64,000 nucleotides of DNA, from assembly GCF_029952525.1 (NCBI RefSeq), contig NZ_JASAOF010000001.1:62001-126000 (forward strand), read 5' to 3'. The notes beneath the pieces were generated by a model that saw only the letters and a program-made list of their open reading frames with translations, made no database searches and was not told the DNA's origin. The position numbers were made by a program, and so were the translations under genes. This DNA comes from Saccharopolyspora ipomoeae. GTDB taxonomy: Bacteria > Actinomycetota > Actinomycetes > Mycobacteriales > Pseudonocardiaceae. Positions 1 to 64,000 of the stretch are shown one piece after another. The stretch's first letter is position 1. Every line of letters begins with the position of its first letter.

Positions 1-242
1 TGCCAGCCGTGACCGCTCCAGGCGGGGTTGCGGCGCGGGTAGCAGCTGAACCACGCCAGGCCCTCGCGGGTGAGGCGGCGCCAGCGCCGGGTCAGCGTCG
101 AGGGATCGACGTCGAGGACTCCGCCCAGCCGCGTCCAGGTGACGCGCGGGTTGATCTGCAGCGCGTGGATCAGGCTCAGGTCCGTCTCGTCGACTTTCGA
201 AGAATCCTGCACGAAAACGACCGTATTCGAAGTTCTTTGCAT
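1..242 (-). CDS. Lrp/AsnC-family transcriptional regulator (partial, cut by window edge)
   Basis: Only the first 80 or so residues lie in the window; the gene continues past its left edge. The visible part reads as the N-terminal AsnC-type winged helix: an ETDLSLIHALQINPR stretch followed by a second helix ending in DPSTLTRRWRRL, the usual recognition helix of Lrp/AsnC proteins. These regulators normally sense amino acids or related metabolites through a C-terminal domain not visible here. The gene is divergent from a transporter-like pair and an M20D amidohydrolase, which it probably controls (inference). The start is the ATG at 242; no strong ribosome-binding site is visible, so the start is moderately sure. 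Confidence 0.8.
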   Translation of the reverse strand, partial: MQRTSNTVVFVQDSSKVDETDLSLIHALQINPRVTWTRLGGVLDVDPSTLTRRWRRLTREGLAWFSCYPRRNPAWSGHGW

Positions 243-359
243 CAACGAGACCCCGCGCGTGAACGGGGCATGATTCGGCGCATCCAGCAAGTGAGCACGC
301 CAGCCGGTGCGACGGGCCCCGCCGCCGGCGTGCGCCGTGATCGACCTCTGGAGGCCGGG

Positions 360-1058
360 ATGAGCACCCCGGGCATCGCCCACTCACCGATCCTGTGGAT
401 CGCCGCGCTCGCCGTGTTCGCGGTGATCGCCGTGCAGTCCACCGTCTACTGGCGCGCCGCCGTGCGCGGCGCCCCCGAAGCCGGGATGAGCCGGAAGGAG
501 CTGGTCAGCGCGTTCCGCGTCGGGGCGCTGTCGGCCGTGGGACCGTCGCTGGCGGTCGTGTTCGTCGCGATCGGGCTGATCGCGATGTTCGGCACCCCCG
601 CCGTGCTGACCCGCATCGGCCTGATCGGCTCGGCCGGGTTCGAGACCGCCGCGGCCCAGACCGCCGCCGAGGCAGCCGGCGTCGAGCTCGGCGGCGCGGG
701 CTACGACGGCCGGGCGTTCGCGCTGGTGCTGTTCACCATGTCCGTCGGCGGCGCCGCGTGGATGATCACCGCCCTGGTGTTCACCCCGATCCTGCAGCGC
801 GCCGACGCGAAGGTCCGCGCGCTCGACCCCGCGGTGATGGCGGTGGTGCCCAGCGCCGCGATGATCGCCGCGTTCAGCTACCTGGGACTGGCCGAGACCG
901 CCAAGTCGAGCGTGCACCTCGTGGCGTTCCTCGCCGGAGCCGCGGCGATGCTGCTGCTCCAGCTCGTCGCCCGGCGCCTCGGGGCGCGCTGGCTCCAGGA
1001 GTGGTCGCTGGGGATCTCGATGGCCGTCGGCCTGGCCGCGGCCGGGATCGCGCTGTGA
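360..1058 (+). CDS. DUF5058-type integral membrane protein
   Basis: A 232-residue polytopic membrane protein with about five or six hydrophobic helices and short polar loops. The fold and length resemble the DUF5058 family, which often sits next to amidohydrolases and a second small membrane protein and is presumed to be a two-part transporter; no substrate is proven to my knowledge. A GGAGG motif sits about 10 bases before the ATG. The next gene, another small membrane protein of equal length, starts 14 bases after the stop, and an M20D amidohydrolase follows that. The likely role is uptake of an acylated or amidated amino-acid-like compound that the hydrolase then cleaves (inference). Confidence 0.7.
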   Translation: MSTPGIAHSPILWIAALAVFAVIAVQSTVYWRAAVRGAPEAGMSRKELVSAFRVGALSAVGPSLAVVFVAIGLIAMFGTPAVLTRIGLIGSAGFETAAAQTAAEAAGVELGGAGYDGRAFALVLFTMSVGGAAWMITALVFTPILQRADAKVRALDPAVMAVVPSAAMIAAFSYLGLAETAKSSVHLVAFLAGAAAMLLLQLVARRLGARWLQEWSLGISMAVGLAAAGIAL

Positions 1059-1072
1059 GCGGGAGGTACGTG

Positions 1073-1771
1073 ATGACGGACGATTTCGAGCGCACCACCT
1101 CCCGGTGGGGCCGCTGGACGATGCTCGCCGGCCTGGTGATCTCCCTGGCGGGACCGGTGTACCTGATGTTCGGCGCCGGCCTGTGGCCCGGTTTCGGGTT
1201 GGTGGCCCAGGCGTGGCTGGCGGTGGCGGCGGTGTTCGGCGTGATCTGGTTCGTCGAACCGATCTCGTACTACCCGATGCTGGGCCCGGCGGCGACCTAC
1301 CAGGCCTTCATGATCGGCAACATCGCCAACAAGCTGCTGCCCTCGGCCGTGGCCGCGCAGCAGGCGATCGGCGCGAAGCAGGGCACCCGCAAGGCCGAGA
1401 TCGCCGCGGTCGTGGCCATCACCGGCGCCGCCGCCGTGCACCTGGTGTCGCTGCTGGTGTTCGTCGGGCTGCTCGGCACCTGGCTGGTCTCGGTGCTGCC
1501 CGCGGGCGTGCAGGAGGTCTTCGGCTACGTGGTGCCCGCGATCTTCGGGCCGGTGCTGGTGCAGTCGGCGATGACCGCCCGGCACCTGCGCACCGTGGTG
1601 ATCTCCGTGCTGTGCGGGCTGATCGGCGTGTTCGTGCTGGTCCAGCTGGCACCCGCGACGAGCACCTTCGCGATGGCGCTGTGCGTGCTGGCCGCCGTGG
1701 CGCTGTGCCTGGTCTTCCGCCCGAAGGCGGAGAAGTCCGAATCCGACGAGCGAGCGGAGGTTTCCGCGTGA
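1073..1771 (+). CDS. Small polytopic membrane protein, probable partner of the DUF5058 protein
   Basis: A 232-residue membrane protein with a short charged N-terminus and about six hydrophobic segments. It has a conserved-looking VEPISYYPMLGPAATYQAFM stretch and an NIANKLLPSAVAAQ stretch between helices 2 and 3. The start is the ATG after GGGAGG. It overlaps the following amidohydrolase by 4 bases (GTGA), so the three genes form one transcript. It probably forms a two-component permease with the preceding protein; this rests on gene order alone. I do not recognise a specific family beyond that association. Confidence 0.65.
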   Translation: MTDDFERTTSRWGRWTMLAGLVISLAGPVYLMFGAGLWPGFGLVAQAWLAVAAVFGVIWFVEPISYYPMLGPAATYQAFMIGNIANKLLPSAVAAQQAIGAKQGTRKAEIAAVVAITGAAAVHLVSLLVFVGLLGTWLVSVLPAGVQEVFGYVVPAIFGPVLVQSAMTARHLRTVVISVLCGLIGVFVLVQLAPATSTFAMALCVLAAVALCLVFRPKAEKSESDERAEVSA

Positions 1772-3024
1772 GCGCGACCGCTGTCAAGCAGGTCCTGACC
1801 GGACTCGACGACATCAGGGACGACCTGCACGCCCTGTACCGCCACCTGCACTCCCACCCCGAGCTGTCCATGCAGGAGCACGAGACGGCGGCGCTGATCG
1901 AGCAGCGCCTCGACGCGCTGGGAATCCCGGCGTTCCGCTGCGGCGGGACCGGGGTGGTGGGCGTGCTGGAGAACGGCCCCGGACCGGTGGTGGCGTTCCG
2001 CGCCGACACCGACGGGCTGCCCATCGACGAGCGCACCGGACTCGACTACGCCTCGACGGCCACCGGGACTTTGCCCGACGGCACCGAGACGGCGGTGATG
2101 CACGGCTGCGGGCACGACACCCACGTCGCTTCGCTGCTGGCCGCCGCGACGCTGATGGCCGGTGCGCGGCAGGCGTGGTCGGGGACGCTGGTGCTGCTGT
2201 TCCAGCCCGGCGAGGAGGTCGCGGCCGGTGCGCGGGCGATGGTCGCCGACGGGCTGTGGGACCGGGCGCCGCGCCCGGAGGTGGTGCTCGGCCAGCACGT
2301 CATGTCCGGTCCGGCCGGGGTGGTGGGCTGCGCGACGGGGACGGCGGCGTCGATGGCCGACTCGTGGCAGGTCGTGGTGCGCGGGCGCGGCGCCCACGGA
2401 TCGCAGCCGGATCTCGCGCTGGATCCGATCGTGCAGGTCGCGCACACCATCACCCGCATCCAGGGCGTGGTGTCGCGGGAGGTGAGCCCGCTGTCGTCGG
2501 CGGTGGTGACGGTCGGGCGCATCGCGGGCGGTTTGAAGGAGAACATCATCCCGGACTCGGCGATGTTCACCCTCAACGTCCGCACCTTCGACGACGCCGT
2601 GCGCGCCCGCGTGCTGGAGGCGCTGCGGCGCATCATCCGCGCCGAGGCCGATGCCTCCGGCGCGCCGGAGCCCGAGATCACCGAGCTGTCGGCGTTCCCG
2701 AGGCTGGTCAACGACGAGGCGGTGTCCGGGCGGGTCACCGCCGCCCTCGACGCCCACCGGGGCGAGGGCTCGGTGCGCGCGGCCGAGGCGATGATGGGCA
2801 GCGAGGACTTCGGCGTGCTCGGCGAGGCCATCGGCGTGCCCTACTGCTTCTGGACGATCGGCGGAACCGATCCCGAGCGGCACGCGCGGGCCGAGGCCGA
2901 CGGCGAGGTCGTGCCGGGGAACCACTCGCCGTTCTTCGCGCCGGTGCTCGAACCCACCCTGTCGCGGATGGTGGAGGCCGCGGTGGTGGGGATGCTGGAG
3001 TTCCTCGACGACGAGCCGCGGTGA
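1768..3024 (+). CDS. M20D-family metal-dependent amidohydrolase
   Basis: A 418-residue cytoplasmic hydrolase of the M20D type (hippurate, N-acyl-amino-acid or IAA-amino-acid hydrolases). Visible motifs are HSHPELS near residue 30, RADTDGLP near 78, GCGHDTH near 113 and QPGEE near 146, giving the Cys/His/Glu metal ligands and the catalytic glutamate. Length is normal for the family. It starts at a GTG that overlaps the previous stop by 4 bases. Family enzymes split an amide bond between an acyl group and an amino acid. With the two upstream membrane proteins and the divergent AsnC regulator, it likely completes an import-and-cleave pathway for N-acylated amino acids; the exact substrate is unknown. 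Confidence 0.88.
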   Translation: MSATAVKQVLTGLDDIRDDLHALYRHLHSHPELSMQEHETAALIEQRLDALGIPAFRCGGTGVVGVLENGPGPVVAFRADTDGLPIDERTGLDYASTATGTLPDGTETAVMHGCGHDTHVASLLAAATLMAGARQAWSGTLVLLFQPGEEVAAGARAMVADGLWDRAPRPEVVLGQHVMSGPAGVVGCATGTAASMADSWQVVVRGRGAHGSQPDLALDPIVQVAHTITRIQGVVSREVSPLSSAVVTVGRIAGGLKENIIPDSAMFTLNVRTFDDAVRARVLEALRRIIRAEADASGAPEPEITELSAFPRLVNDEAVSGRVTAALDAHRGEGSVRAAEAMMGSEDFGVLGEAIGVPYCFWTIGGTDPERHARAEADGEVVPGNHSPFFAPVLEPTLSRMVEAAVVGMLEFLDDEPR

Positions 3025-3087
3025 GGCGGTCCGCCGCCATCGCCTCCGGGTGGACGAGATCGCGGGAGAGGGCGGCGAAGGTGTCGC

Positions 3088-3167
3088 CCAGGGGACGGTT
3101 TTTCCTCGAATCACCCATGATCAATGCCCGAAATGTCCGGTCAATTCGAGGAAAAACCGTCCCCTGG
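3088..3167. repeat. Long perfect inverted repeat (24-bp arms, 32-base spacer)
   Basis: Arms at 3088-3111 and 3144-3167 are exact reverse complements and begin and end in CCAGGGGACGG / CCGTCCCCTGG. It lies between the amidohydrolase stop (3024) and the stop of the small minus-strand gene (3204), so both genes converge on it. It could act as a bidirectional terminator, but the arms are long and carry T5/A5 runs inside the stem, more like a mobile palindromic unit. No other copy occurs in this window. Confidence 0.7.
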
Positions 3168-3203
3168 TGACGCCCTCAAAGCCGGAGACGCGCGAGTGCG
3201 GCA

Positions 3204-3377
3204 TCAGAGGCCGAAGAGGGAGATGGCGGAGACGAGGGCGAGGCCCGCTACTGCGAGTGCACCCGAGGTGACCGCGAGGCGCTGGGCGAGGATGCGACGG
3301 CCGGACATCGCCGCGGCCGTGCCGACGACGACGGAGAGCGGGATCAGCAGCGCGCACAGCAGGTCAAGAGGCGCCAT
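3204..3377 (-). CDS. Small membrane protein, unknown function
   Basis: A 57-residue protein with two hydrophobic helices (about residues 3-20 and 33-54) joined by a short basic loop containing SGRRILAQR. The ATG at 3377 is chosen because GGGAGGG lies 8 to 9 bases upstream; a longer reading frame exists but lacks such a site. No family is recognised. It lies alone between the convergent M20D operon and an acyl-CoA dehydrogenase gene. The upstream region carries a short palindrome, TAACGTCGGCGTTA, that could be an operator. Confidence 0.5.
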   Translation of the reverse strand: MAPLDLLCALLIPLSVVVGTAAAMSGRRILAQRLAVTSGALAVAGLALVSAISLFGL

Positions 3378-3499
3378 CGCCCGATCCCTCCCCGTAACGT
3401 CGGCGTTAACTCCGGTCGGCGGCAACTAAACTAACGATCAGGGGATCGTCCGTAAACACCTCACAGCGGGTGACTTCGGGCACCTGGCGCCAAAGCGCC

Positions 3500-3534
3500 G
3501 GTCCGGCCGCCCGGTGAACCCGAGCGGCCGGACC
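3500..3534 (-). terminator. GC-rich terminator hairpin of the acyl-CoA dehydrogenase gene
   Basis: GGTCCGGCCGC at 3500-3510 pairs perfectly with 3524-3534 around a 13-base loop. It begins 13 bases beyond the dehydrogenase stop, as expected for an actinomycete intrinsic terminator without a T-tract. Confidence 0.7.
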
Positions 3535-3547
3535 GACGTGCACCGGG

Positions 3548-4705
3548 TCAGCTCGGGGTCGGCAGCGACCGGCTGATGATCTCCTTCATGATCTCGGTGG
3601 TGCCCGCGTAGATCTGCTGGACGCGCATGTCGGTGAACACCCGGGCCACCGGGTACTCCTCCATGTACCCGTAGCCGCCGAACAGCTGCAGACACTGGTC
3701 GGCGACCTTCATCGCGCGCTCCGAGCACCAGTACTTGACCATCGCCGCGGTCGGGATGTCGAGCTCACCCTTGACGTGCAGCTCGATGCACTCGTCCAGG
3801 AACGACCGCGCCACCCGGGCCTCGGTGGCGATCTCGGCCAGCTCGAACTTCGTGTTCTGGAACTTGAAGATCGGCCGGCCGAACGCCTCCCGCTCGTGGA
3901 CGTAGTTCAACGTCTCGTCCAGCACGAACTCCATCGCCGCCACGCACGCCACGGCCACGATGAGGCGCTCCTGCGGCAGCTGCGTCATCAGCTGGACGAA
4001 GCCCTCGCCCTCCTTCTCGCCGAGCAGGTTCGAGGCGGGCACCCGGCAGTCGTCGAAGAACAGCTCGCAGGTGTCCTGCCCCTTCATGCCGATCTTGTCC
4101 AGCACCCGGCCGCGCTTGAAGCCGGGGGTGTCGGTGGGCACGATGACCAGCGAGATCCCGGACGCGGCCTCCTCCGGGTCGGTCTTGGCGGCCACCAGCA
4201 CGACGTCGGCCTGGTAGCCGTTGGTGATGAAGGTCTTGGCCCCGTTGACCACGTACTCGTCGCCGTCGCGGATCGCCTTGGTGGCGATGCCCTGCAGGTC
4301 GGAGCCGGTGCCCGGCTCGGTCATCGCGATGGCCGCGACGGCCTCGCCGCTGGCCAGCTTCGGCAGCCACTCGGACTTCTGCGCCTCGGTGCCGTAGGCG
4401 AGCAGGTAGTGGGCGACGATGCCGCTGTGCAGCGAGGCGCCCCAGGAGCTGTCGCCGACGCGCCCCTGCTCCTCGATGACCACCGCCTCGTGGGCGAAGG
4501 TCCCGCCGGAGCCGCCGTACTCCTCCGGGATCGACAGGCACAGCAGGCCGATCTCGCCGGCCTTGGTCCACAGCTCGCGGTCGACCTGCTTGTTGGCGAT
4601 GAACCGCTCGACGTGGGGCTTGATCTCCTTCTCGGCGAAGGTGCGCGCGAGTCCGCGCAGGTCGTCGAGTTCCTCGGTCATCCAGGGCGAGGGGCGAGCG
4701 GGCAC
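3548..4705 (-). CDS. Acyl-CoA dehydrogenase
   Basis: A 385-residue FAD enzyme that desaturates an acyl-CoA at the alpha-beta position. The N-terminal helical domain, the FAD-binding AIAMTEPGTGSDLQGI stretch, the middle-domain NGAKTFITNG and the C-terminal FGGYGYMEEYPVARVFTD and YAGTTEIMKEI motifs are all present, and the length is typical. I chose the GTG at 4705 because GGGAGGA lies 6 bases upstream; an ATG 15 bases further up would overlap that site. It is transcribed divergently from a TetR gene across two matching inverted operator-like sequences, so it is likely repressed by it. The substrate chain type cannot be read from sequence. Confidence 0.93.
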   Translation of the reverse strand: MPARPSPWMTEELDDLRGLARTFAEKEIKPHVERFIANKQVDRELWTKAGEIGLLCLSIPEEYGGSGGTFAHEAVVIEEQGRVGDSSWGASLHSGIVAHYLLAYGTEAQKSEWLPKLASGEAVAAIAMTEPGTGSDLQGIATKAIRDGDEYVVNGAKTFITNGYQADVVLVAAKTDPEEAASGISLVIVPTDTPGFKRGRVLDKIGMKGQDTCELFFDDCRVPASNLLGEKEGEGFVQLMTQLPQERLIVAVACVAAMEFVLDETLNYVHEREAFGRPIFKFQNTKFELAEIATEARVARSFLDECIELHVKGELDIPTAAMVKYWCSERAMKVADQCLQLFGGYGYMEEYPVARVFTDMRVQQIYAGTTEIMKEIISRSLPTPS

Positions 4706-4740
4706 GGCGAATCCTCCCATTACGGAACGATGGAGTACTG

Positions 4741-4785
4741 GATACAGGTTGTAGCACGCGTTCCGAACTGGGTACAAGCTGTATC
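4741..4785. promoter_or_regulatory. Two inverted operator-like sites between acyl-CoA dehydrogenase and TetR genes
   Basis: GATACAGGTTGTAG (4741-4754) recurs in inverted form as GTACAAGCTGTATC (4772-4785). Read on one strand the two are GATACAG[G/C]TTGTA[G/C]. Each half is itself a near palindrome (TACA..TGTA). Position between divergent genes and symmetry suit a TetR operator pair. Confidence 0.6.
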
Positions 4786-4818
4786 AGCAGGGGGCGCATC
4801 AGCAGGTACGGTGTCGCC

Positions 4819-5493
4819 GTGGTGAACGTGGCGAGATGGGTCGACTCCACGGTCCGGCGCCGGTCGGCCAAGGCGTCCCCGGACAACGACTCGCGGCGCG
4901 CGCAGATCGTCTCGGCCGCCGTCGAGGCGATCGACGAGACCGGCCCGCACGTGGGCATGGCGCAGATCGCCGACCGCGCCGGCCTCCCGCGCCCCAACGT
5001 CTACCGGCACTTCGCGAGCAAGGAGCAGCTCGACGCCGAGGTCACGCGCTTCGCCGCCACCGAGCTCATCCGCCGCGTCCGGCCGCACCTCACCCGCGCC
5101 GGGACGCCGTTCGAGGTGATCCGCGGGATCGTCGCCGCCAGCATCGCGTGGGCCTCCGAGCACCCCAACCTCTACCGGTTCGTCGCCGCCCAGCAGCAGA
5201 CCAAGGCGCTGCACCGCGCCCGGATGGGCCGAACCCGCTTCCTCAACGAGATCGTGGAGGCGATGCGCGCCTACCTCGACGCCGCCGAACTGCCCGCCGC
5301 ACCACCGGACGGCGTGCTCGCGGGCCTGATGGGCATGGTCGACGCCAGCATCATCTGGTGGCTCGACCACCACGACGAGACCGAGGAGGAGCTCGCCGAC
5401 CGGGTGAGCCGCCAGATCGCCGTCGTGCTCATCGAACTCCTCGCCCAGCTCGGCATCGACATCCCCGACGACCAGGTCTTCCGCCCGAGCTAG
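4819..5493 (+). CDS. TetR-family transcriptional regulator
   Basis: A 224-residue TetR-type repressor. The N-terminal helix-turn-helix is clear: RRAQIVSAAVEAIDETG, then MAQIADRAGLPRPNVYRHFA near residues 53-72. The C-terminal ligand domain is all helical and divergent, as usual. Three in-frame GTG starts (4819, 4822, 4828) are possible and no strong ribosome-binding site decides between them. It probably represses the divergent acyl-CoA dehydrogenase gene and itself through the inverted sites at 4741-4785; an acyl-CoA ligand is a reasonable guess. Confidence 0.88.
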   Translation: MVNVARWVDSTVRRRSAKASPDNDSRRAQIVSAAVEAIDETGPHVGMAQIADRAGLPRPNVYRHFASKEQLDAEVTRFAATELIRRVRPHLTRAGTPFEVIRGIVAASIAWASEHPNLYRFVAAQQQTKALHRARMGRTRFLNEIVEAMRAYLDAAELPAAPPDGVLAGLMGMVDASIIWWLDHHDETEEELADRVSRQIAVVLIELLAQLGIDIPDDQVFRPS

Positions 5494-5529
5494 GGGTCGG
5501 CGAGGAGTTGCTCCGCTCCGCCGCGATCC

Positions 5530-6651
5530 TCAACAGCGCCCGGGGCCCAGGCCGTACACGCGCTCGGCGTTGTCGCGGCCGATCATGCGGGCGACGCGCA
5601 GCGCGTCGTCGAGCGCCCACTCTCCGGAATCGACGTGGCGGGACAGGACTTCGGTCATCCCGCGGCGCCAGAGGCGGGCGCCGAGGTGGTGCAGCTCGGG
5701 CAGACCCCAGGCGTCCGAGGAGTAGAGGACCTTGGCGAACGGGGCGAGCTCCAGGGATTCGGCGAGCACCGCCGTCGCGCGGGCGCCGGTGTGGTTGATC
5801 GCCAGGCCGACGTCGAAGTGCACGTGCGGGAACACCTGCGCCAGGTAGGCCGCGTTGCGGTGGAACGGGTAGCAGTGCAGCAGCAGCACGTCCACGCCGC
5901 GCGGTGCGACCTCGCGCAGGAACCCGGTCAGCAGCAGCGGATCGCAGCGGTGCAGGTCCAGGTCGGGGTCGCCGAAACCCGCGTGCAGCTGGAGCGGCAG
6001 GCCGCGCTCCACCCCGGCCCACAGCGCGAACCGCAGCAGCACCGGGTCCGCCACCCGGGGCGCGCCGTCGCGCAACCAGCTCCCGGCCGCGCGCACGACC
6101 TCGGCCGAACCCGGTGGGCGCGGGTCGAAGCCGAAGCCGAACCGGTAGGCGATGATGCTCTTGATCCCGACCGCGAACGCCGTCCGCCGCGACAGCTCCT
6201 CCTGGAACCGCGCGGGCAGCTCGGCCGCCGAGACGCCGGAGCGGCCGACGTCCTCCAGCACCGACTCCAGCCGCACCACCTCGTGCACCGGTTTCCCGGA
6301 CGCCTCGGCCAGTTCCGCGATCCCGCCGCCCAGGCCGGTGTCGACCAGGAACCGCCCCGCCCCCGAGGCCGCGAGCAGTCGCCGGCTCACCTCGGCGACG
6401 CCCAGCGAGACCCGCGCGGCCAGGTACTCCTCCGGCGAGGCGTGCGGCTCCAGGCCGAGCACCGGCGCGCACCAGCGCCGGACGGCAAACCCCAGCGGGG
6501 AGTCGAACTGCGTCATCCAGCCCGGGATCGGGGCGTCGGACTCGGTGAGCAGCGACTCGAACCCGGCCCGGTCGAGCTCTCCCGGCACCACGCCGTGGGC
6601 GTGGTGGTCCACCAGTGCGACGTCCTCGACCCCCGCGCGCAGCTCCTCCAC
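5530..6651 (-). CDS. Amidohydrolase-family protein (TIM-barrel metal-dependent hydrolase)
   Basis: A 373-residue protein with the amidohydrolase signature: an N-terminal VDHHAHG metal motif near residue 15, LQLHAGFGDPD near 220, LLLHCYPFHRNA in the next strands and a C-terminal YSSDAWGLPE with the likely metal-binding aspartate. The overall order resembles the amidohydrolase domain seen in FluG-like proteins. The start is GTG at 6651, followed by two Glu codons. It faces the preceding TetR gene convergently with only 36 bases between, and an EF-hand gene is divergent. The substrate is unknown. Confidence 0.78.
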   Translation of the reverse strand: MEELRAGVEDVALVDHHAHGVVPGELDRAGFESLLTESDAPIPGWMTQFDSPLGFAVRRWCAPVLGLEPHASPEEYLAARVSLGVAEVSRRLLAASGAGRFLVDTGLGGGIAELAEASGKPVHEVVRLESVLEDVGRSGVSAAELPARFQEELSRRTAFAVGIKSIIAYRFGFGFDPRPPGSAEVVRAAGSWLRDGAPRVADPVLLRFALWAGVERGLPLQLHAGFGDPDLDLHRCDPLLLTGFLREVAPRGVDVLLLHCYPFHRNAAYLAQVFPHVHFDVGLAINHTGARATAVLAESLELAPFAKVLYSSDAWGLPELHHLGARLWRRGMTEVLSRHVDSGEWALDDALRVARMIGRDNAERVYGLGPGRC

Positions 6652-6755
6652 CCCTGCACGGTACCCGGCCTCCGCGCGAGCTGGCAGCGTCGCGCAATCC
6701 GAATTATTATTGCGTCACAACAACAATTTTGGACGTCTACTGTGGATGGTGAAGC

Positions 6756-7286
6756 GTGCGCAGCGTTGTCCGGGGACGGATCAAGACCCGCTTCGACCGA
6801 TGGGACCGGGACGGCCGGGGCGGCCTTCGCCGGGACGACTTCGAACGCGAGGCCCTGCGCATCGCCGCGGCGTTCGACGCACCGCCGGAGGCACCGGAAT
6901 CGGTGCGGCTGCGGGAGGCGCTGCGCGGGCTCTTCGAGCTCTGCGCCGATCACGCCGGGGTCTCACCCGACGCCGCGATCAGCGAGGTGCAGTTCCTCAA
7001 GATCTCCGAGGACCTGATCTTCGAGCAGGGCGAGGCCGCGTTCAACCGGGCCCTGCGGCCCGTCGCGGCGGGTGTGATCGGCGTGTGCGACGGGGACGGG
7101 GACGGCCGGATCGACCGCGCGGAGTTCGTCCGGTGGCTCACGGCCCTCGGACTCGACGACGCCCAGGCCGGGGCGGCCTTCGAGCACGTCGTCGGCGGCG
7201 CGGGGACGCTGTGCCTGGACGAACTCCTCGCGGCGATCCGCGACTACCACTACGGCCGGCTCGACGTCGAGCTCATCGCGGGCTGA
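6756..7286 (+). CDS. EF-hand calcium-binding protein, calerythrin-like
   Basis: A 176-residue acidic cytoplasmic protein with at least two good EF-hand loops: D17-R-D19-G-R21 ending in D28, and DGDGDGRIDRAE near residues 112-123; two further sites look degenerate. Length and arrangement match calerythrin, the four-EF-hand protein known from Saccharopolyspora erythraea. It likely binds Ca2+ as buffer or sensor. The start is GTG at 6756; the upstream 100 bases are unusually AT-rich for this genome and probably hold both divergent promoters. The 3' end overlaps the convergent ligase gene by 37 bases. Confidence 0.85.
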   Translation: MRSVVRGRIKTRFDRWDRDGRGGLRRDDFEREALRIAAAFDAPPEAPESVRLREALRGLFELCADHAGVSPDAAISEVQFLKISEDLIFEQGEAAFNRALRPVAAGVIGVCDGDGDGRIDRAEFVRWLTALGLDDAQAGAAFEHVVGGAGTLCLDELLAAIRDYHYGRLDVELIAG

Positions 7287-8869
7287 CCTGCGGCGACGTG
7301 GTCCGCCGCCAGCGCCGTGACGGTGCGGCGGCAGACCTTGCCGGTCGGGGCCAGCGGGAGTTCCGGCAGGCGCAGCAGGTACTCCGGCAGCTTGCGCCGC
7401 TCCAGCCCCCGCTCGTGCTCCAGGAACTCGGTGAGGTCGGACAGCGACAGCTCGGCGCTGCCGGCGGCCTGGCTGACGCAGGCGCACAGCCGCTCCCCCA
7501 GCTCCTCGTCGGGCACCGGCACGCACGCCACGTCCACCACGGCGGGGTGCGCGCCGAGCTCGCGCTCCACCTCGGCCGGGCTGATCTTGAACCCACCGCG
7601 GGAGACGACGTTCTCCAACCGTCCCAGCACGTGCAACCGGCCGAGCTCGTCGAGCACGCCGCGATCACCGCTGCGCACCCACCCGCCGCGCGTGCGGTAG
7701 CGCTGGTCGAGGCCGGGATCGGCGACGTAGCTCAGCGGCGTCATCGGCCCGCGCGCCCAGATCTCCCCGGCCTCACCGGGGCCGACGTCGCAGCCGAGCT
7801 CGTCGACGATCCGGATGTCGGCGACCTCCGGGTCGGGCATCCCGGTCCCCGACCCGTTCCCGGTGCCGGTGAGCGCCGTGTGGCAGTTGATCCCGTCGGA
7901 CGAGCCGTAGACGGTGATGACCCGGGCGCCGAACCGGCGGGTGCAGGCGCGCGCGGTGACGTCGGACAGCGGTGCCGCGCTGGAGACCACGGCCCGCAGG
8001 CTCGACAGGTCCTCCCCCGGCTCGGCGGGGTGCTCGGCGAGCCGCCGCAGCATGGTGGGCACGCCGAACAGGTGGGTGGGCCGGTGCCGGGTGACCGCGC
8101 GGAGCGCCTCGCCGGCGTCGAACCCGCGCTGCAGCACGGCGGTCGCGCCGAGCGCGGCGATGCCCACGTGCGTGACCAGCGACCCGTACCCGGAGGAGAG
8201 CTTCATCAGCACCAGCGCGCGCATCGGCTCGTCGCCGCCGCCGAGCTCGCGGACGTAGTTGGCGCGCCCGCCGACCATCGCGTTGTGCGAGTAGGCGATC
8301 ATCTTCGGCTCGGACTGCGACCCGGAGGTGACCAGGATCCGCGCCGGGGCTTCGGGGTCGAGAGCCGGTGGGTACCAGTCGGTTCCGCTGTCGAGGTCGT
8401 CGAAGTGGAAGGCACGGCGCAGCGTCGGCAGCTGCGAGGCGACCTCGACGTCGGCGGGATCGGTGAAGATGCCCGCGGCGGCGCGGGATCGGCCGAGCAG
8501 GCTGCGGGTGTCCTGGGCACCGGACCCGTCCGGGTAGGGCAGGGCGACCGCCCCGATGGCGGCGACGGCGAGTTCGGCGACGATCAGGCGCCAGCCGTTG
8601 GGCATCCGGATGCCGATGATGTCGCCTTCGCCGAGGCCGTCCGCGCTCAGGGCTGCGGCAACCCGCCGCACCTCGTCGTCGAGGTCCCGGTAAGCGAGCA
8701 CGACCTCGCCGTCGATGACGGCCTCGCGGTCGGGGTGCGCGCGCACCCGCTCGACGAACAGGTCGTAGACCGGCCGGTCGGGGCACAGACCCTGCTCGAC
8801 CCAGTGCCTGCGCAGTTCGGCGGGCACCAGGTCGCGGATCTCGATGCCGTTGCGGGACGTCCAGGTCAT
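7250..8869 (-). CDS. Acyl-AMP ligase / acyl-CoA synthetase family enzyme (last gene of the minus run)
   Basis: A 539-residue ANL-superfamily protein, expected to activate a carboxylic acid as the adenylate and pass it to CoA or another thiol. Visible are YGSSDGINCH in place of the usual YGxTE motif, a C-terminal RSGDRGVLDELG hinge region, and the catalytic lysine in APTGKVCRR. The P-loop is unusual: TSGSQSEPK instead of the common TSGTTGxPK. It is joined to the upstream CoA-transferase gene by an ATGA overlap. Together with that transferase, a methyltransferase and a second ligase, it suggests activation and transfer of an acyl building block in the 7.2-24.4 kb island. Substrate unknown. Confidence 0.85.
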   Translation of the reverse strand: MTWTSRNGIEIRDLVPAELRRHWVEQGLCPDRPVYDLFVERVRAHPDREAVIDGEVVLAYRDLDDEVRRVAAALSADGLGEGDIIGIRMPNGWRLIVAELAVAAIGAVALPYPDGSGAQDTRSLLGRSRAAAGIFTDPADVEVASQLPTLRRAFHFDDLDSGTDWYPPALDPEAPARILVTSGSQSEPKMIAYSHNAMVGGRANYVRELGGGDEPMRALVLMKLSSGYGSLVTHVGIAALGATAVLQRGFDAGEALRAVTRHRPTHLFGVPTMLRRLAEHPAEPGEDLSSLRAVVSSAAPLSDVTARACTRRFGARVITVYGSSDGINCHTALTGTGNGSGTGMPDPEVADIRIVDELGCDVGPGEAGEIWARGPMTPLSYVADPGLDQRYRTRGGWVRSGDRGVLDELGRLHVLGRLENVVSRGGFKISPAEVERELGAHPAVVDVACVPVPDEELGERLCACVSQAAGSAELSLSDLTEFLEHERGLERRKLPEYLLRLPELPLAPTGKVCRRTVTALAADHVAAGQPAMSSTSSRP

Positions 8870-10350
8870 GCGAACTCCCAGGGTGGTTGCGGTGCGGTGT
8901 GCGTCGTGCGGGTCAGCGCGCGCTTGAAGCGCGGGTCGGCGGCCAGTTCGCGCAGATCGGTGCGCACGGGCGTGCCGTCGGGCAGGACGGGCCGGCCGTC
9001 GCGCCACACGAACCGGCCGGAACCGCTGGGTTTCCGGGGGATCACGCCCGCCGCCGAGTACAGCGAGCTGTCCACGCGCGCGCCGCGCCCGGTGCGCTCG
9101 CGGCGCAGCAGCGCAGCGAGAACACCCGTGGCGCAGACGAGTCCGCCCATGATGTCGGTGAGCGTCATCAGCGACGGAGCGCGGTCGGGCGCGGCCAGCC
9201 CGCTGTGGGCCTGCACGAGGAAGTCGGTGCCCAGCGGCGGGTCCGGCCAGGGCAGCGGCGCCCAGCCCGACGACCACGCGTGCACGAGCCCGGGCCGCGC
9301 GCGGGCGAGGTCGTCGGCGTCCAGCCCGTACTGCTCGGCCCTCCCGGGCGCCCAGTTGTGCGCGAACGCGTCGGAACCCGAGACGAGTTCGCGCAGTTCC
9401 TCCTTCCCCGCAGCGGTTTTCAGATCGATCTCGGTGACGCGCTTGCCGTCGTTGAGCACCCGGAAGCGCGCCGAGACGTCCCCCGAGATCGGCGGGATGC
9501 CGCGCATCGGGTCGCCGCCCGGCGGCTCGACGCGGACGACGTCGGCGCCGAGCATCTCCAGCACGTGCCCGACCATCGGGCCCTGGATCCGGCGGGTGGA
9601 CTCCACGACGACGATCCCCTCCAGCGGTCGCCCTCCCGTCCACGGGTGGGAGGGCGCCCCGCCCGGCAGGTCGTGGAGGGTGACCGCCGGGACGCGGGTC
9701 GGCTGGTCGCGCTCGGCGCGGACCGGGAGCACGCTCACCCCGGCGTCCTCGGCGGCCCGCAGCAGCTCGCGGAGCGGGAACCGCCTGGTGCGGGTGAGCA
9801 GTCCCGGGGGCAGCGAGCAGGAGGCGGTGGCGAAGCGCTGCTGGAACGGCCACCAGCCCGCAGCGATATCGGCCTGCTCGGCGTCGAGGGCGCTCCAGAA
9901 CCGCTGCCACCCCTCGGGGTGCAGGGTTTCCAGCTCGAATCGGATCCCTTCGCGCGACCGGAACGGCGGGCGCTCGCCGGGTTCCCAGCGCTCGTCCCAG
10001 TCGTCATCGGTGGTGGCCACCGCGAGGTACTGCCCGACCGCCAGCAGCGCGGCCTGGGCGACCGAGGTGCGGGCCGACTCGATCCGCGCCCCGCGTGCCC
10101 GGGCCAGCTCGGCGGCCAGCGACGCCTGCGCGGCGAGCACCCCGGCCACCGCCGAGGCGTAGTCGACCCCGAGCCTGCGCGGGCCTCCGGACGCGCGGCC
10201 GTGGACGTGCATGATCCCGCAGGCGGCCTGCACCGCGGACTCGTCGCGCAACGTCATCTCCACCGGACCGGCCCAGTCCACGTCGCACCAGACCTCGGGC
10301 GCCACGCCGAGCTCGCGCAGCAGCCCGGCGGCGACGTGCTCGGCGATCAC
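8866..10350 (-). CDS. Class III (CaiB/BaiF-like) CoA-transferase with apparently permuted lobes
   Basis: A 494-residue member of the CaiB/BaiF family with odd domain order. Residues from about 255 onward look like the normal N-terminal half: PLEGIVVVEST, GADVVRVEPPGGDP, then TDFLVQAHSG with the expected catalytic Asp, and GRGARVDSSLYSA near the end. The first 230 residues instead resemble the part that normally follows (a GARIESARTSVAQAAL helix, then a WQRFWSAL-like small-domain region). The C-lobe therefore precedes the N-lobe. The GTG start has GGAGGAAG 4 bases upstream and overlaps the methyltransferase stop by 4 bases. Its likely task is moving CoA between acids or altering an acyl-CoA made by the neighbouring ligases. 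Confidence 0.75.
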   Translation of the reverse strand: MIAEHVAAGLLRELGVAPEVWCDVDWAGPVEMTLRDESAVQAACGIMHVHGRASGGPRRLGVDYASAVAGVLAAQASLAAELARARGARIESARTSVAQAALLAVGQYLAVATTDDDWDERWEPGERPPFRSREGIRFELETLHPEGWQRFWSALDAEQADIAAGWWPFQQRFATASCSLPPGLLTRTRRFPLRELLRAAEDAGVSVLPVRAERDQPTRVPAVTLHDLPGGAPSHPWTGGRPLEGIVVVESTRRIQGPMVGHVLEMLGADVVRVEPPGGDPMRGIPPISGDVSARFRVLNDGKRVTEIDLKTAAGKEELRELVSGSDAFAHNWAPGRAEQYGLDADDLARARPGLVHAWSSGWAPLPWPDPPLGTDFLVQAHSGLAAPDRAPSLMTLTDIMGGLVCATGVLAALLRRERTGRGARVDSSLYSAAGVIPRKPSGSGRFVWRDGRPVLPDGTPVRTDLRELAADPRFKRALTRTTHTAPQPPWEFA

Positions 10351-11114
10351 GGCTTCCTCCCCTGCACCGAGTGCAGGACGCTGGACGAGGCGCGGAATCC
10401 CGGATCGCGCATCACCTCGCGCACCCGCACCAGTTCCGCCTCGGTCATCCCGGCGGCCAGCAACCCGGCCCGCAGGTGGTGGGTGTGGTTGAGCTGCAGC
10501 GCCAGCTCGGGCGATCCGGCGTGCCGGGACCCGATGTGCGGGCGCGGGTCGATCTCGACCAGACCGGCGGCGCGCATCGCGGCGGCGGCCTCGCGACCCC
10601 ACTCCGGATCGCCTCCCCGGGAGCGCATGTGCTCGGTCTTGGCGGCGAGGAACTTCTCGTACAGCGCGGTGTCGGCGGCCAGCAGCACCGGCTCGTAGGA
10701 GGTGTCGAGCTCGTCCACCTGCAGCCAGCCGCCGGGCTTGAGCGCTCGGATCATCTTGTCCAGCAGCGCTTCTCGCTGCGGGAACTGCTGCAGAAGCATC
10801 CGCACCGCGATGAGGTCGAAGTGCTCGTCCGGCAGCGGGTCGGTGGTGATGTCGTGCACCGCCGCGGTCAGGTTCGGGTGCGGCTCGATGTCGACGGGGG
10901 CGAGGTCGGTGGCCAGCACGCTCCCGGTGGGCGCGACCCGGTGAGCCAGCCAGCGGGCGATGCTGCCGCGCCCGGCGCCGACGTCGAGGCACCGCCAGCC
11001 GTCGCCGACGCCGAGGGCTTCCAGCCGGGCGGTCGTGATGCCGTCGTAGGCGGCGGCCAGGCAGCGGTGCTGCTCCGCCACGCGCGGCTCCTCGTCGGTG
11101 AAGGCGTAGGTCAT
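10347..11114 (-). CDS. SAM-dependent methyltransferase (class I)
   Basis: A 255-residue Rossmann methyltransferase. Motif I is CLDVGAGRGSIARWL near residues 43-57, the acidic end of strand 2 is VLATDLAP, motif IV is HFDLIAVRMLLQQF, and ALKPGGWLQVDE follows. It overlaps the upstream ligase gene (ATGA) and the downstream CoA-transferase (GTGA), so it is in the middle of the minus-strand operon. The acceptor (O, N or C) cannot be read from the sequence; a small-molecule tailoring role fits the context. Confidence 0.88.
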   Translation of the reverse strand: MTYAFTDEEPRVAEQHRCLAAAYDGITTARLEALGVGDGWRCLDVGAGRGSIARWLAHRVAPTGSVLATDLAPVDIEPHPNLTAAVHDITTDPLPDEHFDLIAVRMLLQQFPQREALLDKMIRALKPGGWLQVDELDTSYEPVLLAADTALYEKFLAAKTEHMRSRGGDPEWGREAAAAMRAAGLVEIDPRPHIGSRHAGSPELALQLNHTHHLRAGLLAAGMTEAELVRVREVMRDPGFRASSSVLHSVQGRKP

Positions 11115-12694
11115 GTCCACCGCCCGGTCCCGTAGGTGTCGGTGCTGCCGGTGAGCCGGTCGAGCAAGGCGAGCCTGCGGACCTTTCCGGTCCCGGTGCG
11201 CGGCACGTCGTCCCAGGTCAGCGCCACGGGATCGGCCATCTCCGGAAGTCCGTGGCAGGCGTGCCGCCAGGCGTGCTCCGACAGCGTCCCGTCGGCGGTG
11301 ACCACGACCGGCAGCGGCGGGTGCTCGGCGCGGGCGAGCAGCACGCACTCCAGGGCGTGCGGGAGCCGTTCCTCCAGGGTGTCCTCGGTGGCCAGGCAGC
11401 TGCCTTCGGCGACGCAGTCGACCTCGCGGTCCACGAGGTGCACGCTGCCGTCGCGTCCCCGGATCGCGAGGTCCCCGGTGTTCCACCACTGCCCGCGCTT
11501 CTTGGCCGCGTAGCGCTCGGTCTCGCCGAGGTAGTCCAGGCACAGCGCGCGGGTGCGGGCCAGCACGAGCCCGGCCTCGCCGGGCCGGACCGGGTGGAAG
11601 GTGGCCGGATCCACCACGCGCAGGCGGGTTTTCACCGGGACCGGCCGTCCCGCCGGGTGCGCCCGGGCGCGGCGCCGCTGCACCGAGGAGCGGTGGTGCA
11701 GCCGGAACGTCAGCGGTCCCGTCTCGGTCTGGCCCCACCCGTCCAGCCACACCGGGTGCTTGCGGCCGCTGGCCCGGAGGTAGGCGCGCAGCGTCGGCGG
11801 GTGCACGGCGTCGTAGGTGCTGATGAACAGCCTGACCCGGCGGAACGGGTTGGCCAGCCGCGCGGTCAGCGGCTTGAACCGCACGAACGCGGAGGGCAGA
11901 CCTTCGAACACGGTCGGCGGGTGCTCCCGCAGCAGCGGGTCGACCCGGTCGGGGTCCTGGGAGGTGAGCACGACGATCTCGGCGGGCGCGGCGGCGATGG
12001 TCGCGGCGGTCCAGCTGAAGGTGCGGCCGTGCGCGTAGCCGCTGGCGGTGGCGACCACGTCGTCGCGGCGCAGCCCCACGACCGGCGTCGGCAGGGCTTC
12101 GAAGCGGGCGAGGTTGCCGATGATCGTGCGGGTGGAGTGCACGACGAGCTTGGGGACGCCGGTGGTGCCCGAGGAGTGCGTGATGATCAGCGGCGCGTCG
12201 TCGTCGCGGCGCTGCGGCTCGGGCGGGGCGCTGCCGCGCAGCTCGTCGAGGGAGACGGTGCCGGGCGCGGGCGCGGTGCTCACCGTCGTGCGGGCGAAGG
12301 AGGCCAGGTCCACGCCCTCGGCGACGCCGCGGCCGAGCACCCGCGGCGAGGTCACCAGCACGTCGGGTTCGAGGCGTTTGAGCAGCGCCGAGGCCGTTTC
12401 GGCGGACAGGTGCGGGGAGAGCTTCGCCGGGACGGCCCCGGCGCGGATGGCGGCGCAGGCCAGCAGGTCGACGTCCCAGTGGTCGTCCTTGAGGATGGCC
12501 ACCCGCCCGCCGGGCCGCGCACCCGCCGCGACCCACCAGCCCGAAGCGGCGCGCACCAGTTCGGCCAGCGCGGTCACGTCGTGACGGAGCCCGGTCTCGG
12601 GTGCGATGTCGAAGGGCCGGTCGAGGTGGATCGTCGTGGTGCGCCCTCGGGCGGAGGCCTGCTCGAAGAGCACACCCATGTCGTGCGGTAGCAA
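11111..12694 (-). CDS. AMP-dependent synthetase/ligase
   Basis: A 527-residue ANL-family adenylating enzyme. The phosphate-binding THSSGTTGVPK motif lies near residue 175, WGQTETG replaces the classic YGxTE, QWWNTGDLA gives the hinge-side aspartate, and RTGTGKVRRLALL holds the catalytic lysine. Its N-terminal domain is shorter than in acetyl-CoA synthetases. The start is a TTG at 12694 with AAGGAG 6 bases upstream; the next ATG is 15 bases inside and has no such site. It is distinct from the downstream ligase (7250-8869), so the operon carries two different acid-activating enzymes. Confidence 0.86.
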   Translation of the reverse strand: MLPHDMGVLFEQASARGRTTTIHLDRPFDIAPETGLRHDVTALAELVRAASGWWVAAGARPGGRVAILKDDHWDVDLLACAAIRAGAVPAKLSPHLSAETASALLKRLEPDVLVTSPRVLGRGVAEGVDLASFARTTVSTAPAPGTVSLDELRGSAPPEPQRRDDDAPLIITHSSGTTGVPKLVVHSTRTIIGNLARFEALPTPVVGLRRDDVVATASGYAHGRTFSWTAATIAAAPAEIVVLTSQDPDRVDPLLREHPPTVFEGLPSAFVRFKPLTARLANPFRRVRLFISTYDAVHPPTLRAYLRASGRKHPVWLDGWGQTETGPLTFRLHHRSSVQRRRARAHPAGRPVPVKTRLRVVDPATFHPVRPGEAGLVLARTRALCLDYLGETERYAAKKRGQWWNTGDLAIRGRDGSVHLVDREVDCVAEGSCLATEDTLEERLPHALECVLLARAEHPPLPVVVTADGTLSEHAWRHACHGLPEMADPVALTWDDVPRTGTGKVRRLALLDRLTGSTDTYGTGRWT

Positions 12695-12710
12695 CGCGAA
12701 CTCCTTGTCG

Positions 12711-14003
12711 TCAGACCGGAACCGGTGAGCCGAGCCTGCTGAGCGTGCGGGAGACCGCCAGCGCGGCGGTGCGCACGGCGCCTTCGCTGTGCGGGCGCAG
12801 GTTCACCCAGTCGCCCGCGTAGTCGACCGGCCCGAGCTCGCGGGACCGGAAGCCGGGCAGCGCGGCGAGCGCGGCCGGGGTGCACTCGGGCAGCGCGTGC
12901 CGGTGCCGGTGCACCCGGGCCTCGCCGCCGATCGGGAGGTAGCGCCGCACGGCCTCGGTGACCCGCGCGATGACCTCGTGGTCGGGGGCGTCGAGCAGCG
13001 CCGGGGTGTTCTCGACGTTGACCACGGCCGTGACCAGCCCCTTCCCCGCCGGGACGCGGCGCGGGTGCTTGAGGTGGTCGAAGAGGATCGCGGCGAGGAA
13101 CTCCTCCTCGGCGCGCGGGGTGATCACCAGGTAGGGCTTGCCGGGCAGCTCGACCGGGGCGTCGAGCAGGAACGGCACCTTGATCGCCGAGGAGAACGTG
13201 CACGCCGCCAGGAACTCCGCCTCCACCGCGGGAGCGCCGGGGTGCAGCCGGGCGGCGATCGGGGCGGGCACGCACAGCAGCACCTGCCGCGCGGTCACCA
13301 CGTCCTCGCCCGCCCGCAACCGGGCACCCGTCCCGTCGGCGACGACCTCGCTCACCTCCTGGCCGGTGACCACGTCGAGGTCGACGGCCATGCGGCGGCA
13401 CGGGGTGTCCATCCCGTCGCGGTAGGTCCGCCACGCCGAGGCGGCGCCGACGGCGCGCTGCATTCCCAGAAGCACTGCGGCCGAGGACTTCTCGGGATCC
13501 CACAGGCAGAACGAGGCGGCGGGCTGGAGCAGGTGGTCGCCCACGTCGCGGTGGTGCCGGCGCGCCAGCTCGGCGACGGTGGTGTCGCCGAGCTCCGAGT
13601 CCTCGGGGCGTTCCGGGTCGACGGGGACGCCCAGCCGCGGCAGCTCCAGCCGTGCGCGCACCGACAGCCCGGCGCCGGTGACCAGCCCGCGCGCGGACCC
13701 GAAGCCCAGGTGCGCCCGCCCGTCCCGCCACATCCCGATGGGACGGCCGATCGGCGGCACGTCCTCGGCGCGGAACCCCAAGCGCCGCAGCAGGTCCCAC
13801 GTCGCCGGGTAGCCGTGCGGGGAGATCTGCTCGGCACCGGTGTCGACGGCGTAGCCGTCACCGCGCGCCGTGGCCATCCGCCCGCCGACCTGCCCGGCCG
13901 CCTCGTAGACCCGCACCTCCAGCCCGGCCCGCTGCAGCTCGTGGGCGGCGGTGAGCCCGGCCACGCCTGCGCCGACGACGGCGACGTCCAGGTCGCGGCT
14001 CAT
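12711..14003 (-). CDS. FAD-dependent amine oxidase / protoporphyrinogen-oxidase-like protein
   Basis: A 430-residue flavoprotein. The N-terminal dinucleotide-binding fold VAVVGAGVAGLTAAHELQ is followed by VRVYEAAGQVGGRM, the hallmark of the monoamine oxidase/HemY superfamily. A substrate domain follows, and the C-terminal GDWVNLRPHSEGAV segment is the usual second FAD contact. It is probably not the heme-pathway enzyme, because it sits in an operon with a UbiA prenyltransferase and acyl-activation genes. Oxidation or desaturation of the pathway product is more likely (inference). It overlaps the UbiA stop by 4 bases. Confidence 0.82.
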   Translation of the reverse strand: MSRDLDVAVVGAGVAGLTAAHELQRAGLEVRVYEAAGQVGGRMATARGDGYAVDTGAEQISPHGYPATWDLLRRLGFRAEDVPPIGRPIGMWRDGRAHLGFGSARGLVTGAGLSVRARLELPRLGVPVDPERPEDSELGDTTVAELARRHHRDVGDHLLQPAASFCLWDPEKSSAAVLLGMQRAVGAASAWRTYRDGMDTPCRRMAVDLDVVTGQEVSEVVADGTGARLRAGEDVVTARQVLLCVPAPIAARLHPGAPAVEAEFLAACTFSSAIKVPFLLDAPVELPGKPYLVITPRAEEEFLAAILFDHLKHPRRVPAGKGLVTAVVNVENTPALLDAPDHEVIARVTEAVRRYLPIGGEARVHRHRHALPECTPAALAALPGFRSRELGPVDYAGDWVNLRPHSEGAVRTAALAVSRTLSRLGSPVPV

Positions 14004-14923
14004 CCGAGGGCCACCAGGACGTTGGCCAGCACCAGCAGAGCGACGCAGGTGCGGTGCGCGGTGAAGCCCAGCTTGCGGGCCCGCATGATGTCACCGACCG
14101 CGAAGCCCAGGTGGTACTGCCGCGCTCGCAGCGCGGTGGCCGGAAGCAGGAGCAGCGCGAACCACCACGGCGCGACACCGGTCAGCGAGGCCAGCGCGCC
14201 CAGCAGGAACTCCCCGACCGACAGCGCGGCGATGAACCGCGCGTTGCCGCGGCGCGAGGTCAGCGCGGCGACCGTCGGGCGGGCCACCGCCCGGTCCCCG
14301 TCGACGTCGTTGGTGTTGGAGTACACCCCGAACATCAGCGGACCCATGCCGAACAGCACTGCCTGCACCAGCACGAATCCCGAGAACTGGCCGGTGATCA
14401 GGCCGTAGGGCGCCAGCACCAGCGTCGCGCCCAGCACCACCAGGAACGCCTCCTGGAAACCCCGGTAGCTGAGCTTGAGCCCGTAGGAGTACTGCAGCGC
14501 CGCGGCGAACACGACCGCCAGCAGCACCACGGTCCACATCGGACCGTGCGGGGCGGTGAGGATCGCCGCGCCCCACAGCAGCGCGCCGATCCCGGCCGCG
14601 CCCCAGGCGAAGCGCAGCGCCTCGGCCTCGGTGAGGGTGCCCGCGACCAGCGGTTTGCGGAGCTTCTTGCGCAGCCGGTCGTCCGAGCCGTAGTTCACCA
14701 GGTCGCTGCCGTCGCGGAACCCGGTGATGTCGTCGAACGCCACCCCGGCCACGATCACCGCGACCGCGCCGAGCAGGAACAGCAGCAGCGTCCCCGGCTC
14801 GGTGGGCGCGGCCGAGGCGACGACGAGGATGCCCAGGTAGTAGTCGTAGACGTCGAACTTGCCCAGCCGCAGGTAGCTGCGGAACCGGGACTCCTGCGGA
14901 ACGTTGAGCATCTCAGCGGACAT
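14000..14923 (-). CDS. UbiA-family prenyltransferase
   Basis: A 307-residue integral membrane protein with about eight to nine helices. It has two Asp-rich motifs typical of UbiA enzymes: FDDITGFRDGSD near residues 63-74 and NTNDVDGD near 203-210, which bind Mg2+ and the prenyl diphosphate. Family members transfer an isoprenoid chain to an aromatic or other acceptor in the membrane. The first Asp-rich segment continues into SDDRLRKKLRKPLVAG, as in quinone-pathway members. There is no menaquinone gene nearby; neighbours are an FAD oxidase and DegT aminotransferases, so a dedicated pathway is likely. It overlaps the upstream aminotransferase by 11 bases. Confidence 0.85.
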   Translation of the reverse strand: MSAEMLNVPQESRFRSYLRLGKFDVYDYYLGILVVASAAPTEPGTLLLFLLGAVAVIVAGVAFDDITGFRDGSDLVNYGSDDRLRKKLRKPLVAGTLTEAEALRFAWGAAGIGALLWGAAILTAPHGPMWTVVLLAVVFAAALQYSYGLKLSYRGFQEAFLVVLGATLVLAPYGLITGQFSGFVLVQAVLFGMGPLMFGVYSNTNDVDGDRAVARPTVAALTSRRGNARFIAALSVGEFLLGALASLTGVAPWWFALLLLPATALRARQYHLGFAVGDIMRARKLGFTAHRTCVALLVLANVLVALG

Positions 14924-16025
14924 GCGTGCTGAACTCCTCCACCGCGTCGGCGACCCGCTCCACCTCGGCGTCGGTCAGGTGCGGGTAGATCGGCAGCGCC
15001 AGGATGCGGGCGCAGGCGCGCTCGGCGTTCGGCCAGCGCTCGCCCACCGGCGCGTGCCGGGCGAATGCCGGCTGGGAGGGCAGCGGCTGCGGGTAGTACA
15101 CGTGCGACCCGATCCCCTTCTCCGCGAGGAACCCGCGCAGCTCGTCCCGCCGGTCGCTCTGCACGCAGTAGACGTAGTAGCAGCGCCCGTTCCGGCCGGG
15201 CGGCGGCGGTTCGAGCCCGGGCAGCCCGGCGAAGCGCTCGGTGTAGTGCTCGGCGATGCGGGCGCGGCGCTCCAGGCGTTCGGCGAGCCCGGTGTAGCGG
15301 TAGGACTGGAACGCGGCCTGGAACTCGTCGAAGCGGCTGTTGACGCCGACCACCTCGTGCACGAACCGCTCGCGCTGACCGTGGTTGCGCAGCATCCGGA
15401 CCCGTCGCCCCAGCTCGGGGTCGCGGGTCACCACCGCGCCACCTTCACCGGGCATCCCGAACGACTTGACCTGCACGAACGAGTAGACCCCGGCCTCGCC
15501 CCACAACCCGGCCGGGGTGCCGTCGAGCACCGCGCCCTGGGCGACGGCGGAGTCCTCCAGCAGCCGCACCCCGCGCGCGGCGGCGATCCCGGCGAACCGG
15601 GGCATGTCGGCCATCACCGAGAACATGTGCGCGGGCATGATCGCCTTTGTCCGGTGGGTGATGCGCGCTTCCACCTCGCCGGGGTCGACGACCATCGTGC
15701 GCGGGTCGACGTCGGCGAACACCGGCTGCGCCCCGACCTCCAGCACCGCCGAGGCCAGCGGCGCGCAGCCGAACGCGGGCACCACGACCTCGTCGCAGGT
15801 GCCGACGTCCATCGCGCGCAGCACGAGGCCCAGGGCCGCGGTGCCGCTGCCGCAGGCCACGACGTCGGCGGCGCCGAGCTCGGCCCGCAGCAGGTCCTCG
15901 AAGGCGCGGGTGTGCTCGCCGAGGATGAACTTCTGCTCGGGCGCGGTGCCGATCTCGCGGATCAGGTCGAGCATGACCTTGCGGTCGCCCTCGAACAGGT
16001 CGGGAGGGAAGAACGGGATCTGCAT
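14913..16025 (-). CDS. DegT/DnrJ/EryC1-family PLP aminotransferase (second of pair)
   Basis: A 370-residue sugar aminotransferase-type protein. VACGSGTAALGLVLRA near residues 58-73 binds the PLP phosphate, LLEDSAVAQGA gives the PLP-ring aspartate, and the Schiff-base lysine is K187 in FVQVKSFGMPGEGG. Enzymes of this family aminate keto-sugars, usually nucleotide-linked, at C3, C4 or C5, or keto-cyclitols. The start overlaps the stop of the upstream paralogue by one base (TGATG). Its low similarity to that paralogue suggests two different amination steps rather than recent duplication. Confidence 0.88.
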   Translation of the reverse strand: MQIPFFPPDLFEGDRKVMLDLIREIGTAPEQKFILGEHTRAFEDLLRAELGAADVVACGSGTAALGLVLRAMDVGTCDEVVVPAFGCAPLASAVLEVGAQPVFADVDPRTMVVDPGEVEARITHRTKAIMPAHMFSVMADMPRFAGIAAARGVRLLEDSAVAQGAVLDGTPAGLWGEAGVYSFVQVKSFGMPGEGGAVVTRDPELGRRVRMLRNHGQRERFVHEVVGVNSRFDEFQAAFQSYRYTGLAERLERRARIAEHYTERFAGLPGLEPPPPGRNGRCYYVYCVQSDRRDELRGFLAEKGIGSHVYYPQPLPSQPAFARHAPVGERWPNAERACARILALPIYPHLTDAEVERVADAVEEFSTHVR

Positions 16026-17191
16026 CAGGGCCTCCCGGCGTAGAACTCGCGGATCGTCGCGCACACCCGGTCCACCTGCTCGTCGGTGAGGTCGGCGTGC
16101 AGCGGCAGCGCGAGCGCGCGACGGCTGGCCGACTCGGCGCGGGGGAAGTCGCCCCGCCGGTGGCCGAGATCGGCGAAGCAGGGCTGCAGGTGCAGCGGGA
16201 CCGGGTAGTAGGTCTCGGTGCCGATGCCGCGCTCGGCGAGGTGCTCGGCCAGCTCGTCGCGCAGCTCGACCTCGATGAGGTGCACGTAGAACACCGGGTC
16301 GTCGCCGGGCACCGGCAACCGCACGACGCCGTCGAGGCCGCGCCGGTAGCGCTCGGCGATCTCGGCCCGGCGGGCGATGTCGTCGTCGAGGTGCGCGAGC
16401 TTGGTCAGCAGGATCGCGGCCTGGATGTCGTCCATCTTGCTGTTGGTGCCGGTCATCCCGGTCTCGGTGGAGATCGTCGGGAAGTCGTCGAGGGTGCGTC
16501 CGAGCCGCCCGTGGTGGCGCAGCCCGGCCACCAGGTCGGCGAGCTGGTCGTCGTCGGTGAGCACCGCGCCCGCGTCGCCGAGCGCGCCGAGCGTCTTGGC
16601 GGGGAAGAACGACAGCACTCCCCCGGCTCCGTGCAGCCCCGCGTGCACGCCGCCCTGCCGCATCCCGATCGCCTCGGCGCTGTCCTCCACGACGGTGAGG
16701 CCCCGCTCGCGCGCGACCTCGCCGAGCGCGGTCATGTCGGCCATCCGGCAGAAGAGGTGAGCGGGCATCACGAAGCGGGTGCGCGGGGTCGCCACCCGCG
16801 CCACCTCGTCCGGGTCGAGGGCGTAGGTGTCGCGATCGACGTCGGCGAACACCGGCGTGCCGCCGGCCAGCACCACCGCCGAGGCGGTCGCGATGAACGA
16901 GTAGGCGGGCACCACGACCTCGTCGCCGGGCCGCAAGCCCAGCGCCCGCAGCAGCAGGACCAGCGCATCGGTCCCGCTGTTGACGCCGACGACGCGGCGC
17001 GCGCCGGTATATTCCGCGAGCGCGGCTTCGAGCTCGCCGACCTGCTTGCCGTGCGAGAACTTGCCGTTGTCGAAGACCTCGGCTATGCGCGAGCTCATCT
17101 CCGGCCAGAGCCGTTCGAAGGTGCGGGCCTGGGAGAAGAACGGAACGGGTGCTTCCGCCACTCCCCCAACGAATTCCGTCCCGAGGGACAC
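16025..17191 (-). CDS. DegT/DnrJ/EryC1-family PLP aminotransferase (first gene of the minus operon)
   Basis: A 388-residue PLP enzyme. GVNSGTDALVLLLRALGL near residues 68-85 holds the phosphate site, VVEDSAEAIGM the PLP aspartate, and K199 in FFPAKTLGALGDAG is the Schiff-base lysine; the C-terminal ETYYPVPLHLQPCF motif is typical. It probably aminates a keto-sugar made by one of the two Gfo/Idh dehydrogenases encoded divergently. It is the first gene after the divergent promoter region, with a GTG start at 17191 and AGGGGG about 10 bases upstream. It likely leads a nine-gene transcript ending near 7250. Confidence 0.9.
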   Translation of the reverse strand: MSLGTEFVGGVAEAPVPFFSQARTFERLWPEMSSRIAEVFDNGKFSHGKQVGELEAALAEYTGARRVVGVNSGTDALVLLLRALGLRPGDEVVVPAYSFIATASAVVLAGGTPVFADVDRDTYALDPDEVARVATPRTRFVMPAHLFCRMADMTALGEVARERGLTVVEDSAEAIGMRQGGVHAGLHGAGGVLSFFPAKTLGALGDAGAVLTDDDQLADLVAGLRHHGRLGRTLDDFPTISTETGMTGTNSKMDDIQAAILLTKLAHLDDDIARRAEIAERYRRGLDGVVRLPVPGDDPVFYVHLIEVELRDELAEHLAERGIGTETYYPVPLHLQPCFADLGHRRGDFPRAESASRRALALPLHADLTDEQVDRVCATIREFYAGRP

Positions 17192-17410
17192 GCTGAACCA
17201 ACCCCCTGTAAGCGTTCAGAACCTAGATCGAACTTAACGAGGGCTGATCTTTTTCGACGTGTGGAGGAGCCAACTTCACTCCTTCCAGTGAGACGTCGTT
17301 TTTCCGGCAGCAGAACGACTTCCGAGCGCGGTGGTGGTCTGTACAGTCGCCGGGGCCGGGTTCACCGGCGCCTCTCCTCCCACCCATCGGTCCACAGAGG
17401 ACGTCGTGCG
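17192..17410. promoter_or_regulatory. Divergent promoter region of the two island operons
   Basis: This 219-base gap separates the minus-strand operon (aminotransferase onward) from the plus-strand operon (Gfo/Idh onward). It is less GC-rich than its flanks around 17200-17310 and must hold both promoters. I find no convincing -35/-10 pair, palindromic operator or small gene. No pathway-specific regulator is encoded inside the island itself. Confidence 0.5.
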
Positions 17411-18373
17411 ATGCTGCAACCATTCGTGATCGGACTCGGCCGCGCCGGTTCCGGCCTGCACCTGCGCGTGCTGGCGCAGGCCCGCGAGGTCGCTCCGGGG
17501 CTGTTCGCCGGCGGGCGCGTGGTGGCCTGCGACCCCGACGCGAGACGGCACCGGCCGGACGTGACGCTCGTCGACTCGATCGGCGCCGCAGCGGCGACGC
17601 TCGACCCGCACCGCACCGTGGTGCACGTCTGCACCCCGCCGCAGGGGCGCGCCGGGGTCCTCGCCGAGCTCGCCGAGCACGGGTTCCGCCGGGTCATCGC
17701 GGAGAAACCGCTGGCGACGAACCTGGAGGAGCTCGCGGCGATCGAGTCGATCCGCGACCGGCACGGCATGGACATCGCGGTGGTGAGCCACTGGCTGGAG
17801 TCCCGGCTCACCGAGCACCTGACCGGTCTGGTGGCTCGTGGCGGACTCCGCTCGGTGACCTTCGACCAGGACAAACCGCGGTTCACCCGCTCGTGCGCGA
17901 CCACCGGGCACCCGACCGCGTTCGACGTGGAGCTGCCGCACTCGCTGGGCGTGGTGCTGCGGCTGGCGGGTTCCGCCGAGATCACCGAGGCCGAGTGCGC
18001 CGACATGCGCGTCGCCGACACGGTGCTGCCGAGGCTCGGCAGCGCCCGGCTGGTCCTCGACCACGCCGGGGGCGTGCGAAGCGAGATCCGCTCGGATCTG
18101 ACCGCGCCGATCCGGCGCCGCCGCATCACCCTCGAACTCGACTCCGGGCGGGTCGTCGGCCACTACCCGATCGGTGCCGACGACGACCACGCGCAGCTGG
18201 AGATCAACGGCCGCCGGGTCGTCTTCCGGGACGACGCGCTGACCCGCTGGATGGTGCGCGCCTACGTCCACCACCACCGGCCCGCGGGCGAGCACGGCAC
18301 GTTCGACCTGCACGCCGACATCATCCGCCTGCTCACCACCGCCAAGGAGAGGACGCTCGCGCATGCACGCTGA
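17411..18373 (+). CDS. Gfo/Idh/MocA-family oxidoreductase
   Basis: A 320-residue NAD(P)-dependent dehydrogenase. It begins with VIGLGRAGSGLHLRVL, a slightly modified GxGxxG nucleotide motif, and carries the family signature IAEKPLATNLEEL near residues 96-108 with the catalytic-lysine region. Family members oxidise a ring hydroxyl of a sugar, nucleotide sugar or cyclitol. It is the first plus-strand gene and overlaps the following isomerase-like gene by 11 bases. With the aminotransferases across the promoter it could produce a 3-keto sugar for amination (inference from the WbpB/WbpE and NtdC/NtdA precedents). Confidence 0.85.
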   Translation: MLQPFVIGLGRAGSGLHLRVLAQAREVAPGLFAGGRVVACDPDARRHRPDVTLVDSIGAAAATLDPHRTVVHVCTPPQGRAGVLAELAEHGFRRVIAEKPLATNLEELAAIESIRDRHGMDIAVVSHWLESRLTEHLTGLVARGGLRSVTFDQDKPRFTRSCATTGHPTAFDVELPHSLGVVLRLAGSAEITEAECADMRVADTVLPRLGSARLVLDHAGGVRSEIRSDLTAPIRRRRITLELDSGRVVGHYPIGADDDHAQLEINGRRVVFRDDALTRWMVRAYVHHHRPAGEHGTFDLHADIIRLLTTAKERTLAHAR

Positions 18374-19202
18374 CCAGCTCGTCGGCATCGGGGACGAGGC
18401 CGGCGCCTCGCTGCCGGAGCAGATCGCCGCGATCACCGAGCTCGGCTGGCCCGGCATCGAGCTGCGCACCGTCGACGGGGTGGCGCTGGCCGAGCTGGAC
18501 TCGTCCCGCTTCCAGCGCGTCCGCCGCGCGGTGCAGGCGGCCGGGCTGCGGGTCGTCTGCCTGGACTCGCGGATCGGCAACTGGTCGCGGCCCATCACCG
18601 CTGACCCGGCCGACGACCTGCGCGAACTCGACGTGCTGGGCGACCGGTGCGCGGCGCTGGGCACCCGGTACGTCCGGATCATGTCCTACCTCGCCGACGG
18701 TCTCGACGAAGCCGAGTGGCGGGAGCGCGTGCTGGAGCGCATCGCCCTGCTGGGCGACCGCGCGGCCCGGCACGGCGTGGTGCTGCTGCACGAGAACTGC
18801 TCGGGCTGGGCGGGTTCCGACCCGGAGCGGATGCTGCGGCTGGTCGACGCCGGTGGCCCGTGCCTGCGGCTGCTGTTCGACGTCGGCAACGGGGTGGAGC
18901 ACGGGTACGACGCCTTCGAGGTCCTGCAGCGGGTCCTGCCGCACGTCGAGCACGTGCACGTCAAGGACGCCGTCGGCGTCCCGGGCCGGGCCGAGTACGT
19001 GCTGCCCGGCGACGGTGACGCGCGCGTGCACGACTGCCTGCGGCTGCTGCTCGACCACGGCTACAGCGGAGCCCTGTCGCTGGAACCGCACCTGGTCACC
19101 CGGCCGCACGAGGGCGTGGCCGGGTCCGACCCCGGACCGTTCCTGCGGGCAGGGCGGCGGTTGGAGCGGATGCTGCGGACCGCGCCGACCGGTGTCGCGT
19201 GA
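18363..19202 (+). CDS. Sugar phosphate isomerase/epimerase-type TIM-barrel protein
   Basis: A 279-residue protein of the xylose isomerase-like/AP endonuclease family 2 barrel. The probable metal ligands are E in LLHENCSG, D in LLFDVGNG, H in HVHVKDAV and E in LSLEPHLV, in the usual order. Relatives include IolE/IolI-type inosose enzymes and 3-keto-sugar epimerases. The ATG at 18363 lies inside the previous gene's end, and the gene overlaps the next start. The likely role is isomerising or dehydrating the keto-sugar or keto-cyclitol formed by the upstream dehydrogenase. Confidence 0.82.
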   Translation: MHADQLVGIGDEAGASLPEQIAAITELGWPGIELRTVDGVALAELDSSRFQRVRRAVQAAGLRVVCLDSRIGNWSRPITADPADDLRELDVLGDRCAALGTRYVRIMSYLADGLDEAEWRERVLERIALLGDRAARHGVVLLHENCSGWAGSDPERMLRLVDAGGPCLRLLFDVGNGVEHGYDAFEVLQRVLPHVEHVHVKDAVGVPGRAEYVLPGDGDARVHDCLRLLLDHGYSGALSLEPHLVTRPHEGVAGSDPGPFLRAGRRLERMLRTAPTGVA

Positions 19203-20467
19203 TGGGCTTCTCCGACGACGATTGCGCGCTGCTGCTGGAGCTGCTGGAGCTGCCGACCGTCAGCCCGCTGGAGACCTCCGATCCGCCGCAGCTGTGGCAG
19301 GCCCAGCGACGCTACGCCCGCGCGGCCGAGGAGCTGGGGTTCCGGGTGCTGCACCACCGCCCGCCCGATCCGGGGGTGCTCGACCGCGACGACGTGCCCG
19401 AGACCGTGCGGCGCGCGGGGCCGGAATTCCTCGACGCGCAGCCGAGCCTGCTCCTGCGGCTCGGGCCGGAACTGCCGCGATCCGAGACGGTGATGTTCAA
19501 CGTGCACCTGGACACCGTCGCCGGTCTCGAACCCGTCGGGCTGCGCGACGGCCGGTTCACCGGTCGCGGCGCGATCGACGCGAAAGGCCCTGCGGTGGCA
19601 CTGCTCTCGGGGATCCGGGACGCACTGCCCGCTCTGCGCGACGACGTCGCGGTGCTGCTGCAGGTCGTCTCCGGCGAGGAAGGCGGGGCGATGGGCACCT
19701 ACGGCACCCGCCCGCTGGTCGAGCAGGGCCACGTGGGGCGGCTCAACATCTGCTGCGAACCCACCGGTCTGCGGTACCTGCCTCGCTCGACGGCGTCGAT
19801 GACCGCGCGGGTGCGGGTGGACGGGCAGGGCTCGATCGACGACCGGCCCGACGCGGGGCACAACGCGACCGCGCTGCTCGGGTTCCTCGCCCAGCACCTG
19901 GCGTCCCGGCTGGACCCGACCGACCGGCCCGGCCGGCTCTGCGTCGCCGGGCTGCGCACCGGCGACCTGCACAACCGCGTCTACGGGTCCGGGCAGCTGC
20001 TGCTCAACCTCTCCTACGCCACCACCGCCGAGGGCGCGGCCGCCGAGAAGGAGCTGCAGCGGGCGTTCGAGGACGGCATCGCGGAGTTCCGCGAGCGCTT
20101 CTCGGGCAGCAGGGAGTTCGCCCGAACCGCCCGGGACGCGGCGGCCATCACGCACCTGGACTGGGTCAAGCGCGGCCTGCCCTGCCTGGACGACACCGAC
20201 CCGTGGGCCGAGAACCTGCTGGAACGCGCGGGCGCCCGGCGCTGGCCCGACGAGGAACCGGCCTTCACCTGCGACGCGATCTGGATGCACGACCTGCCCG
20301 GCTGCTTCACCGCCGTGCTCGGCCCGGGTCGCCTCGACACCAACCACGCCCACGCCGACGGCGAGCACGCCGAGCGCGCGGAGCTCGAGGAGTTCGCCGC
20401 CGTCGTCTCGGCGCTGCTCACCGAGTTCGCGCGACACCGCACCGGAGAGGAACACGATGCAGCCTGA
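19199..20467 (+). CDS. M20-family (ArgE/DapE-like) metallohydrolase
   Basis: A 422-residue hydrolase related to acetylornithine deacetylase and succinyl-diaminopimelate desuccinylase. The metal motifs NVHLDTV near residue 101, GRGAIDAKGP near 122-131 and SGEEGG near 160 are intact. It may remove an acyl group from an intermediate or form an amide in reverse; it is unlikely to be the housekeeping lysine or arginine enzyme given its operon. Starts at GTG 19199 or ATG 19202 are both possible; they overlap the previous stop. The next gene follows with an 11-base overlap. Confidence 0.83.
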   Translation: MMGFSDDDCALLLELLELPTVSPLETSDPPQLWQAQRRYARAAEELGFRVLHHRPPDPGVLDRDDVPETVRRAGPEFLDAQPSLLLRLGPELPRSETVMFNVHLDTVAGLEPVGLRDGRFTGRGAIDAKGPAVALLSGIRDALPALRDDVAVLLQVVSGEEGGAMGTYGTRPLVEQGHVGRLNICCEPTGLRYLPRSTASMTARVRVDGQGSIDDRPDAGHNATALLGFLAQHLASRLDPTDRPGRLCVAGLRTGDLHNRVYGSGQLLLNLSYATTAEGAAAEKELQRAFEDGIAEFRERFSGSREFARTARDAAAITHLDWVKRGLPCLDDTDPWAENLLERAGARRWPDEEPAFTCDAIWMHDLPGCFTAVLGPGRLDTNHAHADGEHAERAELEEFAAVVSALLTEFARHRTGEEHDAA

Positions 20468-21506
20468 CACCGCGACCGTCCCCCACGAACGCCTGCACGG
20501 CCTGGTCGCCGAGCGGTTCCGCGCGCACGGCGTGCCCGAGCGCCGCGCCGGCCTCGCGGCCTCGGCGCTGTGCCACGGCGACCTGTGCGGCTTCGACTCG
20601 CACGGCGTGTTCAACCTGCCCCGCCTGTACCTGCCGCTGCTGGAGTCCGGCCGCGCCGACCCCGCCGCCGAACCGGTCGTGCGGTCCGACCTCGGCGCCT
20701 GCGCGACGGTCGACGCCGATCGCGCGCTGGGCCTGTGGGCGGCGGCGGAGCTGATGGACGACGCGATCGCGCGGGCCCGCGAGCACGGGCTCGGCCTGGT
20801 GTCGGTGCGCGGCGCGACGCACTTCGGGTGCGCCGGGTTCCACGCGGCCCGCGCCGCCGAGCAGGGCATGATCGGCGTCGTCGCGAGCAACTGCGGCGGT
20901 CAGCGCATCGCCCGGCCGCCGCTGGGCGCGCTGCCGCTGCTGGGCACCAACCCGCTGGCGGTGTCGGCGCCCGCGCTGCCGGAGCACCCGTTCCTGCTGG
21001 ACATGAGCACGACCGTGGTGCCCACCGGCAAGGTGCGGGTCGCGGCGGGAGACGGCGCGACGATCCCGGAGGGCTGGCTGGCCGACGACTCCGGGACCGC
21101 GGTGACCGATCCGAGCGCCCTCGACGGCGGCACGGCGCACCTGCGCTGGCTCGGTGGCGACCCGGACACGGGCGCGCACAAGGGTTTCGGGCTCGGTCTG
21201 GTCGTGGAGCTGCTCGCCGCGCTGCTGTCCGGATCGGCGCTGGGACCGACCCCGGGGGCCGTGCTGGGCGACTCGGGGCGCGACGACGACATCGGCTACT
21301 TCCTGCTGGCGATCGACGCCGAGCGGCTGCGTCCCGGCTTCGCCGGGGCCGCGCGGGCGATGTTCGGCGCGGTCCTGGACTGCCCGCCCGAGGGCCAGGT
21401 GCACTACCCGGGCTGGCACGAGGCCGAACGCGCGATGCGCCGTCGCCGCGACGGCGTTCCGGTCCGGGCCCGGCTGCTGGCCGAGCTCGGCGAGGTGGTC
21501 GGCTGA
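20457..21506 (+). CDS. Ldh2/malate-L-lactate dehydrogenase-family oxidoreductase
   Basis: A 349-residue NAD(P)-dependent dehydrogenase of the Ldh2 type (malate/L-lactate, ureidoglycolate, 2,3-diketogulonate and cyclic imino-acid reductases). Visible are FDSHGVFNLPR near residues 45-55, ATHFGCAGFH and LLDMSTTVVPTGKV. It reduces or oxidises a 2-oxo/2-hydroxy acid or a cyclic imine. GGAGAGG precedes the ATG. The pathway substrate is not evident; a uronic-acid-like or keto-acid intermediate would fit with the sugar genes around it. Confidence 0.85.
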   Translation: MQPDTATVPHERLHGLVAERFRAHGVPERRAGLAASALCHGDLCGFDSHGVFNLPRLYLPLLESGRADPAAEPVVRSDLGACATVDADRALGLWAAAELMDDAIARAREHGLGLVSVRGATHFGCAGFHAARAAEQGMIGVVASNCGGQRIARPPLGALPLLGTNPLAVSAPALPEHPFLLDMSTTVVPTGKVRVAAGDGATIPEGWLADDSGTAVTDPSALDGGTAHLRWLGGDPDTGAHKGFGLGLVVELLAALLSGSALGPTPGAVLGDSGRDDDIGYFLLAIDAERLRPGFAGAARAMFGAVLDCPPEGQVHYPGWHEAERAMRRRRDGVPVRARLLAELGEVVG

Positions 21507-22396
21507 TGCGCCGCGTGGGAGTCGTCGGGCTCGGCGCGATCTCCGCCTACTACCTGGCCGCCGTCGAGGCCCGGGGCTGGGAGCTGGCCGCGGTCTGCGA
21601 CCTGCGACCGGACAGGCTGCGCGGGTTCGCCCCGCACGTCGGCTGCTTCACCGACCACCGGGCGCTGCTGGGCTCGGTCGAGCTCGACGGGCTGATCGTC
21701 ACCGCCCCCAACGACGCGCACGCCGCGGTGTGCCGGGACGCGCTGCGGCGCGGAGTCCCGGTGTGCGTGGAGAAACCCCTCGCGGTGTCTCTCGACGACG
21801 CGCGGGAGCTCGTGGCGATCGCGACCAGGTCCGGTGTGCCGCTGCTGACCTCGTTCCACCGCCGCTACAACGACAACGTGCGCCGGCTGCTCACCGAGGT
21901 CACCGCGCGCGGGGGTGCGACGGCGCTGCGGGTGCGCTACCTGGAGCGCATCGAGGAGCACCTCGGCGGGGACACCTGGTACCTCGACCCGGTTCGCTGC
22001 GGCGGCGGGTGCGTGGCCGACAACGGGCCGAACGCCTTCGACCTCGTGCGGCTGTTCCTCGGTGACGTCGACCTGGTCCACGCGGTGGTCAAGGAGGAGG
22101 GCGGCACCGACCGCCAGGCCGTGATCGAGCTCGAATCGGCCTCCGGCGTCCCGGCGGTCGTGGAGCTGGACTGGTCGCATCCCGGCGAGACCAAGGACGT
22201 CGAGATGCTGCTGGCCGACGGGACGCGGCTGCGCGCCGACATGCTGGCCGGGCACCCCGGTTTCAAGAACTCGCTGTGGCACGAGTACCACGGCGTGCTC
22301 GACGAGTTCGAGACGGCGGGGACCGATCCGGGCGGGCTCGCCGCGCTGCGGCTGGTCCACGACACCTACCGGTTCTGCCAGGAGGGAACGCGGTGA
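21506..22396 (+). CDS. Gfo/Idh/MocA-family oxidoreductase (second)
   Basis: A 296-residue dehydrogenase with an N-terminal RRVGVVGLGAISAYYL nucleotide fold and the CVEKPLAVSLDDA signature near residues 89-101. Its substrate domain has LERIEEHLGGDTWYLD and CVADNGPNAFDLVRLFLG, the latter holding the usual catalytic Asn-Asp/His region. It is shorter than the first Gfo/Idh protein and not closely similar, so it should act on a different position or intermediate. Its ATG overlaps the preceding stop by one base. Confidence 0.87.
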   Translation: MRRVGVVGLGAISAYYLAAVEARGWELAAVCDLRPDRLRGFAPHVGCFTDHRALLGSVELDGLIVTAPNDAHAAVCRDALRRGVPVCVEKPLAVSLDDARELVAIATRSGVPLLTSFHRRYNDNVRRLLTEVTARGGATALRVRYLERIEEHLGGDTWYLDPVRCGGGCVADNGPNAFDLVRLFLGDVDLVHAVVKEEGGTDRQAVIELESASGVPAVVELDWSHPGETKDVEMLLADGTRLRADMLAGHPGFKNSLWHEYHGVLDEFETAGTDPGGLAALRLVHDTYRFCQEGTR

Positions 22397-22842
22397 ACCC
22401 CGACGAGGACGGTCCGAAGAGGACGCTGCAGGCGCGCGTGGTCAAGGTCCTGGTGCACCACCGCGCCGAGCGCGGCATGTCGCTGGAGCCGCACGCGAGC
22501 CGCTGCGTCCGCGCCGGTGACGTGCACGAGTTGGTCACCACCGACCACACCGACACCGCCGAGGGCGCCCGCATCGACCGGGTCGCGTTCCTCGGCTTCG
22601 CGGAGTTCGACCGCGGCGGCGTGCTGGACCGGGGCGACGAGGTGTGGTTCGGGGACCGCCGGGTGGGCACCGTGCTGGGCTTCGACGCCTGCCACTTCCC
22701 GAACCACTACAACGTCCTCATCCACGCCGAAACCCCGCTCAGCGGCGCGGATCTCCACCTGCGCCCGGAGGCGCGCCTGAGCTTCAGCCAGCCGCTAGAG
22801 GTGGCTGATGTTCTCCCCGGCGAGCTTGCCCCGGGTGTCTAG
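22393..22842 (+). CDS. Small protein of unknown function, last gene of the plus operon
   Basis: A 149-residue soluble protein starting at GTG 22393, overlapping the previous stop by 4 bases. It has no signal peptide or membrane segment. Notable stretches are KVLVHHRAERGMSLEP, HELVTTDHTDTAEGAR and VLGFDACHFPNHYNVLIHAE; the histidines and aspartates could bind metal. The predicted pattern is mainly beta strands. I do not recognise the family. Its fixed place behind five catabolic or biosynthetic enzymes suggests a pathway-specific accessory protein. The last 48 bases overlap the convergent dehydrogenase gene. Confidence 0.75.
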   Translation: MNPDEDGPKRTLQARVVKVLVHHRAERGMSLEPHASRCVRAGDVHELVTTDHTDTAEGARIDRVAFLGFAEFDRGGVLDRGDEVWFGDRRVGTVLGFDACHFPNHYNVLIHAETPLSGADLHLRPEARLSFSQPLEVADVLPGELAPGV

Positions 22843-24060
22843 CAGCAGGCATCGCGAGGCGACCAGGCGGACCGGGTCGTAGCACGCGTGGTCCTGCAGC
22901 AGGATCGCCAGGTCGGCCTCGCGCAGCCCGTCCTCCACGTGCTCGACGCGGCGCAATCCCCTTTCCCCGACGGCGAATTCGGGGACGTTCGGGTCGTGGT
23001 AGACGACCTCCGCGCCGGACTTCAGCAGGCCGGAGGCCACGGGTAGCGCCGGCGTCTCGCGGGTGTCGGCGATGTCCGGCTTGTAGCTCGCGCCCAGCAG
23101 CAGCACGCGGGCTCCCTCGACGGCGATCCCCGCGTCCTGCAGCAGCCGCTCGGCGCGGTCCACCACGTGGTGCGGCATCCGCTCGTTGACCTCGCGCGCC
23201 GCGCTGAGCGTGCGGAAGTCGAAACCGGCGCTGACCCCGGCGGTTTCGAGGTAGACCGGGTCCACGGGGATGCAGTGCCCGCCGACGCCGGGGCCGGGCT
23301 GGAACGGCGCGTAGCCGAAGGGCTTGGTGCCCGCGCAGTGCAGCACGTCCCACACGTCGATGCCGGTCCGGTCGCAGAACAGCGCGACCTCGTTCACCAG
23401 CGCGATGCTGACGTAGCGGTAGGTGTTCTCCAGCAGCTTGGCCATCTCGGCCTCGCGGGTGCCGCGCGAGACCACGAGGGTGTCGATGAAGCGCCCGTAG
23501 AACGCCACGCCGTGCTTGGCGCACAGCGGGGTCACGCCCGCCACCACCTTCGGGGTGTTGCGGACGCCGAAGACCTCGTTGCCGGGATCGATGCGCTCCG
23601 GCGAGTAGGCGAGGTGGAAGTCCTCGCCCGCGACCAGACCGCTGGACTCCTCCAGGATCGGCCGGACGACGTCCTCGGTCGTGCCCGGGTACGAGGTGGA
23701 TTCCAGCACCACCAACGTGCCGGGGCGCAGGTTCTCGCCCACCGAGCGCGCGGCGGCGCGCACCGCGCTCAGATCGGGGGCGCCGTCGGTGAGCCCGGTC
23801 GGCACGCACACCACGACGGCGTCGGCCTCGGCGATCACCGCCGGGTCGGTCGTGGCGCGGAACCCCGCGGCCGCCATGTCGGCGACCGCGGAGTGCGGGA
23901 CGTCGGCCACGTGCGAGCGACCCGCGCCCAACCCCGCCACGACCTCGGCGGAGATGTCGAAACCGGCTGTCCTCATGCCGATTTCGTGCGCGCGGACCAG
24001 CAGCGGCAGGCCGACGTATCCCAGCCCGACCACGACCAGGTCGGTCCTCGCCTCACTCAT
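22795..24060 (-). CDS. Nucleotide-sugar 6-dehydrogenase (UDP-glucose/UDP-GlcNAc/ManNAc dehydrogenase family)
   Basis: A 421-residue two-Rossmann dehydrogenase that oxidises the C6 hydroxyl of a UDP-sugar to a carboxylate with 2 NAD+. VVVGLGYVGLPLL is the N-terminal nucleotide site, EAEMAKLLENTYR lies in the central helix and the catalytic cysteine is C263 in PGVGGHCIPVDP. The LLGASYKPDIADTRETPA stretch opens the C-terminal domain. The TKPFGYAPFQPGPGVGG context is closer to the WbpA/UDP-HexNAc type than to UDP-glucose types. Its ATG overlaps the stop of the secreted-protein gene upstream. It likely supplies a uronic-acid sugar to the same pathway. Confidence 0.9.
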   Translation of the reverse strand: MSEARTDLVVVGLGYVGLPLLVRAHEIGMRTAGFDISAEVVAGLGAGRSHVADVPHSAVADMAAAGFRATTDPAVIAEADAVVVCVPTGLTDGAPDLSAVRAAARSVGENLRPGTLVVLESTSYPGTTEDVVRPILEESSGLVAGEDFHLAYSPERIDPGNEVFGVRNTPKVVAGVTPLCAKHGVAFYGRFIDTLVVSRGTREAEMAKLLENTYRYVSIALVNEVALFCDRTGIDVWDVLHCAGTKPFGYAPFQPGPGVGGHCIPVDPVYLETAGVSAGFDFRTLSAAREVNERMPHHVVDRAERLLQDAGIAVEGARVLLLGASYKPDIADTRETPALPVASGLLKSGAEVVYHDPNVPEFAVGERGLRRVEHVEDGLREADLAILLQDHACYDPVRLVASRCLLLDTRGKLAGENISHL

Positions 24061-24365
24061 GCCGAGAAGCTGCCCGTACCCGGGGGGACGTGCGAGCCGT
24101 GCCCGGGCGGGACCTGGAGCCCCGGCGTCATGCAGAACGGGTCGCCGTACACCGTGATCACGCGATCGGTGTCGTTGACGATCACGTGCGAAGCCAGCGG
24201 GAGCTTGTGGCAGCCCTGCGGGTCCTCGAACTTCGTCAGCGGCTGGAGCTCGGTCTCGAACACCGTCACCCGGTTCGACGGCTCCTGCGCTCCCGCGAGA
24301 CCGGCACCGCCCATCGCCAGCGCACCGGTGGCCAGGACGACCGAAGCAACGCGCACCATTCTCAT
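24057..24365 (-). CDS. Small secreted protein, unknown function
   Basis: A 102-residue protein with a clear signal peptide (basic start, hydrophobic core ending in GGAGLAGA and probable cleavage after AGA-Q near residue 26). The mature part, about 76 residues, has two cysteines (GCHKLP and FCMTPG) that could form a disulfide, and a Gly/Pro/His-rich tail. The ATG at 24365 follows GGGAAGGG. The stop overlaps the nucleotide-sugar dehydrogenase ATG (ATGA), so both are in one transcript, an unusual pairing. No family recognised. Confidence 0.7.
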   Translation of the reverse strand: MRMVRVASVVLATGALAMGGAGLAGAQEPSNRVTVFETELQPLTKFEDPQGCHKLPLASHVIVNDTDRVITVYGDPFCMTPGLQVPPGHGSHVPPGTGSFSA

Positions 24366-24517
24366 GGAATATTCCCTTCCCGATGATGAACAAAATCCGA
24401 CCGTTCGGCACGGAATTTCCTCGCATTTCCGGTAAACGGCCGGGCCGGACAGTAGCAAGACGTGAAAGTACGCGCAGCGAATGGATATCCGCACCTCCGA
24501 GATCAGATCAATAGTCC

Positions 24518-24535
24518 GCTCGATCGTGCGAATCG
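24518..24535 (+). promoter_or_regulatory. Shared upstream element of the duplicated secreted-protein genes (copy 1)
   Basis: GCTCGATCGTGCGA followed by ATCG recurs upstream of the second paralogue (25432-25449) with one base changed. It contains the palindrome CGATCG and lies about 100 bases before both start codons. It is probably part of a promoter or operator. Confidence 0.45.
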
Positions 24536-24575
24536 AAGTGCCGACGGACGAGACCCGTGATCCTATTCCGCTTCG

Positions 24576-24599
24576 AAGGAGATCGACGGCGATCTCCTT
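24576..24599 (+). promoter_or_regulatory. 5'-leader hairpin of secreted protein 1
   Basis: AAGGAGATCG at 24576-24585 pairs with CGATCTCCTT at 24590-24599 around ACGG. The 3' arm ends in CTCCTT, complementary to the ribosome-binding AAGGAG at about 24617, so two exclusive pairings are possible. A hairpin with different sequence occupies the same place before the paralogue. Confidence 0.5.
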
Positions 24600-24632
24600 T
24601 TCCCCTTGAGTGAACGAAGGAGCTCAATCCGC

Positions 24633-25223
24633 ATGATGCCCCATTTCGGGAAGAAGTCAGCACTTTTCGGCGCGACCGCAGCACTGGCGGCCGCGCCGCT
24701 GCTCGGCGGTCTCCTGACCGCGCAGGCCGCCCCGGCCGCGCCCGACAAGGCGCTGCTGACGTGCGACATGACCGGAACGGCCCAGTTCTCCCCGGCGCTG
24801 TCGGGGAACCCGTTCGGCGCGGCCACCACGATGAAGGTCGAGGGCGAAGCCATCGGCTGCACGCCCTCCGGGAGCTGGGCCGAGGACGTCGAGAGCGCGA
24901 CCTTCAGCGGTGACCTCTCCGGCCGGATGTCGTGCACCTCGCTGCCGCGCGACGTCGGCGGGGACGTCGACATCACCTGGAAGTTCAAGGACGGCAGCAC
25001 CGAGACCAGCAAGGCCAACTTCTCCCTGAAGCTGGAGGGCAACCCGCTCCGGCCCAGCCAGGGGGTCAGCGGCGCGTTCGTCGGCGAGACCGTCGACGGC
25101 GAGTTCCCCGGCACCGAGCACAAGGGCACCGGCAAGTTCGACCTGGCCTCCGCCGCGGGCGGCTGCCTGTCCGGCGGCCTCTCGGAGCTGGACTTCGGCG
25201 GCAAGTACGAACTGAGCCGCTGA
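24633..25223 (+). CDS. Secreted protein of unknown function, tandem paralogue 1
   Basis: A 196-residue exported protein. The signal peptide (KK start, hydrophobic ATAALAAAPLLGGLLTAQA) likely ends near residue 30. The mature protein, about 165 residues, has four cysteines (TCDMTG, IGCTPS, MSCTSLP, GGCLSGG) and looks mainly beta-stranded with repeated acidic/Thr/Gly-rich strands. GAAGGAG precedes two possible ATGs (24633, 24636). About two thirds of residues match the downstream paralogue; the core MSCTSLPRDV plus DVDITWK is nearly identical. No enzyme motif is visible and I do not recognise a named family. Confidence 0.85.
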   Translation: MMPHFGKKSALFGATAALAAAPLLGGLLTAQAAPAAPDKALLTCDMTGTAQFSPALSGNPFGAATTMKVEGEAIGCTPSGSWAEDVESATFSGDLSGRMSCTSLPRDVGGDVDITWKFKDGSTETSKANFSLKLEGNPLRPSQGVSGAFVGETVDGEFPGTEHKGTGKFDLASAAGGCLSGGLSELDFGGKYELSR

Positions 25224-25252
25224 CGGCTGAGCCGGCAGGACCCCTGCGGGAC

Positions 25253-25286
25253 GCGAGGGGCGGGGCGACGGAGCCCCGCCCCTCGC
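25253..25286 (+). terminator. Terminator hairpin of secreted protein 1
   Basis: A perfect 14-bp stem, GCGAGGGGCGGGGC with its complement, around a 6-base loop (25267-25272), about 30 bases after the stop. Almost the same hairpin ends the paralogous unit at 26165-26196. Confidence 0.85.
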
Positions 25287-25431
25287 TGCGCGCCGAGCGG
25301 GCGGAACCAGCGCCGCACCGGCGTTTTTCGAGAACCGCGACGTCTCGTTGATCCGGCGCAGGACCGTACCAACTCGCGAAAACGCTTGCAGCGAAAAGGG
25401 TTCCGGATCAGCGATTCCGCATGGGTAGTGC

Positions 25432-25449
25432 GCTCGATCGTGCGATTCG
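25432..25449 (+). promoter_or_regulatory. Shared upstream element of the duplicated secreted-protein genes (copy 2)
   Basis: GCTCGATCGTGCGATTCG, the counterpart of 24518-24535, placed about 90 bases before the ATG of paralogue 2. Confidence 0.45.
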
Positions 25450-25490
25450 GACTGCTGCACCCGAGCGATCGTGCTGCCATCTGAAACCGG

Positions 25491-25506
25491 AGGACGTCGA
25501 CGTCCT
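25491..25506 (+). promoter_or_regulatory. 5'-leader palindrome of secreted protein 2
   Basis: AGGACGTCGACGTCCT is a perfect 16-base palindrome at the place occupied by the 24576-24599 hairpin in paralogue 1. Both are followed within a few bases by CCCCTTGA and then GAAGGAG. The stem sequence differs while pairing is kept. Confidence 0.5.
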
Positions 25507-25537
25507 TCATCCCCTTGAACGAAGGAGTTCCACGAAG

Positions 25538-26134
25538 ATGCTGTCCCAGTTCACCAAGAAGTCCGCCATCACCGGTGCTGCCGCGGCCCTGGTCGCCGCC
25601 CCGCTGCTCGGCGCCCTGACCGCTCAGGCCGCTCCCTCCCCCGCGCCTGAGGACGCCAAGGCGGTGCTGTCCTGCGACCTGAGCGGAACGGCCGAGTTCG
25701 CACCTGCGCTGTCGGCGAACCCGCTCGGCGAGCAGACCCAGATGAAGGTCTCGGGCGACGCGAAGAACTGCGCCCCCGCCGGCCGCGAGGCCGCCGACGT
25801 GGAGAGCGCGACCTTCTCCGGCGACCTCGCCGGCACGATGTCGTGCACCTCGCTGCCGCGCGACGTCAACGGCGACGTCGACATCACCTGGAAGCTCAAG
25901 GACGGCAGCACCGAGACCAGCAAGGCCAACTTCGCCCTGAACATGGAGGGCGATCTCACCAACCCCGGCCAGCCGGTCACCGGCGCGTTCGAGGGCGAGA
26001 CCACCGACGGCGAGTTCGCCGACGCCAAGCACAAGGGCACCGGCAAGTTCGACATGGCCTCCGCTGCGGGCGGCTGCCTCGCCGGCGGACTCTCCACGCT
26101 CGACTTCGCTGGCGAGTACGAGCTGAGCAAGTGA
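25538..26134 (+). CDS. Secreted protein of unknown function, tandem paralogue 2
   Basis: A 198-residue exported protein paralogous to the gene at 24633. The signal peptide contains AAAALVAAPLLGALTAQA. The mature domain keeps all four cysteines (SCDLSG, NCAPAG, MSCTSLP, GGCLAGG) and the DGSTETSKANF motif. It starts at ATG 25538, 12 bases after GAAGGAG; a longer upstream frame is not credible. Its own promoter-like element and terminator make it a separately transcribed copy. Function unknown; a binding or structural envelope role is possible. Confidence 0.85.
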   Translation: MLSQFTKKSAITGAAAALVAAPLLGALTAQAAPSPAPEDAKAVLSCDLSGTAEFAPALSANPLGEQTQMKVSGDAKNCAPAGREAADVESATFSGDLAGTMSCTSLPRDVNGDVDITWKLKDGSTETSKANFALNMEGDLTNPGQPVTGAFEGETTDGEFADAKHKGTGKFDMASAAGGCLAGGLSTLDFAGEYELSK

Positions 26135-26164
26135 CCTCCTGACACCGGCAGGACCCCCACGGGA

Positions 26165-26196
26165 CGAGGGGCGGGGCAACGAGGCCCCGCCCCTCG
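26165..26196 (+). terminator. Terminator hairpin of secreted protein 2
   Basis: CGAGGGGCGGGGC at 26165-26177 pairs with 26184-26196 around a 6-base loop, about 30 bases past the stop. Sequence and spacing mirror the terminator of paralogue 1. Confidence 0.85.
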
Positions 26197-26212
26197 CTCT
26201 TGCCCATAAATC

Positions 26213-26230
26213 AATCAAGCGTGCTTGATT
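26213..26230. promoter_or_regulatory. Palindromic operator upstream of the acyl-CoA catabolic operon
   Basis: AATCAAGC-GT-GCTTGATT, an 8-bp perfect inverted repeat with a 2-base spacer, begins 48 bases before the first start codon. The form is typical of TetR-family operators. The TetR gene at the operon's end (34774-35376) is the obvious candidate binder. Confidence 0.65.
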
Positions 26231-26260
26231 TTTCTCGCGCTCGGGCTCAGGCTGGTCGGC

Positions 26261-27052
26261 ATGGCCAACGTGGGCGCTCTGCTGGAAGACCTGTGCGCGG
26301 AAGGCGATGAGCTCGACGAGCACGTCGCCGGACTGGACGAGGCGAGGTGGGCGCTCGCCACGCCCGCCGAGGGGTGGACGATCGCGCACCAGATCGCCCA
26401 CCTCGCCTGGACCGACGACGTGGCCCTGCTGTCGGCCACCGATCCCGACGGCTTCGCAGCCGTCGTCGAGAAGGCGATGCAGGACCCGTTCGGGTTCGTC
26501 GACGCCGGGGCCGCCGAGCGGGCCCGCGCGCGGCCCGCCGACCTGCTGTCCACCTGGCGGCTCGGCCGCTCCCGGCTCGCCGAGTCGCTGCGCGGAGTCG
26601 AGAACGGCCGCAAGCTCGCCTGGTTCGGACCGCCGATGGGCGTCGCCTCGATGACCACCGCGCGGCTGATGGAGACCTGGGCGCACGGCCAGGACGTCGC
26701 CGACGCCCTCGGCATCACCCGCACCCCCACCGCGCGGCTGCGCCACGTCGCGCACATCGGCGTGCGCACCCGCGACTTCGCCTACGCCACCCACGGCCAG
26801 AACCCGCCCGCCGAGGAGTTCCGCGTCGAGCTCGTCGGTCCCGGCGGCGAGGCGTGGGAGTGGGGCCCGGCCGACGCCGCGCAGCGGATCACCGGACCCG
26901 CCCTGGACTTCTGCCTGCTCGTCACCCAGCGGCGGCATCGCGACGACCTGGCGATCGAGACCGCCGGCGAGGACGCGGCGCACTGGCTGACCATCGCTCA
27001 GGCCTTCGCCGGCGCACCCGGCAAGGGCAGGGAGGCGGGCCAGCACTCATGA
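26261..27052 (+). CDS. TIGR03084-type protein (mycothiol-dependent maleylpyruvate isomerase fold)
   Basis: A 263-residue protein with an N-terminal DinB-like four-helix metal-binding domain: [15 protein letters not shown] near residues 38-52 and [17 protein letters not shown] near 136-152 supply the His/Glu triad. A C-terminal domain includes [15 protein letters not shown]. Such proteins accompany acyl-CoA carboxylase/AtuA operons in actinomycetes; their chemistry is not established. ATG 26261 is preferred to a TTG upstream because the upstream TTG lies inside the operator. It overlaps the AtuA-like gene by 4 bases. Confidence 0.82.
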
Positions 27053-28770
27053 TCGGCACCGACCCCGAGCTGCTGCGCGTCGGCAACTGCTCCGGCTTCT
27101 ACGGCGACCGGTTCTCGGCCATGCGCGAGATGCTCACCGGCGGCGAGCTGGACGTGCTCACCGGCGACTACCTCGCCGAGCTGACCATGCTCATCCTCGG
27201 CCGCGACCGGCTCAAGGACCCCGATCTGGGGTACGCCAAGACGTTCCTGCGCCAGCTGGAGGACTGCCTCGGAATCGCCGCCGAGCGCGGCGTGCGGATC
27301 GTGGCCAACGCGGGCGGCGCCAACCCGGCGAGCCTGGCAGCCCGGATCCGGGAGCTCACCGCGCGGCTCGGCCTGGACGTCTCGGTCGCGCACGTCGAGG
27401 GTGACGACCTCACCGCCCGCGCAGCCGAGCTCGATCTCGGCTCTCCCCTGGTCGCCAACGCCTACCTGGGCTGCTGGGGGATCGTGGAGTGCCTGAACTC
27501 CGGCGCCGACGTGGTGGTCACCGGCCGGGTCACCGACGCCTCGGTCATCGTCGGACCCGCCGCGGCGCACTTCGGCTGGGAGCGAACGGATTTCGACGCG
27601 CTGGCCGGGGCCGTGGCGGCCGGGCACGTCATCGAGTGCGGGACGCAGGCCACCGGGGGCAACTACTCGTTCTTCACCGAGATCGCCGACCTGACACGGC
27701 CGGGCTTCCCCCTCGCCGAGCTGCGGCGCGACGGCTCCAGCGTGATCACCAAGCACCCGGGCACGGGCGGCGCGGTCACCGTCGACACCGTGACGGCGCA
27801 GCTGATGTACGAGATCCAGGACGAGCGCTACGCCGGCCCCGACGTCACCACGCGGCTGGACACCATCGACGTCTCCCAGGACGGCGAGGACCGGGTGCTG
27901 CTGCGCGGCACGCGCGGCGAGGCACCACCGCCGGAGCTGAAGGTCTCGCTGAACACCCTCGGCGGCTTCCGCAACGAGGTGGACTTCGTGCTCACCGGTC
28001 TCGACATCGAGGCCAAGGCCGAGCTCGCCCGGCGCCAGCTCGAAGCCGGGCTCACCCGGCGACCCGCCGAGCTGACCTGGACCCTGTCCCGGCTGGACCG
28101 CCCCGACGCCGACACCGAGGAGCGCGCCAGCGCCATCCTGCGCTGCGTCGCCCGCGATCCCGACCAGGACGTGGTCGGGCGCGCGTTCTCCAACGTCGCC
28201 GTCGAGATGGCCCTGGCCAGCTACCCCGGCTTCAGCCTCACCAGCGTCCCGGGCAAGGCCTCCCCCTGCGGCGTCTTCACCGCCGGGTACGTCGATCCGG
28301 CCCGGGTCCCCCACGTCGCGGTCCTCCCCGACGGAGAACGGGTCGACGTCCCTCCCGTTTCCGAGGTGGGGGAAGTTTTCATGAAAACTTCCCCCACCCC
28401 ACCACCAGGACCGGAACCCGAACCACTTTCAGACGGACCCACCCGCAGGGTCCCGCTGGGGACGTTCGTCGCGGCGCGCAGCGGGGACAAGGGCGGCAAC
28501 GCCAACATCGGTGTCTGGGTGCGCACCGAGCAGCAGTGGCGCTGGCTCGCGCACGCGCTCACCGTCGAGAAGGTGCGCGAGCTGCTGCCGGAGGCCGCCG
28601 AGCTGGCGATCACGCGGACCGCGCTGCCCAACCTGCGCGCGCTGAACTTCGTCGTCGAGGGAATCCTCGGCGACGGCGCGGCGTCCCAGGCCCGATTCGA
28701 CCCCCAGGCCAAGGGACTCGGCGAATGGCTCCGGTCCCGGCACATCGACATCCCGGAGGCGCTGCTGTGA
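27049..28770 (+). CDS. AtuA-like (DUF1446) acyl-CoA catabolism protein
   Basis: A 573-residue protein. The N-terminal AtuA domain (about residues 5-430) starts with [13 protein letters not shown] and includes [25 protein letters not shown] and THGGNYSFF-like [16 protein letters not shown]-terminal small domain begins near residue 465 with [21 protein letters not shown]. AtuA is needed for acyclic-terpene catabolism in Pseudomonas, but its reaction is unknown. The linker (about residues 439-450) is encoded by a 34-bp perfect palindrome. The ATG and stop both overlap neighbouring genes by 4 bases. Confidence 0.88.
28365..28398. repeat. 34-bp perfect palindrome inside the AtuA-like gene
   Basis: The left half ends ...GGGGGAAGTTTTCA and the right half is its exact complement, with no spacer (centre between 28381 and 28382). 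It encodes the [11 protein letters not shown] linker between the two domains, where local codon choice (TTT, TTC, AAA) departs from the surrounding GC-rich pattern. Confidence 0.85.
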
Positions 28771-29915
28771 ACCCGTGGGACACCGACGAGCGGCGGGGGT
28801 TGCGCGAGACCGCGCGGCGCTTCACCGAGAACGAGATCCTGCCGCACCAGGACGAGTGGGAGCGCGCGGGCGCGTTGCCGCGGTCGCTGCACGAGAAGGC
28901 CGGTGCGCTGGGGCTTCTCGGCGCGGCGCTGCCCACCGACGTCGGCGGGGGCGGCGGTGACCTCATCGACGCGGCCGTCATCGCCGAGGAGATGCACCAC
29001 GCGGGCGTTTCCGGCGGCACCTTCGCCTCGCTGTTCACCTGCGGCATCGCCGTCCCGCACATGGCCGCCGCCGGAGACGCCGCGCAGATCGAGCGCTGGG
29101 TGAAGCCGACGCTGGCCGGCCGCAAGATCGGTTCGCTGGCCATCACCGAGCCCGGCGGCGGGTCCGACGTCGGGCACCTGCGCACCCGCGCCGACCGCGA
29201 CGGCGACCACTACGTGGTCAACGGCGCCAAGACGTTCATCACCTCAGGCTGCCGCGCCGACTACGTCGTCACCGCCGTGCGCACCGGCGACGACGGCGCG
29301 GGCGGGGTGTCGCTGCTGGTCGTCGAGAAGGGTTCGCCGGGTTTCACCGTCTCCCGCAAGCTGGAGAAGATGGGCTGGCACGCCTCCGACACCGCCGAGC
29401 TGGCCTTCACCGACGTCCGCGTTCCCGCCGAGAACCTGGTGGGGCCGGAGAACTCCGGGTTCCTGCAAATCGCCCAGGCGTTCCTCAGCGAGCGCCTGTC
29501 GCTGGCGGTGCAGGCCTACGCCGGGGCCCAGCGCTGCCTGGACCTGGCCGAGCAGTGGTGCCGCGACCGGGAGACCTTCGGGCGCGCGCTGATCACCCGG
29601 CAGTCCGTGCAGAACACGCTCACCGAGATGGCCCGCAAGATCGACGTCGCCCGCGTCTACGCGCGACGGCTGGCCGAGCGGGCAGTCGCCGGTGAGCAGG
29701 ACCTGACCGTCGAGGTGTGCTTCGCCAAGAACACCGCGGTGGAGGCGGGCGAATGGGTGGCGCACCAGGCGCTGCAGCTGTTCGGCGGGCTCGGCTACAT
29801 GCGCGAGTCCGAGGTCGAGCGCCAGTACCGGGACATGCGCATCCTCGGCATCGGCGGCGGCACCACCGAGATCATGACCGGACTGGCGGCGAACCGATTG
29901 GGGTATCGAGCGTGA
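28767..29915 (+). CDS. Acyl-CoA dehydrogenase (first of operon)
   Basis: A 382-residue FAD dehydrogenase. SLAITEPGGGSDVGHL and NGAKTFITSG give the FAD-contact segments, and FGGLGYMRESEVERQYRD and GGGTTEIMTG the C-terminal ones. It probably makes the alpha,beta-unsaturated acyl-CoA that the following carboxylase uses, as in isovaleryl-CoA or citronellyl-CoA degradation. Starts at GTG 28767 (GTGA overlap) and ends overlapping the carboxyltransferase start. Confidence 0.92.
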   Translation: MNPWDTDERRGLRETARRFTENEILPHQDEWERAGALPRSLHEKAGALGLLGAALPTDVGGGGGDLIDAAVIAEEMHHAGVSGGTFASLFTCGIAVPHMAAAGDAAQIERWVKPTLAGRKIGSLAITEPGGGSDVGHLRTRADRDGDHYVVNGAKTFITSGCRADYVVTAVRTGDDGAGGVSLLVVEKGSPGFTVSRKLEKMGWHASDTAELAFTDVRVPAENLVGPENSGFLQIAQAFLSERLSLAVQAYAGAQRCLDLAEQWCRDRETFGRALITRQSVQNTLTEMARKIDVARVYARRLAERAVAGEQDLTVEVCFAKNTAVEAGEWVAHQALQLFGGLGYMRESEVERQYRDMRILGIGGGTTEIMTGLAANRLGYRA

Positions 29916-31510
29916 CGATCGTGAAGTCCGCACTGGACACGAGTTCCGGCGACTACGCCGACGCCGCGAAGGCGATGGTCGACAAGATCGCCGAGATCGA
30001 CGAGGCGCACGCCACGGCGCTGGCAGGCGGCGGCCCGTCGAAGGTCGAACGGCACCGCAACCGCGGGAAGCTCACCGCCCGGGAGCGCATCGAGCTGCTC
30101 ATCGACGAGGACTCGCCGTTCCTCGAACTGTGCCCGCTGGCCGCCTGGGGCAGCGACTTCCAGGTGGGCGCCTCGGTGGTCACCGGCATCGGCGTGGTCG
30201 AAGGCGTCGAGTGCATGATCGTGGCCAACGACCCGACCGTGCGCGGCGGCACCTCCAACCCGTGGACGCTGCGCAAGTCGTTGCGCGCCAACGAGATCGC
30301 CGAGAAGAACCGGCTGCCGGTGATCTCGCTGGTGGAGTCCGGCGGCGCGGACCTGCCGACGCAGAAGGAGGTGTTCATCCCGGGCGGCGCGCTATTCCGC
30401 GACCTCACGCGGCTCTCGGCGCAGGGGATTCCCACGATCGCCCTGGTCTTCGGCAACTCCACGGCCGGGGGCGCCTACATCCCCGGCATGTCCGACCACA
30501 CGGTGATGGTCAAGGAGCGCTCGAAGGTGTTCCTCGGCGGGCCGCCGCTGGTGAAGATGGCCACCGGGGAGGACGCCGACGACGAGTCGCTGGGCGGCGC
30601 CGACATGCACGCCACCACCTCCGGCCTGGCGGACCACTTCGCGGTCGACGAACCGGACGCGCTGCGGCTGGGCCGCTCCATCGTCAAACGCCTGAACTGG
30701 AGCAAGAAGGGCCCGGTCCCGCGCACCGAGGTGCGCGACCCGCGCTTCTCGCCCGAGGAGCTGCTGGGCGTGGTGCCCGCGGACCTGAAGGTGCCGTTCG
30801 ACCCGCGCGAGGTGATCGCGCGCGTCGTCGACGACTCCGACTTCGACGAGTTCAAACCGCGCTACGGCTCCAGCCTGGTGACCGGGTGGGCGGAGCTGCA
30901 CGGCTACCCCGTCGGCATCCTCGCCAACGCGCGCGGCGTGCTGTTCTCGGAGGAATCGCAGAAGGCCACCCAGTTCATCCAGCTGGCCAACCGCGCCGAG
31001 ACGCCCCTGCTGTTCCTGCACAACACCACCGGCTACATGGTGGGTGCCGAGTACGAGCAGGGCGGCATCATCAAGCACGGCGCGATGATGATCAACGCGG
31101 TGTCCAACAGCAAGGTCCCGCACATCTCGCTGCTCATGGGCGCCTCCTACGGCGCCGGGCACTACGGCATGTGCGGGCGCGCCTACGACCCGCGGTTCCT
31201 TTTCTCCTGGCCCAGCGCGAAGTCCGCGGTGATGGGCCCGGCGCAGCTCGCCGGGGTGATCTCGATCGTCGGCCGCGCCGCCGCCGAGGCCAAGGGCCAG
31301 CCGTTCGACGAGGCCGGTGACGCCGCGATGCGGGAAGCGGTGGAGAACCAGATCGAAGCCGAGTCGCTGCCGATGTTCCTGTCCGGACGGCTCTACGACG
31401 ACGGAGTCATCGACCCGCGCGACACCCGCACGGTGCTGGGGATGTGCCTGTCGGCCATCCACAACGCCCCGATCGAAGGCGCCGAGAACTTCGGCGTCTT
31501 CCGGATGTGA
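29912..31510 (+). CDS. Acyl-CoA carboxylase, carboxyltransferase (beta) subunit
   Basis: A 532-residue carboxyltransferase that moves CO2 from biotin to an acyl-CoA. GKLTARERIELLIDE near residues 50-64 opens the domain; VFGNSTAGGAYIPGMSD and MGASYGAGHYGMCGRAYDPRF supply the two oxyanion-type loops. The second loop is of the methylcrotonyl/geranyl-CoA carboxylase kind, rather than the propionyl type. It starts at GTG 29912 with a 4-base overlap; the biotin-carrying partner follows after 11 bases. Confidence 0.92.
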   Translation: MTIVKSALDTSSGDYADAAKAMVDKIAEIDEAHATALAGGGPSKVERHRNRGKLTARERIELLIDEDSPFLELCPLAAWGSDFQVGASVVTGIGVVEGVECMIVANDPTVRGGTSNPWTLRKSLRANEIAEKNRLPVISLVESGGADLPTQKEVFIPGGALFRDLTRLSAQGIPTIALVFGNSTAGGAYIPGMSDHTVMVKERSKVFLGGPPLVKMATGEDADDESLGGADMHATTSGLADHFAVDEPDALRLGRSIVKRLNWSKKGPVPRTEVRDPRFSPEELLGVVPADLKVPFDPREVIARVVDDSDFDEFKPRYGSSLVTGWAELHGYPVGILANARGVLFSEESQKATQFIQLANRAETPLLFLHNTTGYMVGAEYEQGGIIKHGAMMINAVSNSKVPHISLLMGASYGAGHYGMCGRAYDPRFLFSWPSAKSAVMGPAQLAGVISIVGRAAAEAKGQPFDEAGDAAMREAVENQIEAESLPMFLSGRLYDDGVIDPRDTRTVLGMCLSAIHNAPIEGAENFGVFRM

Positions 31511-31521
31511 GGTCCCACGCG

Positions 31522-33513
31522 ATGATCACCAACGTTCTGGTCGCCAATCGCGGTGAGATCGCCCGGCGGGTGTTCGCGACCGCCCGCCGCATGGGCCTGT
31601 CCACCACGGCCGTGTTCTCCGACCCCGACGCGGCCGCGCCGCACGTCGGCGAGGCCGACGCCGCGATCCGGCTGCCCGGCGACACCCCCGCCGAGACCTA
31701 CCTGCGGGCCGAGCGGCTCGTTCAGGCAGCGCGGGCGGCCGGCGCCGACGCGGTGCACCCCGGCTACGGGTTCCTGTCCGAGAACGCCGCGTTCGCCCAA
31801 GCGGTCTCCGACGCCGGGCTGACCTGGGTGGGCCCGCCGGTCAAGGCCATCGAGTCGATGGGCTCGAAGGTCGAGGCCAAGGCCCTGATGTCCGACGCCG
31901 GGGTGCCGGTGCTCGCCGAGCTCGACCCGTCCTCGGTCACCGACGACGACCTGCCCGTGCTCATCAAGGCCTCCGCCGGGGGCGGCGGGCGCGGCATGCG
32001 GGTGGTGCGGGAACTCGCCGAGCTGCCCGAGCAGATCGACGCCGCGCGCCGCGAAGCCGAGTCCGCCTTCGGCGACCCGACGGTGTTCTGCGAGCGCTAC
32101 CTGGAGACCGGCCACCACATCGAGGTGCAGGTCCTGGCCGATCGGCACGGGGCGGTGTGGGCGCTGGGCGAGCGGGAGTGCTCGATCCAGCGCAGGCACC
32201 AGAAGGTCGTCGAGGAAGCCCCGTCTCCGCTGGTGGAGCGCACACCCGGAATGCGGGAGCGGCTGTTCGAAGCGGCGCGGCTGGCGGCAGCGGCCATCGG
32301 GTACGAGGGCGCGGGCACCGTCGAGTTCCTGGCCGACGAGCAAGGCGAGTTCTTCTTCCTGGAGATGAACACCCGGCTGCAGGTGGAGCACCCGGTCACC
32401 GAGAACACCACCGGGCTCGACCTGGTGCGGATGCAGCTGCAGATCGCCGACGGCCACGCCCTGCCCGCCGAACCGCCCGCGTCCCAAGGGCATTCGATCG
32501 AGGTCCGGCTCTACGCCGAGGACCCGGCGCAGGACTGGCGCCCGCAGAGCGGCACCCTGCAACGGCTCGAGGTCCCGGGCACCGCAGCGGAGTTCGCGGT
32601 GCTGGACGCGCCGGGCGTCCGGCTGGACTCCGGTGTCGCCGACGGCGACGCGGTGAGCATCCACTACGACCCGATGCTGGCCAAGGTCATCTCCCGCGGC
32701 GACAGCCGCGAGGAGGCGGCGCGGCTGCTGGCGGCGAGCCTGTCCCGGGCGAAGATCCACGGCCTGGTCACCAACCGCGACCTGCTGGTCCGGGTGCTGC
32801 GGCACCCCGCGTTCCTGGCCGGGGACACCGACACCGCGTTCTTCGACCGGCACGGCCTGGCCGCCCTGGCCCGGCCGCTGGCCACCGACGACGCCGTCGC
32901 GCTCTCGGCGGTCGCCGCCGCGCTGGCCGCCGCGGCCGAGAACCGCCGCACCGCGCGGGCTCTCGGCGGGTTCCCGTCGGGCTGGCGGAACCTGCCATCG
33001 GTCTCGCAGACCAAGACCTACACCAGCGGCGATCGCGAGATCGAGGTGTCCTACCTCGCCAAGCGCACCGGTGCGGAGGTCGCCGACCACCCCGGGCTGG
33101 CGCTGGTGGAGGCCACCCCGACCCGCGTCGTCCTCGACGTCCCGGGCGAGCACGGGGCGCTGCGGCGGAGCTTCGACGTCGCCCGCCACGGCGAGCACGT
33201 CCACGTCGACTCCCCGCTGGGGCCGGTCGCGCTGGTGCGCACCCCGCGCTTCACCGACCCCGCCGAACGCGTCAGCGAGGGATCGCTGCTGGCGCCGATG
33301 CCCGGCAAGGTCGTCCGGCTGGCCGCCGCCCCCGGCGACCAGGTCGCCGCGGGACAGCCGCTGCTGTGGCTGGAGGCGATGAAGATGGAGCACACCGTCG
33401 CCGCGCCGACCGACGGCGTGCTCGCCGAGCTCAACGTCACCGCAGGTCAGCAGGTCGAGGTGGGAACCGTGCTGGCCGTGGTCGACGCCCCCGACACCGA
33501 GGAGAAGGCATGA
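31522..33513 (+). CDS. Acyl-CoA carboxylase, biotin carboxylase/biotin carrier (alpha) subunit
   Basis: A 663-residue protein with biotin carboxylase N-terminal (ITNVLVANRGEIARRV), ATP-grasp (KASAGGGGRGMRVV near 149-162; EMNTRLQVEHPVTE) and C-terminal lobes. A linker domain follows, then a biotinyl domain with the attachment lysine in EAMKMEH near residue 621. It carboxylates its own biotin with ATP and bicarbonate for the beta subunit. This full-length arrangement is that of methylcrotonyl- or geranyl-CoA carboxylases. It requires biotin, made by the locus at 61-64 kb. Confidence 0.93.
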   Translation: MITNVLVANRGEIARRVFATARRMGLSTTAVFSDPDAAAPHVGEADAAIRLPGDTPAETYLRAERLVQAARAAGADAVHPGYGFLSENAAFAQAVSDAGLTWVGPPVKAIESMGSKVEAKALMSDAGVPVLAELDPSSVTDDDLPVLIKASAGGGGRGMRVVRELAELPEQIDAARREAESAFGDPTVFCERYLETGHHIEVQVLADRHGAVWALGERECSIQRRHQKVVEEAPSPLVERTPGMRERLFEAARLAAAAIGYEGAGTVEFLADEQGEFFFLEMNTRLQVEHPVTENTTGLDLVRMQLQIADGHALPAEPPASQGHSIEVRLYAEDPAQDWRPQSGTLQRLEVPGTAAEFAVLDAPGVRLDSGVADGDAVSIHYDPMLAKVISRGDSREEAARLLAASLSRAKIHGLVTNRDLLVRVLRHPAFLAGDTDTAFFDRHGLAALARPLATDDAVALSAVAAALAAAAENRRTARALGGFPSGWRNLPSVSQTKTYTSGDREIEVSYLAKRTGAEVADHPGLALVEATPTRVVLDVPGEHGALRRSFDVARHGEHVHVDSPLGPVALVRTPRFTDPAERVSEGSLLAPMPGKVVRLAAAPGDQVAAGQPLLWLEAMKMEHTVAAPTDGVLAELNVTAGQQVEVGTVLAVVDAPDTEEKA

Positions 33514-34670
33514 GCTTCATCGAGACCGACGAGCAGAAGGAGCTGCGCGCCTCCGCCGCCAAGCTCGCCCAGCGCTACAACCACGTCGACTACGTGCTGC
33601 CCAAGGCGCGCGCGCACGAGCCGCTCACCGAGCTGTGGGACGAGGCGGGCCGGCTCGGGTTCCTCGGCGTGAACATCCCCGAGGAGTACGGCGGGGGCGG
33701 CGCGGGCATCTACGAGCTCGCGCTGGTGCAGGAGGAGCTCGCCGCGCAGGGTGCCGGGCTGCTGCTGGTCGTGGTCTCCCCCGCGATCTGCGGCACGATC
33801 ATCACCAAGTACGGCACGGCCGAGCAGAAGCAGCGCTGGCTGCCGGGGCTGGCCGACGCCGGCACCACGATGGTCTTCGCCATCACCGAGCCGGACGCGG
33901 GCTCGAACTCGCACCACATCACCACCACCGCCCGCCGCGACGGCGCCGACTGGGTGCTGCAGGGCCAGAAGGTGTTCATCTCCGGCGTCGACCAGGCCGA
34001 CGCGGTGCTGGTCGTGGCGCGCACCGAGGACTCCCGGACGGGCAAGCTCAAGCCCGCGCTGTTCATCGTGCCCACCGACGCGCCGAACTTCGTGGCGCAG
34101 CCGATGGAGATGGACATCATCGCCCCGGACCGGCAGTTCACGCTGTTCCTCGACGACGTGCGGCTGCCCGCGGACGCGCTGGTCGGCGAGGAGGACGCGG
34201 CGCTGATGCAGCTGTTCTCGGGCCTGAACCCGGAGCGCATCCTCGGCGCGGCGATGGCCACCGGGACGGGCCGCTACGCGCTGGACCGGGCCGTGGAGTA
34301 CGCCAACCAGCGCCAGGTGTGGAAGACCCCGATCGGCGCCCACCAGGGCATCGCGCACCCGCTGGCGCAGCACAAGATCGAGGTCGAGCTCGCGAAGGTG
34401 ATGATGCAGAAGGCCGCCACGCTCTACGACTCCGGGCGGGACATGGAGGCCGCCGAGGCGGCGAACATGGCCAAGTACGCCGCGGCCGAGGCCAGCATCG
34501 CCGCCCTCGACCGCGCCATCCAGACCCACGGCGGTTCGGGCCTGACCTCCGAGCACGGCCTCGCCGCGATGCTCGGCGCCGCCCGCATCGCCCGGGTCGC
34601 CCCGGTCAGCCGTGAAATGATCCTCAACTACGTCGCCCAGCACAGCCTGGGCCTGCCCAAGTCGTACTAG
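33510..34670 (+). CDS. Acyl-CoA dehydrogenase (second of operon)
   Basis: A 386-residue acyl-CoA dehydrogenase with FAITEPDAGSNSHHI, QGQKVFISGVDQAD and a C-terminal ALDRAIQTHGGSGLTSE region. It differs strongly from the enzyme at 28767, so the operon desaturates two chain types or two stages. Its ATG overlaps the alpha-subunit stop (ATGA). GGAGAAGG serves as the ribosome-binding site. Confidence 0.92.
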   Translation: MSFIETDEQKELRASAAKLAQRYNHVDYVLPKARAHEPLTELWDEAGRLGFLGVNIPEEYGGGGAGIYELALVQEELAAQGAGLLLVVVSPAICGTIITKYGTAEQKQRWLPGLADAGTTMVFAITEPDAGSNSHHITTTARRDGADWVLQGQKVFISGVDQADAVLVVARTEDSRTGKLKPALFIVPTDAPNFVAQPMEMDIIAPDRQFTLFLDDVRLPADALVGEEDAALMQLFSGLNPERILGAAMATGTGRYALDRAVEYANQRQVWKTPIGAHQGIAHPLAQHKIEVELAKVMMQKAATLYDSGRDMEAAEAANMAKYAAAEASIAALDRAIQTHGGSGLTSEHGLAAMLGAARIARVAPVSREMILNYVAQHSLGLPKSY

Positions 34671-34773
34671 GGGCTGTTCGACAATTGCGGTGGAGCCGCT
34701 GCTTCAGGTGCGGGACTCGACCGGCACCGTCGAGCGGGGTGACCACAACACAGTTCTCAGGGGGATCAGCGGG

Positions 34774-35376
34774 ATGAGGTCGCGGGAGCCCAAGCAGGAC
34801 CGCAGTCGCGCGACGCGGCAGCGCTTGCTGGAGGCCACCATCGACTGCTTGGCGTCGCAGGGCTGGGACGCCACGACGGTCACGGCCGCCGCGCAGCGGG
34901 CGGGGGTGTCGCGCGGTGCCGCGCAGCACCACTTCCCGGCTCGGGAAGACCTCATCACCGCTGCCCTGGAGCACATGTTCGACGCGCGGATGGCCGAGAT
35001 CCGCGCCGAAGGCACCCGGCTGCCCGACGGGCCCGGCCGCACCGAGGCCGTGGTCGCGCGGGTGGTCGACTACTTCACCGGCGACCTGTTCAAGGCCGCG
35101 CTCCAGGTCTGGACGGCGGCAGCGGCCGACCCGTCGCTGCGGGAGCGGATCGTCCCCCTGGAGGCCCGCTTCGGTCGCTCGGTCCACCAGGTGGCGATCG
35201 AGATGCTCGGCGCCGACGACCGCGACCCCACCACCCGGCGCCTCGTGCAGGCCACCCTCGACATGGCCCGCGGCCTGGGGCTGGCCGACGTCCTCACCGA
35301 CGACTCGACGCGCCGCAAGAACATCGTCGCCCAATGGGCGAAGACCCTCGACGACGCCCTGCCACCGGTCGCCTGA
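34774..35376 (+). CDS. TetR-family regulator of the acyl-CoA operon
   Basis: A 200-residue TetR protein: TRQRLLEATIDCLASQGWDA, then VTAAAQRAGVSRGAAQHHF near residues 37-55 as the helix-turn-helix. ATG 34774 is taken because AGGGGG lies about 9 bases upstream. It starts 103 bases after the operon's last enzyme gene, so it may be co-transcribed or have its own promoter. It is the likely binder of the AATCAAGC palindrome at 26213-26230; the ligand is presumably an acyl-CoA of the pathway. Confidence 0.87.
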   Translation: MRSREPKQDRSRATRQRLLEATIDCLASQGWDATTVTAAAQRAGVSRGAAQHHFPAREDLITAALEHMFDARMAEIRAEGTRLPDGPGRTEAVVARVVDYFTGDLFKAALQVWTAAAADPSLRERIVPLEARFGRSVHQVAIEMLGADDRDPTTRRLVQATLDMARGLGLADVLTDDSTRRKNIVAQWAKTLDDALPPVA

Positions 35377-35385
35377 GACGCGAAA

Positions 35386-35426
35386 GGGCCCGTGCCCCCG
35401 CCGGTGTCGAACGGGATCACGGGCCT
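35386..35426. terminator. Bidirectional terminator between TetR and L,D-transpeptidase genes
   Basis: GGCCCGTG at 35387-35394 pairs with CACGGGCC at 35418-35425, with a further small GC stem in the loop. It lies between two convergent stops (35376 and 35441). Confidence 0.55.
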
Positions 35427-35440
35427 GCCTCACGCCTCGG

Positions 35441-35899
35441 TCACGGCACGACCTGGACCTCGTCCCCGACCTGGAGCTTGTCGAAGAAGACCTCGGAGGA
35501 CTTCTTCGACAGGTGGATGCAGCCCGCCGAGCGGTCGGTGAGGCTGCCCTGGTGGAACGCGACGCCGGTGTCGGTGAAGAACACCGAGTTCGGCATCGGG
35601 GCGTCGAACTCCTTGCTGTGGTGGTCCTTGTCCTTCCACGTCACGTGGAAGGTGCCCGCGGGGGTGGGGCTCTCGGGACGGCCGCCGAGCGCGGAGGCCT
35701 CGCCGTAGTAGACCTCGCCCGCGCGGATCAGCCACGCGCGGTTCTGCGACAGGCTCACGCACGCGTGCGCGGTCGCGGTGCAGGGAGTGCCGGGCACCAG
35801 CTGCGGCTCGGGCGCCGGCTCGGCGGAGGCGCTCACCGCTCCGAGCGGCAGCGCGGTGGCCGCCGCGGTCACCGACACCATCGCGATCCTGCTTAACAT
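35441..35899 (-). CDS. L,D-transpeptidase (YkuD domain), small secreted form
   Basis: A 152-residue exported enzyme: signal peptide ending near ASA-EP (residue 25), then a compact YkuD domain. The catalytic segment is HQGSLTDRSAGCIHLS, with Cys at about residue 127 and the preceding His. Family enzymes form 3-3 peptidoglycan cross-links or attach proteins. At about 125 mature residues it lacks the Ig-like and lectin parts of mycobacterial Ldts, so it is a minimal catalytic domain. The ATG at 35899 follows GGGAGAACGG. Confidence 0.88.
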   Translation of the reverse strand: MLSRIAMVSVTAAATALPLGAVSASAEPAPEPQLVPGTPCTATAHACVSLSQNRAWLIRAGEVYYGEASALGGRPESPTPAGTFHVTWKDKDHHSKEFDAPMPNSVFFTDTGVAFHQGSLTDRSAGCIHLSKKSSEVFFDKLQVGDEVQVVP

Positions 35900-36059
35900 C
35901 CGTTCTCCCAACGTTCTCGGCCTCGGCCCGAACCCCCAGTTCACGCGGGATGGGGACCTCGAATCTGCCGTGGAGTGATCAGAGCAGCACACACTGTAGC
36001 GGAGGAGGTTTCGATCCGGTGACGAACGGCCGCAACACCACCCGAGACGCGCAGCGGGC

Positions 36060-37097
36060 TCAGCCCGCGACGCGGCGCACCGAGTGCACCTCGCCCATGT
36101 ACTTGACCTCTTCGACCGTGACGTCCTGGCCCTCGGTGGGCGCGTGCACCATCTTGCCGTTGCCGATGTAGATGCCGTCGTGGCTGGCGGAGCTGTAGAA
36201 GAAGATGATGTCGCCGGGCTTCATCTCCGACTGCGACACCGACCGCCCCGCCGAGACCTGCGAGCGCGTGGAGCTCGGCAGGTCCACACCGGCCTGCTTG
36301 TAGGCCCACTGCACGAGGCCCGAGCAGTCGAACTCCGACGGCCCCTTGGCGCCGAAGACGTACGGCGAGCCCTGCTTGCTCAGGGCCGCGTTGACCGCCT
36401 TGATCGCCGCACCCGAGCCGGCGAGCTGGCCGACGGCGCTGGTCACGCCGGACAGCGCGTCCTTGTCCTGCTCGCTGAGCTCCTCGTACTTCTCCTTGAC
36501 CTCGGCGACCTGGGCGTCCATGTCCTTCTTGCGCGCGGCGATGTCGCCTTCCAGCCGGGCCGCGTCGGCCTCGGCCCGCTCGGCTCCGGCGCGGGCCGCG
36601 TGGGCCTGCTGCTGCGCGCTCTCGGCGCGGCGGGTGGCGTCGGCGAAGGCGTGCACGGCCTCGTTGTTGTGCTGGGCCATCAGGTCGAGCGCGGCTGCCC
36701 GGTCCAGGAACGCGTCCGGGGTCTCGCTCTCCAGGATGGCGCCGATGGAGTTCATCCGCGCCCCCTTGTAGGAGGCCTCGCTGAGCCGGTCGACCTGGCC
36801 GCGCAGCTGCTCCTCCTGCGCGTGCGCCCCCGCGGCGACCTTGTCGGCCTGCTGCGCCTCGGCGTTGAACCGGTCGAGGTCGCGGCGCTTGGCCGCGTGA
36901 TCGTCCTGCGCCTTCTTGTAGTCCTCGGTGAGGACCTCCGCCTGGCGGGACAGCTCGCGCAGCTTCTGCGCGGCCTGCGACGCCTCGCCGGACTGGGGCT
37001 CGGCCACCGCCGCCGGGGCACCTCCGAGCATCGCGGTGGAGACGGCAGCGACCGCCAGCAGCGCGGTGCGCTTGGGGACGTGGTGCGGGTTCGGCAT
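36060..37097 (-). CDS. NlpC/P60 cell-wall hydrolase with N-terminal coiled coil (tandem copy 1)
   Basis: A 345-residue secreted endopeptidase. After a signal peptide (ends about APAAVA-EP) come about 170 residues of heptad-rich coiled coil (RELSRQAEVLTEDYKKAQ, RAGAERAEADAARLEGD), then a C-terminal NlpC/P60 domain: Cys in FDCSGLVQWAYK, His in SSASHDGIYIG and His in MVHAPTEG. The architecture is that of RipA/RipC-like peptidoglycan hydrolases. The residue after the catalytic His is Asp, where the paralogue has Val. ATG 37097 is preferred to GTG 37109 because AAGGAG touches that GTG. Confidence 0.9.
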   Translation of the reverse strand: MPNPHHVPKRTALLAVAAVSTAMLGGAPAAVAEPQSGEASQAAQKLRELSRQAEVLTEDYKKAQDDHAAKRRDLDRFNAEAQQADKVAAGAHAQEEQLRGQVDRLSEASYKGARMNSIGAILESETPDAFLDRAAALDLMAQHNNEAVHAFADATRRAESAQQQAHAARAGAERAEADAARLEGDIAARKKDMDAQVAEVKEKYEELSEQDKDALSGVTSAVGQLAGSGAAIKAVNAALSKQGSPYVFGAKGPSEFDCSGLVQWAYKQAGVDLPSSTRSQVSAGRSVSQSEMKPGDIIFFYSSASHDGIYIGNGKMVHAPTEGQDVTVEEVKYMGEVHSVRRVAG

Positions 37098-37261
37098 GGG
37101 GCCGTTCACTCCTTCGAGCGGGGTTGCGGCAGTGGGCGGTCACCCTAGATCCCCGCTCAACCGGAAGCCCGAACCGGCCACATCCCCCCGACGAACCCGT
37201 GCGCTGCGAGAACGACCCCGAACGAGCCAAGTGGACGAGGCCCTTCCGGCCGTCCACCGAT

Positions 37262-37301
37262 CGTGATCCTTCGCACCGCCCGATCCGGCTAACACCGGGC
37301 G
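37262..37301 (-). promoter_or_regulatory. Conserved element upstream of NlpC/P60 copy 1
   Basis: About 40 bases matching 38558-38597 at roughly 35 of 41 aligned positions, 164 bases before the start codon (169 in the other copy). Read in gene direction it contains GTTAGCCG. It stands out because the rest of the two upstream regions is poorly conserved. The type of signal is unknown. Confidence 0.55.
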
Positions 37302-37335
37302 GAGCTGCGACGACGTGCCCTCGACGGACCCGCGA

Positions 37336-38388
37336 TCAGCCCGCGACGCGACGGACGCTGTGCACCTCGCCCATGTACTTGACCTGCTCGACCATGACGT
37401 CCTGGCCCTCGGTGGGCGCGTGCACCATCTTGCCGTTGCCGATGTAGATGCCGACGTGGCTGGCCGAGGAGTAGAAGAAGATGAGGTCGCCGGGCTTCAT
37501 CTGCGACTGCGACACCTTCGTCCCGACGGACACCTGCGACTGCGTCGAGGCGGGCAGGGACACCCCCGCCTGCTTGTAGGCCCACTGCACCAGACCGGAG
37601 CAGTCGAACGAGCTGGGCCCCTTGGCGCCGAAGACGTACGGCGAGCCCTGCTTGCTCAGCGCCGCGTTGACCGCCTTGATCGCCACGCCGGACCCGAGCA
37701 GCGCGCCGACCTTGCTCTTCACGCCGGACAGCGCGTCCTTGTCGGAGTCGCTGAGCTCCTCGTAGGTCTCCTTGACCTTGGAGACCTGGGCGTCCATGTC
37801 CTTCTTGCGCGCGGCGATGTCGCCTTCCAGCCGGGCCGCGTCGGCCTCCGCCCGCTCGGCTCCGGCGCGGGCCGCGTGGGCCTGCTGCTGCGCGCTCTCG
37901 GCGCGGTGCGTGGCGTCCGAGAAGGCGTGCACCGACCGGCTGTTGTGCTGCGACATGAGGTCCAGCGTCGAAGCGCGGTCCAGGAACGCGTCCGGGCTCT
38001 CGGCGTTGAGGATCGCCGCGATGGAGTTCATCCGGGAGCCCTTGTAGGAGGCCCTGCTGAGCCGGTCGACCTGGCCGCGCAGCTGCTCCTCCTGCGCCCG
38101 GGCCCCGGCGGCGACCTGGTCGGCCTGCTGCGCTTCGGCGTTGAACCGGTCGAGGTCGCGGCGCTTGGCCTCGTGGTCGTCCTGCGCCTTCTTGTACTGC
38201 TCGGTGACCTCCTCGGCCTGCCGCGACAGGTCCCGCAGCTTCTGGGCCGCTTCGGAGGCCGACCCCGCCTGGTCGGGCTGGGCGCCGGCCGGGGCGGCAC
38301 CCAGCAGGGTCGACAGCGTCACGGTCGACAGCGCGGCGGCGGCCACCAGCGCCGTGCGCTTCGGCGTGTGCTTGGCGTAGTGCGTCAT
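37336..38388 (-). CDS. NlpC/P60 cell-wall hydrolase with N-terminal coiled coil (tandem copy 2)
   Basis: A 350-residue paralogue of the gene at 36060 and about 75-80 percent alike by eye. It has a signal peptide ending near AGA-QP, a long coiled coil and a C-terminal NlpC/P60 domain with Cys in FDCSGLVQWAYK, His in SASHVGIYIG and a further His in MVHAPTEG. It cleaves peptide stems of peptidoglycan outside the membrane. ATG 38388 follows GGAGGA; a GTG 12 bases upstream abuts that site. It has its own upstream region with the conserved element, so each copy is probably transcribed separately. Confidence 0.9.
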   Translation of the reverse strand: MTHYAKHTPKRTALVAAAALSTVTLSTLLGAAPAGAQPDQAGSASEAAQKLRDLSRQAEEVTEQYKKAQDDHEAKRRDLDRFNAEAQQADQVAAGARAQEEQLRGQVDRLSRASYKGSRMNSIAAILNAESPDAFLDRASTLDLMSQHNSRSVHAFSDATHRAESAQQQAHAARAGAERAEADAARLEGDIAARKKDMDAQVSKVKETYEELSDSDKDALSGVKSKVGALLGSGVAIKAVNAALSKQGSPYVFGAKGPSSFDCSGLVQWAYKQAGVSLPASTQSQVSVGTKVSQSQMKPGDLIFFYSSASHVGIYIGNGKMVHAPTEGQDVMVEQVKYMGEVHSVRRVAG

Positions 38389-38557
38389 GGCCTCGTTCAC
38401 TCCTCCTGCAGACCGCGAGGTGACGGCACCGTAGAACGCGGCCGCAGCGCGGGAGAAAGCGGACAACGACGCTGAAACAGGTTGGCAGCGGCGAAACCCG
38501 GCGTCGAATCCGGCCGAGAACGGGCATTTCCGCGCGGCTTTCGGACTCCTCCGGGAA

Positions 38558-38597
38558 CGTGATCTTCGGCACCGTCCGGTTCGGCTAACGCCGGGCG
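38558..38597 (-). promoter_or_regulatory. Conserved element upstream of NlpC/P60 copy 2
   Basis: Counterpart of 37262-37301; the shared core in gene direction is CGCCCGG[C/T]GTTAGCCG. It lies 169 bases before the start codon. Confidence 0.55.
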
Positions 38598-38833
38598 CCC
38601 GCGCGACGACTTCGCGGGGAAGGGCCTTTCGACGTCGCCCCAACCGGGAAGAACCGACTTCGACTGGGATTTTGCCACTTTCTCGAGAATGCGATCCCGA
38701 CCGGTCCGGCAATGGTGCGAATTCGCGATCCAAATTGCGATGACCAGCCGAATCGCCTCTTCCCGCAGCCGGTTTCGGCGCCCCTACCTCGACGATCTCC
38801 GTTTCGGAGTTTCGCCAATCTGGTCTAGACCCG

Positions 38834-38862
38834 TTGACACGGCACAGGCCGGACCATACGTT
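38834..38862 (+). promoter_or_regulatory. Vegetative-type promoter of the GH18-like pair
   Basis: TTGACA (38834-38839), a 17-base spacer and TACGTT (38857-38862, fitting the actinomycete TANNNT -10). This would give a leader of about 105 bases before GTG 38976. Confidence 0.65.
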
Positions 38863-38975
38863 CTGCCGCGCTATCGCAAATTCCACCCGACCGTTCTCCG
38901 GGGCCGAGCGCGCCGCGTTCCGGATCGATTCACGACCCGAAGCCGCACGCCGGGTCGTCCTGAGGGGAGACCCCT

Positions 38976-39971
38976 GTGACGAGGAAACCGATCCGATGGG
39001 CCGCGCTCGCGGCCGGTCTGCTGATGCTGCCGATCGCGGGCGCCCTGACCGCGCAGGCCGCGCCGGGCGAGCTCAAGGCGGCCCCCTACTACATGCCGCT
39101 GGACAACAACCCGCAGGACATCGCCGAGGCGATCGAGTCCAGCGGGCAGAAGGACTACATCTTCGCCTTCGCCCTGGCACCGTCCACCGACTCCTGCACG
39201 CCCACCTGGGACGGCAAGCCCGGCCAGGAGGTCGCCACCGACACCGCCGTGAAGGCCAAGGCCGACGCGGTGCGCGCCGCGGGCGGCAACCTGTCGGTGT
39301 CCTTCGGCGGCTACAACGGCATCGAGCTGGCCACCGCCTGCGCCGACGCCCCCGCGCTCGCCGACGCCTACCAGCAGGTGATCGACAAGTACGAGCTGAA
39401 CCACATCGACCTCGACATCGAGGGCGACGACCTCGGCGACGTGCCCAACGAGACCAAGCGCTTCGAGGCCATCAAGATCCTCAAGGAGCGCAACCCCGAC
39501 CTGCACGTCACCCTCACGCTGCCGATGACCACCGTCGGCCTCAACGAGGCCGGCAAGGCCGAGATCCAGCGCGCCAAGGACATGGGTGCCGAGATCGACC
39601 TATTCAAGATCATGGACTTCGACTACGGCGGGCCCGGCCAGGACATGGCCAACAGCGCCATCTCCGTCGCCGAGGCCTTCCACCAGCAGCTGCGCCAGAT
39701 CCACCCCGAGTTCGACGACGCCGCGGCCTACGCGCGCACCGGCCTGATCCTCATGAACGGCCACACCGACCAGCCGTCCGAGCTGTTCACCCCGGACACC
39801 TTCCGCGCACTGCTGGACTACGCCCAGCAGAAGCAGATCGGCCGCCTCTCCTACTGGGCGCTCAACCGCGACCGCGTCTGCACCGAACCCGGCGGCTGGG
39901 CCGACGGCAAGTGCAGCAGCGTCGAGCAGCAGCCCTACGAGTTCACCAAGATCATCGCCGAGTTCCAGTGA
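38976..39971 (+). CDS. Secreted GH18 (chitinase-like) protein 1
   Basis: A 331-residue exported protein with signal peptide ending near LTAQA-AP (residue 28). The barrel shows SVSFGGYNG and the catalytic strand NHIDLDIEG, which keeps the Asp-x-Asp-x-Glu of the GH18 DxxDxDxE motif but has Asn in the first position. MDFDYGGPG further on is the usual Met-Asp-Phe motif. It would hydrolyse chitin-like or peptidoglycan-derived N-acetylglucosamine links. The GTG start follows GAGGGGAG. A second GH18-like gene lies 17 bases downstream in the same operon. Confidence 0.82.
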   Translation: MTRKPIRWAALAAGLLMLPIAGALTAQAAPGELKAAPYYMPLDNNPQDIAEAIESSGQKDYIFAFALAPSTDSCTPTWDGKPGQEVATDTAVKAKADAVRAAGGNLSVSFGGYNGIELATACADAPALADAYQQVIDKYELNHIDLDIEGDDLGDVPNETKRFEAIKILKERNPDLHVTLTLPMTTVGLNEAGKAEIQRAKDMGAEIDLFKIMDFDYGGPGQDMANSAISVAEAFHQQLRQIHPEFDDAAAYARTGLILMNGHTDQPSELFTPDTFRALLDYAQQKQIGRLSYWALNRDRVCTEPGGWADGKCSSVEQQPYEFTKIIAEFQ

Positions 39972-39988
39972 CGCCCCGGAGGATCACC

Positions 39989-40954
39989 ATGCGAATGTCC
40001 CGGAAGATCGTGACCGCCCTGGTCGCCGGTTCGATGCTGCCGCTGGCCGCGGGTTCCGCCCTCGCCCAGGAAGCCCCGGCCCCCGCCGAGATCAAGACCG
40101 CGCCCTACATCGACGTGATGCAGGAGAAGCCCACCCTCGCCGAGGTCGCCGAGGCCACCGGGCAGCAGCACTTCACGCTGGCCTTCGTCCTCGGCAGCGC
40201 CGCGGGCTGCACCCCGATGTGGGGCGGCGAGCGGCCCGTCGACGACCCGGCCATCAAGGGCCAGATCGACGAGCTGCGGGCGCAGGGCGGCGACGTCATC
40301 GTCGCCACCGGCGGCGCGATGGGCCCCTACCTGGAGAGCGTCTGCGGCAGCGCGGACGAGCTGCTCAACGCCTACAAGGCGATCCTCGACGCGACCGGCG
40401 CCAACCACCTCGACGTCGACGTCGAGGCCAACATCCCGCAGGACCTCGTCAACGAGGCGCTGGCCAAGCTGCAGGCCGAGCGCGGCACCAAGGTCAGCTA
40501 CACGCTGCGCGTGCAGGCCGACGAAACCGGCCTGGACCCCTACTCGGTGCAGGTGCTGCAGAGCGCCGCCGCGCACGGCGTCGACGTCCTGGTCAACCCG
40601 ATGACCATGGAGTTCGGTTCCCAGAAGCCGTGGGGCGACGCGGTGATCGCCGCCGCCGAGAGCACCCTGCGCCAGATGAAGGAGATCTGGCCGGACCTCA
40701 GCGACGCCGATCTCAAGGCGCGGCTGGGCGTGACGCCGATGATCGGCCGCAACTTCAACGGCAACATCTTCACCCAGGACCACGCGCGTCAGCTGCTGGA
40801 CTGGGCCAACACCAACAAGATCGGCCTGCTGTCCTTCTGGTCGGCCGGCCGCGACAACGGTGACTGCCCGGGCGGCGCGGTGTCCCCGACCTGCAGCAGC
40901 ATCGAGCAGCAGCCCTTCGAGTTCACCACGATCTTCAAGGGCTTCGGCGCCTGA
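39989..40954 (+). CDS. Secreted GH18 (chitinase-like) protein 2
   Basis: A 321-residue exported paralogue of the preceding protein, with signal peptide ending at ALA-QE (residue 25-26). The catalytic strand reads NHLDVDVEANI: Asp, Asp and Glu are kept, and the first motif Asp is Asn as in copy 1. It shares the ending SS-EQQP(Y/F)EFT with copy 1 but is otherwise quite divergent, and the Met-Asp-Phe motif becomes NPMTMEFG. It could be a less active or differently specific enzyme. GGAGGA lies 5 bases before the ATG. Confidence 0.78.
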   Translation: MRMSRKIVTALVAGSMLPLAAGSALAQEAPAPAEIKTAPYIDVMQEKPTLAEVAEATGQQHFTLAFVLGSAAGCTPMWGGERPVDDPAIKGQIDELRAQGGDVIVATGGAMGPYLESVCGSADELLNAYKAILDATGANHLDVDVEANIPQDLVNEALAKLQAERGTKVSYTLRVQADETGLDPYSVQVLQSAAAHGVDVLVNPMTMEFGSQKPWGDAVIAAAESTLRQMKEIWPDLSDADLKARLGVTPMIGRNFNGNIFTQDHARQLLDWANTNKIGLLSFWSAGRDNGDCPGGAVSPTCSSIEQQPFEFTTIFKGFGA

Positions 40955-41002
40955 TGCCGACCGCGATGCCGGCGTTCCCGCTCGGGAGCGCCGGCATCGC
41001 GC

Positions 41003-42130
41003 TCAGGACCCCAGGCACTCGTAGGTCGCGCGCACGTAGTCGCGGGTCTTGGCCGCTCCGACGAGTTCGGCCGCCATCTTGTTCATCGCGTACGCCAGGG
41101 TCGTCCGGCGGTCGAGGTCGTTGACCACCACGGCGCCACCGTGCCCGACCCACCAGCAGATCCGCCCGGACGGCGTGGGCATCAGGTTCGGCGTCGGCAG
41201 CGCGTAACCCATCCCGAACGGGATGCGGTGCCCCAGAACCCGGTCGCGGGAATCGGACTGGACCTCGAAGATCCGCTCGATGACCTGCGGCGACAGGTAA
41301 CGCCTGCCCCCGATCTCGCCACCGTGCGAGATCGGCGACTGCATCCGGGCCACCGAGCGCGCGTTGCCCTGGCCGTTGAACCCGCCTAGCTCGGCGCCCA
41401 GGAACTCCCGCGTGGTCGTCACCTTCATCGACAGCACCGGGTTGAGCAGCGCCCGCTGCCCGAACTCCCCCAGCTCCGGCGCGTGCGGCGGCGACTTGAG
41501 CCGCGCGACCCGGGCGTCCACCGATTCCGGTGCGCCGAGCCAGTAATCGGCCTCCAGCGGCTCGGCGAAGCGGGTGCGCAGCAGCTCCCCGGCGGTGCTC
41601 CCGGTGGCCCGCAGCACGAGTTCGCCGAGCAGGTGGCCGTGGCTGATCGCCTGGTAGCCGGACCCGTCCCCCGGCGCGAACCACGGCTCCTGCGCGGCCA
41701 GCAGCGCGGCCGCCCGGCGCGTGTCGTAGAGGTCCTCGACGGTCATCGTCGCGTCCCAGCCCGGAAGTCCGCTGGTGTGCCCGAGAACGTGCCGGACCAG
41801 CACCCCGGACTTGCCCTTCTCGGCGAACTCCGGCCAGTAGCGCGCCACCGGCGCGTCCAGGTCCAGCTCGCCGGAATCGGCCAGCGACAGCACCACCAGC
41901 GCGAGCATCGTCTTGGTCACCGAGAACGTGTTGACCAGCGTGTCGGACTCCCACGGCACGCCCTCGGAGGCCTCCCCGGCCCACAGGTCCACGACGGTCT
42001 CGCCGTCCTGGATCACGCACAGCGAGGCGCCGCGCTCGTCGCCGTCGGCCAACCGGCGTTCCAGCAGGTCCCGCAGCGGCGCGAACCGGGGTGCGCAGTG
42101 CCCGTTCATCATCGGGGTCCCGTTCATCAT
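41003..42130 (-). CDS. Serine hydrolase of the beta-lactamase/esterase (class C-like) family
   Basis: A 375-residue cytoplasmic-looking hydrolase (no signal peptide). The SVTKTM motif near residue 70 holds the catalytic Ser-x-x-Lys, GYQAISHG the Tyr, and VGHGG near the C-terminus replaces the KTG-like box. It is more likely an esterase of the EstB/LovD class than a beta-lactamase. The start at ATG 42130 overlaps the monooxygenase stop (ATGA). The first 36 bases hold a direct repeat of ATGATGAACGGG, giving four possible start codons. Paired with a monooxygenase, it could cleave an ester product. Confidence 0.85.
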   Translation of the reverse strand: MMNGTPMMNGHCAPRFAPLRDLLERRLADGDERGASLCVIQDGETVVDLWAGEASEGVPWESDTLVNTFSVTKTMLALVVLSLADSGELDLDAPVARYWPEFAEKGKSGVLVRHVLGHTSGLPGWDATMTVEDLYDTRRAAALLAAQEPWFAPGDGSGYQAISHGHLLGELVLRATGSTAGELLRTRFAEPLEADYWLGAPESVDARVARLKSPPHAPELGEFGQRALLNPVLSMKVTTTREFLGAELGGFNGQGNARSVARMQSPISHGGEIGGRRYLSPQVIERIFEVQSDSRDRVLGHRIPFGMGYALPTPNLMPTPSGRICWWVGHGGAVVVNDLDRRTTLAYAMNKMAAELVGAAKTRDYVRATYECLGS

Positions 42131-43440
42131 CGGGCTCGCTTCCTGCCTGCGGCGATCTCGCGGTGCAGATCGCGGACGTATCGGGCGAAGTCGAGCTGGA
42201 TGGTATGCCGCGGCGCGTCGTAGTACTGGCCCAGGTGCTTGCGCTCGTCCTGCGCCATGATCCGCCGCATCCGGTCCGGCTCGGGCAACCGGTACTCGCC
42301 GGTGAGGTGCGCGGCGATGAGCTTGCTCTGCTGCTCGGCGAGGTTGACGATCGTCGGCGAGGCCTGTGCGAGCCCGGCGAAGTAGAGGTTGTCGATGCCC
42401 GGCTTGAGGATGCGCTTGTACAGCGGGAACCGGTGATCGACGTCCGGCTGCAGCGCGTCGTCGTCGAAGAACGGGAAGCTCATCGCGTACCCGGTGGCGA
42501 ACACGATGACGTCGGCCGCGATGCGCGTGCCGTCGGAGCACTCGACCTCGTCGCCGTCGAGCCTGCTGATCGCGGGAACGCAGGTCAAATCGCCGGACCC
42601 GGCCTTGGCGAGGAAGTCGATGCTCACCGAGGGGTGCGCGGACAGCGGCTCGTGGTCGGGTTCGGGCAGGCCGTAGTCGCTCATGGCGCCGACGTTGCTG
42701 CGAATGGCCTTGCGCGCCAGGCGGAGCGCCAGCGGTTTGGGCATCCAGGGCGGCATCATCAGCTTGTCGGCGGGCTTGCCGCCGCGGTACTTCGGCAGCA
42801 CCCACACGCCCCGGCGCGCCGAGACCCACACGTGCTCGGCGATGGAGCGGTGCGAGAGCTCCGAGGCGATGTCCAGCGCCGAGTTGCCCATGCCCACCAC
42901 CACGACCCGCTTGCCGCGCATGTCCACCGGCGAGAACGGGCTGCGGTAGGAGTGGCTGTGCAGGGTCGTCCCGCGGAACTCGCCCGGGTACTGCGGGGTG
43001 CGCGGGCTCCAGTGGTGCCCGTTGGCGACGACCAGCGCGTCGTACTCGCGGGTCTCCCCGCTGCTCAACCGGACTCGCCAGCGCCCGTCGGCGGTGCGCC
43101 CGGCGTGCTCCACGCGGGTGTTGAAGGTGATGGTCTCGCGCAGGCCGAAGTGCTCGACGTAGTCGCGGAAGTACCGGTGGATCAGCGTGTGGTGCGGGAA
43201 GTCCGGCCAGTCCCCGGCGGCCGGGAAGTCCTCGAACTGCAGGCGGGTGGTCGAGGTGTCGATGTGCAGGGACTCGTAGCAGGCGGACCGGCCGTTGGGG
43301 TTGTCGAAGTACCAGTTGCCGCCGACGTCGTCGGATTCCTCGAAGCAGTCGTAGCGGATCCCCGCGTCGCGCAGCCGCTTGGCGGTGGTGAAGCCGGAGC
43401 ACCCGGCCCCGATGATGCAGACCACCGGATCCGAACCCAT
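42127..43440 (-). CDS. Flavin-dependent monooxygenase (class B, FMO/BVMO-like)
   Basis: A 437-residue FAD/NADPH monooxygenase. It has two Rossmann motifs, IIGAGCSGFTTAK near residue 10 and VVVGMGNSALDIA near 175, with the fingerprint FRGTTLHSHSY between them. This fits FxGxxxHxxxY, the FMO form, rather than the Trp-ending Baeyer-Villiger form. DVIVFATGY is the third signature. It adds oxygen to a heteroatom or carbonyl. GAGGAGG lies 6 bases before ATG 43440. It is co-transcribed with the downstream hydrolase and divergent from a TetR gene. Confidence 0.9.
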   Translation of the reverse strand: MGSDPVVCIIGAGCSGFTTAKRLRDAGIRYDCFEESDDVGGNWYFDNPNGRSACYESLHIDTSTTRLQFEDFPAAGDWPDFPHHTLIHRYFRDYVEHFGLRETITFNTRVEHAGRTADGRWRVRLSSGETREYDALVVANGHHWSPRTPQYPGEFRGTTLHSHSYRSPFSPVDMRGKRVVVVGMGNSALDIASELSHRSIAEHVWVSARRGVWVLPKYRGGKPADKLMMPPWMPKPLALRLARKAIRSNVGAMSDYGLPEPDHEPLSAHPSVSIDFLAKAGSGDLTCVPAISRLDGDEVECSDGTRIAADVIVFATGYAMSFPFFDDDALQPDVDHRFPLYKRILKPGIDNLYFAGLAQASPTIVNLAEQQSKLIAAHLTGEYRLPEPDRMRRIMAQDERKHLGQYYDAPRHTIQLDFARYVRDLHREIAAGRKRAR

Positions 43441-43627
43441 CGACAACCTCCTCGTCGCGATGCGATCGCTGATCGCGTCCCGGGTGCGGAGCGGTCCCGG
43501 GCGCGGAGCGCTTCCGATCGACCCCGCGCGGAGCGGTCCCGGAAGACCCCGGCGGCGGGGCGATCGTCGATCGACTCTGCCATTTCGCTGACGCAATGTC
43601 TAGTGAGTGGACGGTAGGGTCGGCCCG

Positions 43628-44248
43628 GTGACGACCCTCCGGCAGCAGCAGAAGCAGCGAACCCGCGGCGCCCTGCTGACCGCCGCCCGGCGGCTGTTCG
43701 TCGAGCGCGGCTACGCGGCGGTCACCGTCGACGACATCACCACCGAGGTCGGTTGCAGCCGCGCGACGTTCTACCTGCACTTCAGCGGGAAGCCGGACGT
43801 GCTGCGACGGATCGGCGCCGAAACGGTGCAGCAGCGCGCGGTCTCGGTCTACGCCGACCTGGACGAGGTGCTGGCCACCGGCTCGCGCGCCGAGTTCGCC
43901 GAGTGGCTGCGCCGCGCGGTGGCCTGGTTCGAGCGCAACCGGGACATCCTGCCGGTGTGGGACGAGGCGGTGGCCCTGGAGCCCTCGTTCCGGCCGATCG
44001 CGACCGAGGCGGTCGCGGAGCTGCCGGCGGCGATGCCGCGCTACCTCGAGCGGTGGGGCGAGGCCCGCTCCGAGGAGGCGCGGCTGCGAGTCGGACTCCT
44101 GGTGACCCAGCTGGAGCGGTTCTTCACCCGCTGGGCCGTGCAGGGCACGTTGGACACCGGTGACACCGATCCCGCGGTGACGTTGACCGACATCTGGTAC
44201 CCGGCGTTGCTACCACCCGAGCACCACCACTCGACCGAGGTCGACTGA
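43628..44248 (+). CDS. TetR-family transcriptional regulator
   Basis: A 206-residue regulator with a clear N-terminal helix-turn-helix: TRGALLTAARRLFVERGYAAV, then DDITTEVGCSRATFYLHFS. I chose GTG 43628, with GTAGGG 8 bases upstream, over GTG 43607, which adds seven unlikely residues. It is divergent from the monooxygenase/hydrolase operon and likely represses it. The 187-base gap contains a GCGGAGCGGTCCCGG direct repeat (43486-43500 and 43528-43542) and CGATCG-containing inverted repeats as possible sites. Confidence 0.86.
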   Translation: MTTLRQQQKQRTRGALLTAARRLFVERGYAAVTVDDITTEVGCSRATFYLHFSGKPDVLRRIGAETVQQRAVSVYADLDEVLATGSRAEFAEWLRRAVAWFERNRDILPVWDEAVALEPSFRPIATEAVAELPAAMPRYLERWGEARSEEARLRVGLLVTQLERFFTRWAVQGTLDTGDTDPAVTLTDIWYPALLPPEHHHSTEVD

Positions 44249-44731
44249 AAAGTCTTTCACATCAATTCGTTTCGCAGAGTGATCGCCTGGACCACCCCAT
44301 CCGGCGATGCCCATTCGCTCGCGTTTTCGAATGGCGTGGGGCATCATTTAGTACATGAGTTCGAAAGCGAGCAACCCCAGGTCCGCACCCCGTCGAACGT
44401 CCACAGTGGCCGGAACGAGCACGCCGGTGATCACGACGAAGACCGCACCGCACCAGGAATCGACGATCCGCCCGTCACTCTCGCGCGGCCCACCGCCGCT
44501 GACCGCATGACACCGCACCGACCTCCGGGCCGGTCGACCGAACATGCCCGCGTGGCTTGCTGTTTGACAACTGCAGAGTGGGAAAGCGGGACCGGAGGCC
44601 CTCTGCGGTCGCCGCGCGGATCCACCGCGTCCGCGCGGCGACCGCCGGGTCCGACGGCGAGGTGCTCAGAACCGAAGGCGGCCCCCGCCACGTGTTCACA
44701 ACGACCCCGACCGATCAACGGAAGAGCCCCC
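44249..44731. other. 483-base gap before the lectin-fusion gene
   Basis: Less GC-rich at its start. It holds a TTGACA at 44564-44569 without a clear -10 partner and a strong hairpin at 44605-44645. A 50-codon Ser/Thr/Pro-rich frame (44355-44510) has no ribosome-binding site. I see no supported gene. Confidence 0.5.
44605..44645. terminator. 16-bp perfect hairpin upstream of the lectin-fusion gene
   Basis: GCGGTCGCCGCGCGGA at 44605-44620 pairs exactly with 44630-44645 around a 9-base loop. It lies 86 bases before the lectin-fusion ATG and 357 bases after the TetR stop. It is probably a terminator for read-through, or a leader structure if the promoter is upstream at about 44564. Confidence 0.5.
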
Positions 44732-46339
44732 ATGCCGATCCCCGCCCCCGACTTCGACCAGATCTTCGTCGACGGTTCCCGCCACGCGCTGTCCGACGGC
44801 GACGGCGCCACCGTCCGGCTGCACCAGGAGACCTCGCTGTGGATGCCCTCGGGCAAGGTCTGCGCCGGTGAGCCGTTCATGTTCGGCTCGGCCGAGGACG
44901 GGGCGTTCGTCCAGGACGTCCCGCCCGGCACCTACCCGGTGGTGCTGGCCGAGGCCCGGTTCGGCGAGGCCGACCAGCCGAGCTGGTACCAGGCGGTGGC
45001 CGCGATCAAGCTCCAGGTCCGCGACGAACCGACCGCGTCCTGGGAGATGGCCGTGGTCGCCGGGCAGGACCCGGCGACGCTGGACGGCGACTCGTTCTTC
45101 GGCTACCCCGTCGACGGCGGCACCGGCGGTTTCGTCGACGCGGGCAACCTCGCGCACTGCGACGACGAGGAGTACATCGACCGCGTCCTGGAATGCCTGG
45201 AGGAACGCGACTTCACCGGCGTCGGCAAGCTCACCGACGACGAGGACCGCACGATCGTCGTCGTGTGCTCCTCCGGCGGAGGCGACGGGCACTACCCGAC
45301 CTGGGTCGGCCGCAACGCCGACGGTGAGATCACCTGCTTCGTCACGGACTTCTTCATCCTCACCGACGACGGCGACGAGGACGACGCGCCCGACGACGGC
45401 GGCACCGGTCCGGACGAGACCGCGCACTGCGCGCTGAACGACCCGGCGCTGAACAATGCGGCGCTGAACGCTTCGGTTCTGGGCGACTACGCACTGGCCG
45501 ACTTCGCCACCGGTCACGAGATGCGCGTCGGCCAGACGCTGCGCCGCGAGTCCCTCACCTCGCCGAACGGCCGCTTCTCGCTGGTGCACCAGGACGACGG
45601 CAACGTCGTGCTCTACGACAACGAGTCGCTGCGCGCGTGGTGGGCCTCGGACACCTGCGGCGCCGACACCGCGTTCTGCGCGCTGCGCGAGACCGACGGG
45701 CTCACCCTGTTCTCCCCGCAGGGCAGGCGGATCTGGCGCAGCGGGGCGACCCGACCGGCCGCCGCGCTCGCGGTGCGCGACGACGGCGACGTCGTCATCA
45801 CCGACGTCGACGGCGAGACCGTCTGGTCCACCGGGAGCGCCTCGGTCGTGCCCTCGGGCCCGGCCGCGATCGGTGACCGGATGCTGCCCGGCGAGACCCT
45901 CGGCCGCCAGTCGCTGACCTCGGAGTCCGGTCGTCACACGCTGACCCACCAGGACGACGGGAACCTGGTGCTCTACAGCAACGAAGGCCGCGGCGCGCTC
46001 TGGGCGTCCGACACCCAGTTCCGCGGGACCGGCCGCTGCAAGCTGCTGGACAGCGGCGACCTCGTCCTCTACGACCGGCGCGGCCGGATCGTGTGGTCCA
46101 CCGGAACCGAGGGCAACCCGGGCGTCGCGCTCACGGTCGGCGACGACGGTGTCGAGCTGCGCAACGCCGACGACGTCGTGGTCTGGAGCGTTCACACCGC
46201 ACCGGGGACGGAGTTCACCTCAGCCATCGCCGCGACGGCGGCGACACCGGTACAGCCCCTCCAGCCGTTGTCGTCGTCGCTTGCCACCGAGATGACCGCG
46301 GCGGTTCCGGCGGTGCCGATGGGTGAGGCCGATGGGTGA
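44732..46339 (+). CDS. DUF4241 protein fused to two bulb-type (mannose-binding) lectin domains
   Basis: A 535-residue protein without signal peptide. Residues about 1-215 match the DUF4241 pattern (GTYPVVLAEARFGE, FGYPVDGGTGGFVD, GDGHYPTWVGRNADGE and VTDFFIL). An acidic linker follows (DDGDEDDAPDDGG), then two beta-prism-II lectin domains with sugar-site motifs QDDGNVVLY near residue 287 and QDDGNLVLY near 407. Such lectins bind mannose in bacteriocins and self/non-self proteins. ATG 44732 follows GGAAGAG. The lack of a signal suggests intracellular action or non-classical export. The role is unknown; a toxin-immunity or carbohydrate-recognition role is speculative. Confidence 0.83.
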   Translation: MPIPAPDFDQIFVDGSRHALSDGDGATVRLHQETSLWMPSGKVCAGEPFMFGSAEDGAFVQDVPPGTYPVVLAEARFGEADQPSWYQAVAAIKLQVRDEPTASWEMAVVAGQDPATLDGDSFFGYPVDGGTGGFVDAGNLAHCDDEEYIDRVLECLEERDFTGVGKLTDDEDRTIVVVCSSGGGDGHYPTWVGRNADGEITCFVTDFFILTDDGDEDDAPDDGGTGPDETAHCALNDPALNNAALNASVLGDYALADFATGHEMRVGQTLRRESLTSPNGRFSLVHQDDGNVVLYDNESLRAWWASDTCGADTAFCALRETDGLTLFSPQGRRIWRSGATRPAAALAVRDDGDVVITDVDGETVWSTGSASVVPSGPAAIGDRMLPGETLGRQSLTSESGRHTLTHQDDGNLVLYSNEGRGALWASDTQFRGTGRCKLLDSGDLVLYDRRGRIVWSTGTEGNPGVALTVGDDGVELRNADDVVVWSVHTAPGTEFTSAIAATAATPVQPLQPLSSSLATEMTAAVPAVPMGEADG

Positions 46340-46399
46340 GGCCGTTCCGGCCGAGCGAGCCCGGAACTGACCGGACGCTCCCGCGAATCCGCCGGGTGA

Positions 46400-47116
46400 T
46401 CAGCTCCCCGCCGTCACGGCCTGGGGCTTCCCGTCCTCCTCGTCGCCGACCTTGTCCTCCCCGCGGCGTCGGAAGAACTGGAAGCCGGGGATGCCGGCGA
46501 TCGCCCGGCGGACGTCGTAGGTGACCTCCAGGAGTTCGTGGATCTCCGGGCCGACCCTGTCGAGCGTGCGCAGGATCGGCAGGATGTCGGACAGGACGTG
46601 CTCGGTGAGCTGCGGGAGCTCGTCGACCAGGCGGATCGCCGCGTCGACCTCGGAGTCGGAGAGCTCGTCGACGAACCGGTCCAGCAGCGGCGCGGCCTTC
46701 TTCGCCGTCGGCGCGTAGACCGCGAGCAGCTCGTCGGCGTCGGCGGAGGTGCGCCGCGCCTGGTCCACGGTCTTCGCCGCGTCGTCGCACACCCCGCTCG
46801 CGCGCCCGACCACCGCTTCGGCCATCGACGAGACGCGACCGGCGTCGGAGACGATCGGCGCCGCCGCGACGGCCACCGCCCGGGCGTCCTGGATCGTGTC
46901 CTGAGCGTCCGCGACGGTGCCGTTGGCGCGCTGCACCAGGTCCTCGACCTGGTCGACGACCGCGGAGATGCGGCCGACGAGCTGCTCCGCGTCACCGAGG
47001 AGCCCGAGGACGCGGGTCGGAGCGGTGGCCACGGCGGTGGCCGATTCGGTCGCCCAGCTCACGGTGGACTTCGCGAGTCCGAGGACGTCAGAGGGCGCGG
47101 GTACGCGGAACAACAT
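46400..47116 (-). CDS. Conserved helical/coiled-coil actinobacterial protein, unknown function
   Basis: A 238-residue protein, almost wholly helical: long heptad regions (VVDQVEDLVQRANGTVADAQ, KTVDQARRTSADADELL) and a conserved end, VDELPQLTEHV, ILRTLDRVGPEIHELLEVTYD and GIPGFQFFRRRGEDK. I recognise the last part from a mycobacterial family sometimes misnamed a ribulose-bisphosphate carboxylase subunit; there is no such activity motif. It has no signal peptide. ATG 47116 is used, with GAAGG just upstream; an upstream GTG is possible. Confidence 0.75.
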   Translation of the reverse strand: MLFRVPAPSDVLGLAKSTVSWATESATAVATAPTRVLGLLGDAEQLVGRISAVVDQVEDLVQRANGTVADAQDTIQDARAVAVAAAPIVSDAGRVSSMAEAVVGRASGVCDDAAKTVDQARRTSADADELLAVYAPTAKKAAPLLDRFVDELSDSEVDAAIRLVDELPQLTEHVLSDILPILRTLDRVGPEIHELLEVTYDVRRAIAGIPGFQFFRRRGEDKVGDEEDGKPQAVTAGS

Positions 47117-47228
47117 GCCCTTCACTGTGCACACCGATTGATCGAATCGCCACCACATCACGGCGCGTCGCCGGTCAGCGCGGAACCGGGCCCGCCGGAC
47201 GCGCCGAGGCCGAGCCCGGCGTTGAGGC

Positions 47229-48311
47229 CTACTCGACGCGGGCTCGGTCGCTGTTCCCGTCCGACAGGAACGACGCCAGCGCACCACCCCGTTCGAGCAC
47301 CTCGGTCCGGTCGCGGCGGGAGAGCCGGTGCAACGGCGCGATGCTCACCGTCCCGTCCGCGCACCGCCAGGTTCCGGCGACGCGCCCGTCCACCAGGACG
47401 ACGCGCTCGCCGGCCACCGACAACCCGCGGTGCTCGTCGTCGATGACGCGGCTGCGATCGTGGTACCCGAGGACCGCGTTGTCGAAGGCCGGCAGGAACC
47501 GCACGGGCGCGGGCACGTCCGGGTCCGGACGCGGCGCGTCGGGCAGGTCCAGCAGCTCGCGACCGCGCTCGTCCCGGAACGACACGAGTTCCTCGCGCAC
47601 CGCCTTGACGGCACCGGGCAGGCCCGCCAGACCCGACCAGGCGCGGATGTCGGCGGTGGCGGCGGGGCCGAACGCCGCGAGGTAGCGACGCACGAGTTCC
47701 CGCCCGGCCTCGTCACCCGGGGACTCCGGCTCGACCTCGTGGCCCAGCCAGGTCGAGATCGGCAGGTAGCGCGCCGCTCCCCCGGTCCGCCACAGTCCGC
47801 GCGGGGGCAGCTGGGCCACCGGGATCAACGCTCCGACCAGCGTCTCCCCCAGAGCGCGAGAGCTGGTTCCGGGCCAGCGCGGGGCCACCGCCCGGCCGAG
47901 GTCGGCCATCGACTGCGGCTCGCCTCCGGCCAGTACCTCCCGGCCCGCCGCCGCGAGCTCGTCGAGGTCTACCCCCGCCAGCTCGCGGCGGTAGACCCCG
48001 AGGACCCGTTGCAGCAGCATCGCCTCGTGGCGCGTTCGCCAGGCCAGCACGTCCGGGGCGGTCAGCAGGTGGATGGTGCGGCGCATCAGGTGCGTCCGCA
48101 CCACCCGCCTCTCGGTCAGCAGCTCCGAGAGCTCCGCCGGGTCGAAGGCGCGCAGCCGGGACCAGAGGCCGACGAAGGGCTCCTGCGGTTCCTGCGCCTG
48201 CAGGCCGCACAGGTGCGCGACGGCGTCGTGCGGCGCGAGTTCGGCGGGTTCGAGCAGCAGTTGCCGGGCCAGGCTCGCGCGGTTGAGCGCCCGGTCGTCG
48301 AGAACCACCAC
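47229..48311 (-). CDS. Winged-helix DNA-binding domain protein (HTH_42/AlkZ-like)
   Basis: A 360-residue protein of the YcaQ/AlkZ-like winged-helix group: HLCGLQAQEPQEPFVGLWSR near residue 33, RTHLMRRTIHLL near 73, DIRAWSGLAGL in the middle and LLPAFDNAVLGYHDRSRV-type RFLPAFDNAVLGYHDR near 275. Related proteins unhook DNA crosslinks (AlkZ) or are uncharacterised. The start at GTG 48311 lies 4 bases after the DinB stop, so the two are co-transcribed. Confidence 0.83.
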   Translation of the reverse strand: MVVLDDRALNRASLARQLLLEPAELAPHDAVAHLCGLQAQEPQEPFVGLWSRLRAFDPAELSELLTERRVVRTHLMRRTIHLLTAPDVLAWRTRHEAMLLQRVLGVYRRELAGVDLDELAAAGREVLAGGEPQSMADLGRAVAPRWPGTSSRALGETLVGALIPVAQLPPRGLWRTGGAARYLPISTWLGHEVEPESPGDEAGRELVRRYLAAFGPAATADIRAWSGLAGLPGAVKAVREELVSFRDERGRELLDLPDAPRPDPDVPAPVRFLPAFDNAVLGYHDRSRVIDDEHRGLSVAGERVVLVDGRVAGTWRCADGTVSIAPLHRLSRRDRTEVLERGGALASFLSDGNSDRARVE

Positions 48312-48315
48312 GCGC

Positions 48316-48885
48316 TCAGGTGGTGGTCCGGCCGTCGATCGACTCGCGGATGATGTCCGCGTGCCCCGCGTGCTGGGCGGTCTCGGAGATCACGTGCAGC
48401 AGCACCCGCCGAGCGCTGAGCACCGTGCCGGGCTCGTTCCAGGGCGCCTCCGGCACCGCGTGCTCGATCAGCAGGTCGGGCAGCGCGGTGACGACCTCCT
48501 CGGTGCGAGCGGCCACCTGCTCGTAGCGCTCCACGATCCCGTCGAGGGCGTCGCCGGGAAGCATCTGGAAGTCGTTGAGCCGATCGGTCATCCACTGCGG
48601 GTACTCCCGCGCGGTGCCGGCCTCGATGTCGGCCCAGGTGACGCCGTCGGGCAGGGAGAAGGACATGGCGGACTGGCCTTCCAGCACGAACCCCATCCAC
48701 GCCTCCTCGGTGCTGGCGACGTGCTTGACGATGCCGCCCAGGCACAACCCGCTGCGGGTCGGGCGTTCGCCCAGCTGTTCGTCGGTGAGGCCGCGCACGG
48801 TGGTGAGCACCTGTTCGCGCGCGGTGGCCAGCTCGGCGAGCAGATCGCGCTTTTCGATTTCGAGTGCTTTCTCAGCAGTGGTCAT
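48316..48885 (-). CDS. DinB-family (DUF664-like) protein
   Basis: A 189-residue four-helix-bundle protein. LCLGGIVKHVASTEEAWMG near residues 47-65 and LHVISETAQHAGHADIIRE near 163-181 contribute the three metal-binding histidines of the DinB/YfiT/mycothiol-transferase fold. It may act as a thiol-dependent S-transferase. ATG 48885 is divergent from the WYL regulator gene with a 10-bp inverted repeat between, so it is likely controlled by it. Confidence 0.87.
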   Translation of the reverse strand: MTTAEKALEIEKRDLLAELATAREQVLTTVRGLTDEQLGERPTRSGLCLGGIVKHVASTEEAWMGFVLEGQSAMSFSLPDGVTWADIEAGTAREYPQWMTDRLNDFQMLPGDALDGIVERYEQVAARTEEVVTALPDLLIEHAVPEAPWNEPGTVLSARRVLLHVISETAQHAGHADIIRESIDGRTTT

Positions 48886-48900
48886 AACGGCAGGATGGCA

Positions 48901-48931
48901 CCGGTAGCGGTCAGGATGTGTCCGCTACCGG
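48901..48931. promoter_or_regulatory. Inverted-repeat operator between DinB and WYL-regulator genes
   Basis: CCGGTAGCGG at 48901-48910 and its exact complement CCGCTACCGG at 48922-48931, 11 bases apart. It lies 15 to 45 bases from the two divergent start codons, a natural site for the WYL regulator. Confidence 0.65.
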
Positions 48932-48947
48932 GTGCACGATGGGGTTC

Positions 48948-49901
48948 ATGCCGACCACTTCAGCCCGGCTGCTCGCGCTGCTGTCCCTGCTCCAGGCACG
49001 ACGGGACTGGCCCGGTTCGCTGCTGGCCGAACGCCTGGAGGTCAGCGATCGCACGGTGCGCCGGGACATCGACCGGTTGCGCGAGCTGGGCTATCCGATC
49101 TCGACGGTCAAGGGCCCCGACGGCGGGTACCGCCTGGAGGCGGGCAGCAACCTGCCGCCGCTGCTGTTCGACGACGAGCAGGCGGTCGCGCTGGCCATCG
49201 CGCTGCGCATCGCGACCACCGCGGGTGCGGGCATCGAGGAGGCCGCGACCCGCGCGCTGACCACGGTGCGCCAGGTGATGCCGTCCCGGCTGCGGCACCG
49301 GATCGACTCGCTGCAGGTGACCGCTGTGGAGCGCAGCACGGCGCACCGGGTCGACAGCGAGGTGCTGATGGCGCTCAGCGGCGCGGTGCACGCGCGCGAG
49401 GAACTGCGCTTCGACTACAGCGGCTCCGACGCTCCACGCCGGACGCACCCGCACCACCTGATCACCTGGGGCGGGCGCTGGTACCTGGTCGCCTGGGACC
49501 TCGACCGCGACGACTGGCGGATCTTCCGCGCCGATCGCATCACGCCGCGCACCCCGACCGGACCGCGCTTCGGTCCGCGATCACTCCCGGGCGGGGACGT
49601 GACGGCGTTCGTCCGCGGTCGATTCCAGGGCGCCGAAACCTGGCCGTGCCAAGGAACTGTCGTCCTCGACCTGCCTGCGGCCACGGTGTCGCGCTACACC
49701 TACGACGGCGTCGTCGAGGAGCTGGCGCAGAACCGGTGTCGACTCACCCTGGGCTCGTGGTCCTGGCGTTCGCTGGCCGCCGAGCTCGGCAAGTACGACG
49801 CGGAAGTGGAGGTGATCGGCCCCGCGGAGCTCAGGACCGCCTGCGCGCAACTCGCCGAGCGCTACGCGAAAGCCGCGTCAGATGAGCCGAACACGCGATG
49901 A
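48948..49901 (+). CDS. HTH-WYL domain transcriptional regulator
   Basis: A 317-residue regulator. The N-terminal HTH_11 domain reads RLLALLSLLQARRDWPGS and LEVSDRTVRRDIDRLRELG; the WYL domain (about 135-200) includes LRFDYSG, the WGGRWYLVAWD motif and WRIFRADRI, and a C-terminal WCX extension follows. WYL domains bind nucleotides or nucleic acid-derived ligands. ATG 48948 is chosen over a frame 30 bases longer. It likely regulates itself and the divergent DinB/winged-helix operon through the 48901-48931 repeat. Confidence 0.88.
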   Translation: MPTTSARLLALLSLLQARRDWPGSLLAERLEVSDRTVRRDIDRLRELGYPISTVKGPDGGYRLEAGSNLPPLLFDDEQAVALAIALRIATTAGAGIEEAATRALTTVRQVMPSRLRHRIDSLQVTAVERSTAHRVDSEVLMALSGAVHAREELRFDYSGSDAPRRTHPHHLITWGGRWYLVAWDLDRDDWRIFRADRITPRTPTGPRFGPRSLPGGDVTAFVRGRFQGAETWPCQGTVVLDLPAATVSRYTYDGVVEELAQNRCRLTLGSWSWRSLAAELGKYDAEVEVIGPAELRTACAQLAERYAKAASDEPNTR

Positions 49902-50202
49902 GTGACGCTCTTTCACCCCGCGGACCGCGTCACCTTGCTTCCGCTGGGGAGACGCACGGCGGACCTGCCCGCCGCTGCGCCGAACCGGCAGGCCATCAGG
50001 AAGTAGACGGCCAGGATCTTCGGTCGCGTCGTCACGATGTCCGAACTCCTTCGGGGAGGCGAGATTTCATGCTCGGTGATATCGCATGATCACGGAACCG
50101 CCGTCCGCGCCGTGGCACTTCGGCGCGGTTTGACCCGGACGAGGGAGCGACGTTGACCAATTCGGTCCGACGCGCGCCGACCGGACGCCGGGAGGCGCGT
50201 CC
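49902..50202. other. 301-base gap between WYL-regulator and response-regulator genes
   Basis: Both flanking genes end here. A possible 40-codon minus-strand gene (49913-50035) has a good ribosome-binding site. A TGATATCGCATGATCA stretch near 50077-50093, AT-richer than its surroundings, could be its promoter. Nothing else stands out. Confidence 0.4.
49913..50035 (-). CDS. Possible small ORF, unknown
   Basis: A 40-codon frame starting at GTG 50035 with AAGGAG 10 bases upstream. The product begins MTTRPKILAVYFLMACRFG and is basic with a short hydrophobic patch, then SAVRLPSGSKVTRSAG. The ribosome-binding site and the AT-rich upstream stretch are the only support; there is no family match and third-position GC bias is weak over so few codons. 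Confidence 0.3.
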   Translation of the reverse strand: MTTRPKILAVYFLMACRFGAAAGRSAVRLPSGSKVTRSAG

Positions 50203-50856
50203 TCAGGGTTCGATGAGTCCGGCCCGGATCGCGTAGCGGGTGAGCTCCAACCGGTCCTTCATGCCCAGCTTCGCCATGAGGTTGGAGCGGTGGCGCTCGA
50301 CGGTCTTGATGCTGATGACGAGCAGATCGGCGATCTCCTTCGAGGAGTGCCCTTCGGCGACCAGCTTCAGGATCTCCTCCTCCCGATCGGTGATGGCCCG
50401 GTCCGGGACCGCCTCGCCCTGCCCCGCGCGGTCGAGGTAGTTGCGGATCAGCGCGGTCACGGCGCCCGGGTACAGGAACGGCTCGCCGCGCATCGCCGCG
50501 CGGCAGGCCTCCACCAGGTCGCGGTCGGCGACGGACTTCAGCACGTACCCGGAGGCGCCGGACTTGAGCGCCTCGAACAGGTACTGCTCGTTGTCGTACA
50601 TCGTCAGGATCAGCACCCGCAGGTCCGGTTGCAGCCGGATCAGCTGGCGCGCCGCCTGCAGCCCGGTCAGCCGCGGCATCGCGATGTCGAGGATCGCCAG
50701 GTCCGGGTGCCGGGTCCGGGCGAGCTCGACCGCCTCGGCCCCGTCGCCGGCCTCGGCGACGACGGTGAGGTCGGGTTCGTTGTCGAGGATGAGCCGGACC
50801 CCGCGCCGGACCAGCACGTGGTCGTCGGCGAGCAGGATCCGCGTGGGGTCGGTCAT
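50203..50856 (-). CDS. NarL/LuxR-type two-component response regulator
   Basis: A 217-residue regulator. The receiver has ILLADDHVLVRRG (acidic pocket), the phospho-accepting Asp in LAILDIAMPRL near residue 54, and the conserved Lys in ASGYVLKS. The LuxR helix-turn-helix (about 150-210) reads TDREEEILKLVAEGHSSKEI and ISIKTVERHRSNLMAKLG. Its ATG overlaps the sensor kinase stop (ATGA), so the pair is co-transcribed. The target genes are unknown; a membrane acyltransferase gene is divergent. Confidence 0.94.
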   Translation of the reverse strand: MTDPTRILLADDHVLVRRGVRLILDNEPDLTVVAEAGDGAEAVELARTRHPDLAILDIAMPRLTGLQAARQLIRLQPDLRVLILTMYDNEQYLFEALKSGASGYVLKSVADRDLVEACRAAMRGEPFLYPGAVTALIRNYLDRAGQGEAVPDRAITDREEEILKLVAEGHSSKEIADLLVISIKTVERHRSNLMAKLGMKDRLELTRYAIRAGLIEP

Positions 50857-51800
50857 CGCCCGCCCCCGTCCTGGATCGGCACGTCGAGCCGCACTTCCGT
50901 TCCGCCCTCCGGACCGGGCTCGACCGCGAGCACCGCACCGGCGAGCAGCGCGCGCTCCCGCATTCCGCGGATGCCCGCGCCCTCCGGGGCGTCACCGATG
51001 CCCACCCCGTCGTCGCGCACCCGCAGCCGCACGACGGACTGACCGACGCGGACGCTCAGGTCGATGCGGGTGGCCGCGGCGTGCCGGACGGCGTTGGTGA
51101 TGCTCTCCTGCGCCACCCGGTAGATGACGAGCTCGACCTCCTCGCCGAGCTCGGGCAGCTCGCCGTCGATCCGGCAGCGCGCCACACCGCCGCCGACCTC
51201 GCCGGCCAGCGACTTGAGCGCGCTGGCCAGGCCCAGCTCCTCCAGCACCCCGGGGCGCAGCCGCCGGGCGATGCGGCGGATCTCGTCGAGGCTGTCGCGG
51301 GTGGTCTCCTGCACCTGGTGCAGAGCGGTGGCCACGGCCTCCGGCGCGTCGTCGGACACCCTCCGCATCTCCAGCAGCACCGCGGTCAGGCTCTGCCCGA
51401 CCTCGTCGTGGAGCTCGCGGGCGATGCGCCGCCGTTCGGCCTCCTGCGCCGACAGGGCCCGGGCGTTGCTGGTGGCGCGCTCGATCTCCAGCCGGTCGAG
51501 CATCGCGTTGAACGCCTTGATCAGGTCCGCGATCCCGCCGTGCCCGGACACCGGCGGGCGCGAACCCGGCCGCAGCAGGTCGATGGTGGTCATCGCGCGG
51601 GTCAGCCGCCGCAGCGGCAGGAACCCGATGCGCAGGAGCAGCGCGTTGGCCACGAGCATCGCGGCCAGCCCGGCGACCAGGATCAGGCCCTCGGCGGGCA
51701 GCACGGGCGTGGACACCGTGGCCGGGCTGAGCACCAGCAGCGCGGTCGCAGCGGTGAACACTGCGGCGTTGAGCAGGAACACCCGCCAGAACAAGGACAC
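50853..51800 (-). CDS. Sensor histidine kinase (HisKA_3 type)
   Basis: A 315-residue membrane kinase. There are two N-terminal helices (about 6-26 and 40-58) with almost no extracellular loop, a HAMP region (about 58-112), a dimerisation box with the phosphorylated His in RRIARELHDEVGQSLT, and an ATPase domain with ESITNAVRHA and GIGDAPEGAGIRGMRERA. The tiny outside loop suggests membrane or intramembrane sensing rather than ligand binding outside. GTG 51800 follows GGGAGG. Confidence 0.93.
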   Translation of the reverse strand: MSLFWRVFLLNAAVFTAATALLVLSPATVSTPVLPAEGLILVAGLAAMLVANALLLRIGFLPLRRLTRAMTTIDLLRPGSRPPVSGHGGIADLIKAFNAMLDRLEIERATSNARALSAQEAERRRIARELHDEVGQSLTAVLLEMRRVSDDAPEAVATALHQVQETTRDSLDEIRRIARRLRPGVLEELGLASALKSLAGEVGGGVARCRIDGELPELGEEVELVIYRVAQESITNAVRHAAATRIDLSVRVGQSVVRLRVRDDGVGIGDAPEGAGIRGMRERALLAGAVLAVEPGPEGGTEVRLDVPIQDGGGR

Positions 51801-51958
51801 GTCCGCACCTCCCGAATCCCCTCATTCGACCACCGGGCGCAGTTCGAACACCCATACGGGTGGTTGGGCGCGCGGAATGGGTGTCAACCCCGATGGAGAA
51901 ATCCGCCTGCGTGGGTGAGGCTGGGCCCGGTAACTGCGGCAGAGGAAGAGCAACAAGC

Positions 51959-53071
51959 GTGACAACAGCCGGATCCGGCGGGTCCAAGAGCAGCCGGAAG
52001 ATCAGCTGGGATCTGGTTCGGGCCGGCTGCGTGATGCTGGTGATGCTGTACCACTCCACCAGCCTGAGCGTCTTCCTCCACCCCGAGCTGGAACCGCGCG
52101 CCTTCGAGTTCCCCTACCAGGTCGGCGCCAGCATGCTGCTGGTCGTCTCCGCCTACTTCGCCTGCGTGACGATCGGCCGCGGCACGATGCTGCGCTACTG
52201 GTGGGGCCGGATCGCCCGGCTGCTGCCCTCGTTCCTGGCGGCGGTGGTGATCAGCTACTTCGTCCTGCGGGCGTTCCCGATCGAGGGCTGGTTCTTCCCG
52301 CTGCCCGAGGACCTGCGGGCGAACCTGCTGATGCTGTGGCACTGGAAACCGCAGTACTACCCGTTCATCGACGGCTCGCACTGGACGGTTCCGCTGCAGC
52401 TGATGGGCTTCACCGCCGCAGCGCTGCTCTACAAGAGCAGCTGGGGCCACGGCAGGCGAATGCTGATCATCATGTGGGTCGCGGTGGTCCTGCCGCTGCT
52501 GCAGTGGCCGATCCGCATCAACGACCCGGTCGAGAGCTACCGAGTGGTGGTCGACGGCATCGGCATGCACCGCTGGCACCTCTTCGTCGCCGGTGTGGCG
52601 ATCTGGATGTGGTCGGTCAAGCGCCTGAGCACACCGCACTTCGCGACCCTGCTGGGGCTGTGCATGGTGGCCCAGGAGGTGCACAACTACACGCGCACCC
52701 CCGAGGGGCTGCTCGCCGACACCGGGTCCTCGGTCGCCGTCGCCATCGGCATGTGCCTGATCGCGCTGGTCGCGCGCTCCCCGGACATGCCGATGCCGCC
52801 GCTGGCGCGCCGCGCGGTGAGCTGGTTCGCCGGCATCTCGTACGGCACGTTCCTGATGCACCAGGCGATCGGCTACATCGTGCTGCGCAAGCTGCAGGAC
52901 GTGGGCGTGGACACCGTCACGCAGACGGTGGCGATGCTGGCCACCGGCACCCTGCTGGGCTGGGTGCTCACCCGTGCGGTGGAGACGCCCGCGCACAAGC
53001 TGCTGATGCGGCCCTTCACCCAGCGCGGTCCGGCTCACACCCGGGAAACAAATCCCAGCGGCCGGCGTTGA
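51959..53071 (+). CDS. Acyltransferase 3-family membrane protein
   Basis: A 370-residue integral membrane protein with about ten helices. It opens with KISWDLVRAGCVMLVMLYH, the family's first helix ending in the probable catalytic His, followed by RIARLLPSFL and FAGISYGTFLMHQAIGY. It would O-acylate a sugar, lipid or peptidoglycan component, or act as a succinyltransferase. I chose GTG 51959 with AGGAAGAG about 9 bases upstream; a 33-residue longer frame lacks such a site. It is divergent from the two-component system, which could regulate it. Confidence 0.86.
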   Translation: MTTAGSGGSKSSRKISWDLVRAGCVMLVMLYHSTSLSVFLHPELEPRAFEFPYQVGASMLLVVSAYFACVTIGRGTMLRYWWGRIARLLPSFLAAVVISYFVLRAFPIEGWFFPLPEDLRANLLMLWHWKPQYYPFIDGSHWTVPLQLMGFTAAALLYKSSWGHGRRMLIIMWVAVVLPLLQWPIRINDPVESYRVVVDGIGMHRWHLFVAGVAIWMWSVKRLSTPHFATLLGLCMVAQEVHNYTRTPEGLLADTGSSVAVAIGMCLIALVARSPDMPMPPLARRAVSWFAGISYGTFLMHQAIGYIVLRKLQDVGVDTVTQTVAMLATGTLLGWVLTRAVETPAHKLLMRPFTQRGPAHTRETNPSGRR

Positions 53072-53078
53072 ACCCACT

Positions 53079-54101
53079 GTGAAAAAGATCGGGTTCCTGT
53101 CCTTCGGGCACTGGTCGGACTCGCCGCACTCGCAGACGCGGACGGCCTCCGACGCCCTGCACCAGGCCATCGACCTGTCGGTGGCCGCCGAAGAGCTCGG
53201 CGCCGACGGCGCCTACTTCCGCGTGCACCACTTCGCGCGGCAGTACGGCTCGCCGTTCCCGCTGCTGGCGGCGATCGGGGCGCGGACCAGCCGGATCGAG
53301 ATCGGCACCGGCGTGATCGACATGCGCTACGAGAACCCGCTCTACATGGCCGAGGACGCGGGGTCGGCGGACCTCATCTCCGACGGCAGGCTGCAGCTGG
53401 GGATCAGCCGGGGATCGCCGGAGCAGGTCGTCGACGGCTGGCGCTACTTCGGCTACCAGCCCCCGGAGGGCCAGTCCGACGCCGACATGGCGCGCACCCA
53501 CACCGAGGTGCTCATGGAGGTCCTCAAGGGAGGCGGGTTCGCCCAGCCCAACCCGCGGCCGATGTTCCCGAACCCGCCCGGTCTGCTGCGCGTCGAGCCG
53601 CACTCGCCGGGCCTGCGCGACCGCATCTGGTGGGGGTCTGGTTCCAACGCCACGGCGCGGTGGGCGGCCGAGCTCGGGATGAACCTGCAGAGCTCGACCC
53701 TCAAGGACGACGAGAGCGGTGAGCCGCTGCACGTCCAGCAGCGCAAGCAGATCGAGGCATACCGGGAGGCCTGGCGGGCCGAGGGGCACGCGCGCGAGCC
53801 GCGCGTGTCGGTCAGCCGCAGCATCTTCGCCATCGTCAACGACCTCGACGACATGTACTTCGGGGACGAGGGCAACACCGAGGACAAGATCGGCAACATC
53901 GACGCCCACACCCGGGCCGTCTTCGGCCGGTCCTACGCGGCCGAGCCGGACGTCCTGGTCAAGCAGCTGGCCGAGGACGAGGCGATCGCCGCGGCCGACA
54001 CCCTGCTGCTCACCGTCCCCAACCAGCTGGGCGTGGACTACAACGCCCACGTCATCGACAGCATCCTCCGCCACGTGGCCCCGGAACTCGGCTGGCGCTG
54101 A
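53079..54101 (+). CDS. LLM-class (luciferase-like) flavin-dependent oxidoreductase
   Basis: A 340-residue TIM-barrel flavoprotein of the luciferase-like superfamily: AAEELGADGAYFRVHHFARQ near residues 36-55, TSRIEIGTGVIDMRYENPL near 71-89, and LGISRGSPEQVVDG near 108-121. Such enzymes use FMN or F420 for monooxygenation or reduction. GTG 53079 lies 7 bases after the acyltransferase stop, so both are probably one transcript, although no functional link is obvious. Confidence 0.88.
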   Translation: MKKIGFLSFGHWSDSPHSQTRTASDALHQAIDLSVAAEELGADGAYFRVHHFARQYGSPFPLLAAIGARTSRIEIGTGVIDMRYENPLYMAEDAGSADLISDGRLQLGISRGSPEQVVDGWRYFGYQPPEGQSDADMARTHTEVLMEVLKGGGFAQPNPRPMFPNPPGLLRVEPHSPGLRDRIWWGSGSNATARWAAELGMNLQSSTLKDDESGEPLHVQQRKQIEAYREAWRAEGHAREPRVSVSRSIFAIVNDLDDMYFGDEGNTEDKIGNIDAHTRAVFGRSYAAEPDVLVKQLAEDEAIAAADTLLLTVPNQLGVDYNAHVIDSILRHVAPELGWR

Positions 54102-54139
54102 TCCGCCGAGCGCCCCGGCCTCGCGGCCGGTGAGCCGGA

Positions 54140-54209
54140 ACTGGCTGAGCCAGTCGACCAGTTCGGTATTGACTTCGCCGCGCGATTCACGGAAAGTGGC
54201 TGAGCCAGT
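54140..54209. promoter_or_regulatory. Repeated palindromic sites upstream of the carrier gene
   Basis: ACTGGCTGAGCCAGT (54140-54154, a perfect 15-base palindrome) and a second TGGCTGAGCCAGT (54197-54209), 55 bases apart, i.e. about five helical turns. The second is extended by an AGTGGCT...AGCCACT inverted repeat. They are good candidates for paired operators. Confidence 0.6.
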
Positions 54210-54220
54210 GAGCCACTGTG

Positions 54221-54250
54221 CCGCGCGCCACACCCCCTCGTGGCGCGCGG
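54221..54250 (+). promoter_or_regulatory. Leader hairpin before the carrier gene
   Basis: CCGCGCGCCAC at 54221-54231 pairs exactly with 54240-54250 around an 8-base loop, ending 24 bases before the GTG start and just before the GGAGG site. It could be an attenuator, a translation-modulating stem or a terminator of the upstream gene. Confidence 0.5.
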
Positions 54251-54274
54251 GCCCGCGCAGGCAAGGAGGCAAAG

Positions 54275-55564
54275 GTGCCGCCCGAAGTCATCTCGATCCT
54301 GGTGCTGGTCGCCGCGTTCGTCATCGCCACCACGCTGTCGGTGAACATGGGCGTGCTGTGCTTCGCAGCCGCGTTCCTGGTCGCCACGGTGTTCGGCGGG
54401 CTGTCCGAAGACGACATCTTCGACGGCTTCCCCGGGGACCTGTTCGTGGTCCTGGTGGGCGTGACGTTCCTGTTCGCGATAGCCCGGGCCAACGGCACGA
54501 CCGACTGGGTCGTGCAACGCGCGGTCCGCCTGGTCGGAGGCCGGATCGCCCTGATCCCGTGGGTGATGTTCGGCATCGGCGCCGTGCTCACCGCGATCGG
54601 CGCGGTCAGCCCGGCCGCGGTGGCGATCGTGGCGCCGATCGCGCTGAACCTCGCCGCCCGCTACAAGATCAACCCGCTGCTGATGGGCGCGATGGTCGTG
54701 CACGGCACGCAGGCCGGCGGGTTCTCCCCGATCAGCATCTACGGCAGCATCGTCAACGAGGTCGTGGCCAACAGCGGCCTTCCGGGCAGTCCGGTCGTGC
54801 TGTTCCTGGGCAGCTTCGCCGCCAACGCGGTGATCGCGGGCGTGGTGTTCGTGGTCTTCGGCGGGTTGCGGCTGCGCCGCGCCACCGAAGCCCGGCAGCT
54901 CATCGCGACCGGGTCGGGCGGCACCGGCGCGGACCTCTCCGACGACGACCGGGTCGAGCAGCTCAAGCTCAACCGGGACCGGCTGCTGACGCTGACCGGT
55001 CTGGGCGTCCTGGTGGTCACCACGCTCGGCTTCGGCCTCGACGTCGGTCTGATGGCGATGAGCATCGCGGTGGTGCTCAGCGTGCTCTCGCCGAAGATGG
55101 GCAAGGCCGCGCCGAGCGAGGTCGCCTGGCCGACCGTGCTGCTGATCTGCGGTGTGCTCACCTACGTCGGCGTGCTGGAGAAGATGGGCACGATCGACTA
55201 CGTCGGTCATTCCGTGGCAGGCATCGGCGTTCCGCTGCTGGCGGCGCTGCTGCTGTGCTACATCGGCGCGATCGTGTCGGCGTTCGCCTCCTCGGTGGGC
55301 ATCATGGGCGCCCTCATCCCGCTGGCGGTGCCGTTCCTGCAGACCGGCAGCGTCGGGCCGATCGGCATGATCACGGCGTTCGCGGTGGCGGCCACCGTGG
55401 TCGACGTGAGCCCCTTCTCCACCAACGGCGCGATCGTGCTGGCCAACGCCAAGGACGTCGACAAGGACGCCTTCTTCCGGCAACTGCTCGTCTACGGCGG
55501 GGTCATCGTGGCGGCGGCGCCGCTGGTGCTCTGGATCCTGCTGGTGCTGCCCAACTTCGGGTGA
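54275..55564 (+). CDS. MatC-like/SLC13-type dicarboxylate carrier
   Basis: A 429-residue membrane transporter with about eleven to twelve helices. Duplicated Ser/Gly-rich hairpin motifs are present: HGTQAGGFSPISIYG near residues 149-163 and DVSPFSTNGAIVLA near 380, as in ion-transporter superfamily carriers such as MatC (malonate carrier). The likely substrate is a small di- or monocarboxylate. The start is GTG 54275 with AAGGAGG 8 bases upstream. It converges on the amidohydrolase operon, and the repeated palindromes upstream suggest dedicated control. Confidence 0.85.
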   Translation: MPPEVISILVLVAAFVIATTLSVNMGVLCFAAAFLVATVFGGLSEDDIFDGFPGDLFVVLVGVTFLFAIARANGTTDWVVQRAVRLVGGRIALIPWVMFGIGAVLTAIGAVSPAAVAIVAPIALNLAARYKINPLLMGAMVVHGTQAGGFSPISIYGSIVNEVVANSGLPGSPVVLFLGSFAANAVIAGVVFVVFGGLRLRRATEARQLIATGSGGTGADLSDDDRVEQLKLNRDRLLTLTGLGVLVVTTLGFGLDVGLMAMSIAVVLSVLSPKMGKAAPSEVAWPTVLLICGVLTYVGVLEKMGTIDYVGHSVAGIGVPLLAALLLCYIGAIVSAFASSVGIMGALIPLAVPFLQTGSVGPIGMITAFAVAATVVDVSPFSTNGAIVLANAKDVDKDAFFRQLLVYGGVIVAAAPLVLWILLVLPNFG

Positions 55565-55616
55565 GCGCAGCGCAACGGGGTGCGTCGCTCGACGGCGACG
55601 CACCCCGTTCGCGACC

Positions 55617-56825
55617 TCAGACCAGGTCGCCGTCCTGGACGACGTGGCGGATGCGCTTCGGGTCGGCCAGCGCGGAGATGTCGCCGAGCGGGTCGCCGTC
55701 GCAGACCACGAGGTCGGCGCGCGCTCCCTCCCGGAGGGTGCCGATCTCGCCGCTCATGCCGAGCAGTTCGGCGGCGGTGCTGGTCGCCGAGCGGATCACC
55801 TCCAGCGGTTCCTGGACCTCGCTGCGGATCCGGAACTCCTCGTTCTGGTGTCGGTGCATCCCGCCGAGCAGGTCGGTGCCGTAGACGATCTTCACGCCGC
55901 CCCGGTGGGCCGTCTCCAGCGCGGCGAGCCCGGCCCCGAGCACCTCGTCGACCTTGCGCCAGCTGTCCTCGGGCAGCCCGTACTCGCGTCCCTCGGACTT
56001 GAGCGCCCAGTAGGTCACCAGCGTCGGCACCAGGAACGCGTCGTGCTCGACGAACTCGGCCACGTTGGACTCGTCGATGAGGTTGCCGTGCTCGATGGAG
56101 CGGATGCCGGCGCGCAGCGACCGGCTGACCGAGCGGGCCGTGTAGGCGTGCGCGGCCACGTAGCGGTTGGCGGCCTCGGCTTCCTGCACGATGGCCTGCA
56201 GTTCGTCCATCGAGTACTGGGTGGAGTCGATCCGGTCGGTCGGCGAGGCCACCCCTCCCCCGGCCATCACCTTGATGTGGTGGGCGCCCTTGCGGAGCTC
56301 GTCGCGGGCGGCGGCGCGCACCGCGTCGACGCCGTCGGCGATGCGTCCGAGCCCGGCGCAGCACTGGTGCCCGTCGTGCAGGCGGGTGCCGCGCGGGCGG
56401 CTGTCGCCGTGCCCCCCGGTCTGGCTCAACGCCTTGCCGCAGAAGGCGAGTCGCGGCCCGCGGAGGAGCCCTTCGGCCTGGGCGTCGGCGAGCCCGAAGT
56501 CGGCACCGGAGGCGTCGCGCACCGTGGTGAACCCGCGGTCGAGCATCCCGCTCATGATCCGCGCGGAGTGCGCCGTCGCGTAGGACGGCGACCAGGTGGT
56601 GAGCGCCCCGAGGTCGGCGGTGGCGGCGGTGACGTGCACGTGGGCGTCGATCAGGCCGGGCAGCACGGTGGCCCCGCCGAGCTCGACGACGCGCGCGCCG
56701 TCCGGCGCCTGGAGACCGGGGCCCGTCTCGACGATGCGGCCGTCGGCGCACAGCACGTCGCCTTCGGCGTACTCACCGGTCTCGACGTCGAGCAGCGCGC
56801 CGGAGCGCAGCAGCAGGATGGTCAC
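55617..56825 (-). CDS. Amidohydrolase (imidazolonepropionase/prolidase-like, metal-dependent)
   Basis: A 402-residue binuclear amidohydrolase: LIDAHVHV near residues 59-66 (HxH), HHIKVMAGGGVASPTD near 182-197 with the carboxylated lysine, HAYTARS near 225, SIEHGNLI near 245, and YGTDLLGGMH near 314 with the catalytic Asp. The ADGRIVETGPGLQAPDG beta-sandwich wraps the barrel. Related enzymes hydrolyse Xaa-Pro dipeptides or cyclic amides. The GTG start overlaps the GAF-protein stop. It probably acts on the compound imported by the MFS transporter encoded upstream in the operon. Confidence 0.88.
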   Translation of the reverse strand: MTILLLRSGALLDVETGEYAEGDVLCADGRIVETGPGLQAPDGARVVELGGATVLPGLIDAHVHVTAATADLGALTTWSPSYATAHSARIMSGMLDRGFTTVRDASGADFGLADAQAEGLLRGPRLAFCGKALSQTGGHGDSRPRGTRLHDGHQCCAGLGRIADGVDAVRAAARDELRKGAHHIKVMAGGGVASPTDRIDSTQYSMDELQAIVQEAEAANRYVAAHAYTARSVSRSLRAGIRSIEHGNLIDESNVAEFVEHDAFLVPTLVTYWALKSEGREYGLPEDSWRKVDEVLGAGLAALETAHRGGVKIVYGTDLLGGMHRHQNEEFRIRSEVQEPLEVIRSATSTAAELLGMSGEIGTLREGARADLVVCDGDPLGDISALADPKRIRHVVQDGDLV

Positions 56826-57280
56826 GGGGTCGATTCCTCCTCGGGTTCGTCGATGCGCTGCACGAGTTCGCTCAGCACGGGCACGGCCAGCGAAGCGAGC
56901 TCCTCCACGCGCGGCACCTGGGACCGCTGGTAGGCGCCGGGCGCGTCGAGCAGGTTGAGCACGCCGAGCGCGCCGGACGGCCCCACCACCGGGGCGTTGA
57001 TCACCGAGCCGCAGCCGAGTTCGGCGATGAGCCGGTGGTCGGCGAAGACCTCCCGCACCGAGGCCTCGTCCGGGCCGAAGTAGGGCTCTCGCGCGACGAT
57101 GCAGCGCTCCAGCCAGTCGGCGGCGACCTCGACGCTCTTCTCGCCACCGACCGGGTACTGCTCGGGGTGGCTGCTGTGCGCGCGGTGCAGCACGCGGCGA
57201 CCGGGCAGCCAGGCCAGCACCGTGAACAACCGGACCCCGACGTCCCGCCGGACGCGTTCTTCCACTTCGGACAGCCTCAT
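56822..57280 (-). CDS. GAF-domain protein
   Basis: A 152-residue stand-alone GAF domain: FTVLAWLPGRRVLHRAHSS near residues 19-37, ELGCGSVINAPVVGPSGALG near 87-106, then a final helix. It probably binds a small ligand. It lies between the MFS transporter and the amidohydrolase with 4-base overlaps on both sides. A catalytic or sensory role for the imported molecule is plausible; small GAF proteins of this kind appear beside amidohydrolases, but the activity is unknown. Confidence 0.82.
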   Translation of the reverse strand: MRLSEVEERVRRDVGVRLFTVLAWLPGRRVLHRAHSSHPEQYPVGGEKSVEVAADWLERCIVAREPYFGPDEASVREVFADHRLIAELGCGSVINAPVVGPSGALGVLNLLDAPGAYQRSQVPRVEELASLAVPVLSELVQRIDEPEEESTP

Positions 57281-58656
57281 CGGGTCACCGCCTCCGCTCC
57301 GCCGGTCTCGGTGAGGTCTTCCAGCGACCGGCCCGCGGTGGAGAGCCCGAACAGCAGGGTGCACACCACGCCGACCGCGAGCACGGCGGTGGTCAGGCCG
57401 AACACGCCCGCGAAGCCCAGCGAGGCGGCGGACAGGCCGATCACCGAGGGCGCGATGATGCTGCCGACCCGCCCGAACGCGCTGGACAGCCCCGTTCCCG
57501 AGGCCCGGATCCAGGTCGGGAAGACCTCCGGGGTGTAGGAGTAGACGGCCGCGTAGGTGCCGTTGAGGAAGAACGACAGCACCGCCGCCGAGGTCGTGAT
57601 CAGCACCGGATCGGTCATCTGGCTCATCCAGAACGCGCTGGCGGCGGCTCCGGCGAGGTAGAGCGCGATGGTGTTCTTGCGGTCCAGGTACTCGCCGAGC
57701 CACGCCGCCGAGAAGTACCCGGGCACCTGCGCCAAGTAGATGATGATCGAGAACTCGAAGCTCTTGGTGACCGTGATGCCCTGCTGCACCAGCAACGTCG
57801 GGATCCAGGTGAAGAACCCGTAGTAGGAGAAGGTGATCACGAACCAGATCAGCCAGGTGATCGCGGTGCGCCGCGCCATCGAGCCGCTCCACAGGTACTT
57901 CAGCGCGGACAGCAGCCCGATCTTGCGGGTCTCGGCCGGCTTCTCGACTACCGCCTCCGGGATCGGCGGCAGCTCGGCGCGGGTGGCGGCCCGGACCTTC
58001 GCCTCCAGGCCGACCACGATCTCCTCGGCTTCGGCCGCGCGTCCGTTGGCCAGCAGGTAGCGGGGTGATTCGGGCAGCGAGCGGCGCCACCACAGCAGCA
58101 GCACGATCGGCAGCGCGGTGATCACCTGAGCCCAGCGCCAGCCCTCGGGCACCGGTTGCACGACGAAGCGGCCGAGCAGCGCGGCGGCCACGAAGCCGAA
58201 GGAGAAGAACCCGGCCAGGGCACCGACGAACCAGCCGCGTCGGGCGGCGGGCACGAACTCGGACAGGAAGGGCGCGATGATCGCGCTCTCGGCCCCGGCG
58301 CCGAACCCGGCGAGCACGCGGGCGCCGAGGAAGATCTCGTAGTTCGGCGAGAGCGCCCCGACCACTGAGAACAGGGCGTAGACCGCCAGGGCCCACATCA
58401 TGACCTTCTTGCGACCGATGCGGTCGCCGAGCAGTCCGGCGCAGGTGGCGCCGAACAGGAAGCCGAAGGGCGTCGCGGAGCCGATCAGGCCGAGCTGCGC
58501 GTTGGTCAGCCCCCATTCGTCCTGGACGCTCGGCAGCAGGAAGGCCACGACGGCCGAGTCCATCCCGTCGAAGGTGTAGCCGAGGCCGCCGAGCAACAGC
58601 AGCAGGTAGTGCGGCCGGCTCAGCGGGAGCCGGTCGAGTCGGGCCAGCAGGGACAC
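57277..58656 (-). CDS. MFS transporter (sugar/aromatic-acid-type porter)
   Basis: A 459-residue, twelve-helix transporter. GLLGDRIGRKKVMMW between helices 2 and 3, LPESPRYLLANGR before the central loop and WLGEYLDRKNTIALY in the second half are the signature loops of the metabolite:H+ symporter group. It imports a small organic acid or similar. GTG 58656 has GGAGG 6 bases upstream. It is the first gene of the MFS/GAF/amidohydrolase operon, divergent from the RpiR regulator with a palindromic site between. Confidence 0.9.
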   Translation of the reverse strand: MSLLARLDRLPLSRPHYLLLLLGGLGYTFDGMDSAVVAFLLPSVQDEWGLTNAQLGLIGSATPFGFLFGATCAGLLGDRIGRKKVMMWALAVYALFSVVGALSPNYEIFLGARVLAGFGAGAESAIIAPFLSEFVPAARRGWFVGALAGFFSFGFVAAALLGRFVVQPVPEGWRWAQVITALPIVLLLWWRRSLPESPRYLLANGRAAEAEEIVVGLEAKVRAATRAELPPIPEAVVEKPAETRKIGLLSALKYLWSGSMARRTAITWLIWFVITFSYYGFFTWIPTLLVQQGITVTKSFEFSIIIYLAQVPGYFSAAWLGEYLDRKNTIALYLAGAAASAFWMSQMTDPVLITTSAAVLSFFLNGTYAAVYSYTPEVFPTWIRASGTGLSSAFGRVGSIIAPSVIGLSAASLGFAGVFGLTTAVLAVGVVCTLLFGLSTAGRSLEDLTETGGAEAVTR

Positions 58657-58709
58657 GGGGTGCCTCCAATGTGTCGCAGCACCGAGCGAAAGTGGACAGC
58701 AACATATAG

Positions 58710-58731
58710 TGCAGTTATTGCAAACTGCAAT
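58710..58731. promoter_or_regulatory. Palindromic operator between MFS operon and RpiR gene
   Basis: ATTGCA-AAC-TGCAAT (58717-58731) overlaps a larger inverted repeat, TGCAGT (58710-58715) with ACTGCA (58724-58729). It is in an AT-rich stretch midway between the divergent starts and suits a dimeric RpiR regulator. Confidence 0.6.
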
Positions 58732-58781
58732 ACCTGTTGCGTTGTGAGCTCGTTAAGCTGTGCGCGACGAGAGGAGCCCCA

Positions 58782-59654
58782 GTGACCGACGGCGAGCCCG
58801 ACGGGTTCGAGGCGTGGCTGCGCGGGCGCGTGCCCGAGCGCGGGTTGCGCAGCAAGGGCTCGTCCGTGCTGCAGGTGCTGCTCACCCAGCCGCGACGGGT
58901 CTCGTACAGCTCCGCCGCCGAGGCCGCCGAGCTGGCCGGTGTCAACGTCGCCACGGTCAGCCGGACCGCGCAGGCGCTGGGCTTCACCGGCTGGTCCGAC
59001 CTGCAGCAGGAGTTGCGGGCCCGCTACCTGTCCTCGCTGAGCGCACCGGACGTGGCCGCCGCGCAGCGGACCGAGGGCGAGCTCGGCGGAGCGTCGCTGC
59101 GCCGGGACCTGGAATCGCTGGCGGTGCTCAACCGCCGCCTCGACGAGCAGCTGCTGCGCACCGTCGCCGAGGCGATCGCGCAGGCGCGGCGCACCCTGAT
59201 CGTGGCCAACGGCAGCTACGTCTCGGTCGGGACGGCGCTCGGGCACAACGTCCAGCTGGCGGGCTACGCCGCGACCGTCGTGCACGACGACGCCGAGCTG
59301 GCCAACGCGGTGTCGCGGATCGAACCGGGCGACGTGGTGATCGCGATCAGCTTCTGGCGGCTCTACCAGAGCACGGTGACCGCGGCCGAGGAGGCGCACG
59401 ACCGGGGCGCGCGGGTCTTCGCGCTCACCGACGCGGCCAGCCCCGCCCTGGCTGCGGCGGCCGAGCAGGTGGTGCTGATCCCGGCTGAGGGCGTGGCGTT
59501 CTTCCCCTCGCTGGCACCGGGTTTGGCGGTGGCGCAGGCGATCGCGGCGCAGCTGTCCACGGTGGACCCGGACCGCACCCGCCGCTCCATCGAGGCCGCC
59601 GAGGCGCAGTGGTCGCGCTTCCACCTGCTGCACCGAACGCCGCGGCGCGACTGA
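58782..59654 (+). CDS. RpiR/MurR-family transcriptional regulator
   Basis: A 290-residue regulator with an N-terminal HTH_6 domain (SYSSAAEAAELAGVNVATVS and RTAQALGFTGWSDLQ near residues 43-80) and a C-terminal SIS domain (TLIVANGSYVSVGTALGHNV near 142, GDVVIAISFWRLYQST near 183). SIS domains usually bind phosphosugars, but in this subgroup neighbours are amidohydrolases and transporters. GTG 58782 follows GAGGAG. It likely controls the divergent MFS/GAF/amidohydrolase operon, perhaps also the MatC-like carrier. Confidence 0.88.
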   Translation: MTDGEPDGFEAWLRGRVPERGLRSKGSSVLQVLLTQPRRVSYSSAAEAAELAGVNVATVSRTAQALGFTGWSDLQQELRARYLSSLSAPDVAAAQRTEGELGGASLRRDLESLAVLNRRLDEQLLRTVAEAIAQARRTLIVANGSYVSVGTALGHNVQLAGYAATVVHDDAELANAVSRIEPGDVVIAISFWRLYQSTVTAAEEAHDRGARVFALTDAASPALAAAAEQVVLIPAEGVAFFPSLAPGLAVAQAIAAQLSTVDPDRTRRSIEAAEAQWSRFHLLHRTPRRD

Positions 59655-60302
59655 TCACCCGAGCACGAGGGGCACACCGCCCGGCAGTCCGTCCAGTTCG
59701 GACTCGGACGGTGCGCGCCTGCCGGTGCCCACCAGCAGGGCGTCGGCGTCCGAGAACTCCGCGGGGAACGGGGTTCCGGCGATCCGGTCGAGCATGTCCC
59801 GGGACGCGGCGAGGGTCTCGGCGGGCGGGCCCGGGACGTGCGGCAGGTGCGCGACCAGGTCGAGGTGGTGCAGCGTCCACTCCAGCACGTAGGCGTCGAG
59901 GTAGTCGGCGACGATGAGGACCTCGCCCTTGGTGCTGATGCGACCCCGCGGGTCGGCGAGCCGCGCGGCCCGGCCCGCGGCCGAGCCGACGTCGTCGAGG
60001 TGGAACTTCAGCAGCCGCGGTTCGTGGTAGGCGGCGGCGAGCCGGACCGTCAGCGCGTCGGCCGGGTCATCACCGCCGGGCTGGGCGGGCGCGAGATCCC
60101 AGTAGGTGACGGCGTTGCGGGTCGGCTCGGAGTCCGCCGGGGTGGCCAGCGCGATCAGGACGTCCTGCGCGTCGATGATCAGGTGGCACACCAGATCTCG
60201 CACCAGCCAGCCGCGGCACCCGGACGCCCGCAGCAGGTCGTCGTCGGCGAGGTCGGCGACGACCGCCCGCAGCGACGTCCAAGCCGTGGTGAACAGCTCC
60301 AT
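59655..60302 (-). CDS. Maleylpyruvate isomerase-family mycothiol-dependent enzyme
   Basis: A 215-residue DinB-fold protein: RDLVCHLIIDAQDVLIAL near residues 35-52 and LEWTLHHLDLVAHLP near 146-160 hold the metal-binding histidines. Its length and C-terminal LVGTGRRAPSESELDGLPG segment fit the mycothiol-dependent group, which catalyse thiol-assisted isomerisation or S-transfer. ATG 60302 is preferred to a frame 32 residues longer without coding character. It converges with the RpiR gene; the two stops are adjacent. Confidence 0.83.
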   Translation of the reverse strand: MELFTTAWTSLRAVVADLADDDLLRASGCRGWLVRDLVCHLIIDAQDVLIALATPADSEPTRNAVTYWDLAPAQPGGDDPADALTVRLAAAYHEPRLLKFHLDDVGSAAGRAARLADPRGRISTKGEVLIVADYLDAYVLEWTLHHLDLVAHLPHVPGPPAETLAASRDMLDRIAGTPFPAEFSDADALLVGTGRRAPSESELDGLPGGVPLVLG

Positions 60303-60327
60303 CCCGCCACGGTAACCACTCCGGCTC

Positions 60328-60885
60328 TCAGGTGGCCGACACCCGGGCTCGCAACCCGTCGAGGAGCAGCTGCAGCCCCTGCTCGAAATCCGCCGCACCG
60401 CCCGGGTTCCGGTCGATCGCGCCGGCGCTGGCGGCCTGCATCGCGGTCTGCTCCTCGACGGTGTGGCCGAAGACCAGGTGCAGGATCGCGCGGGTGCCGA
60501 TGTCGACCAGCTCGCCCGGCAGGCCGCCGTCGGCGAGCGCGGAGCGCAGCGCGGCGGCCGGTTCCCGAGCGCCGAGCCCGAAGGTGTGGGCGGTGACGAC
60601 GACCTCGGCTCCGTCCCGGTAGGCGAGCATCGCGTCGCGCAGCTCGGCGCAGATCTCGATCACCCGCCGGTCCCAGCGCTCGGCGCTGCGCGGCCTGCTG
60701 CCCCGCTGCAGGATCTCGTCGGCCACGGCCGCGAGCAGCGATTGCTTGTTGGGGACGTGGTGGTAGAGCGCGCTGGGCTGGACGCCGAGCTCGGAGGCGA
60801 GCCGGCGCATGGTCAGCGATTCCAGCCCGTACTCGTCGAGCACCGCGACGGCTCGTTCCACGACGTCGCTGCGGTGGTAGCGCAC
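60328..60885 (-). CDS. bioQ: TetR-family repressor of biotin genes (BioQ-like)
   Basis: A 185-residue regulator: VVERAVAVLDEYGLESLTMR and LASELGVQPSALYHHVPNK give the helix-turn-helix, and a TetR_C-type ligand domain follows (LRDAMLAYRDGAEVV). It is divergent from bioB with two adjacent TGAAC-NNN-GTTCA sites between, which match the 13-bp operator known for BioQ of Corynebacterium and Mycobacterium (TGAAC-N3-GTTAC). That makes BioQ the best assignment, although orthology should be checked. GTG 60885 follows GGGAGG. Confidence 0.78.
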   Translation of the reverse strand: MRYHRSDVVERAVAVLDEYGLESLTMRRLASELGVQPSALYHHVPNKQSLLAAVADEILQRGSRPRSAERWDRRVIEICAELRDAMLAYRDGAEVVVTAHTFGLGAREPAAALRSALADGGLPGELVDIGTRAILHLVFGHTVEEQTAMQAASAGAIDRNPGGAADFEQGLQLLLDGLRARVSAT

Positions 60886-60925
60886 TCGGAGACCTCCCGT
60901 TGACCGATCGACGCCCCCAGTCTAG

Positions 60926-60957
60926 CCTGAACGCCGTTCAGGTGAACACTGTTCAGG
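60926..60957. promoter_or_regulatory. Two back-to-back BioQ-type operators in the bioQ-bioB promoter
   Basis: TGAACGCCGTTCA (60928-60940) and TGAACACTGTTCA (60943-60955), each a TGAAC-N3-GTTCA palindrome, only 2 bases apart. They end 19 bases before the bioB start, so a bound repressor would cover the promoter or ribosome entry. Confidence 0.8.
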
Positions 60958-60976
60958 TCGACTTCGGGAGACACCC

Positions 60977-62035
60977 ATGAGCTTCACCTTCGATCAGCTC
61001 GCCGACGCGGTCCTGGCCGGACGACCGGTCTCGACCGAGGACGCGCTGACCGTGCTGCGCGCCGACGACTCCGAGCTGATGTCCGTCGTGGCGGCGGCGA
61101 GCAGGCTGCGCAGGGCGCACTTCGGCAACACCGTGAAGGTCAACTACCTGGTGAACCTGAAGTCCGGGTTGTGCCCGGAGAACTGCAACTACTGCTCCCA
61201 GGCGCTGGGCTCCAACGCGCCGATCCTGAAGTACTCGTGGCTGTCGAAGGACGAGACGCTGCAGCAGGCCGGCGCCGGGCTCAAGGGCGGCGCGAGCCGG
61301 GTGTGCCTGGTCTCCTCCGGGCGCGGACCGTCCCACCGCGACATCGACAAGGTCACCGAGATGGTCGGCGCGCTCAAGTCCGAGCACCCCGACGTCGAGG
61401 TGTGCGCGTGCCTCGGACTGCTCTCCGACGGCCAGGCCGAGCGGCTCAAGGACGCCGGGGTGGACGCCTACAACCACAACATCAACACGGCCGAGAGCCA
61501 CCACGACTCGATCGTCCAGACCCACACCTACGCCGACCGCGTCGACACCGTGGGCAAGGCCAGGACCGCGGGCCTGTCGCCCTGCTCGGGGCTCATCGCG
61601 GGACTCGGCGAGACCGACGAGCAGCTGGTCGAGGCGCTGTTCGCGCTGCGCGAGCTGGAGTCGGACTCGATCCCGGTGAACTTCCTGATGCCCTTCGACG
61701 GCACCCCGTTCGAGAACACCTGGGAGCTCTCCCCCGCCCGCTGCGTGAAGATCCTGGCGATGGCCCGGTTCGTCTGCCCGGACCGGGAGGTCCGCATCGC
61801 AGGGGGTCGCGAGATGCACCTGCGCTCGCTGCAGCCGGTGGCGCTGCAGGTCGCCAACTCGCTGTTCCTCGGCGACTACCTCACCTCCGAGGGCCAGGAG
61901 GCCGAGGCCGACCTGGCCATGATCCGCGACAGCGGTTTCGTGGTGCTGGGCTCGGAGGAGGAGATCGCGCAGCGGCCGGTCGATCCGGCGATCCGCCGTC
62001 GCGGCGCGGGCACCGACGTCCTGCCCAACGCCTGA
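60977..62035 (+). CDS. bioB: Biotin synthase
   Basis: A 352-residue radical-SAM enzyme that inserts sulfur into dethiobiotin to form biotin. The iron-sulfur motif is C66-x3-C70-x2-C73 in [22 protein letters not shown] and the [2Fe-2S]-site arginine in [12 protein letters not shown] are also present. Length is normal. It is the first gene of bioB-bioA-bioF, with one-base and four-base overlaps downstream, and is controlled by the operators just upstream. Its product serves the acyl-CoA carboxylase encoded at 29.9-33.5 kb, among others. Confidence 0.97.
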
Positions 62036-63294
62036 TGGAGGCCCCCGCGCTGCTGGCCTACGACCGCGAGCACCTGTGGCACCCCTACACCTCGATGCTC
62101 GACCCCGCCCCGACCCGGCTCGTCACCGGCGCGTCGGGCAGCCGGATCGAGATCGACGGCGTCGGTGAGGTCGTCGACGGGATGGCCTCGTGGTGGTCGG
62201 CGATCCACGGCTACCGGCACCCCGCGCTCGACGAGGCGCTGCGGTGCCAGGCCGAGCGGTTCTCGCACGTGATGTTCGGCGGTCTCACCCACGAACCGGC
62301 GGTCGAGCTGGCGCGGCGCCTGGTCGAGATCACCCCCGACGGGCTCGACCGGGTGTTCCTGGCCGACTCCGGTTCGGTGAGCGTCGAGGTCGCGATGAAG
62401 ATGGCGCTGCAGCACCAGCGCGGTCGCGGACGCCCCGAGCGCACCCGGTTCCTCACCGTCCGCGGCGGCTACCACGGCGACACCTTCGACTGCATGAGCG
62501 TGTGCGACCCCGACGGCGGCATGCACTCGATGTGGTCGGCGCTGCTGCCCGAGCAGGTCTTCGGCGAGCGGCCACCGGCGGTCGGCGAGGACGTGACCGC
62601 GTGGGCCGAGGGCTTCCGGGCGCTGGCAGCCGAGCACGCCCACCGGCTGGCCGGGCTCGTCGTGGAACCGCTGCTGCAGGGCGCGGGCGGGATGCGCCCC
62701 TACCCCGCCGAGTGCCTGCGGGTGTTCCGCGAGATCGCCGACGAGCACGGGCTGGTGCTGATCTTCGACGAGATCGCCACCGGGTTCGGCCGCACCGGCA
62801 CGCTCTTCGCCGCGGAGGCCGGCGGGGTGAGCCCGGACGTGCTGTGCCTGGGCAAGGCGCTCACCGGCGGCTACCTGACGATGGCGGCGACGCTGTGCAC
62901 CGGCGAGGTGGCGCGCGGGATCTCCGGCAGCGACTCCGGCGTGCTCATGCACGGTCCGACGTTCATGGGCAACCCGCTGGCCTGCGCGGTGGCCTCGGCG
63001 AGCCTGGACCTGCTGGCCACCGGCGGGTGGGAGCAGGACGTGCGGCGGATCAACACCGGACTGCAGGCGCTGCACGACGTCGACGCCGCCGAGGTGCGGG
63101 TCCTCGGCGCGGTCGGCGTCGTCCGCCTCGACCACCCGGTGGACGTCGCCCAGGCGACCGAGGCGGCGCTGGCCGAGGGCGCGTGGCTGCGCCCGTTCCG
63201 CGACCTGATCTACACGATGCCGCCGTACGTGTGCAGCGACGAGGACGTGGCGACGCTGTGCGCGGGCATCGCCGCCGCGGCGGAGGCGGGATGA
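62035..63294 (+). CDS. bioA: Adenosylmethionine-8-amino-7-oxononanoate aminotransferase
   Basis: A 419-residue class III PLP aminotransferase that converts 8-amino-7-oxononanoate (KAPA) to 7,8-diaminononanoate with SAM as amino donor. HLWHPYTSM near residue 13, [12 protein letters not shown] near 49-60, [24 protein letters not shown] and the Schiff-base lysine K274 in [10 protein letters not shown] are diagnostic for BioA. The ATG overlaps the bioB stop by one base (TGATG), and the stop overlaps the bioF start. Confidence 0.96.
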
Positions 63295-64000
63295 GCTGGC
63301 AGCGGTGGCTGGCCGAGCAGCGGGAGGAGCGCGAGCGCGCGGGCCTGCGCCGCGCGCTGCGCCCGCGCGCGCTCGGCGAGGACGTCCTGGACCTGGCCGG
63401 CAACGATTACCTGGGCCTGAGCGCGCACCCCGAGGTGCGCGCGGCCGCGGCCGGGGCGGCCCGGTCCTGGGGCGCGGGATCGGGCGCGTCGCGGCTGGTC
63501 ACGGGCACGACGACGCTGCACGGCGAGCTGGAGGCCGAGCTCGCCGACTTCACCGGGCGACCCGCCGCGCTGGTGTGCTCCACCGGCTACCACGCCAACC
63601 TCTCGGCGGTCACGGCGCTCGCCGACCGCGACGCGCTGATCGTCTCGGACGCGCACGTGCACGCCTCGCTGATCGACGCGGCCCGGTTGTCGCGCGCTGC
63701 GGTCGATGTGGTGCCGCACAACGACGTCGACGCGGTGCGGGCGGCGCTGGAGAAGGCCGACGGGCGACGGGCGATGGTGCTGACCGAGTCGGTGTACTCG
63801 GTTCTCGGCGACGCCGCACCGCTGCCGGAGCTGGCCGCGCTCTGCGCCGAGCGCGGCGCGCTGCTGCTGGTCGACGAGGCGCACGGGCTCGGTGTCGTCG
63901 GCGACGGGGGCCGGGGCCTGGTGGCCGGTCTGGGCGAGGCGCCGCAGGTGGTCATGACGGCGACGCTGTCGAAGTCGCTGGGCGCGATGGGCGGGGCGGT
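63291..64000 (+). CDS. bioF: 8-amino-7-oxononanoate synthase (partial, cut by window end)
   Basis: The first 236 codons of a PLP-dependent alpha-oxoamine synthase that joins pimeloyl thioester and alanine in biotin synthesis. [14 protein letters not shown] near residues 35-48, [19 protein letters not shown] near 64-82, [13 protein letters not shown] near 193 and the PLP lysine K228 in [11 protein letters not shown] are visible. The ATG overlaps the bioA stop by 4 bases. The C-terminal third and any bioD gene lie beyond the window. Confidence 0.95.

Follow-up and report, generated by a model that had tools for sequence, protein, structure and literature searches.

In the 64,000-nucleotide stretch of Saccharopolyspora ipomoeae DNA that we analyzed (hereafter, the window), we found a cluster of about 17 neighboring genes, including a calerythrin gene, which probably makes a prenylated small molecule. 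Gene calls revealed eight contiguous minus-strand genes (positions 7250 to 17191) with overlaps, diverging from six plus-strand genes; an earlier note on this DNA had correctly described the divergent, overlapping arrangement but counted nine genes on the minus strand. Profile searches recovered every enzyme that it had named. The minus strand carries acl1 (7250 to 8869; PF00501 and PF13193) and acl2 (11111 to 12679; PF00501, 5.3e-43), which encode AMP-binding ligases, the former being an acyl-CoA ligase and a PtmA3/QbsL-like partner of coaT; coaT (8866 to 10350; 494 amino acids [aa]; PF02515, 9.8e-57) for a family III CoA-transferase; mt (10347 to 11114; PF08241, 1.1e-12) for a SAM methyltransferase; fad (12711 to 14003; PF01593, 3.6e-37) for a flavin amine-oxidase/PPO-like enzyme; ubiA (14000 to 14923; PF01040, 6.7e-18) for a membrane prenyltransferase; and degT1 (14913 to 16025; PF01041) and degT2 (16025 to 17191; PF01041, 6.4e-104) for PLP aminotransferases. 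The plus strand carries gfo1 (17411 to 18373; PF01408, 5.3e-6) and gfo2 (21506 to 22396; PF01408, 1.1e-21) for Gfo/Idh oxidoreductases, tim (18363 to 19202; PF01261, 4.6e-31) for a xylose-isomerase-like TIM barrel, m20 (19199 to 20467; PF01546, 2.6e-15) for an M20 metallo-amidohydrolase, and ldh2 (20457 to 21506; PF02615, 2.3e-93) for a malate/lactate-type dehydrogenase. The sixth plus-strand gene, formerly listed as unknown, encodes DUF6917 (22393 to 22842; PF21891, 8.2e-55), an all-beta protein that is the signature of the cluster.

The island is genuine and extends beyond the earlier account, which had its core right but missed a gene at either end, both of which recur with the cluster. One, on the plus strand (6756 to 7286), encodes a calerythrin-type EF-hand protein of 176 aa, and its 3' end overlaps that of acl1 by 37 bases. 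The other, on the minus strand (24057 to 24359), encodes an exported protein of 100 residues with a predicted beta-gamma-crystallin-like fold and 47 family members. The nucleotide-sugar dehydrogenase gene nsdh (22795 to 24060; TIGR03026, 391 bits for a cut-off of 189.8) does stand at the end of the island as first described, except that it lies on the minus strand, convergent with the plus operon, and overlaps it tail to tail by 48 bases. The reported absence of PKS, NRPS, glycosyltransferase, and regulator genes holds for all 17 genes, among which we also found no transporter gene.

We looked into the conservation of this architecture in other actinomycetes, as the earlier note had suggested, and found strong co-occurrence rather than scattered homologues. 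Of the 40 relatives fetched, 30 have the 14 divergent genes in identical order (protein identity, 45 to 96%), a conservation that is beyond chance, and other families carry the same gene set as one operon. A total of 234 relatives of DUF6917 were confirmed in species genomes, and we kept 80 of these for study; nsdh is present in 36/80 of the named loci, and in this survey the degT1 and degT2 queries can cross-match. In a draw of 396 genomes from the phylum, DUF6917 was found only in the window's own genome, while it was found in 36/200 genomes drawn within the order of a Nocardiopsis; few of the lineages that carry the gene seem to have been sampled in the phylum draw. The architecture varies in places: acl1, coaT, and mt shift as a block in loci L056 to L058, coaT or acl1 was not seen in the stretches of L075 to L079 (L075 ends at a contig end), and L078 carries a different ligase and an MFS gene. 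IspH paralogues occur in four stretches, two of which were tested. Searches of an open-access subset of the literature yielded no description of the cluster and no characterized cluster with the same set of genes, in agreement with the earlier claim of novelty. The proposal of a conserved biosynthetic cluster combining acyl activation, a prenyltransferase, and sugar-type aminotransferases is thus supported.

We then analyzed the sequences of the core enzymes. UbiA contains both Asp-rich motifs, with D64, D65, D71, D206, and D210 conserved in 101/101 sequences and a variable D208. The A10 lysine of Acl2 is present in 63/63 sequences, the lysines of Gfo1 and Gfo2 in 106/106 and 114/114, the metal site of the TIM barrel in 100/100, and three positions of Ldh2 in 111/111; for M20, six positions are kept in 108/108 sequences and a seventh chosen column in 19/108. 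The nearest solved structures to DegT1 are sugar and cyclitol aminotransferases. An AHBA/kanosamine-type pathway was rejected, as phosphatase, kinase, and DAHP-synthase are absent from the 17 genes. We also dropped an allantoin-type assignment of M20, Ldh2, and TIM, because the best NCBIfam models for M20 are ArgE, LysW-hydrolase, and DapE, all far below cut-off.

The acl1-coaT pair was not foreseen in the earlier note as being of a thioacid type. CoaT matches PF02515 in two stretches, and the start of the profile falls on residues 241 to 432. Its layout is that of a type III enzyme with two domains, as reported for PtmU4 in passages of PMC6006322, and we abandoned the former reading of a "permuted" enzyme. 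Asp399 in the C-terminal domain, corresponding to the catalytic Asp of the PtmU4 type, is present in 56/58 aligned rows, the other two being gapped. acl1 overlaps coaT, and the pair is kept together in 30/40 relatives. Although 1,169 plasmid records match CoaT, only two cover 80% of it (L039 and L040); in both, the homologue aligns full-length and adjoins an Acl1 homologue (50% and 40% identity, respectively), and one of them sits with JAMM, ThiS, ThiF-rhodanese, Trp dioxygenase, and aminotransferase genes, a thioquinolobactin-like set. Their tblastn values (2e-78 for L039 and 8e-74 for L040) come near, without passing, the 1e-80 threshold of the published thioacid group network, in a comparison that covered these two plasmid homologues. 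The host genome has one JAMM gene (a single PF14464 match) beside a gene for a ThiS-like protein ending in GG-MR, a carrier that we identified by eye. Because a two-domain type III CoaT beside an acyl-CoA ligase is the layout of a thioacid cassette, the product is possibly sulfur bearing, a thiocarboxylic acid or thioester being likely.

The structure model of DUF6917 (pLDDT, 89.9) had no match in a fold search of the PDB at an E value of ≤0.001, and its sequence profile had 0 PDB matches even at an E value of 10; the guess, based on the Gfo and TIM neighbors, that it is the small subunit of a 3-oxo-glycoside lyase is therefore unsupported. For the model of the exported protein (pLDDT, 87.2), crystallins accounted for 17 of the 50 Foldseek matches listed, the best of them at 0.042 and none at an E value of ≤0.001. 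The Ca2+-binding motif of beta-gamma-crystallins is N/D-N/D-x-x-S/T-S, and the consensus of the exported family at the likely place of this motif, located by eye, is N-x-T-D-x-x-V, which departs from it. The divergent promoter region contains a dyad, TTCACTCCTTCCAGTGA (17275 to 17291), a possible operator that occurs once in the window. Its left-half motif, picked after inspection, is found 5' of gfo1 in 44/110 loci, compared with a mean of 1.2 and a maximum of 6 in shuffles that move two-base blocks.

The window's EF-hand protein is similar to calerythrin (PDB 1nya) across residues 4 to 174 (2.3e-55), and the Saccharopolyspora erythraea calerythrin gene, whose product is identical to 1nya over 172 residues, borders the same cluster. 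The calerythrin family is represented in 99 of 123 stretches, a set that includes some genomes twice, and a hit was missing in three cluster genomes. In the sample of the taxonomic family, 72/83 strong calerythrin hits lie within 25 kb of ubiA, and calerythrin is present in 72/81 genomes with a strong ubiA hit and absent from 9/81; in a second order, 32/33 strong homologues are 214 to 476 bp from the DUF6917 gene. The cut-offs for calerythrin (110 bits in the family sample and 90 bits in the second order) and for ubiA (190 bits) were set after gaps in the scores had been seen. Ca2+ loops I, III, and IV are intact in 93, 97, and 95 of the 99 family members; in the S. ipomoeae protein only loop III passes, and since loops I and IV are degenerate, we regard it as a homologue of calerythrin whose Ca2+ stoichiometry is doubtful.

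Our best explanation, to which we give about an even chance, is an uncharacterized conserved actinobacterial cluster with an amino-sugar- or cyclitol-type acid, prenylation, a thioacid cassette, and a dedicated calerythrin. We propose that Gfo1, Gfo2, DegT1, and DegT2 would shape the acid by oxidation and transamination, joined by the metal-dependent isomerase, the M20 amidohydrolase, and the Ldh2 dehydrogenase, and that the starting compound in many hosts would be a UDP-hexuronate formed by Nsdh. UbiA may prenylate an intermediate, which the FAD enzyme may oxidize, and Acl2 would activate an acid for coupling. In the putative cassette, Acl1 would form the acyl-CoA, CoaT would exchange CoA for sulfur from the JAMM/sulfur-carrier system of the host to yield a thiocarboxylic acid, and Mt may S-methylate the latter. 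Calerythrin would be a dedicated member, with an intracellular role in handling Ca2+ or the product. The joint movement of acl1, coaT, and mt and the IspH paralogues also speak for this explanation, whereas the stretches in which coaT or acl1 was not seen, the lack of sulfur-carrier genes within the cluster, the loci that have no nsdh, the two lost Ca2+ loops of the window's calerythrin, and the cluster genomes with no calerythrin speak against it.

Alternatively, as in the earlier note, the product could be a prenylated conjugate of an activated acid with an aminated sugar or cyclitol; Acl1 would then be an ordinary CoA ligase and CoaT an ordinary CoA-transferase (or a CoA-dependent racemase), and sulfur chemistry would play no part. 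This is possible, if rather doubtful: more than one reaction is known among family III CoA-transferases, CoaT matches models of ordinary CoA-transferases in NCBIfam (each with a score under the cut-off), and no sulfur-carrier gene lies inside the cluster, yet the two-domain layout, the Asp, and the adjoining ligase agree with the published cassette, and the best full-length relatives of CoaT that we found are ligase linked, one of them in the thioquinolobactin-like set. It is unlikely that the product is a component of the cell envelope (prenylated quinone-like or glycolipid) rather than a metabolite that is secreted. The combination of acid activation with UbiA and a UbiE-like methyltransferase would recall menaquinone logic (UbiE is the best NCBIfam match of Mt, at 3.3e-12, far below cut-off), a second fad-ubiA pair adjoins an Mce lipid transport operon in one relative, and an exported partner, the lack of a transporter, and broad conservation agree with this idea; however, the genes are patchy within families (UbiA in 85/297 and DUF6917 in 36/200), relic copies exist, some genomes have two clusters, and the cassette is of the thioacid type.

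As for calerythrin, passages of PMC10574481 and PMC4053335 describe it as a Ca2+ buffer, the former terming it the first true prokaryotic EF-hand protein, and a tie to a biosynthetic cluster was not found in these passages of the two papers. That calerythrin is such a general buffer, and that it and the exported protein are neighbors with no role in the pathway, is conceivable, though we lean against it. Six of the 83 strong calerythrin hits stand without cluster genes, some clusters have no calerythrin, and the Fisher values for co-occurrence ignore phylogeny; on the other hand, calerythrin recurs with the cluster in two orders, lies within the operon in the Nocardiopsis and Actinomadura types and is placed differently in others, and persists in three relic clusters. 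Moreover, genome G052 has two clusters, each with its own calerythrin copy matching the cluster type (97% and 85 to 87% identity to the respective relatives and 67% to each other).

The cluster points to an unstudied family of compounds spread over several actinobacterial orders, in which we predict a rare functional group, the thiocarboxylic acid, and for the mining of which DUF6917 is a signature gene. It also places calerythrin, so far seen as a mere calcium buffer, in a biosynthetic context. Among the EF-hand relatives of calerythrin, sarcoplasmic Ca2+-binding proteins and coelenterazine-binding protein (5.2e-9) show weak similarity. The latter binds a small molecule in a Ca2+-controlled manner. 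It is improbable, though worth stating, that calerythrin, instead of being a general calcium buffer, is a bacterial counterpart, gated by Ca2+ and serving as carrier or sensor of the product of the cluster. That product would be a prenylated amino-sugar thioacid, with a link to calcium in its storage, its delivery, or self-protection, and the crystallin-like exported protein, also unforeseen in the earlier note along with calerythrin, would be a partner outside the cell. The Wbp-type pathway to UDP-diaminohexuronate (WbpO/WbpA, WbpB, and WbpE) resembles the cluster in having a nucleotide-sugar 6-dehydrogenase, a Gfo/Idh protein, and a DegT protein side by side, and WbpE is among the nearest solved structures to the DegT proteins of the cluster; it differs in that the relevant NCBIfam equivalog models all score below cut-off and nsdh is missing from many loci. 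The DegT and Gfo pairs, TIM, M20, Ldh2, DUF6917, and UbiA are not described for the ptm, qbs, and ytk pathways in the passages of the literature covered. The ligase/CoA-transferase layout of acl1 and coaT is nevertheless that of their thioacid cassettes, PtmA3/PtmU4 (thioplatensimycin), QbsL/QbsK (thioquinolobactin), and YtkG/YtkF (yatakemycin), and the ptm producer, like the host of the window, carries the genes for a capped sulfur carrier and a JAMM protein at another site in its genome.

Eight genes run on the minus strand from 17191 down to 7250 and encode, in this order, two PLP aminotransferases (degT2 and degT1), a prenyltransferase (ubiA), a flavin oxidase (fad), an AMP-forming acyl ligase (acl2), a SAM methyltransferase (mt), a two-domain type III CoA-transferase (coaT), and another AMP-forming acyl ligase (acl1). 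Six genes are called on the plus strand (17411 to 22842), for two Gfo/Idh oxidoreductases (gfo1 and gfo2) flanking a TIM barrel protein (tim), an amidohydrolase (m20), and a dehydrogenase (ldh2), with DUF6917 last; a nucleotide-sugar dehydrogenase gene (nsdh, 22795 to 24060) and a gene for a small exported protein (24057 to 24359) lie on the minus strand. The fifteen called cluster genes have a third-position G+C of 0.93 to 0.96. The genome is that of a Saccharopolyspora (6.6 Mb), and S. flava, whose UbiA is 93% identical, was the closest relative encountered.

We then evaluated the conservation of this arrangement. Within the family, 85 of 297 genomes had a UbiA match (E ≤ 1e-10), and 40 neighborhoods were fetched from 39 of the UbiA-positive genomes. 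In 30 of these neighborhoods, the complete fourteen-gene set (acl1 through DUF6917) kept the window order, with identities of 45 to 96%. Among the others, three were rearranged, with an acl1-coaT-mt block adjoining degT1 (L056 to L058), two were interrupted by contig ends (L074 and L075), four were reduced or rearranged (L076 to L079), and one had ubiA with a weak match to acl2 and no other cluster gene (L080). When the species-genome collection was scanned with an alignment of DUF6917, 275 sequences matched the pattern and 234 relatives were confirmed; we retained 80 loci, from genera such as Saccharopolyspora, Amycolatopsis, Lentzea, Kutzneria, Saccharothrix, Nocardiopsis, Streptomonospora, Actinomadura, Streptosporangium, Nonomuraea, Glycomyces, Streptomyces, Kitasatospora, and Streptacidiphilus. 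Within stretches of at most 20 kb around these 80 loci, we found gfo2 in all 80, ldh2 in 78, degT2 in 76, gfo1, tim, m20, and degT1 in 75 each, ubiA in 65, fad in 60, and nsdh in 36. The counts were 28 for coaT, 27 for acl2, 26 for acl1, and 2 for mt; these four genes often fall outside the 20-kb cut. acl2 was recovered in 13/14 such genomes by whole-genome search, and wider stretches revealed the missing genes near acl2. In the Nocardiopsis, Actinomadura, and Streptosporangium types, the cluster genes form one operon on a single strand. DUF6917 occurred in 1 of 396 genomes drawn across the phylum (the window's own) versus 36 of 200 drawn from the order of a Nocardiopsis, showing that the cluster is concentrated in certain lineages. 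Two accessory families recur, an AhpD/carboxymuconolactone-decarboxylase-like protein in 26 stretches (e.g., L043:17241-17681) and a second methyltransferase in 23 (e.g., L055:9983-10555). Next to mt in another locus, the protein encoded at L169:11749-12237 matches an allene-oxide-cyclase-like barrel (PF18678) with a score below threshold.

Catalytic residues are conserved as well: the five Asp of UbiA (101/101 aligned sequences), the TIM metal site (100/100), the Ldh2 catalytic positions (111/111), the lysines of the two Gfo proteins (106/106 and 114/114), and the ligase lysine of acl2 (63/63) and acl1 (37/38, the remaining one being a gap). Six M20 positions are invariant in 108/108 sequences, and the seventh chosen column is His in only 19/108, perhaps because the wrong histidine was picked. 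The closest solved structures to both DegT proteins are sugar and cyclitol aminotransferases, and nsdh scores above the cut-off of the general model for nucleotide-sugar dehydrogenases; among specific models, those for UDP-ManNAc dehydrogenases fit it best, with scores below cut-off. We conclude that the cluster is real, conserved, and biosynthetic; no description of it was found in the literature searched.

The protein encoded at 6756 to 7286 matches the EF-hand protein calerythrin of Saccharopolyspora erythraea (PDB 1nya; E = 2.3e-55), and its family is present in 99/123 stretches, between DUF6917 and degT2 in the one-operon types. In the family sample, strong ubiA matches occurred in 81 genomes and strong calerythrin matches in 79 (both in 72, ubiA only in 9, calerythrin only in 7, neither in 209), and 72 of 83 strong calerythrin matches were located within 25 kb of ubiA. 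The remaining 11 comprise 2 at contig breaks adjoining cluster genes, 3 in relic clusters that lost several genes and retained calerythrin (L188, L189, and L195 in genomes G246, G132, and G260), and 6 without cluster genes. In the order of the Nocardiopsis, 33 genomes had strong calerythrin and 36 had DUF6917, and in the 32 with both the genes were 214 to 476 bp apart. In what we take to be the S. erythraea NRRL 2338 chromosome (G012), calerythrin shows no difference from 1nya over 172 residues, and its gene adjoins nsdh and the exported-protein gene, 11 kb from ubiA. Genome G052 contains two clusters with one calerythrin each; copy A is 97% identical to S. erythraea calerythrin, copy B is 85 to 87% identical to those of S. 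spinosa and genome G280, and the two copies share 67% identity. In three cluster genomes, no calerythrin match was found. When the Ca2+ loops were checked with a simple test, 93 of 99 members passed at loop I, 97 at loop III, and 95 at loop IV; the window's calerythrin failed at loops I and IV. Calerythrin is termed a buffer in passages of two papers (PMC10574481, PMC4053335); its role here and the product of the cluster are predictions.

The model of the exported protein (47 family members, pLDDT 87.2) gave beta-gamma-crystallins in 17/50 rows among the Foldseek matches listed, the best at E = 0.042 and none at E ≤ 0.001, and the crystallin Ca2+ motif was absent by eye. Two similar exported proteins without Pfam match are encoded in tandem at 24633 to 25223 and 25538 to 26134 (plus strand). 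DUF6917 is modeled as an all-beta protein (pLDDT 89.9) with no PDB match at E ≤ 0.001 by fold or even at E = 10 by sequence, and no paper found in the literature searched names it.

The dyad TTCACTCCTTCCAGTGA is located at 17275 to 17291. Its left half, a motif picked after inspection of the sequences, was found upstream of gfo1 in 44/110 loci (block shuffles: mean 1.2, maximum 6), a stricter form in 20/110 (mean 0.1, maximum 1), and it was hardly found upstream of seven other genes tested. The full pattern, TTCACnCnTTnnnGTGA, has four sites in the genome, all between called genes (17275 to 17291 in the window, and contig positions C7:21313, C9:61651, and C22:393313), including one adjoining an OmpA-like lipoprotein gene and one flanked by an LCP-like and a polysaccharide-deacetylase-like gene (assignments made by eye). 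These intergenic sites may reflect an unlinked regulator.

Four variant stretches contain an additional gene family, assigned to LytB/IspH (PF02401) by testing L078:5531-6481 and L151:2374-3369, with L079:13599-14405 and L077:16425-17636 included by family membership; these paralogues are compatible with isoprenoid supply. L078 also carries genes for an MFS protein and a further AMP-binding ligase, and LuxR-type genes adjoin L078 and L079. In Streptacidiphilus fuscans (L170:306-13069), the cluster is split into two halves, and between them a second fad-ubiA pair adjoins an Mce/MlaE lipid-transport operon.

Several observations point to a probable thioacid step. coaT has the two-domain layout described for PtmU4, the CoA-transferase of the PtmA3/PtmU4 cassette (PMC6006322), and its Asp399 is kept in 56/58 aligned rows, the other two being gaps. 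Of 1,169 plasmid records matching coaT, only two reached at least 80% coverage, each at 42% identity, and in both an acl1 homologue adjoins the coaT homologue. A Burkholderia multivorans record typed as a plasmid and without listed annotation (L040) encodes a coaT homologue together with a JAMM protease, ThiS, ThiF-rhodanese, Trp dioxygenase, an FAD monooxygenase-type protein, and an aminotransferase, a set that fits thioquinolobactin clusters. The window's genome has a single JAMM match, which adjoins a ThiS-like protein with a GG-MR end and a protein judged CysM-like by eye. Since mt travels with acl1-coaT in three loci and adjoins it in further types, S-methylation by this enzyme is possible from gene context. 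Two observations weigh against this step: no coaT was seen in the stretches of L075 to L079, and the tblastn E values of coaT against the plasmid-record homologues (2e-78 and 8e-74) were just short of the 1e-80 threshold given for the thioacid-group network in PMC6006322. The enzymes are of known kinds; the novelty lies in how their genes are combined, in the probable thioacid step, and in the tight linkage with calerythrin.
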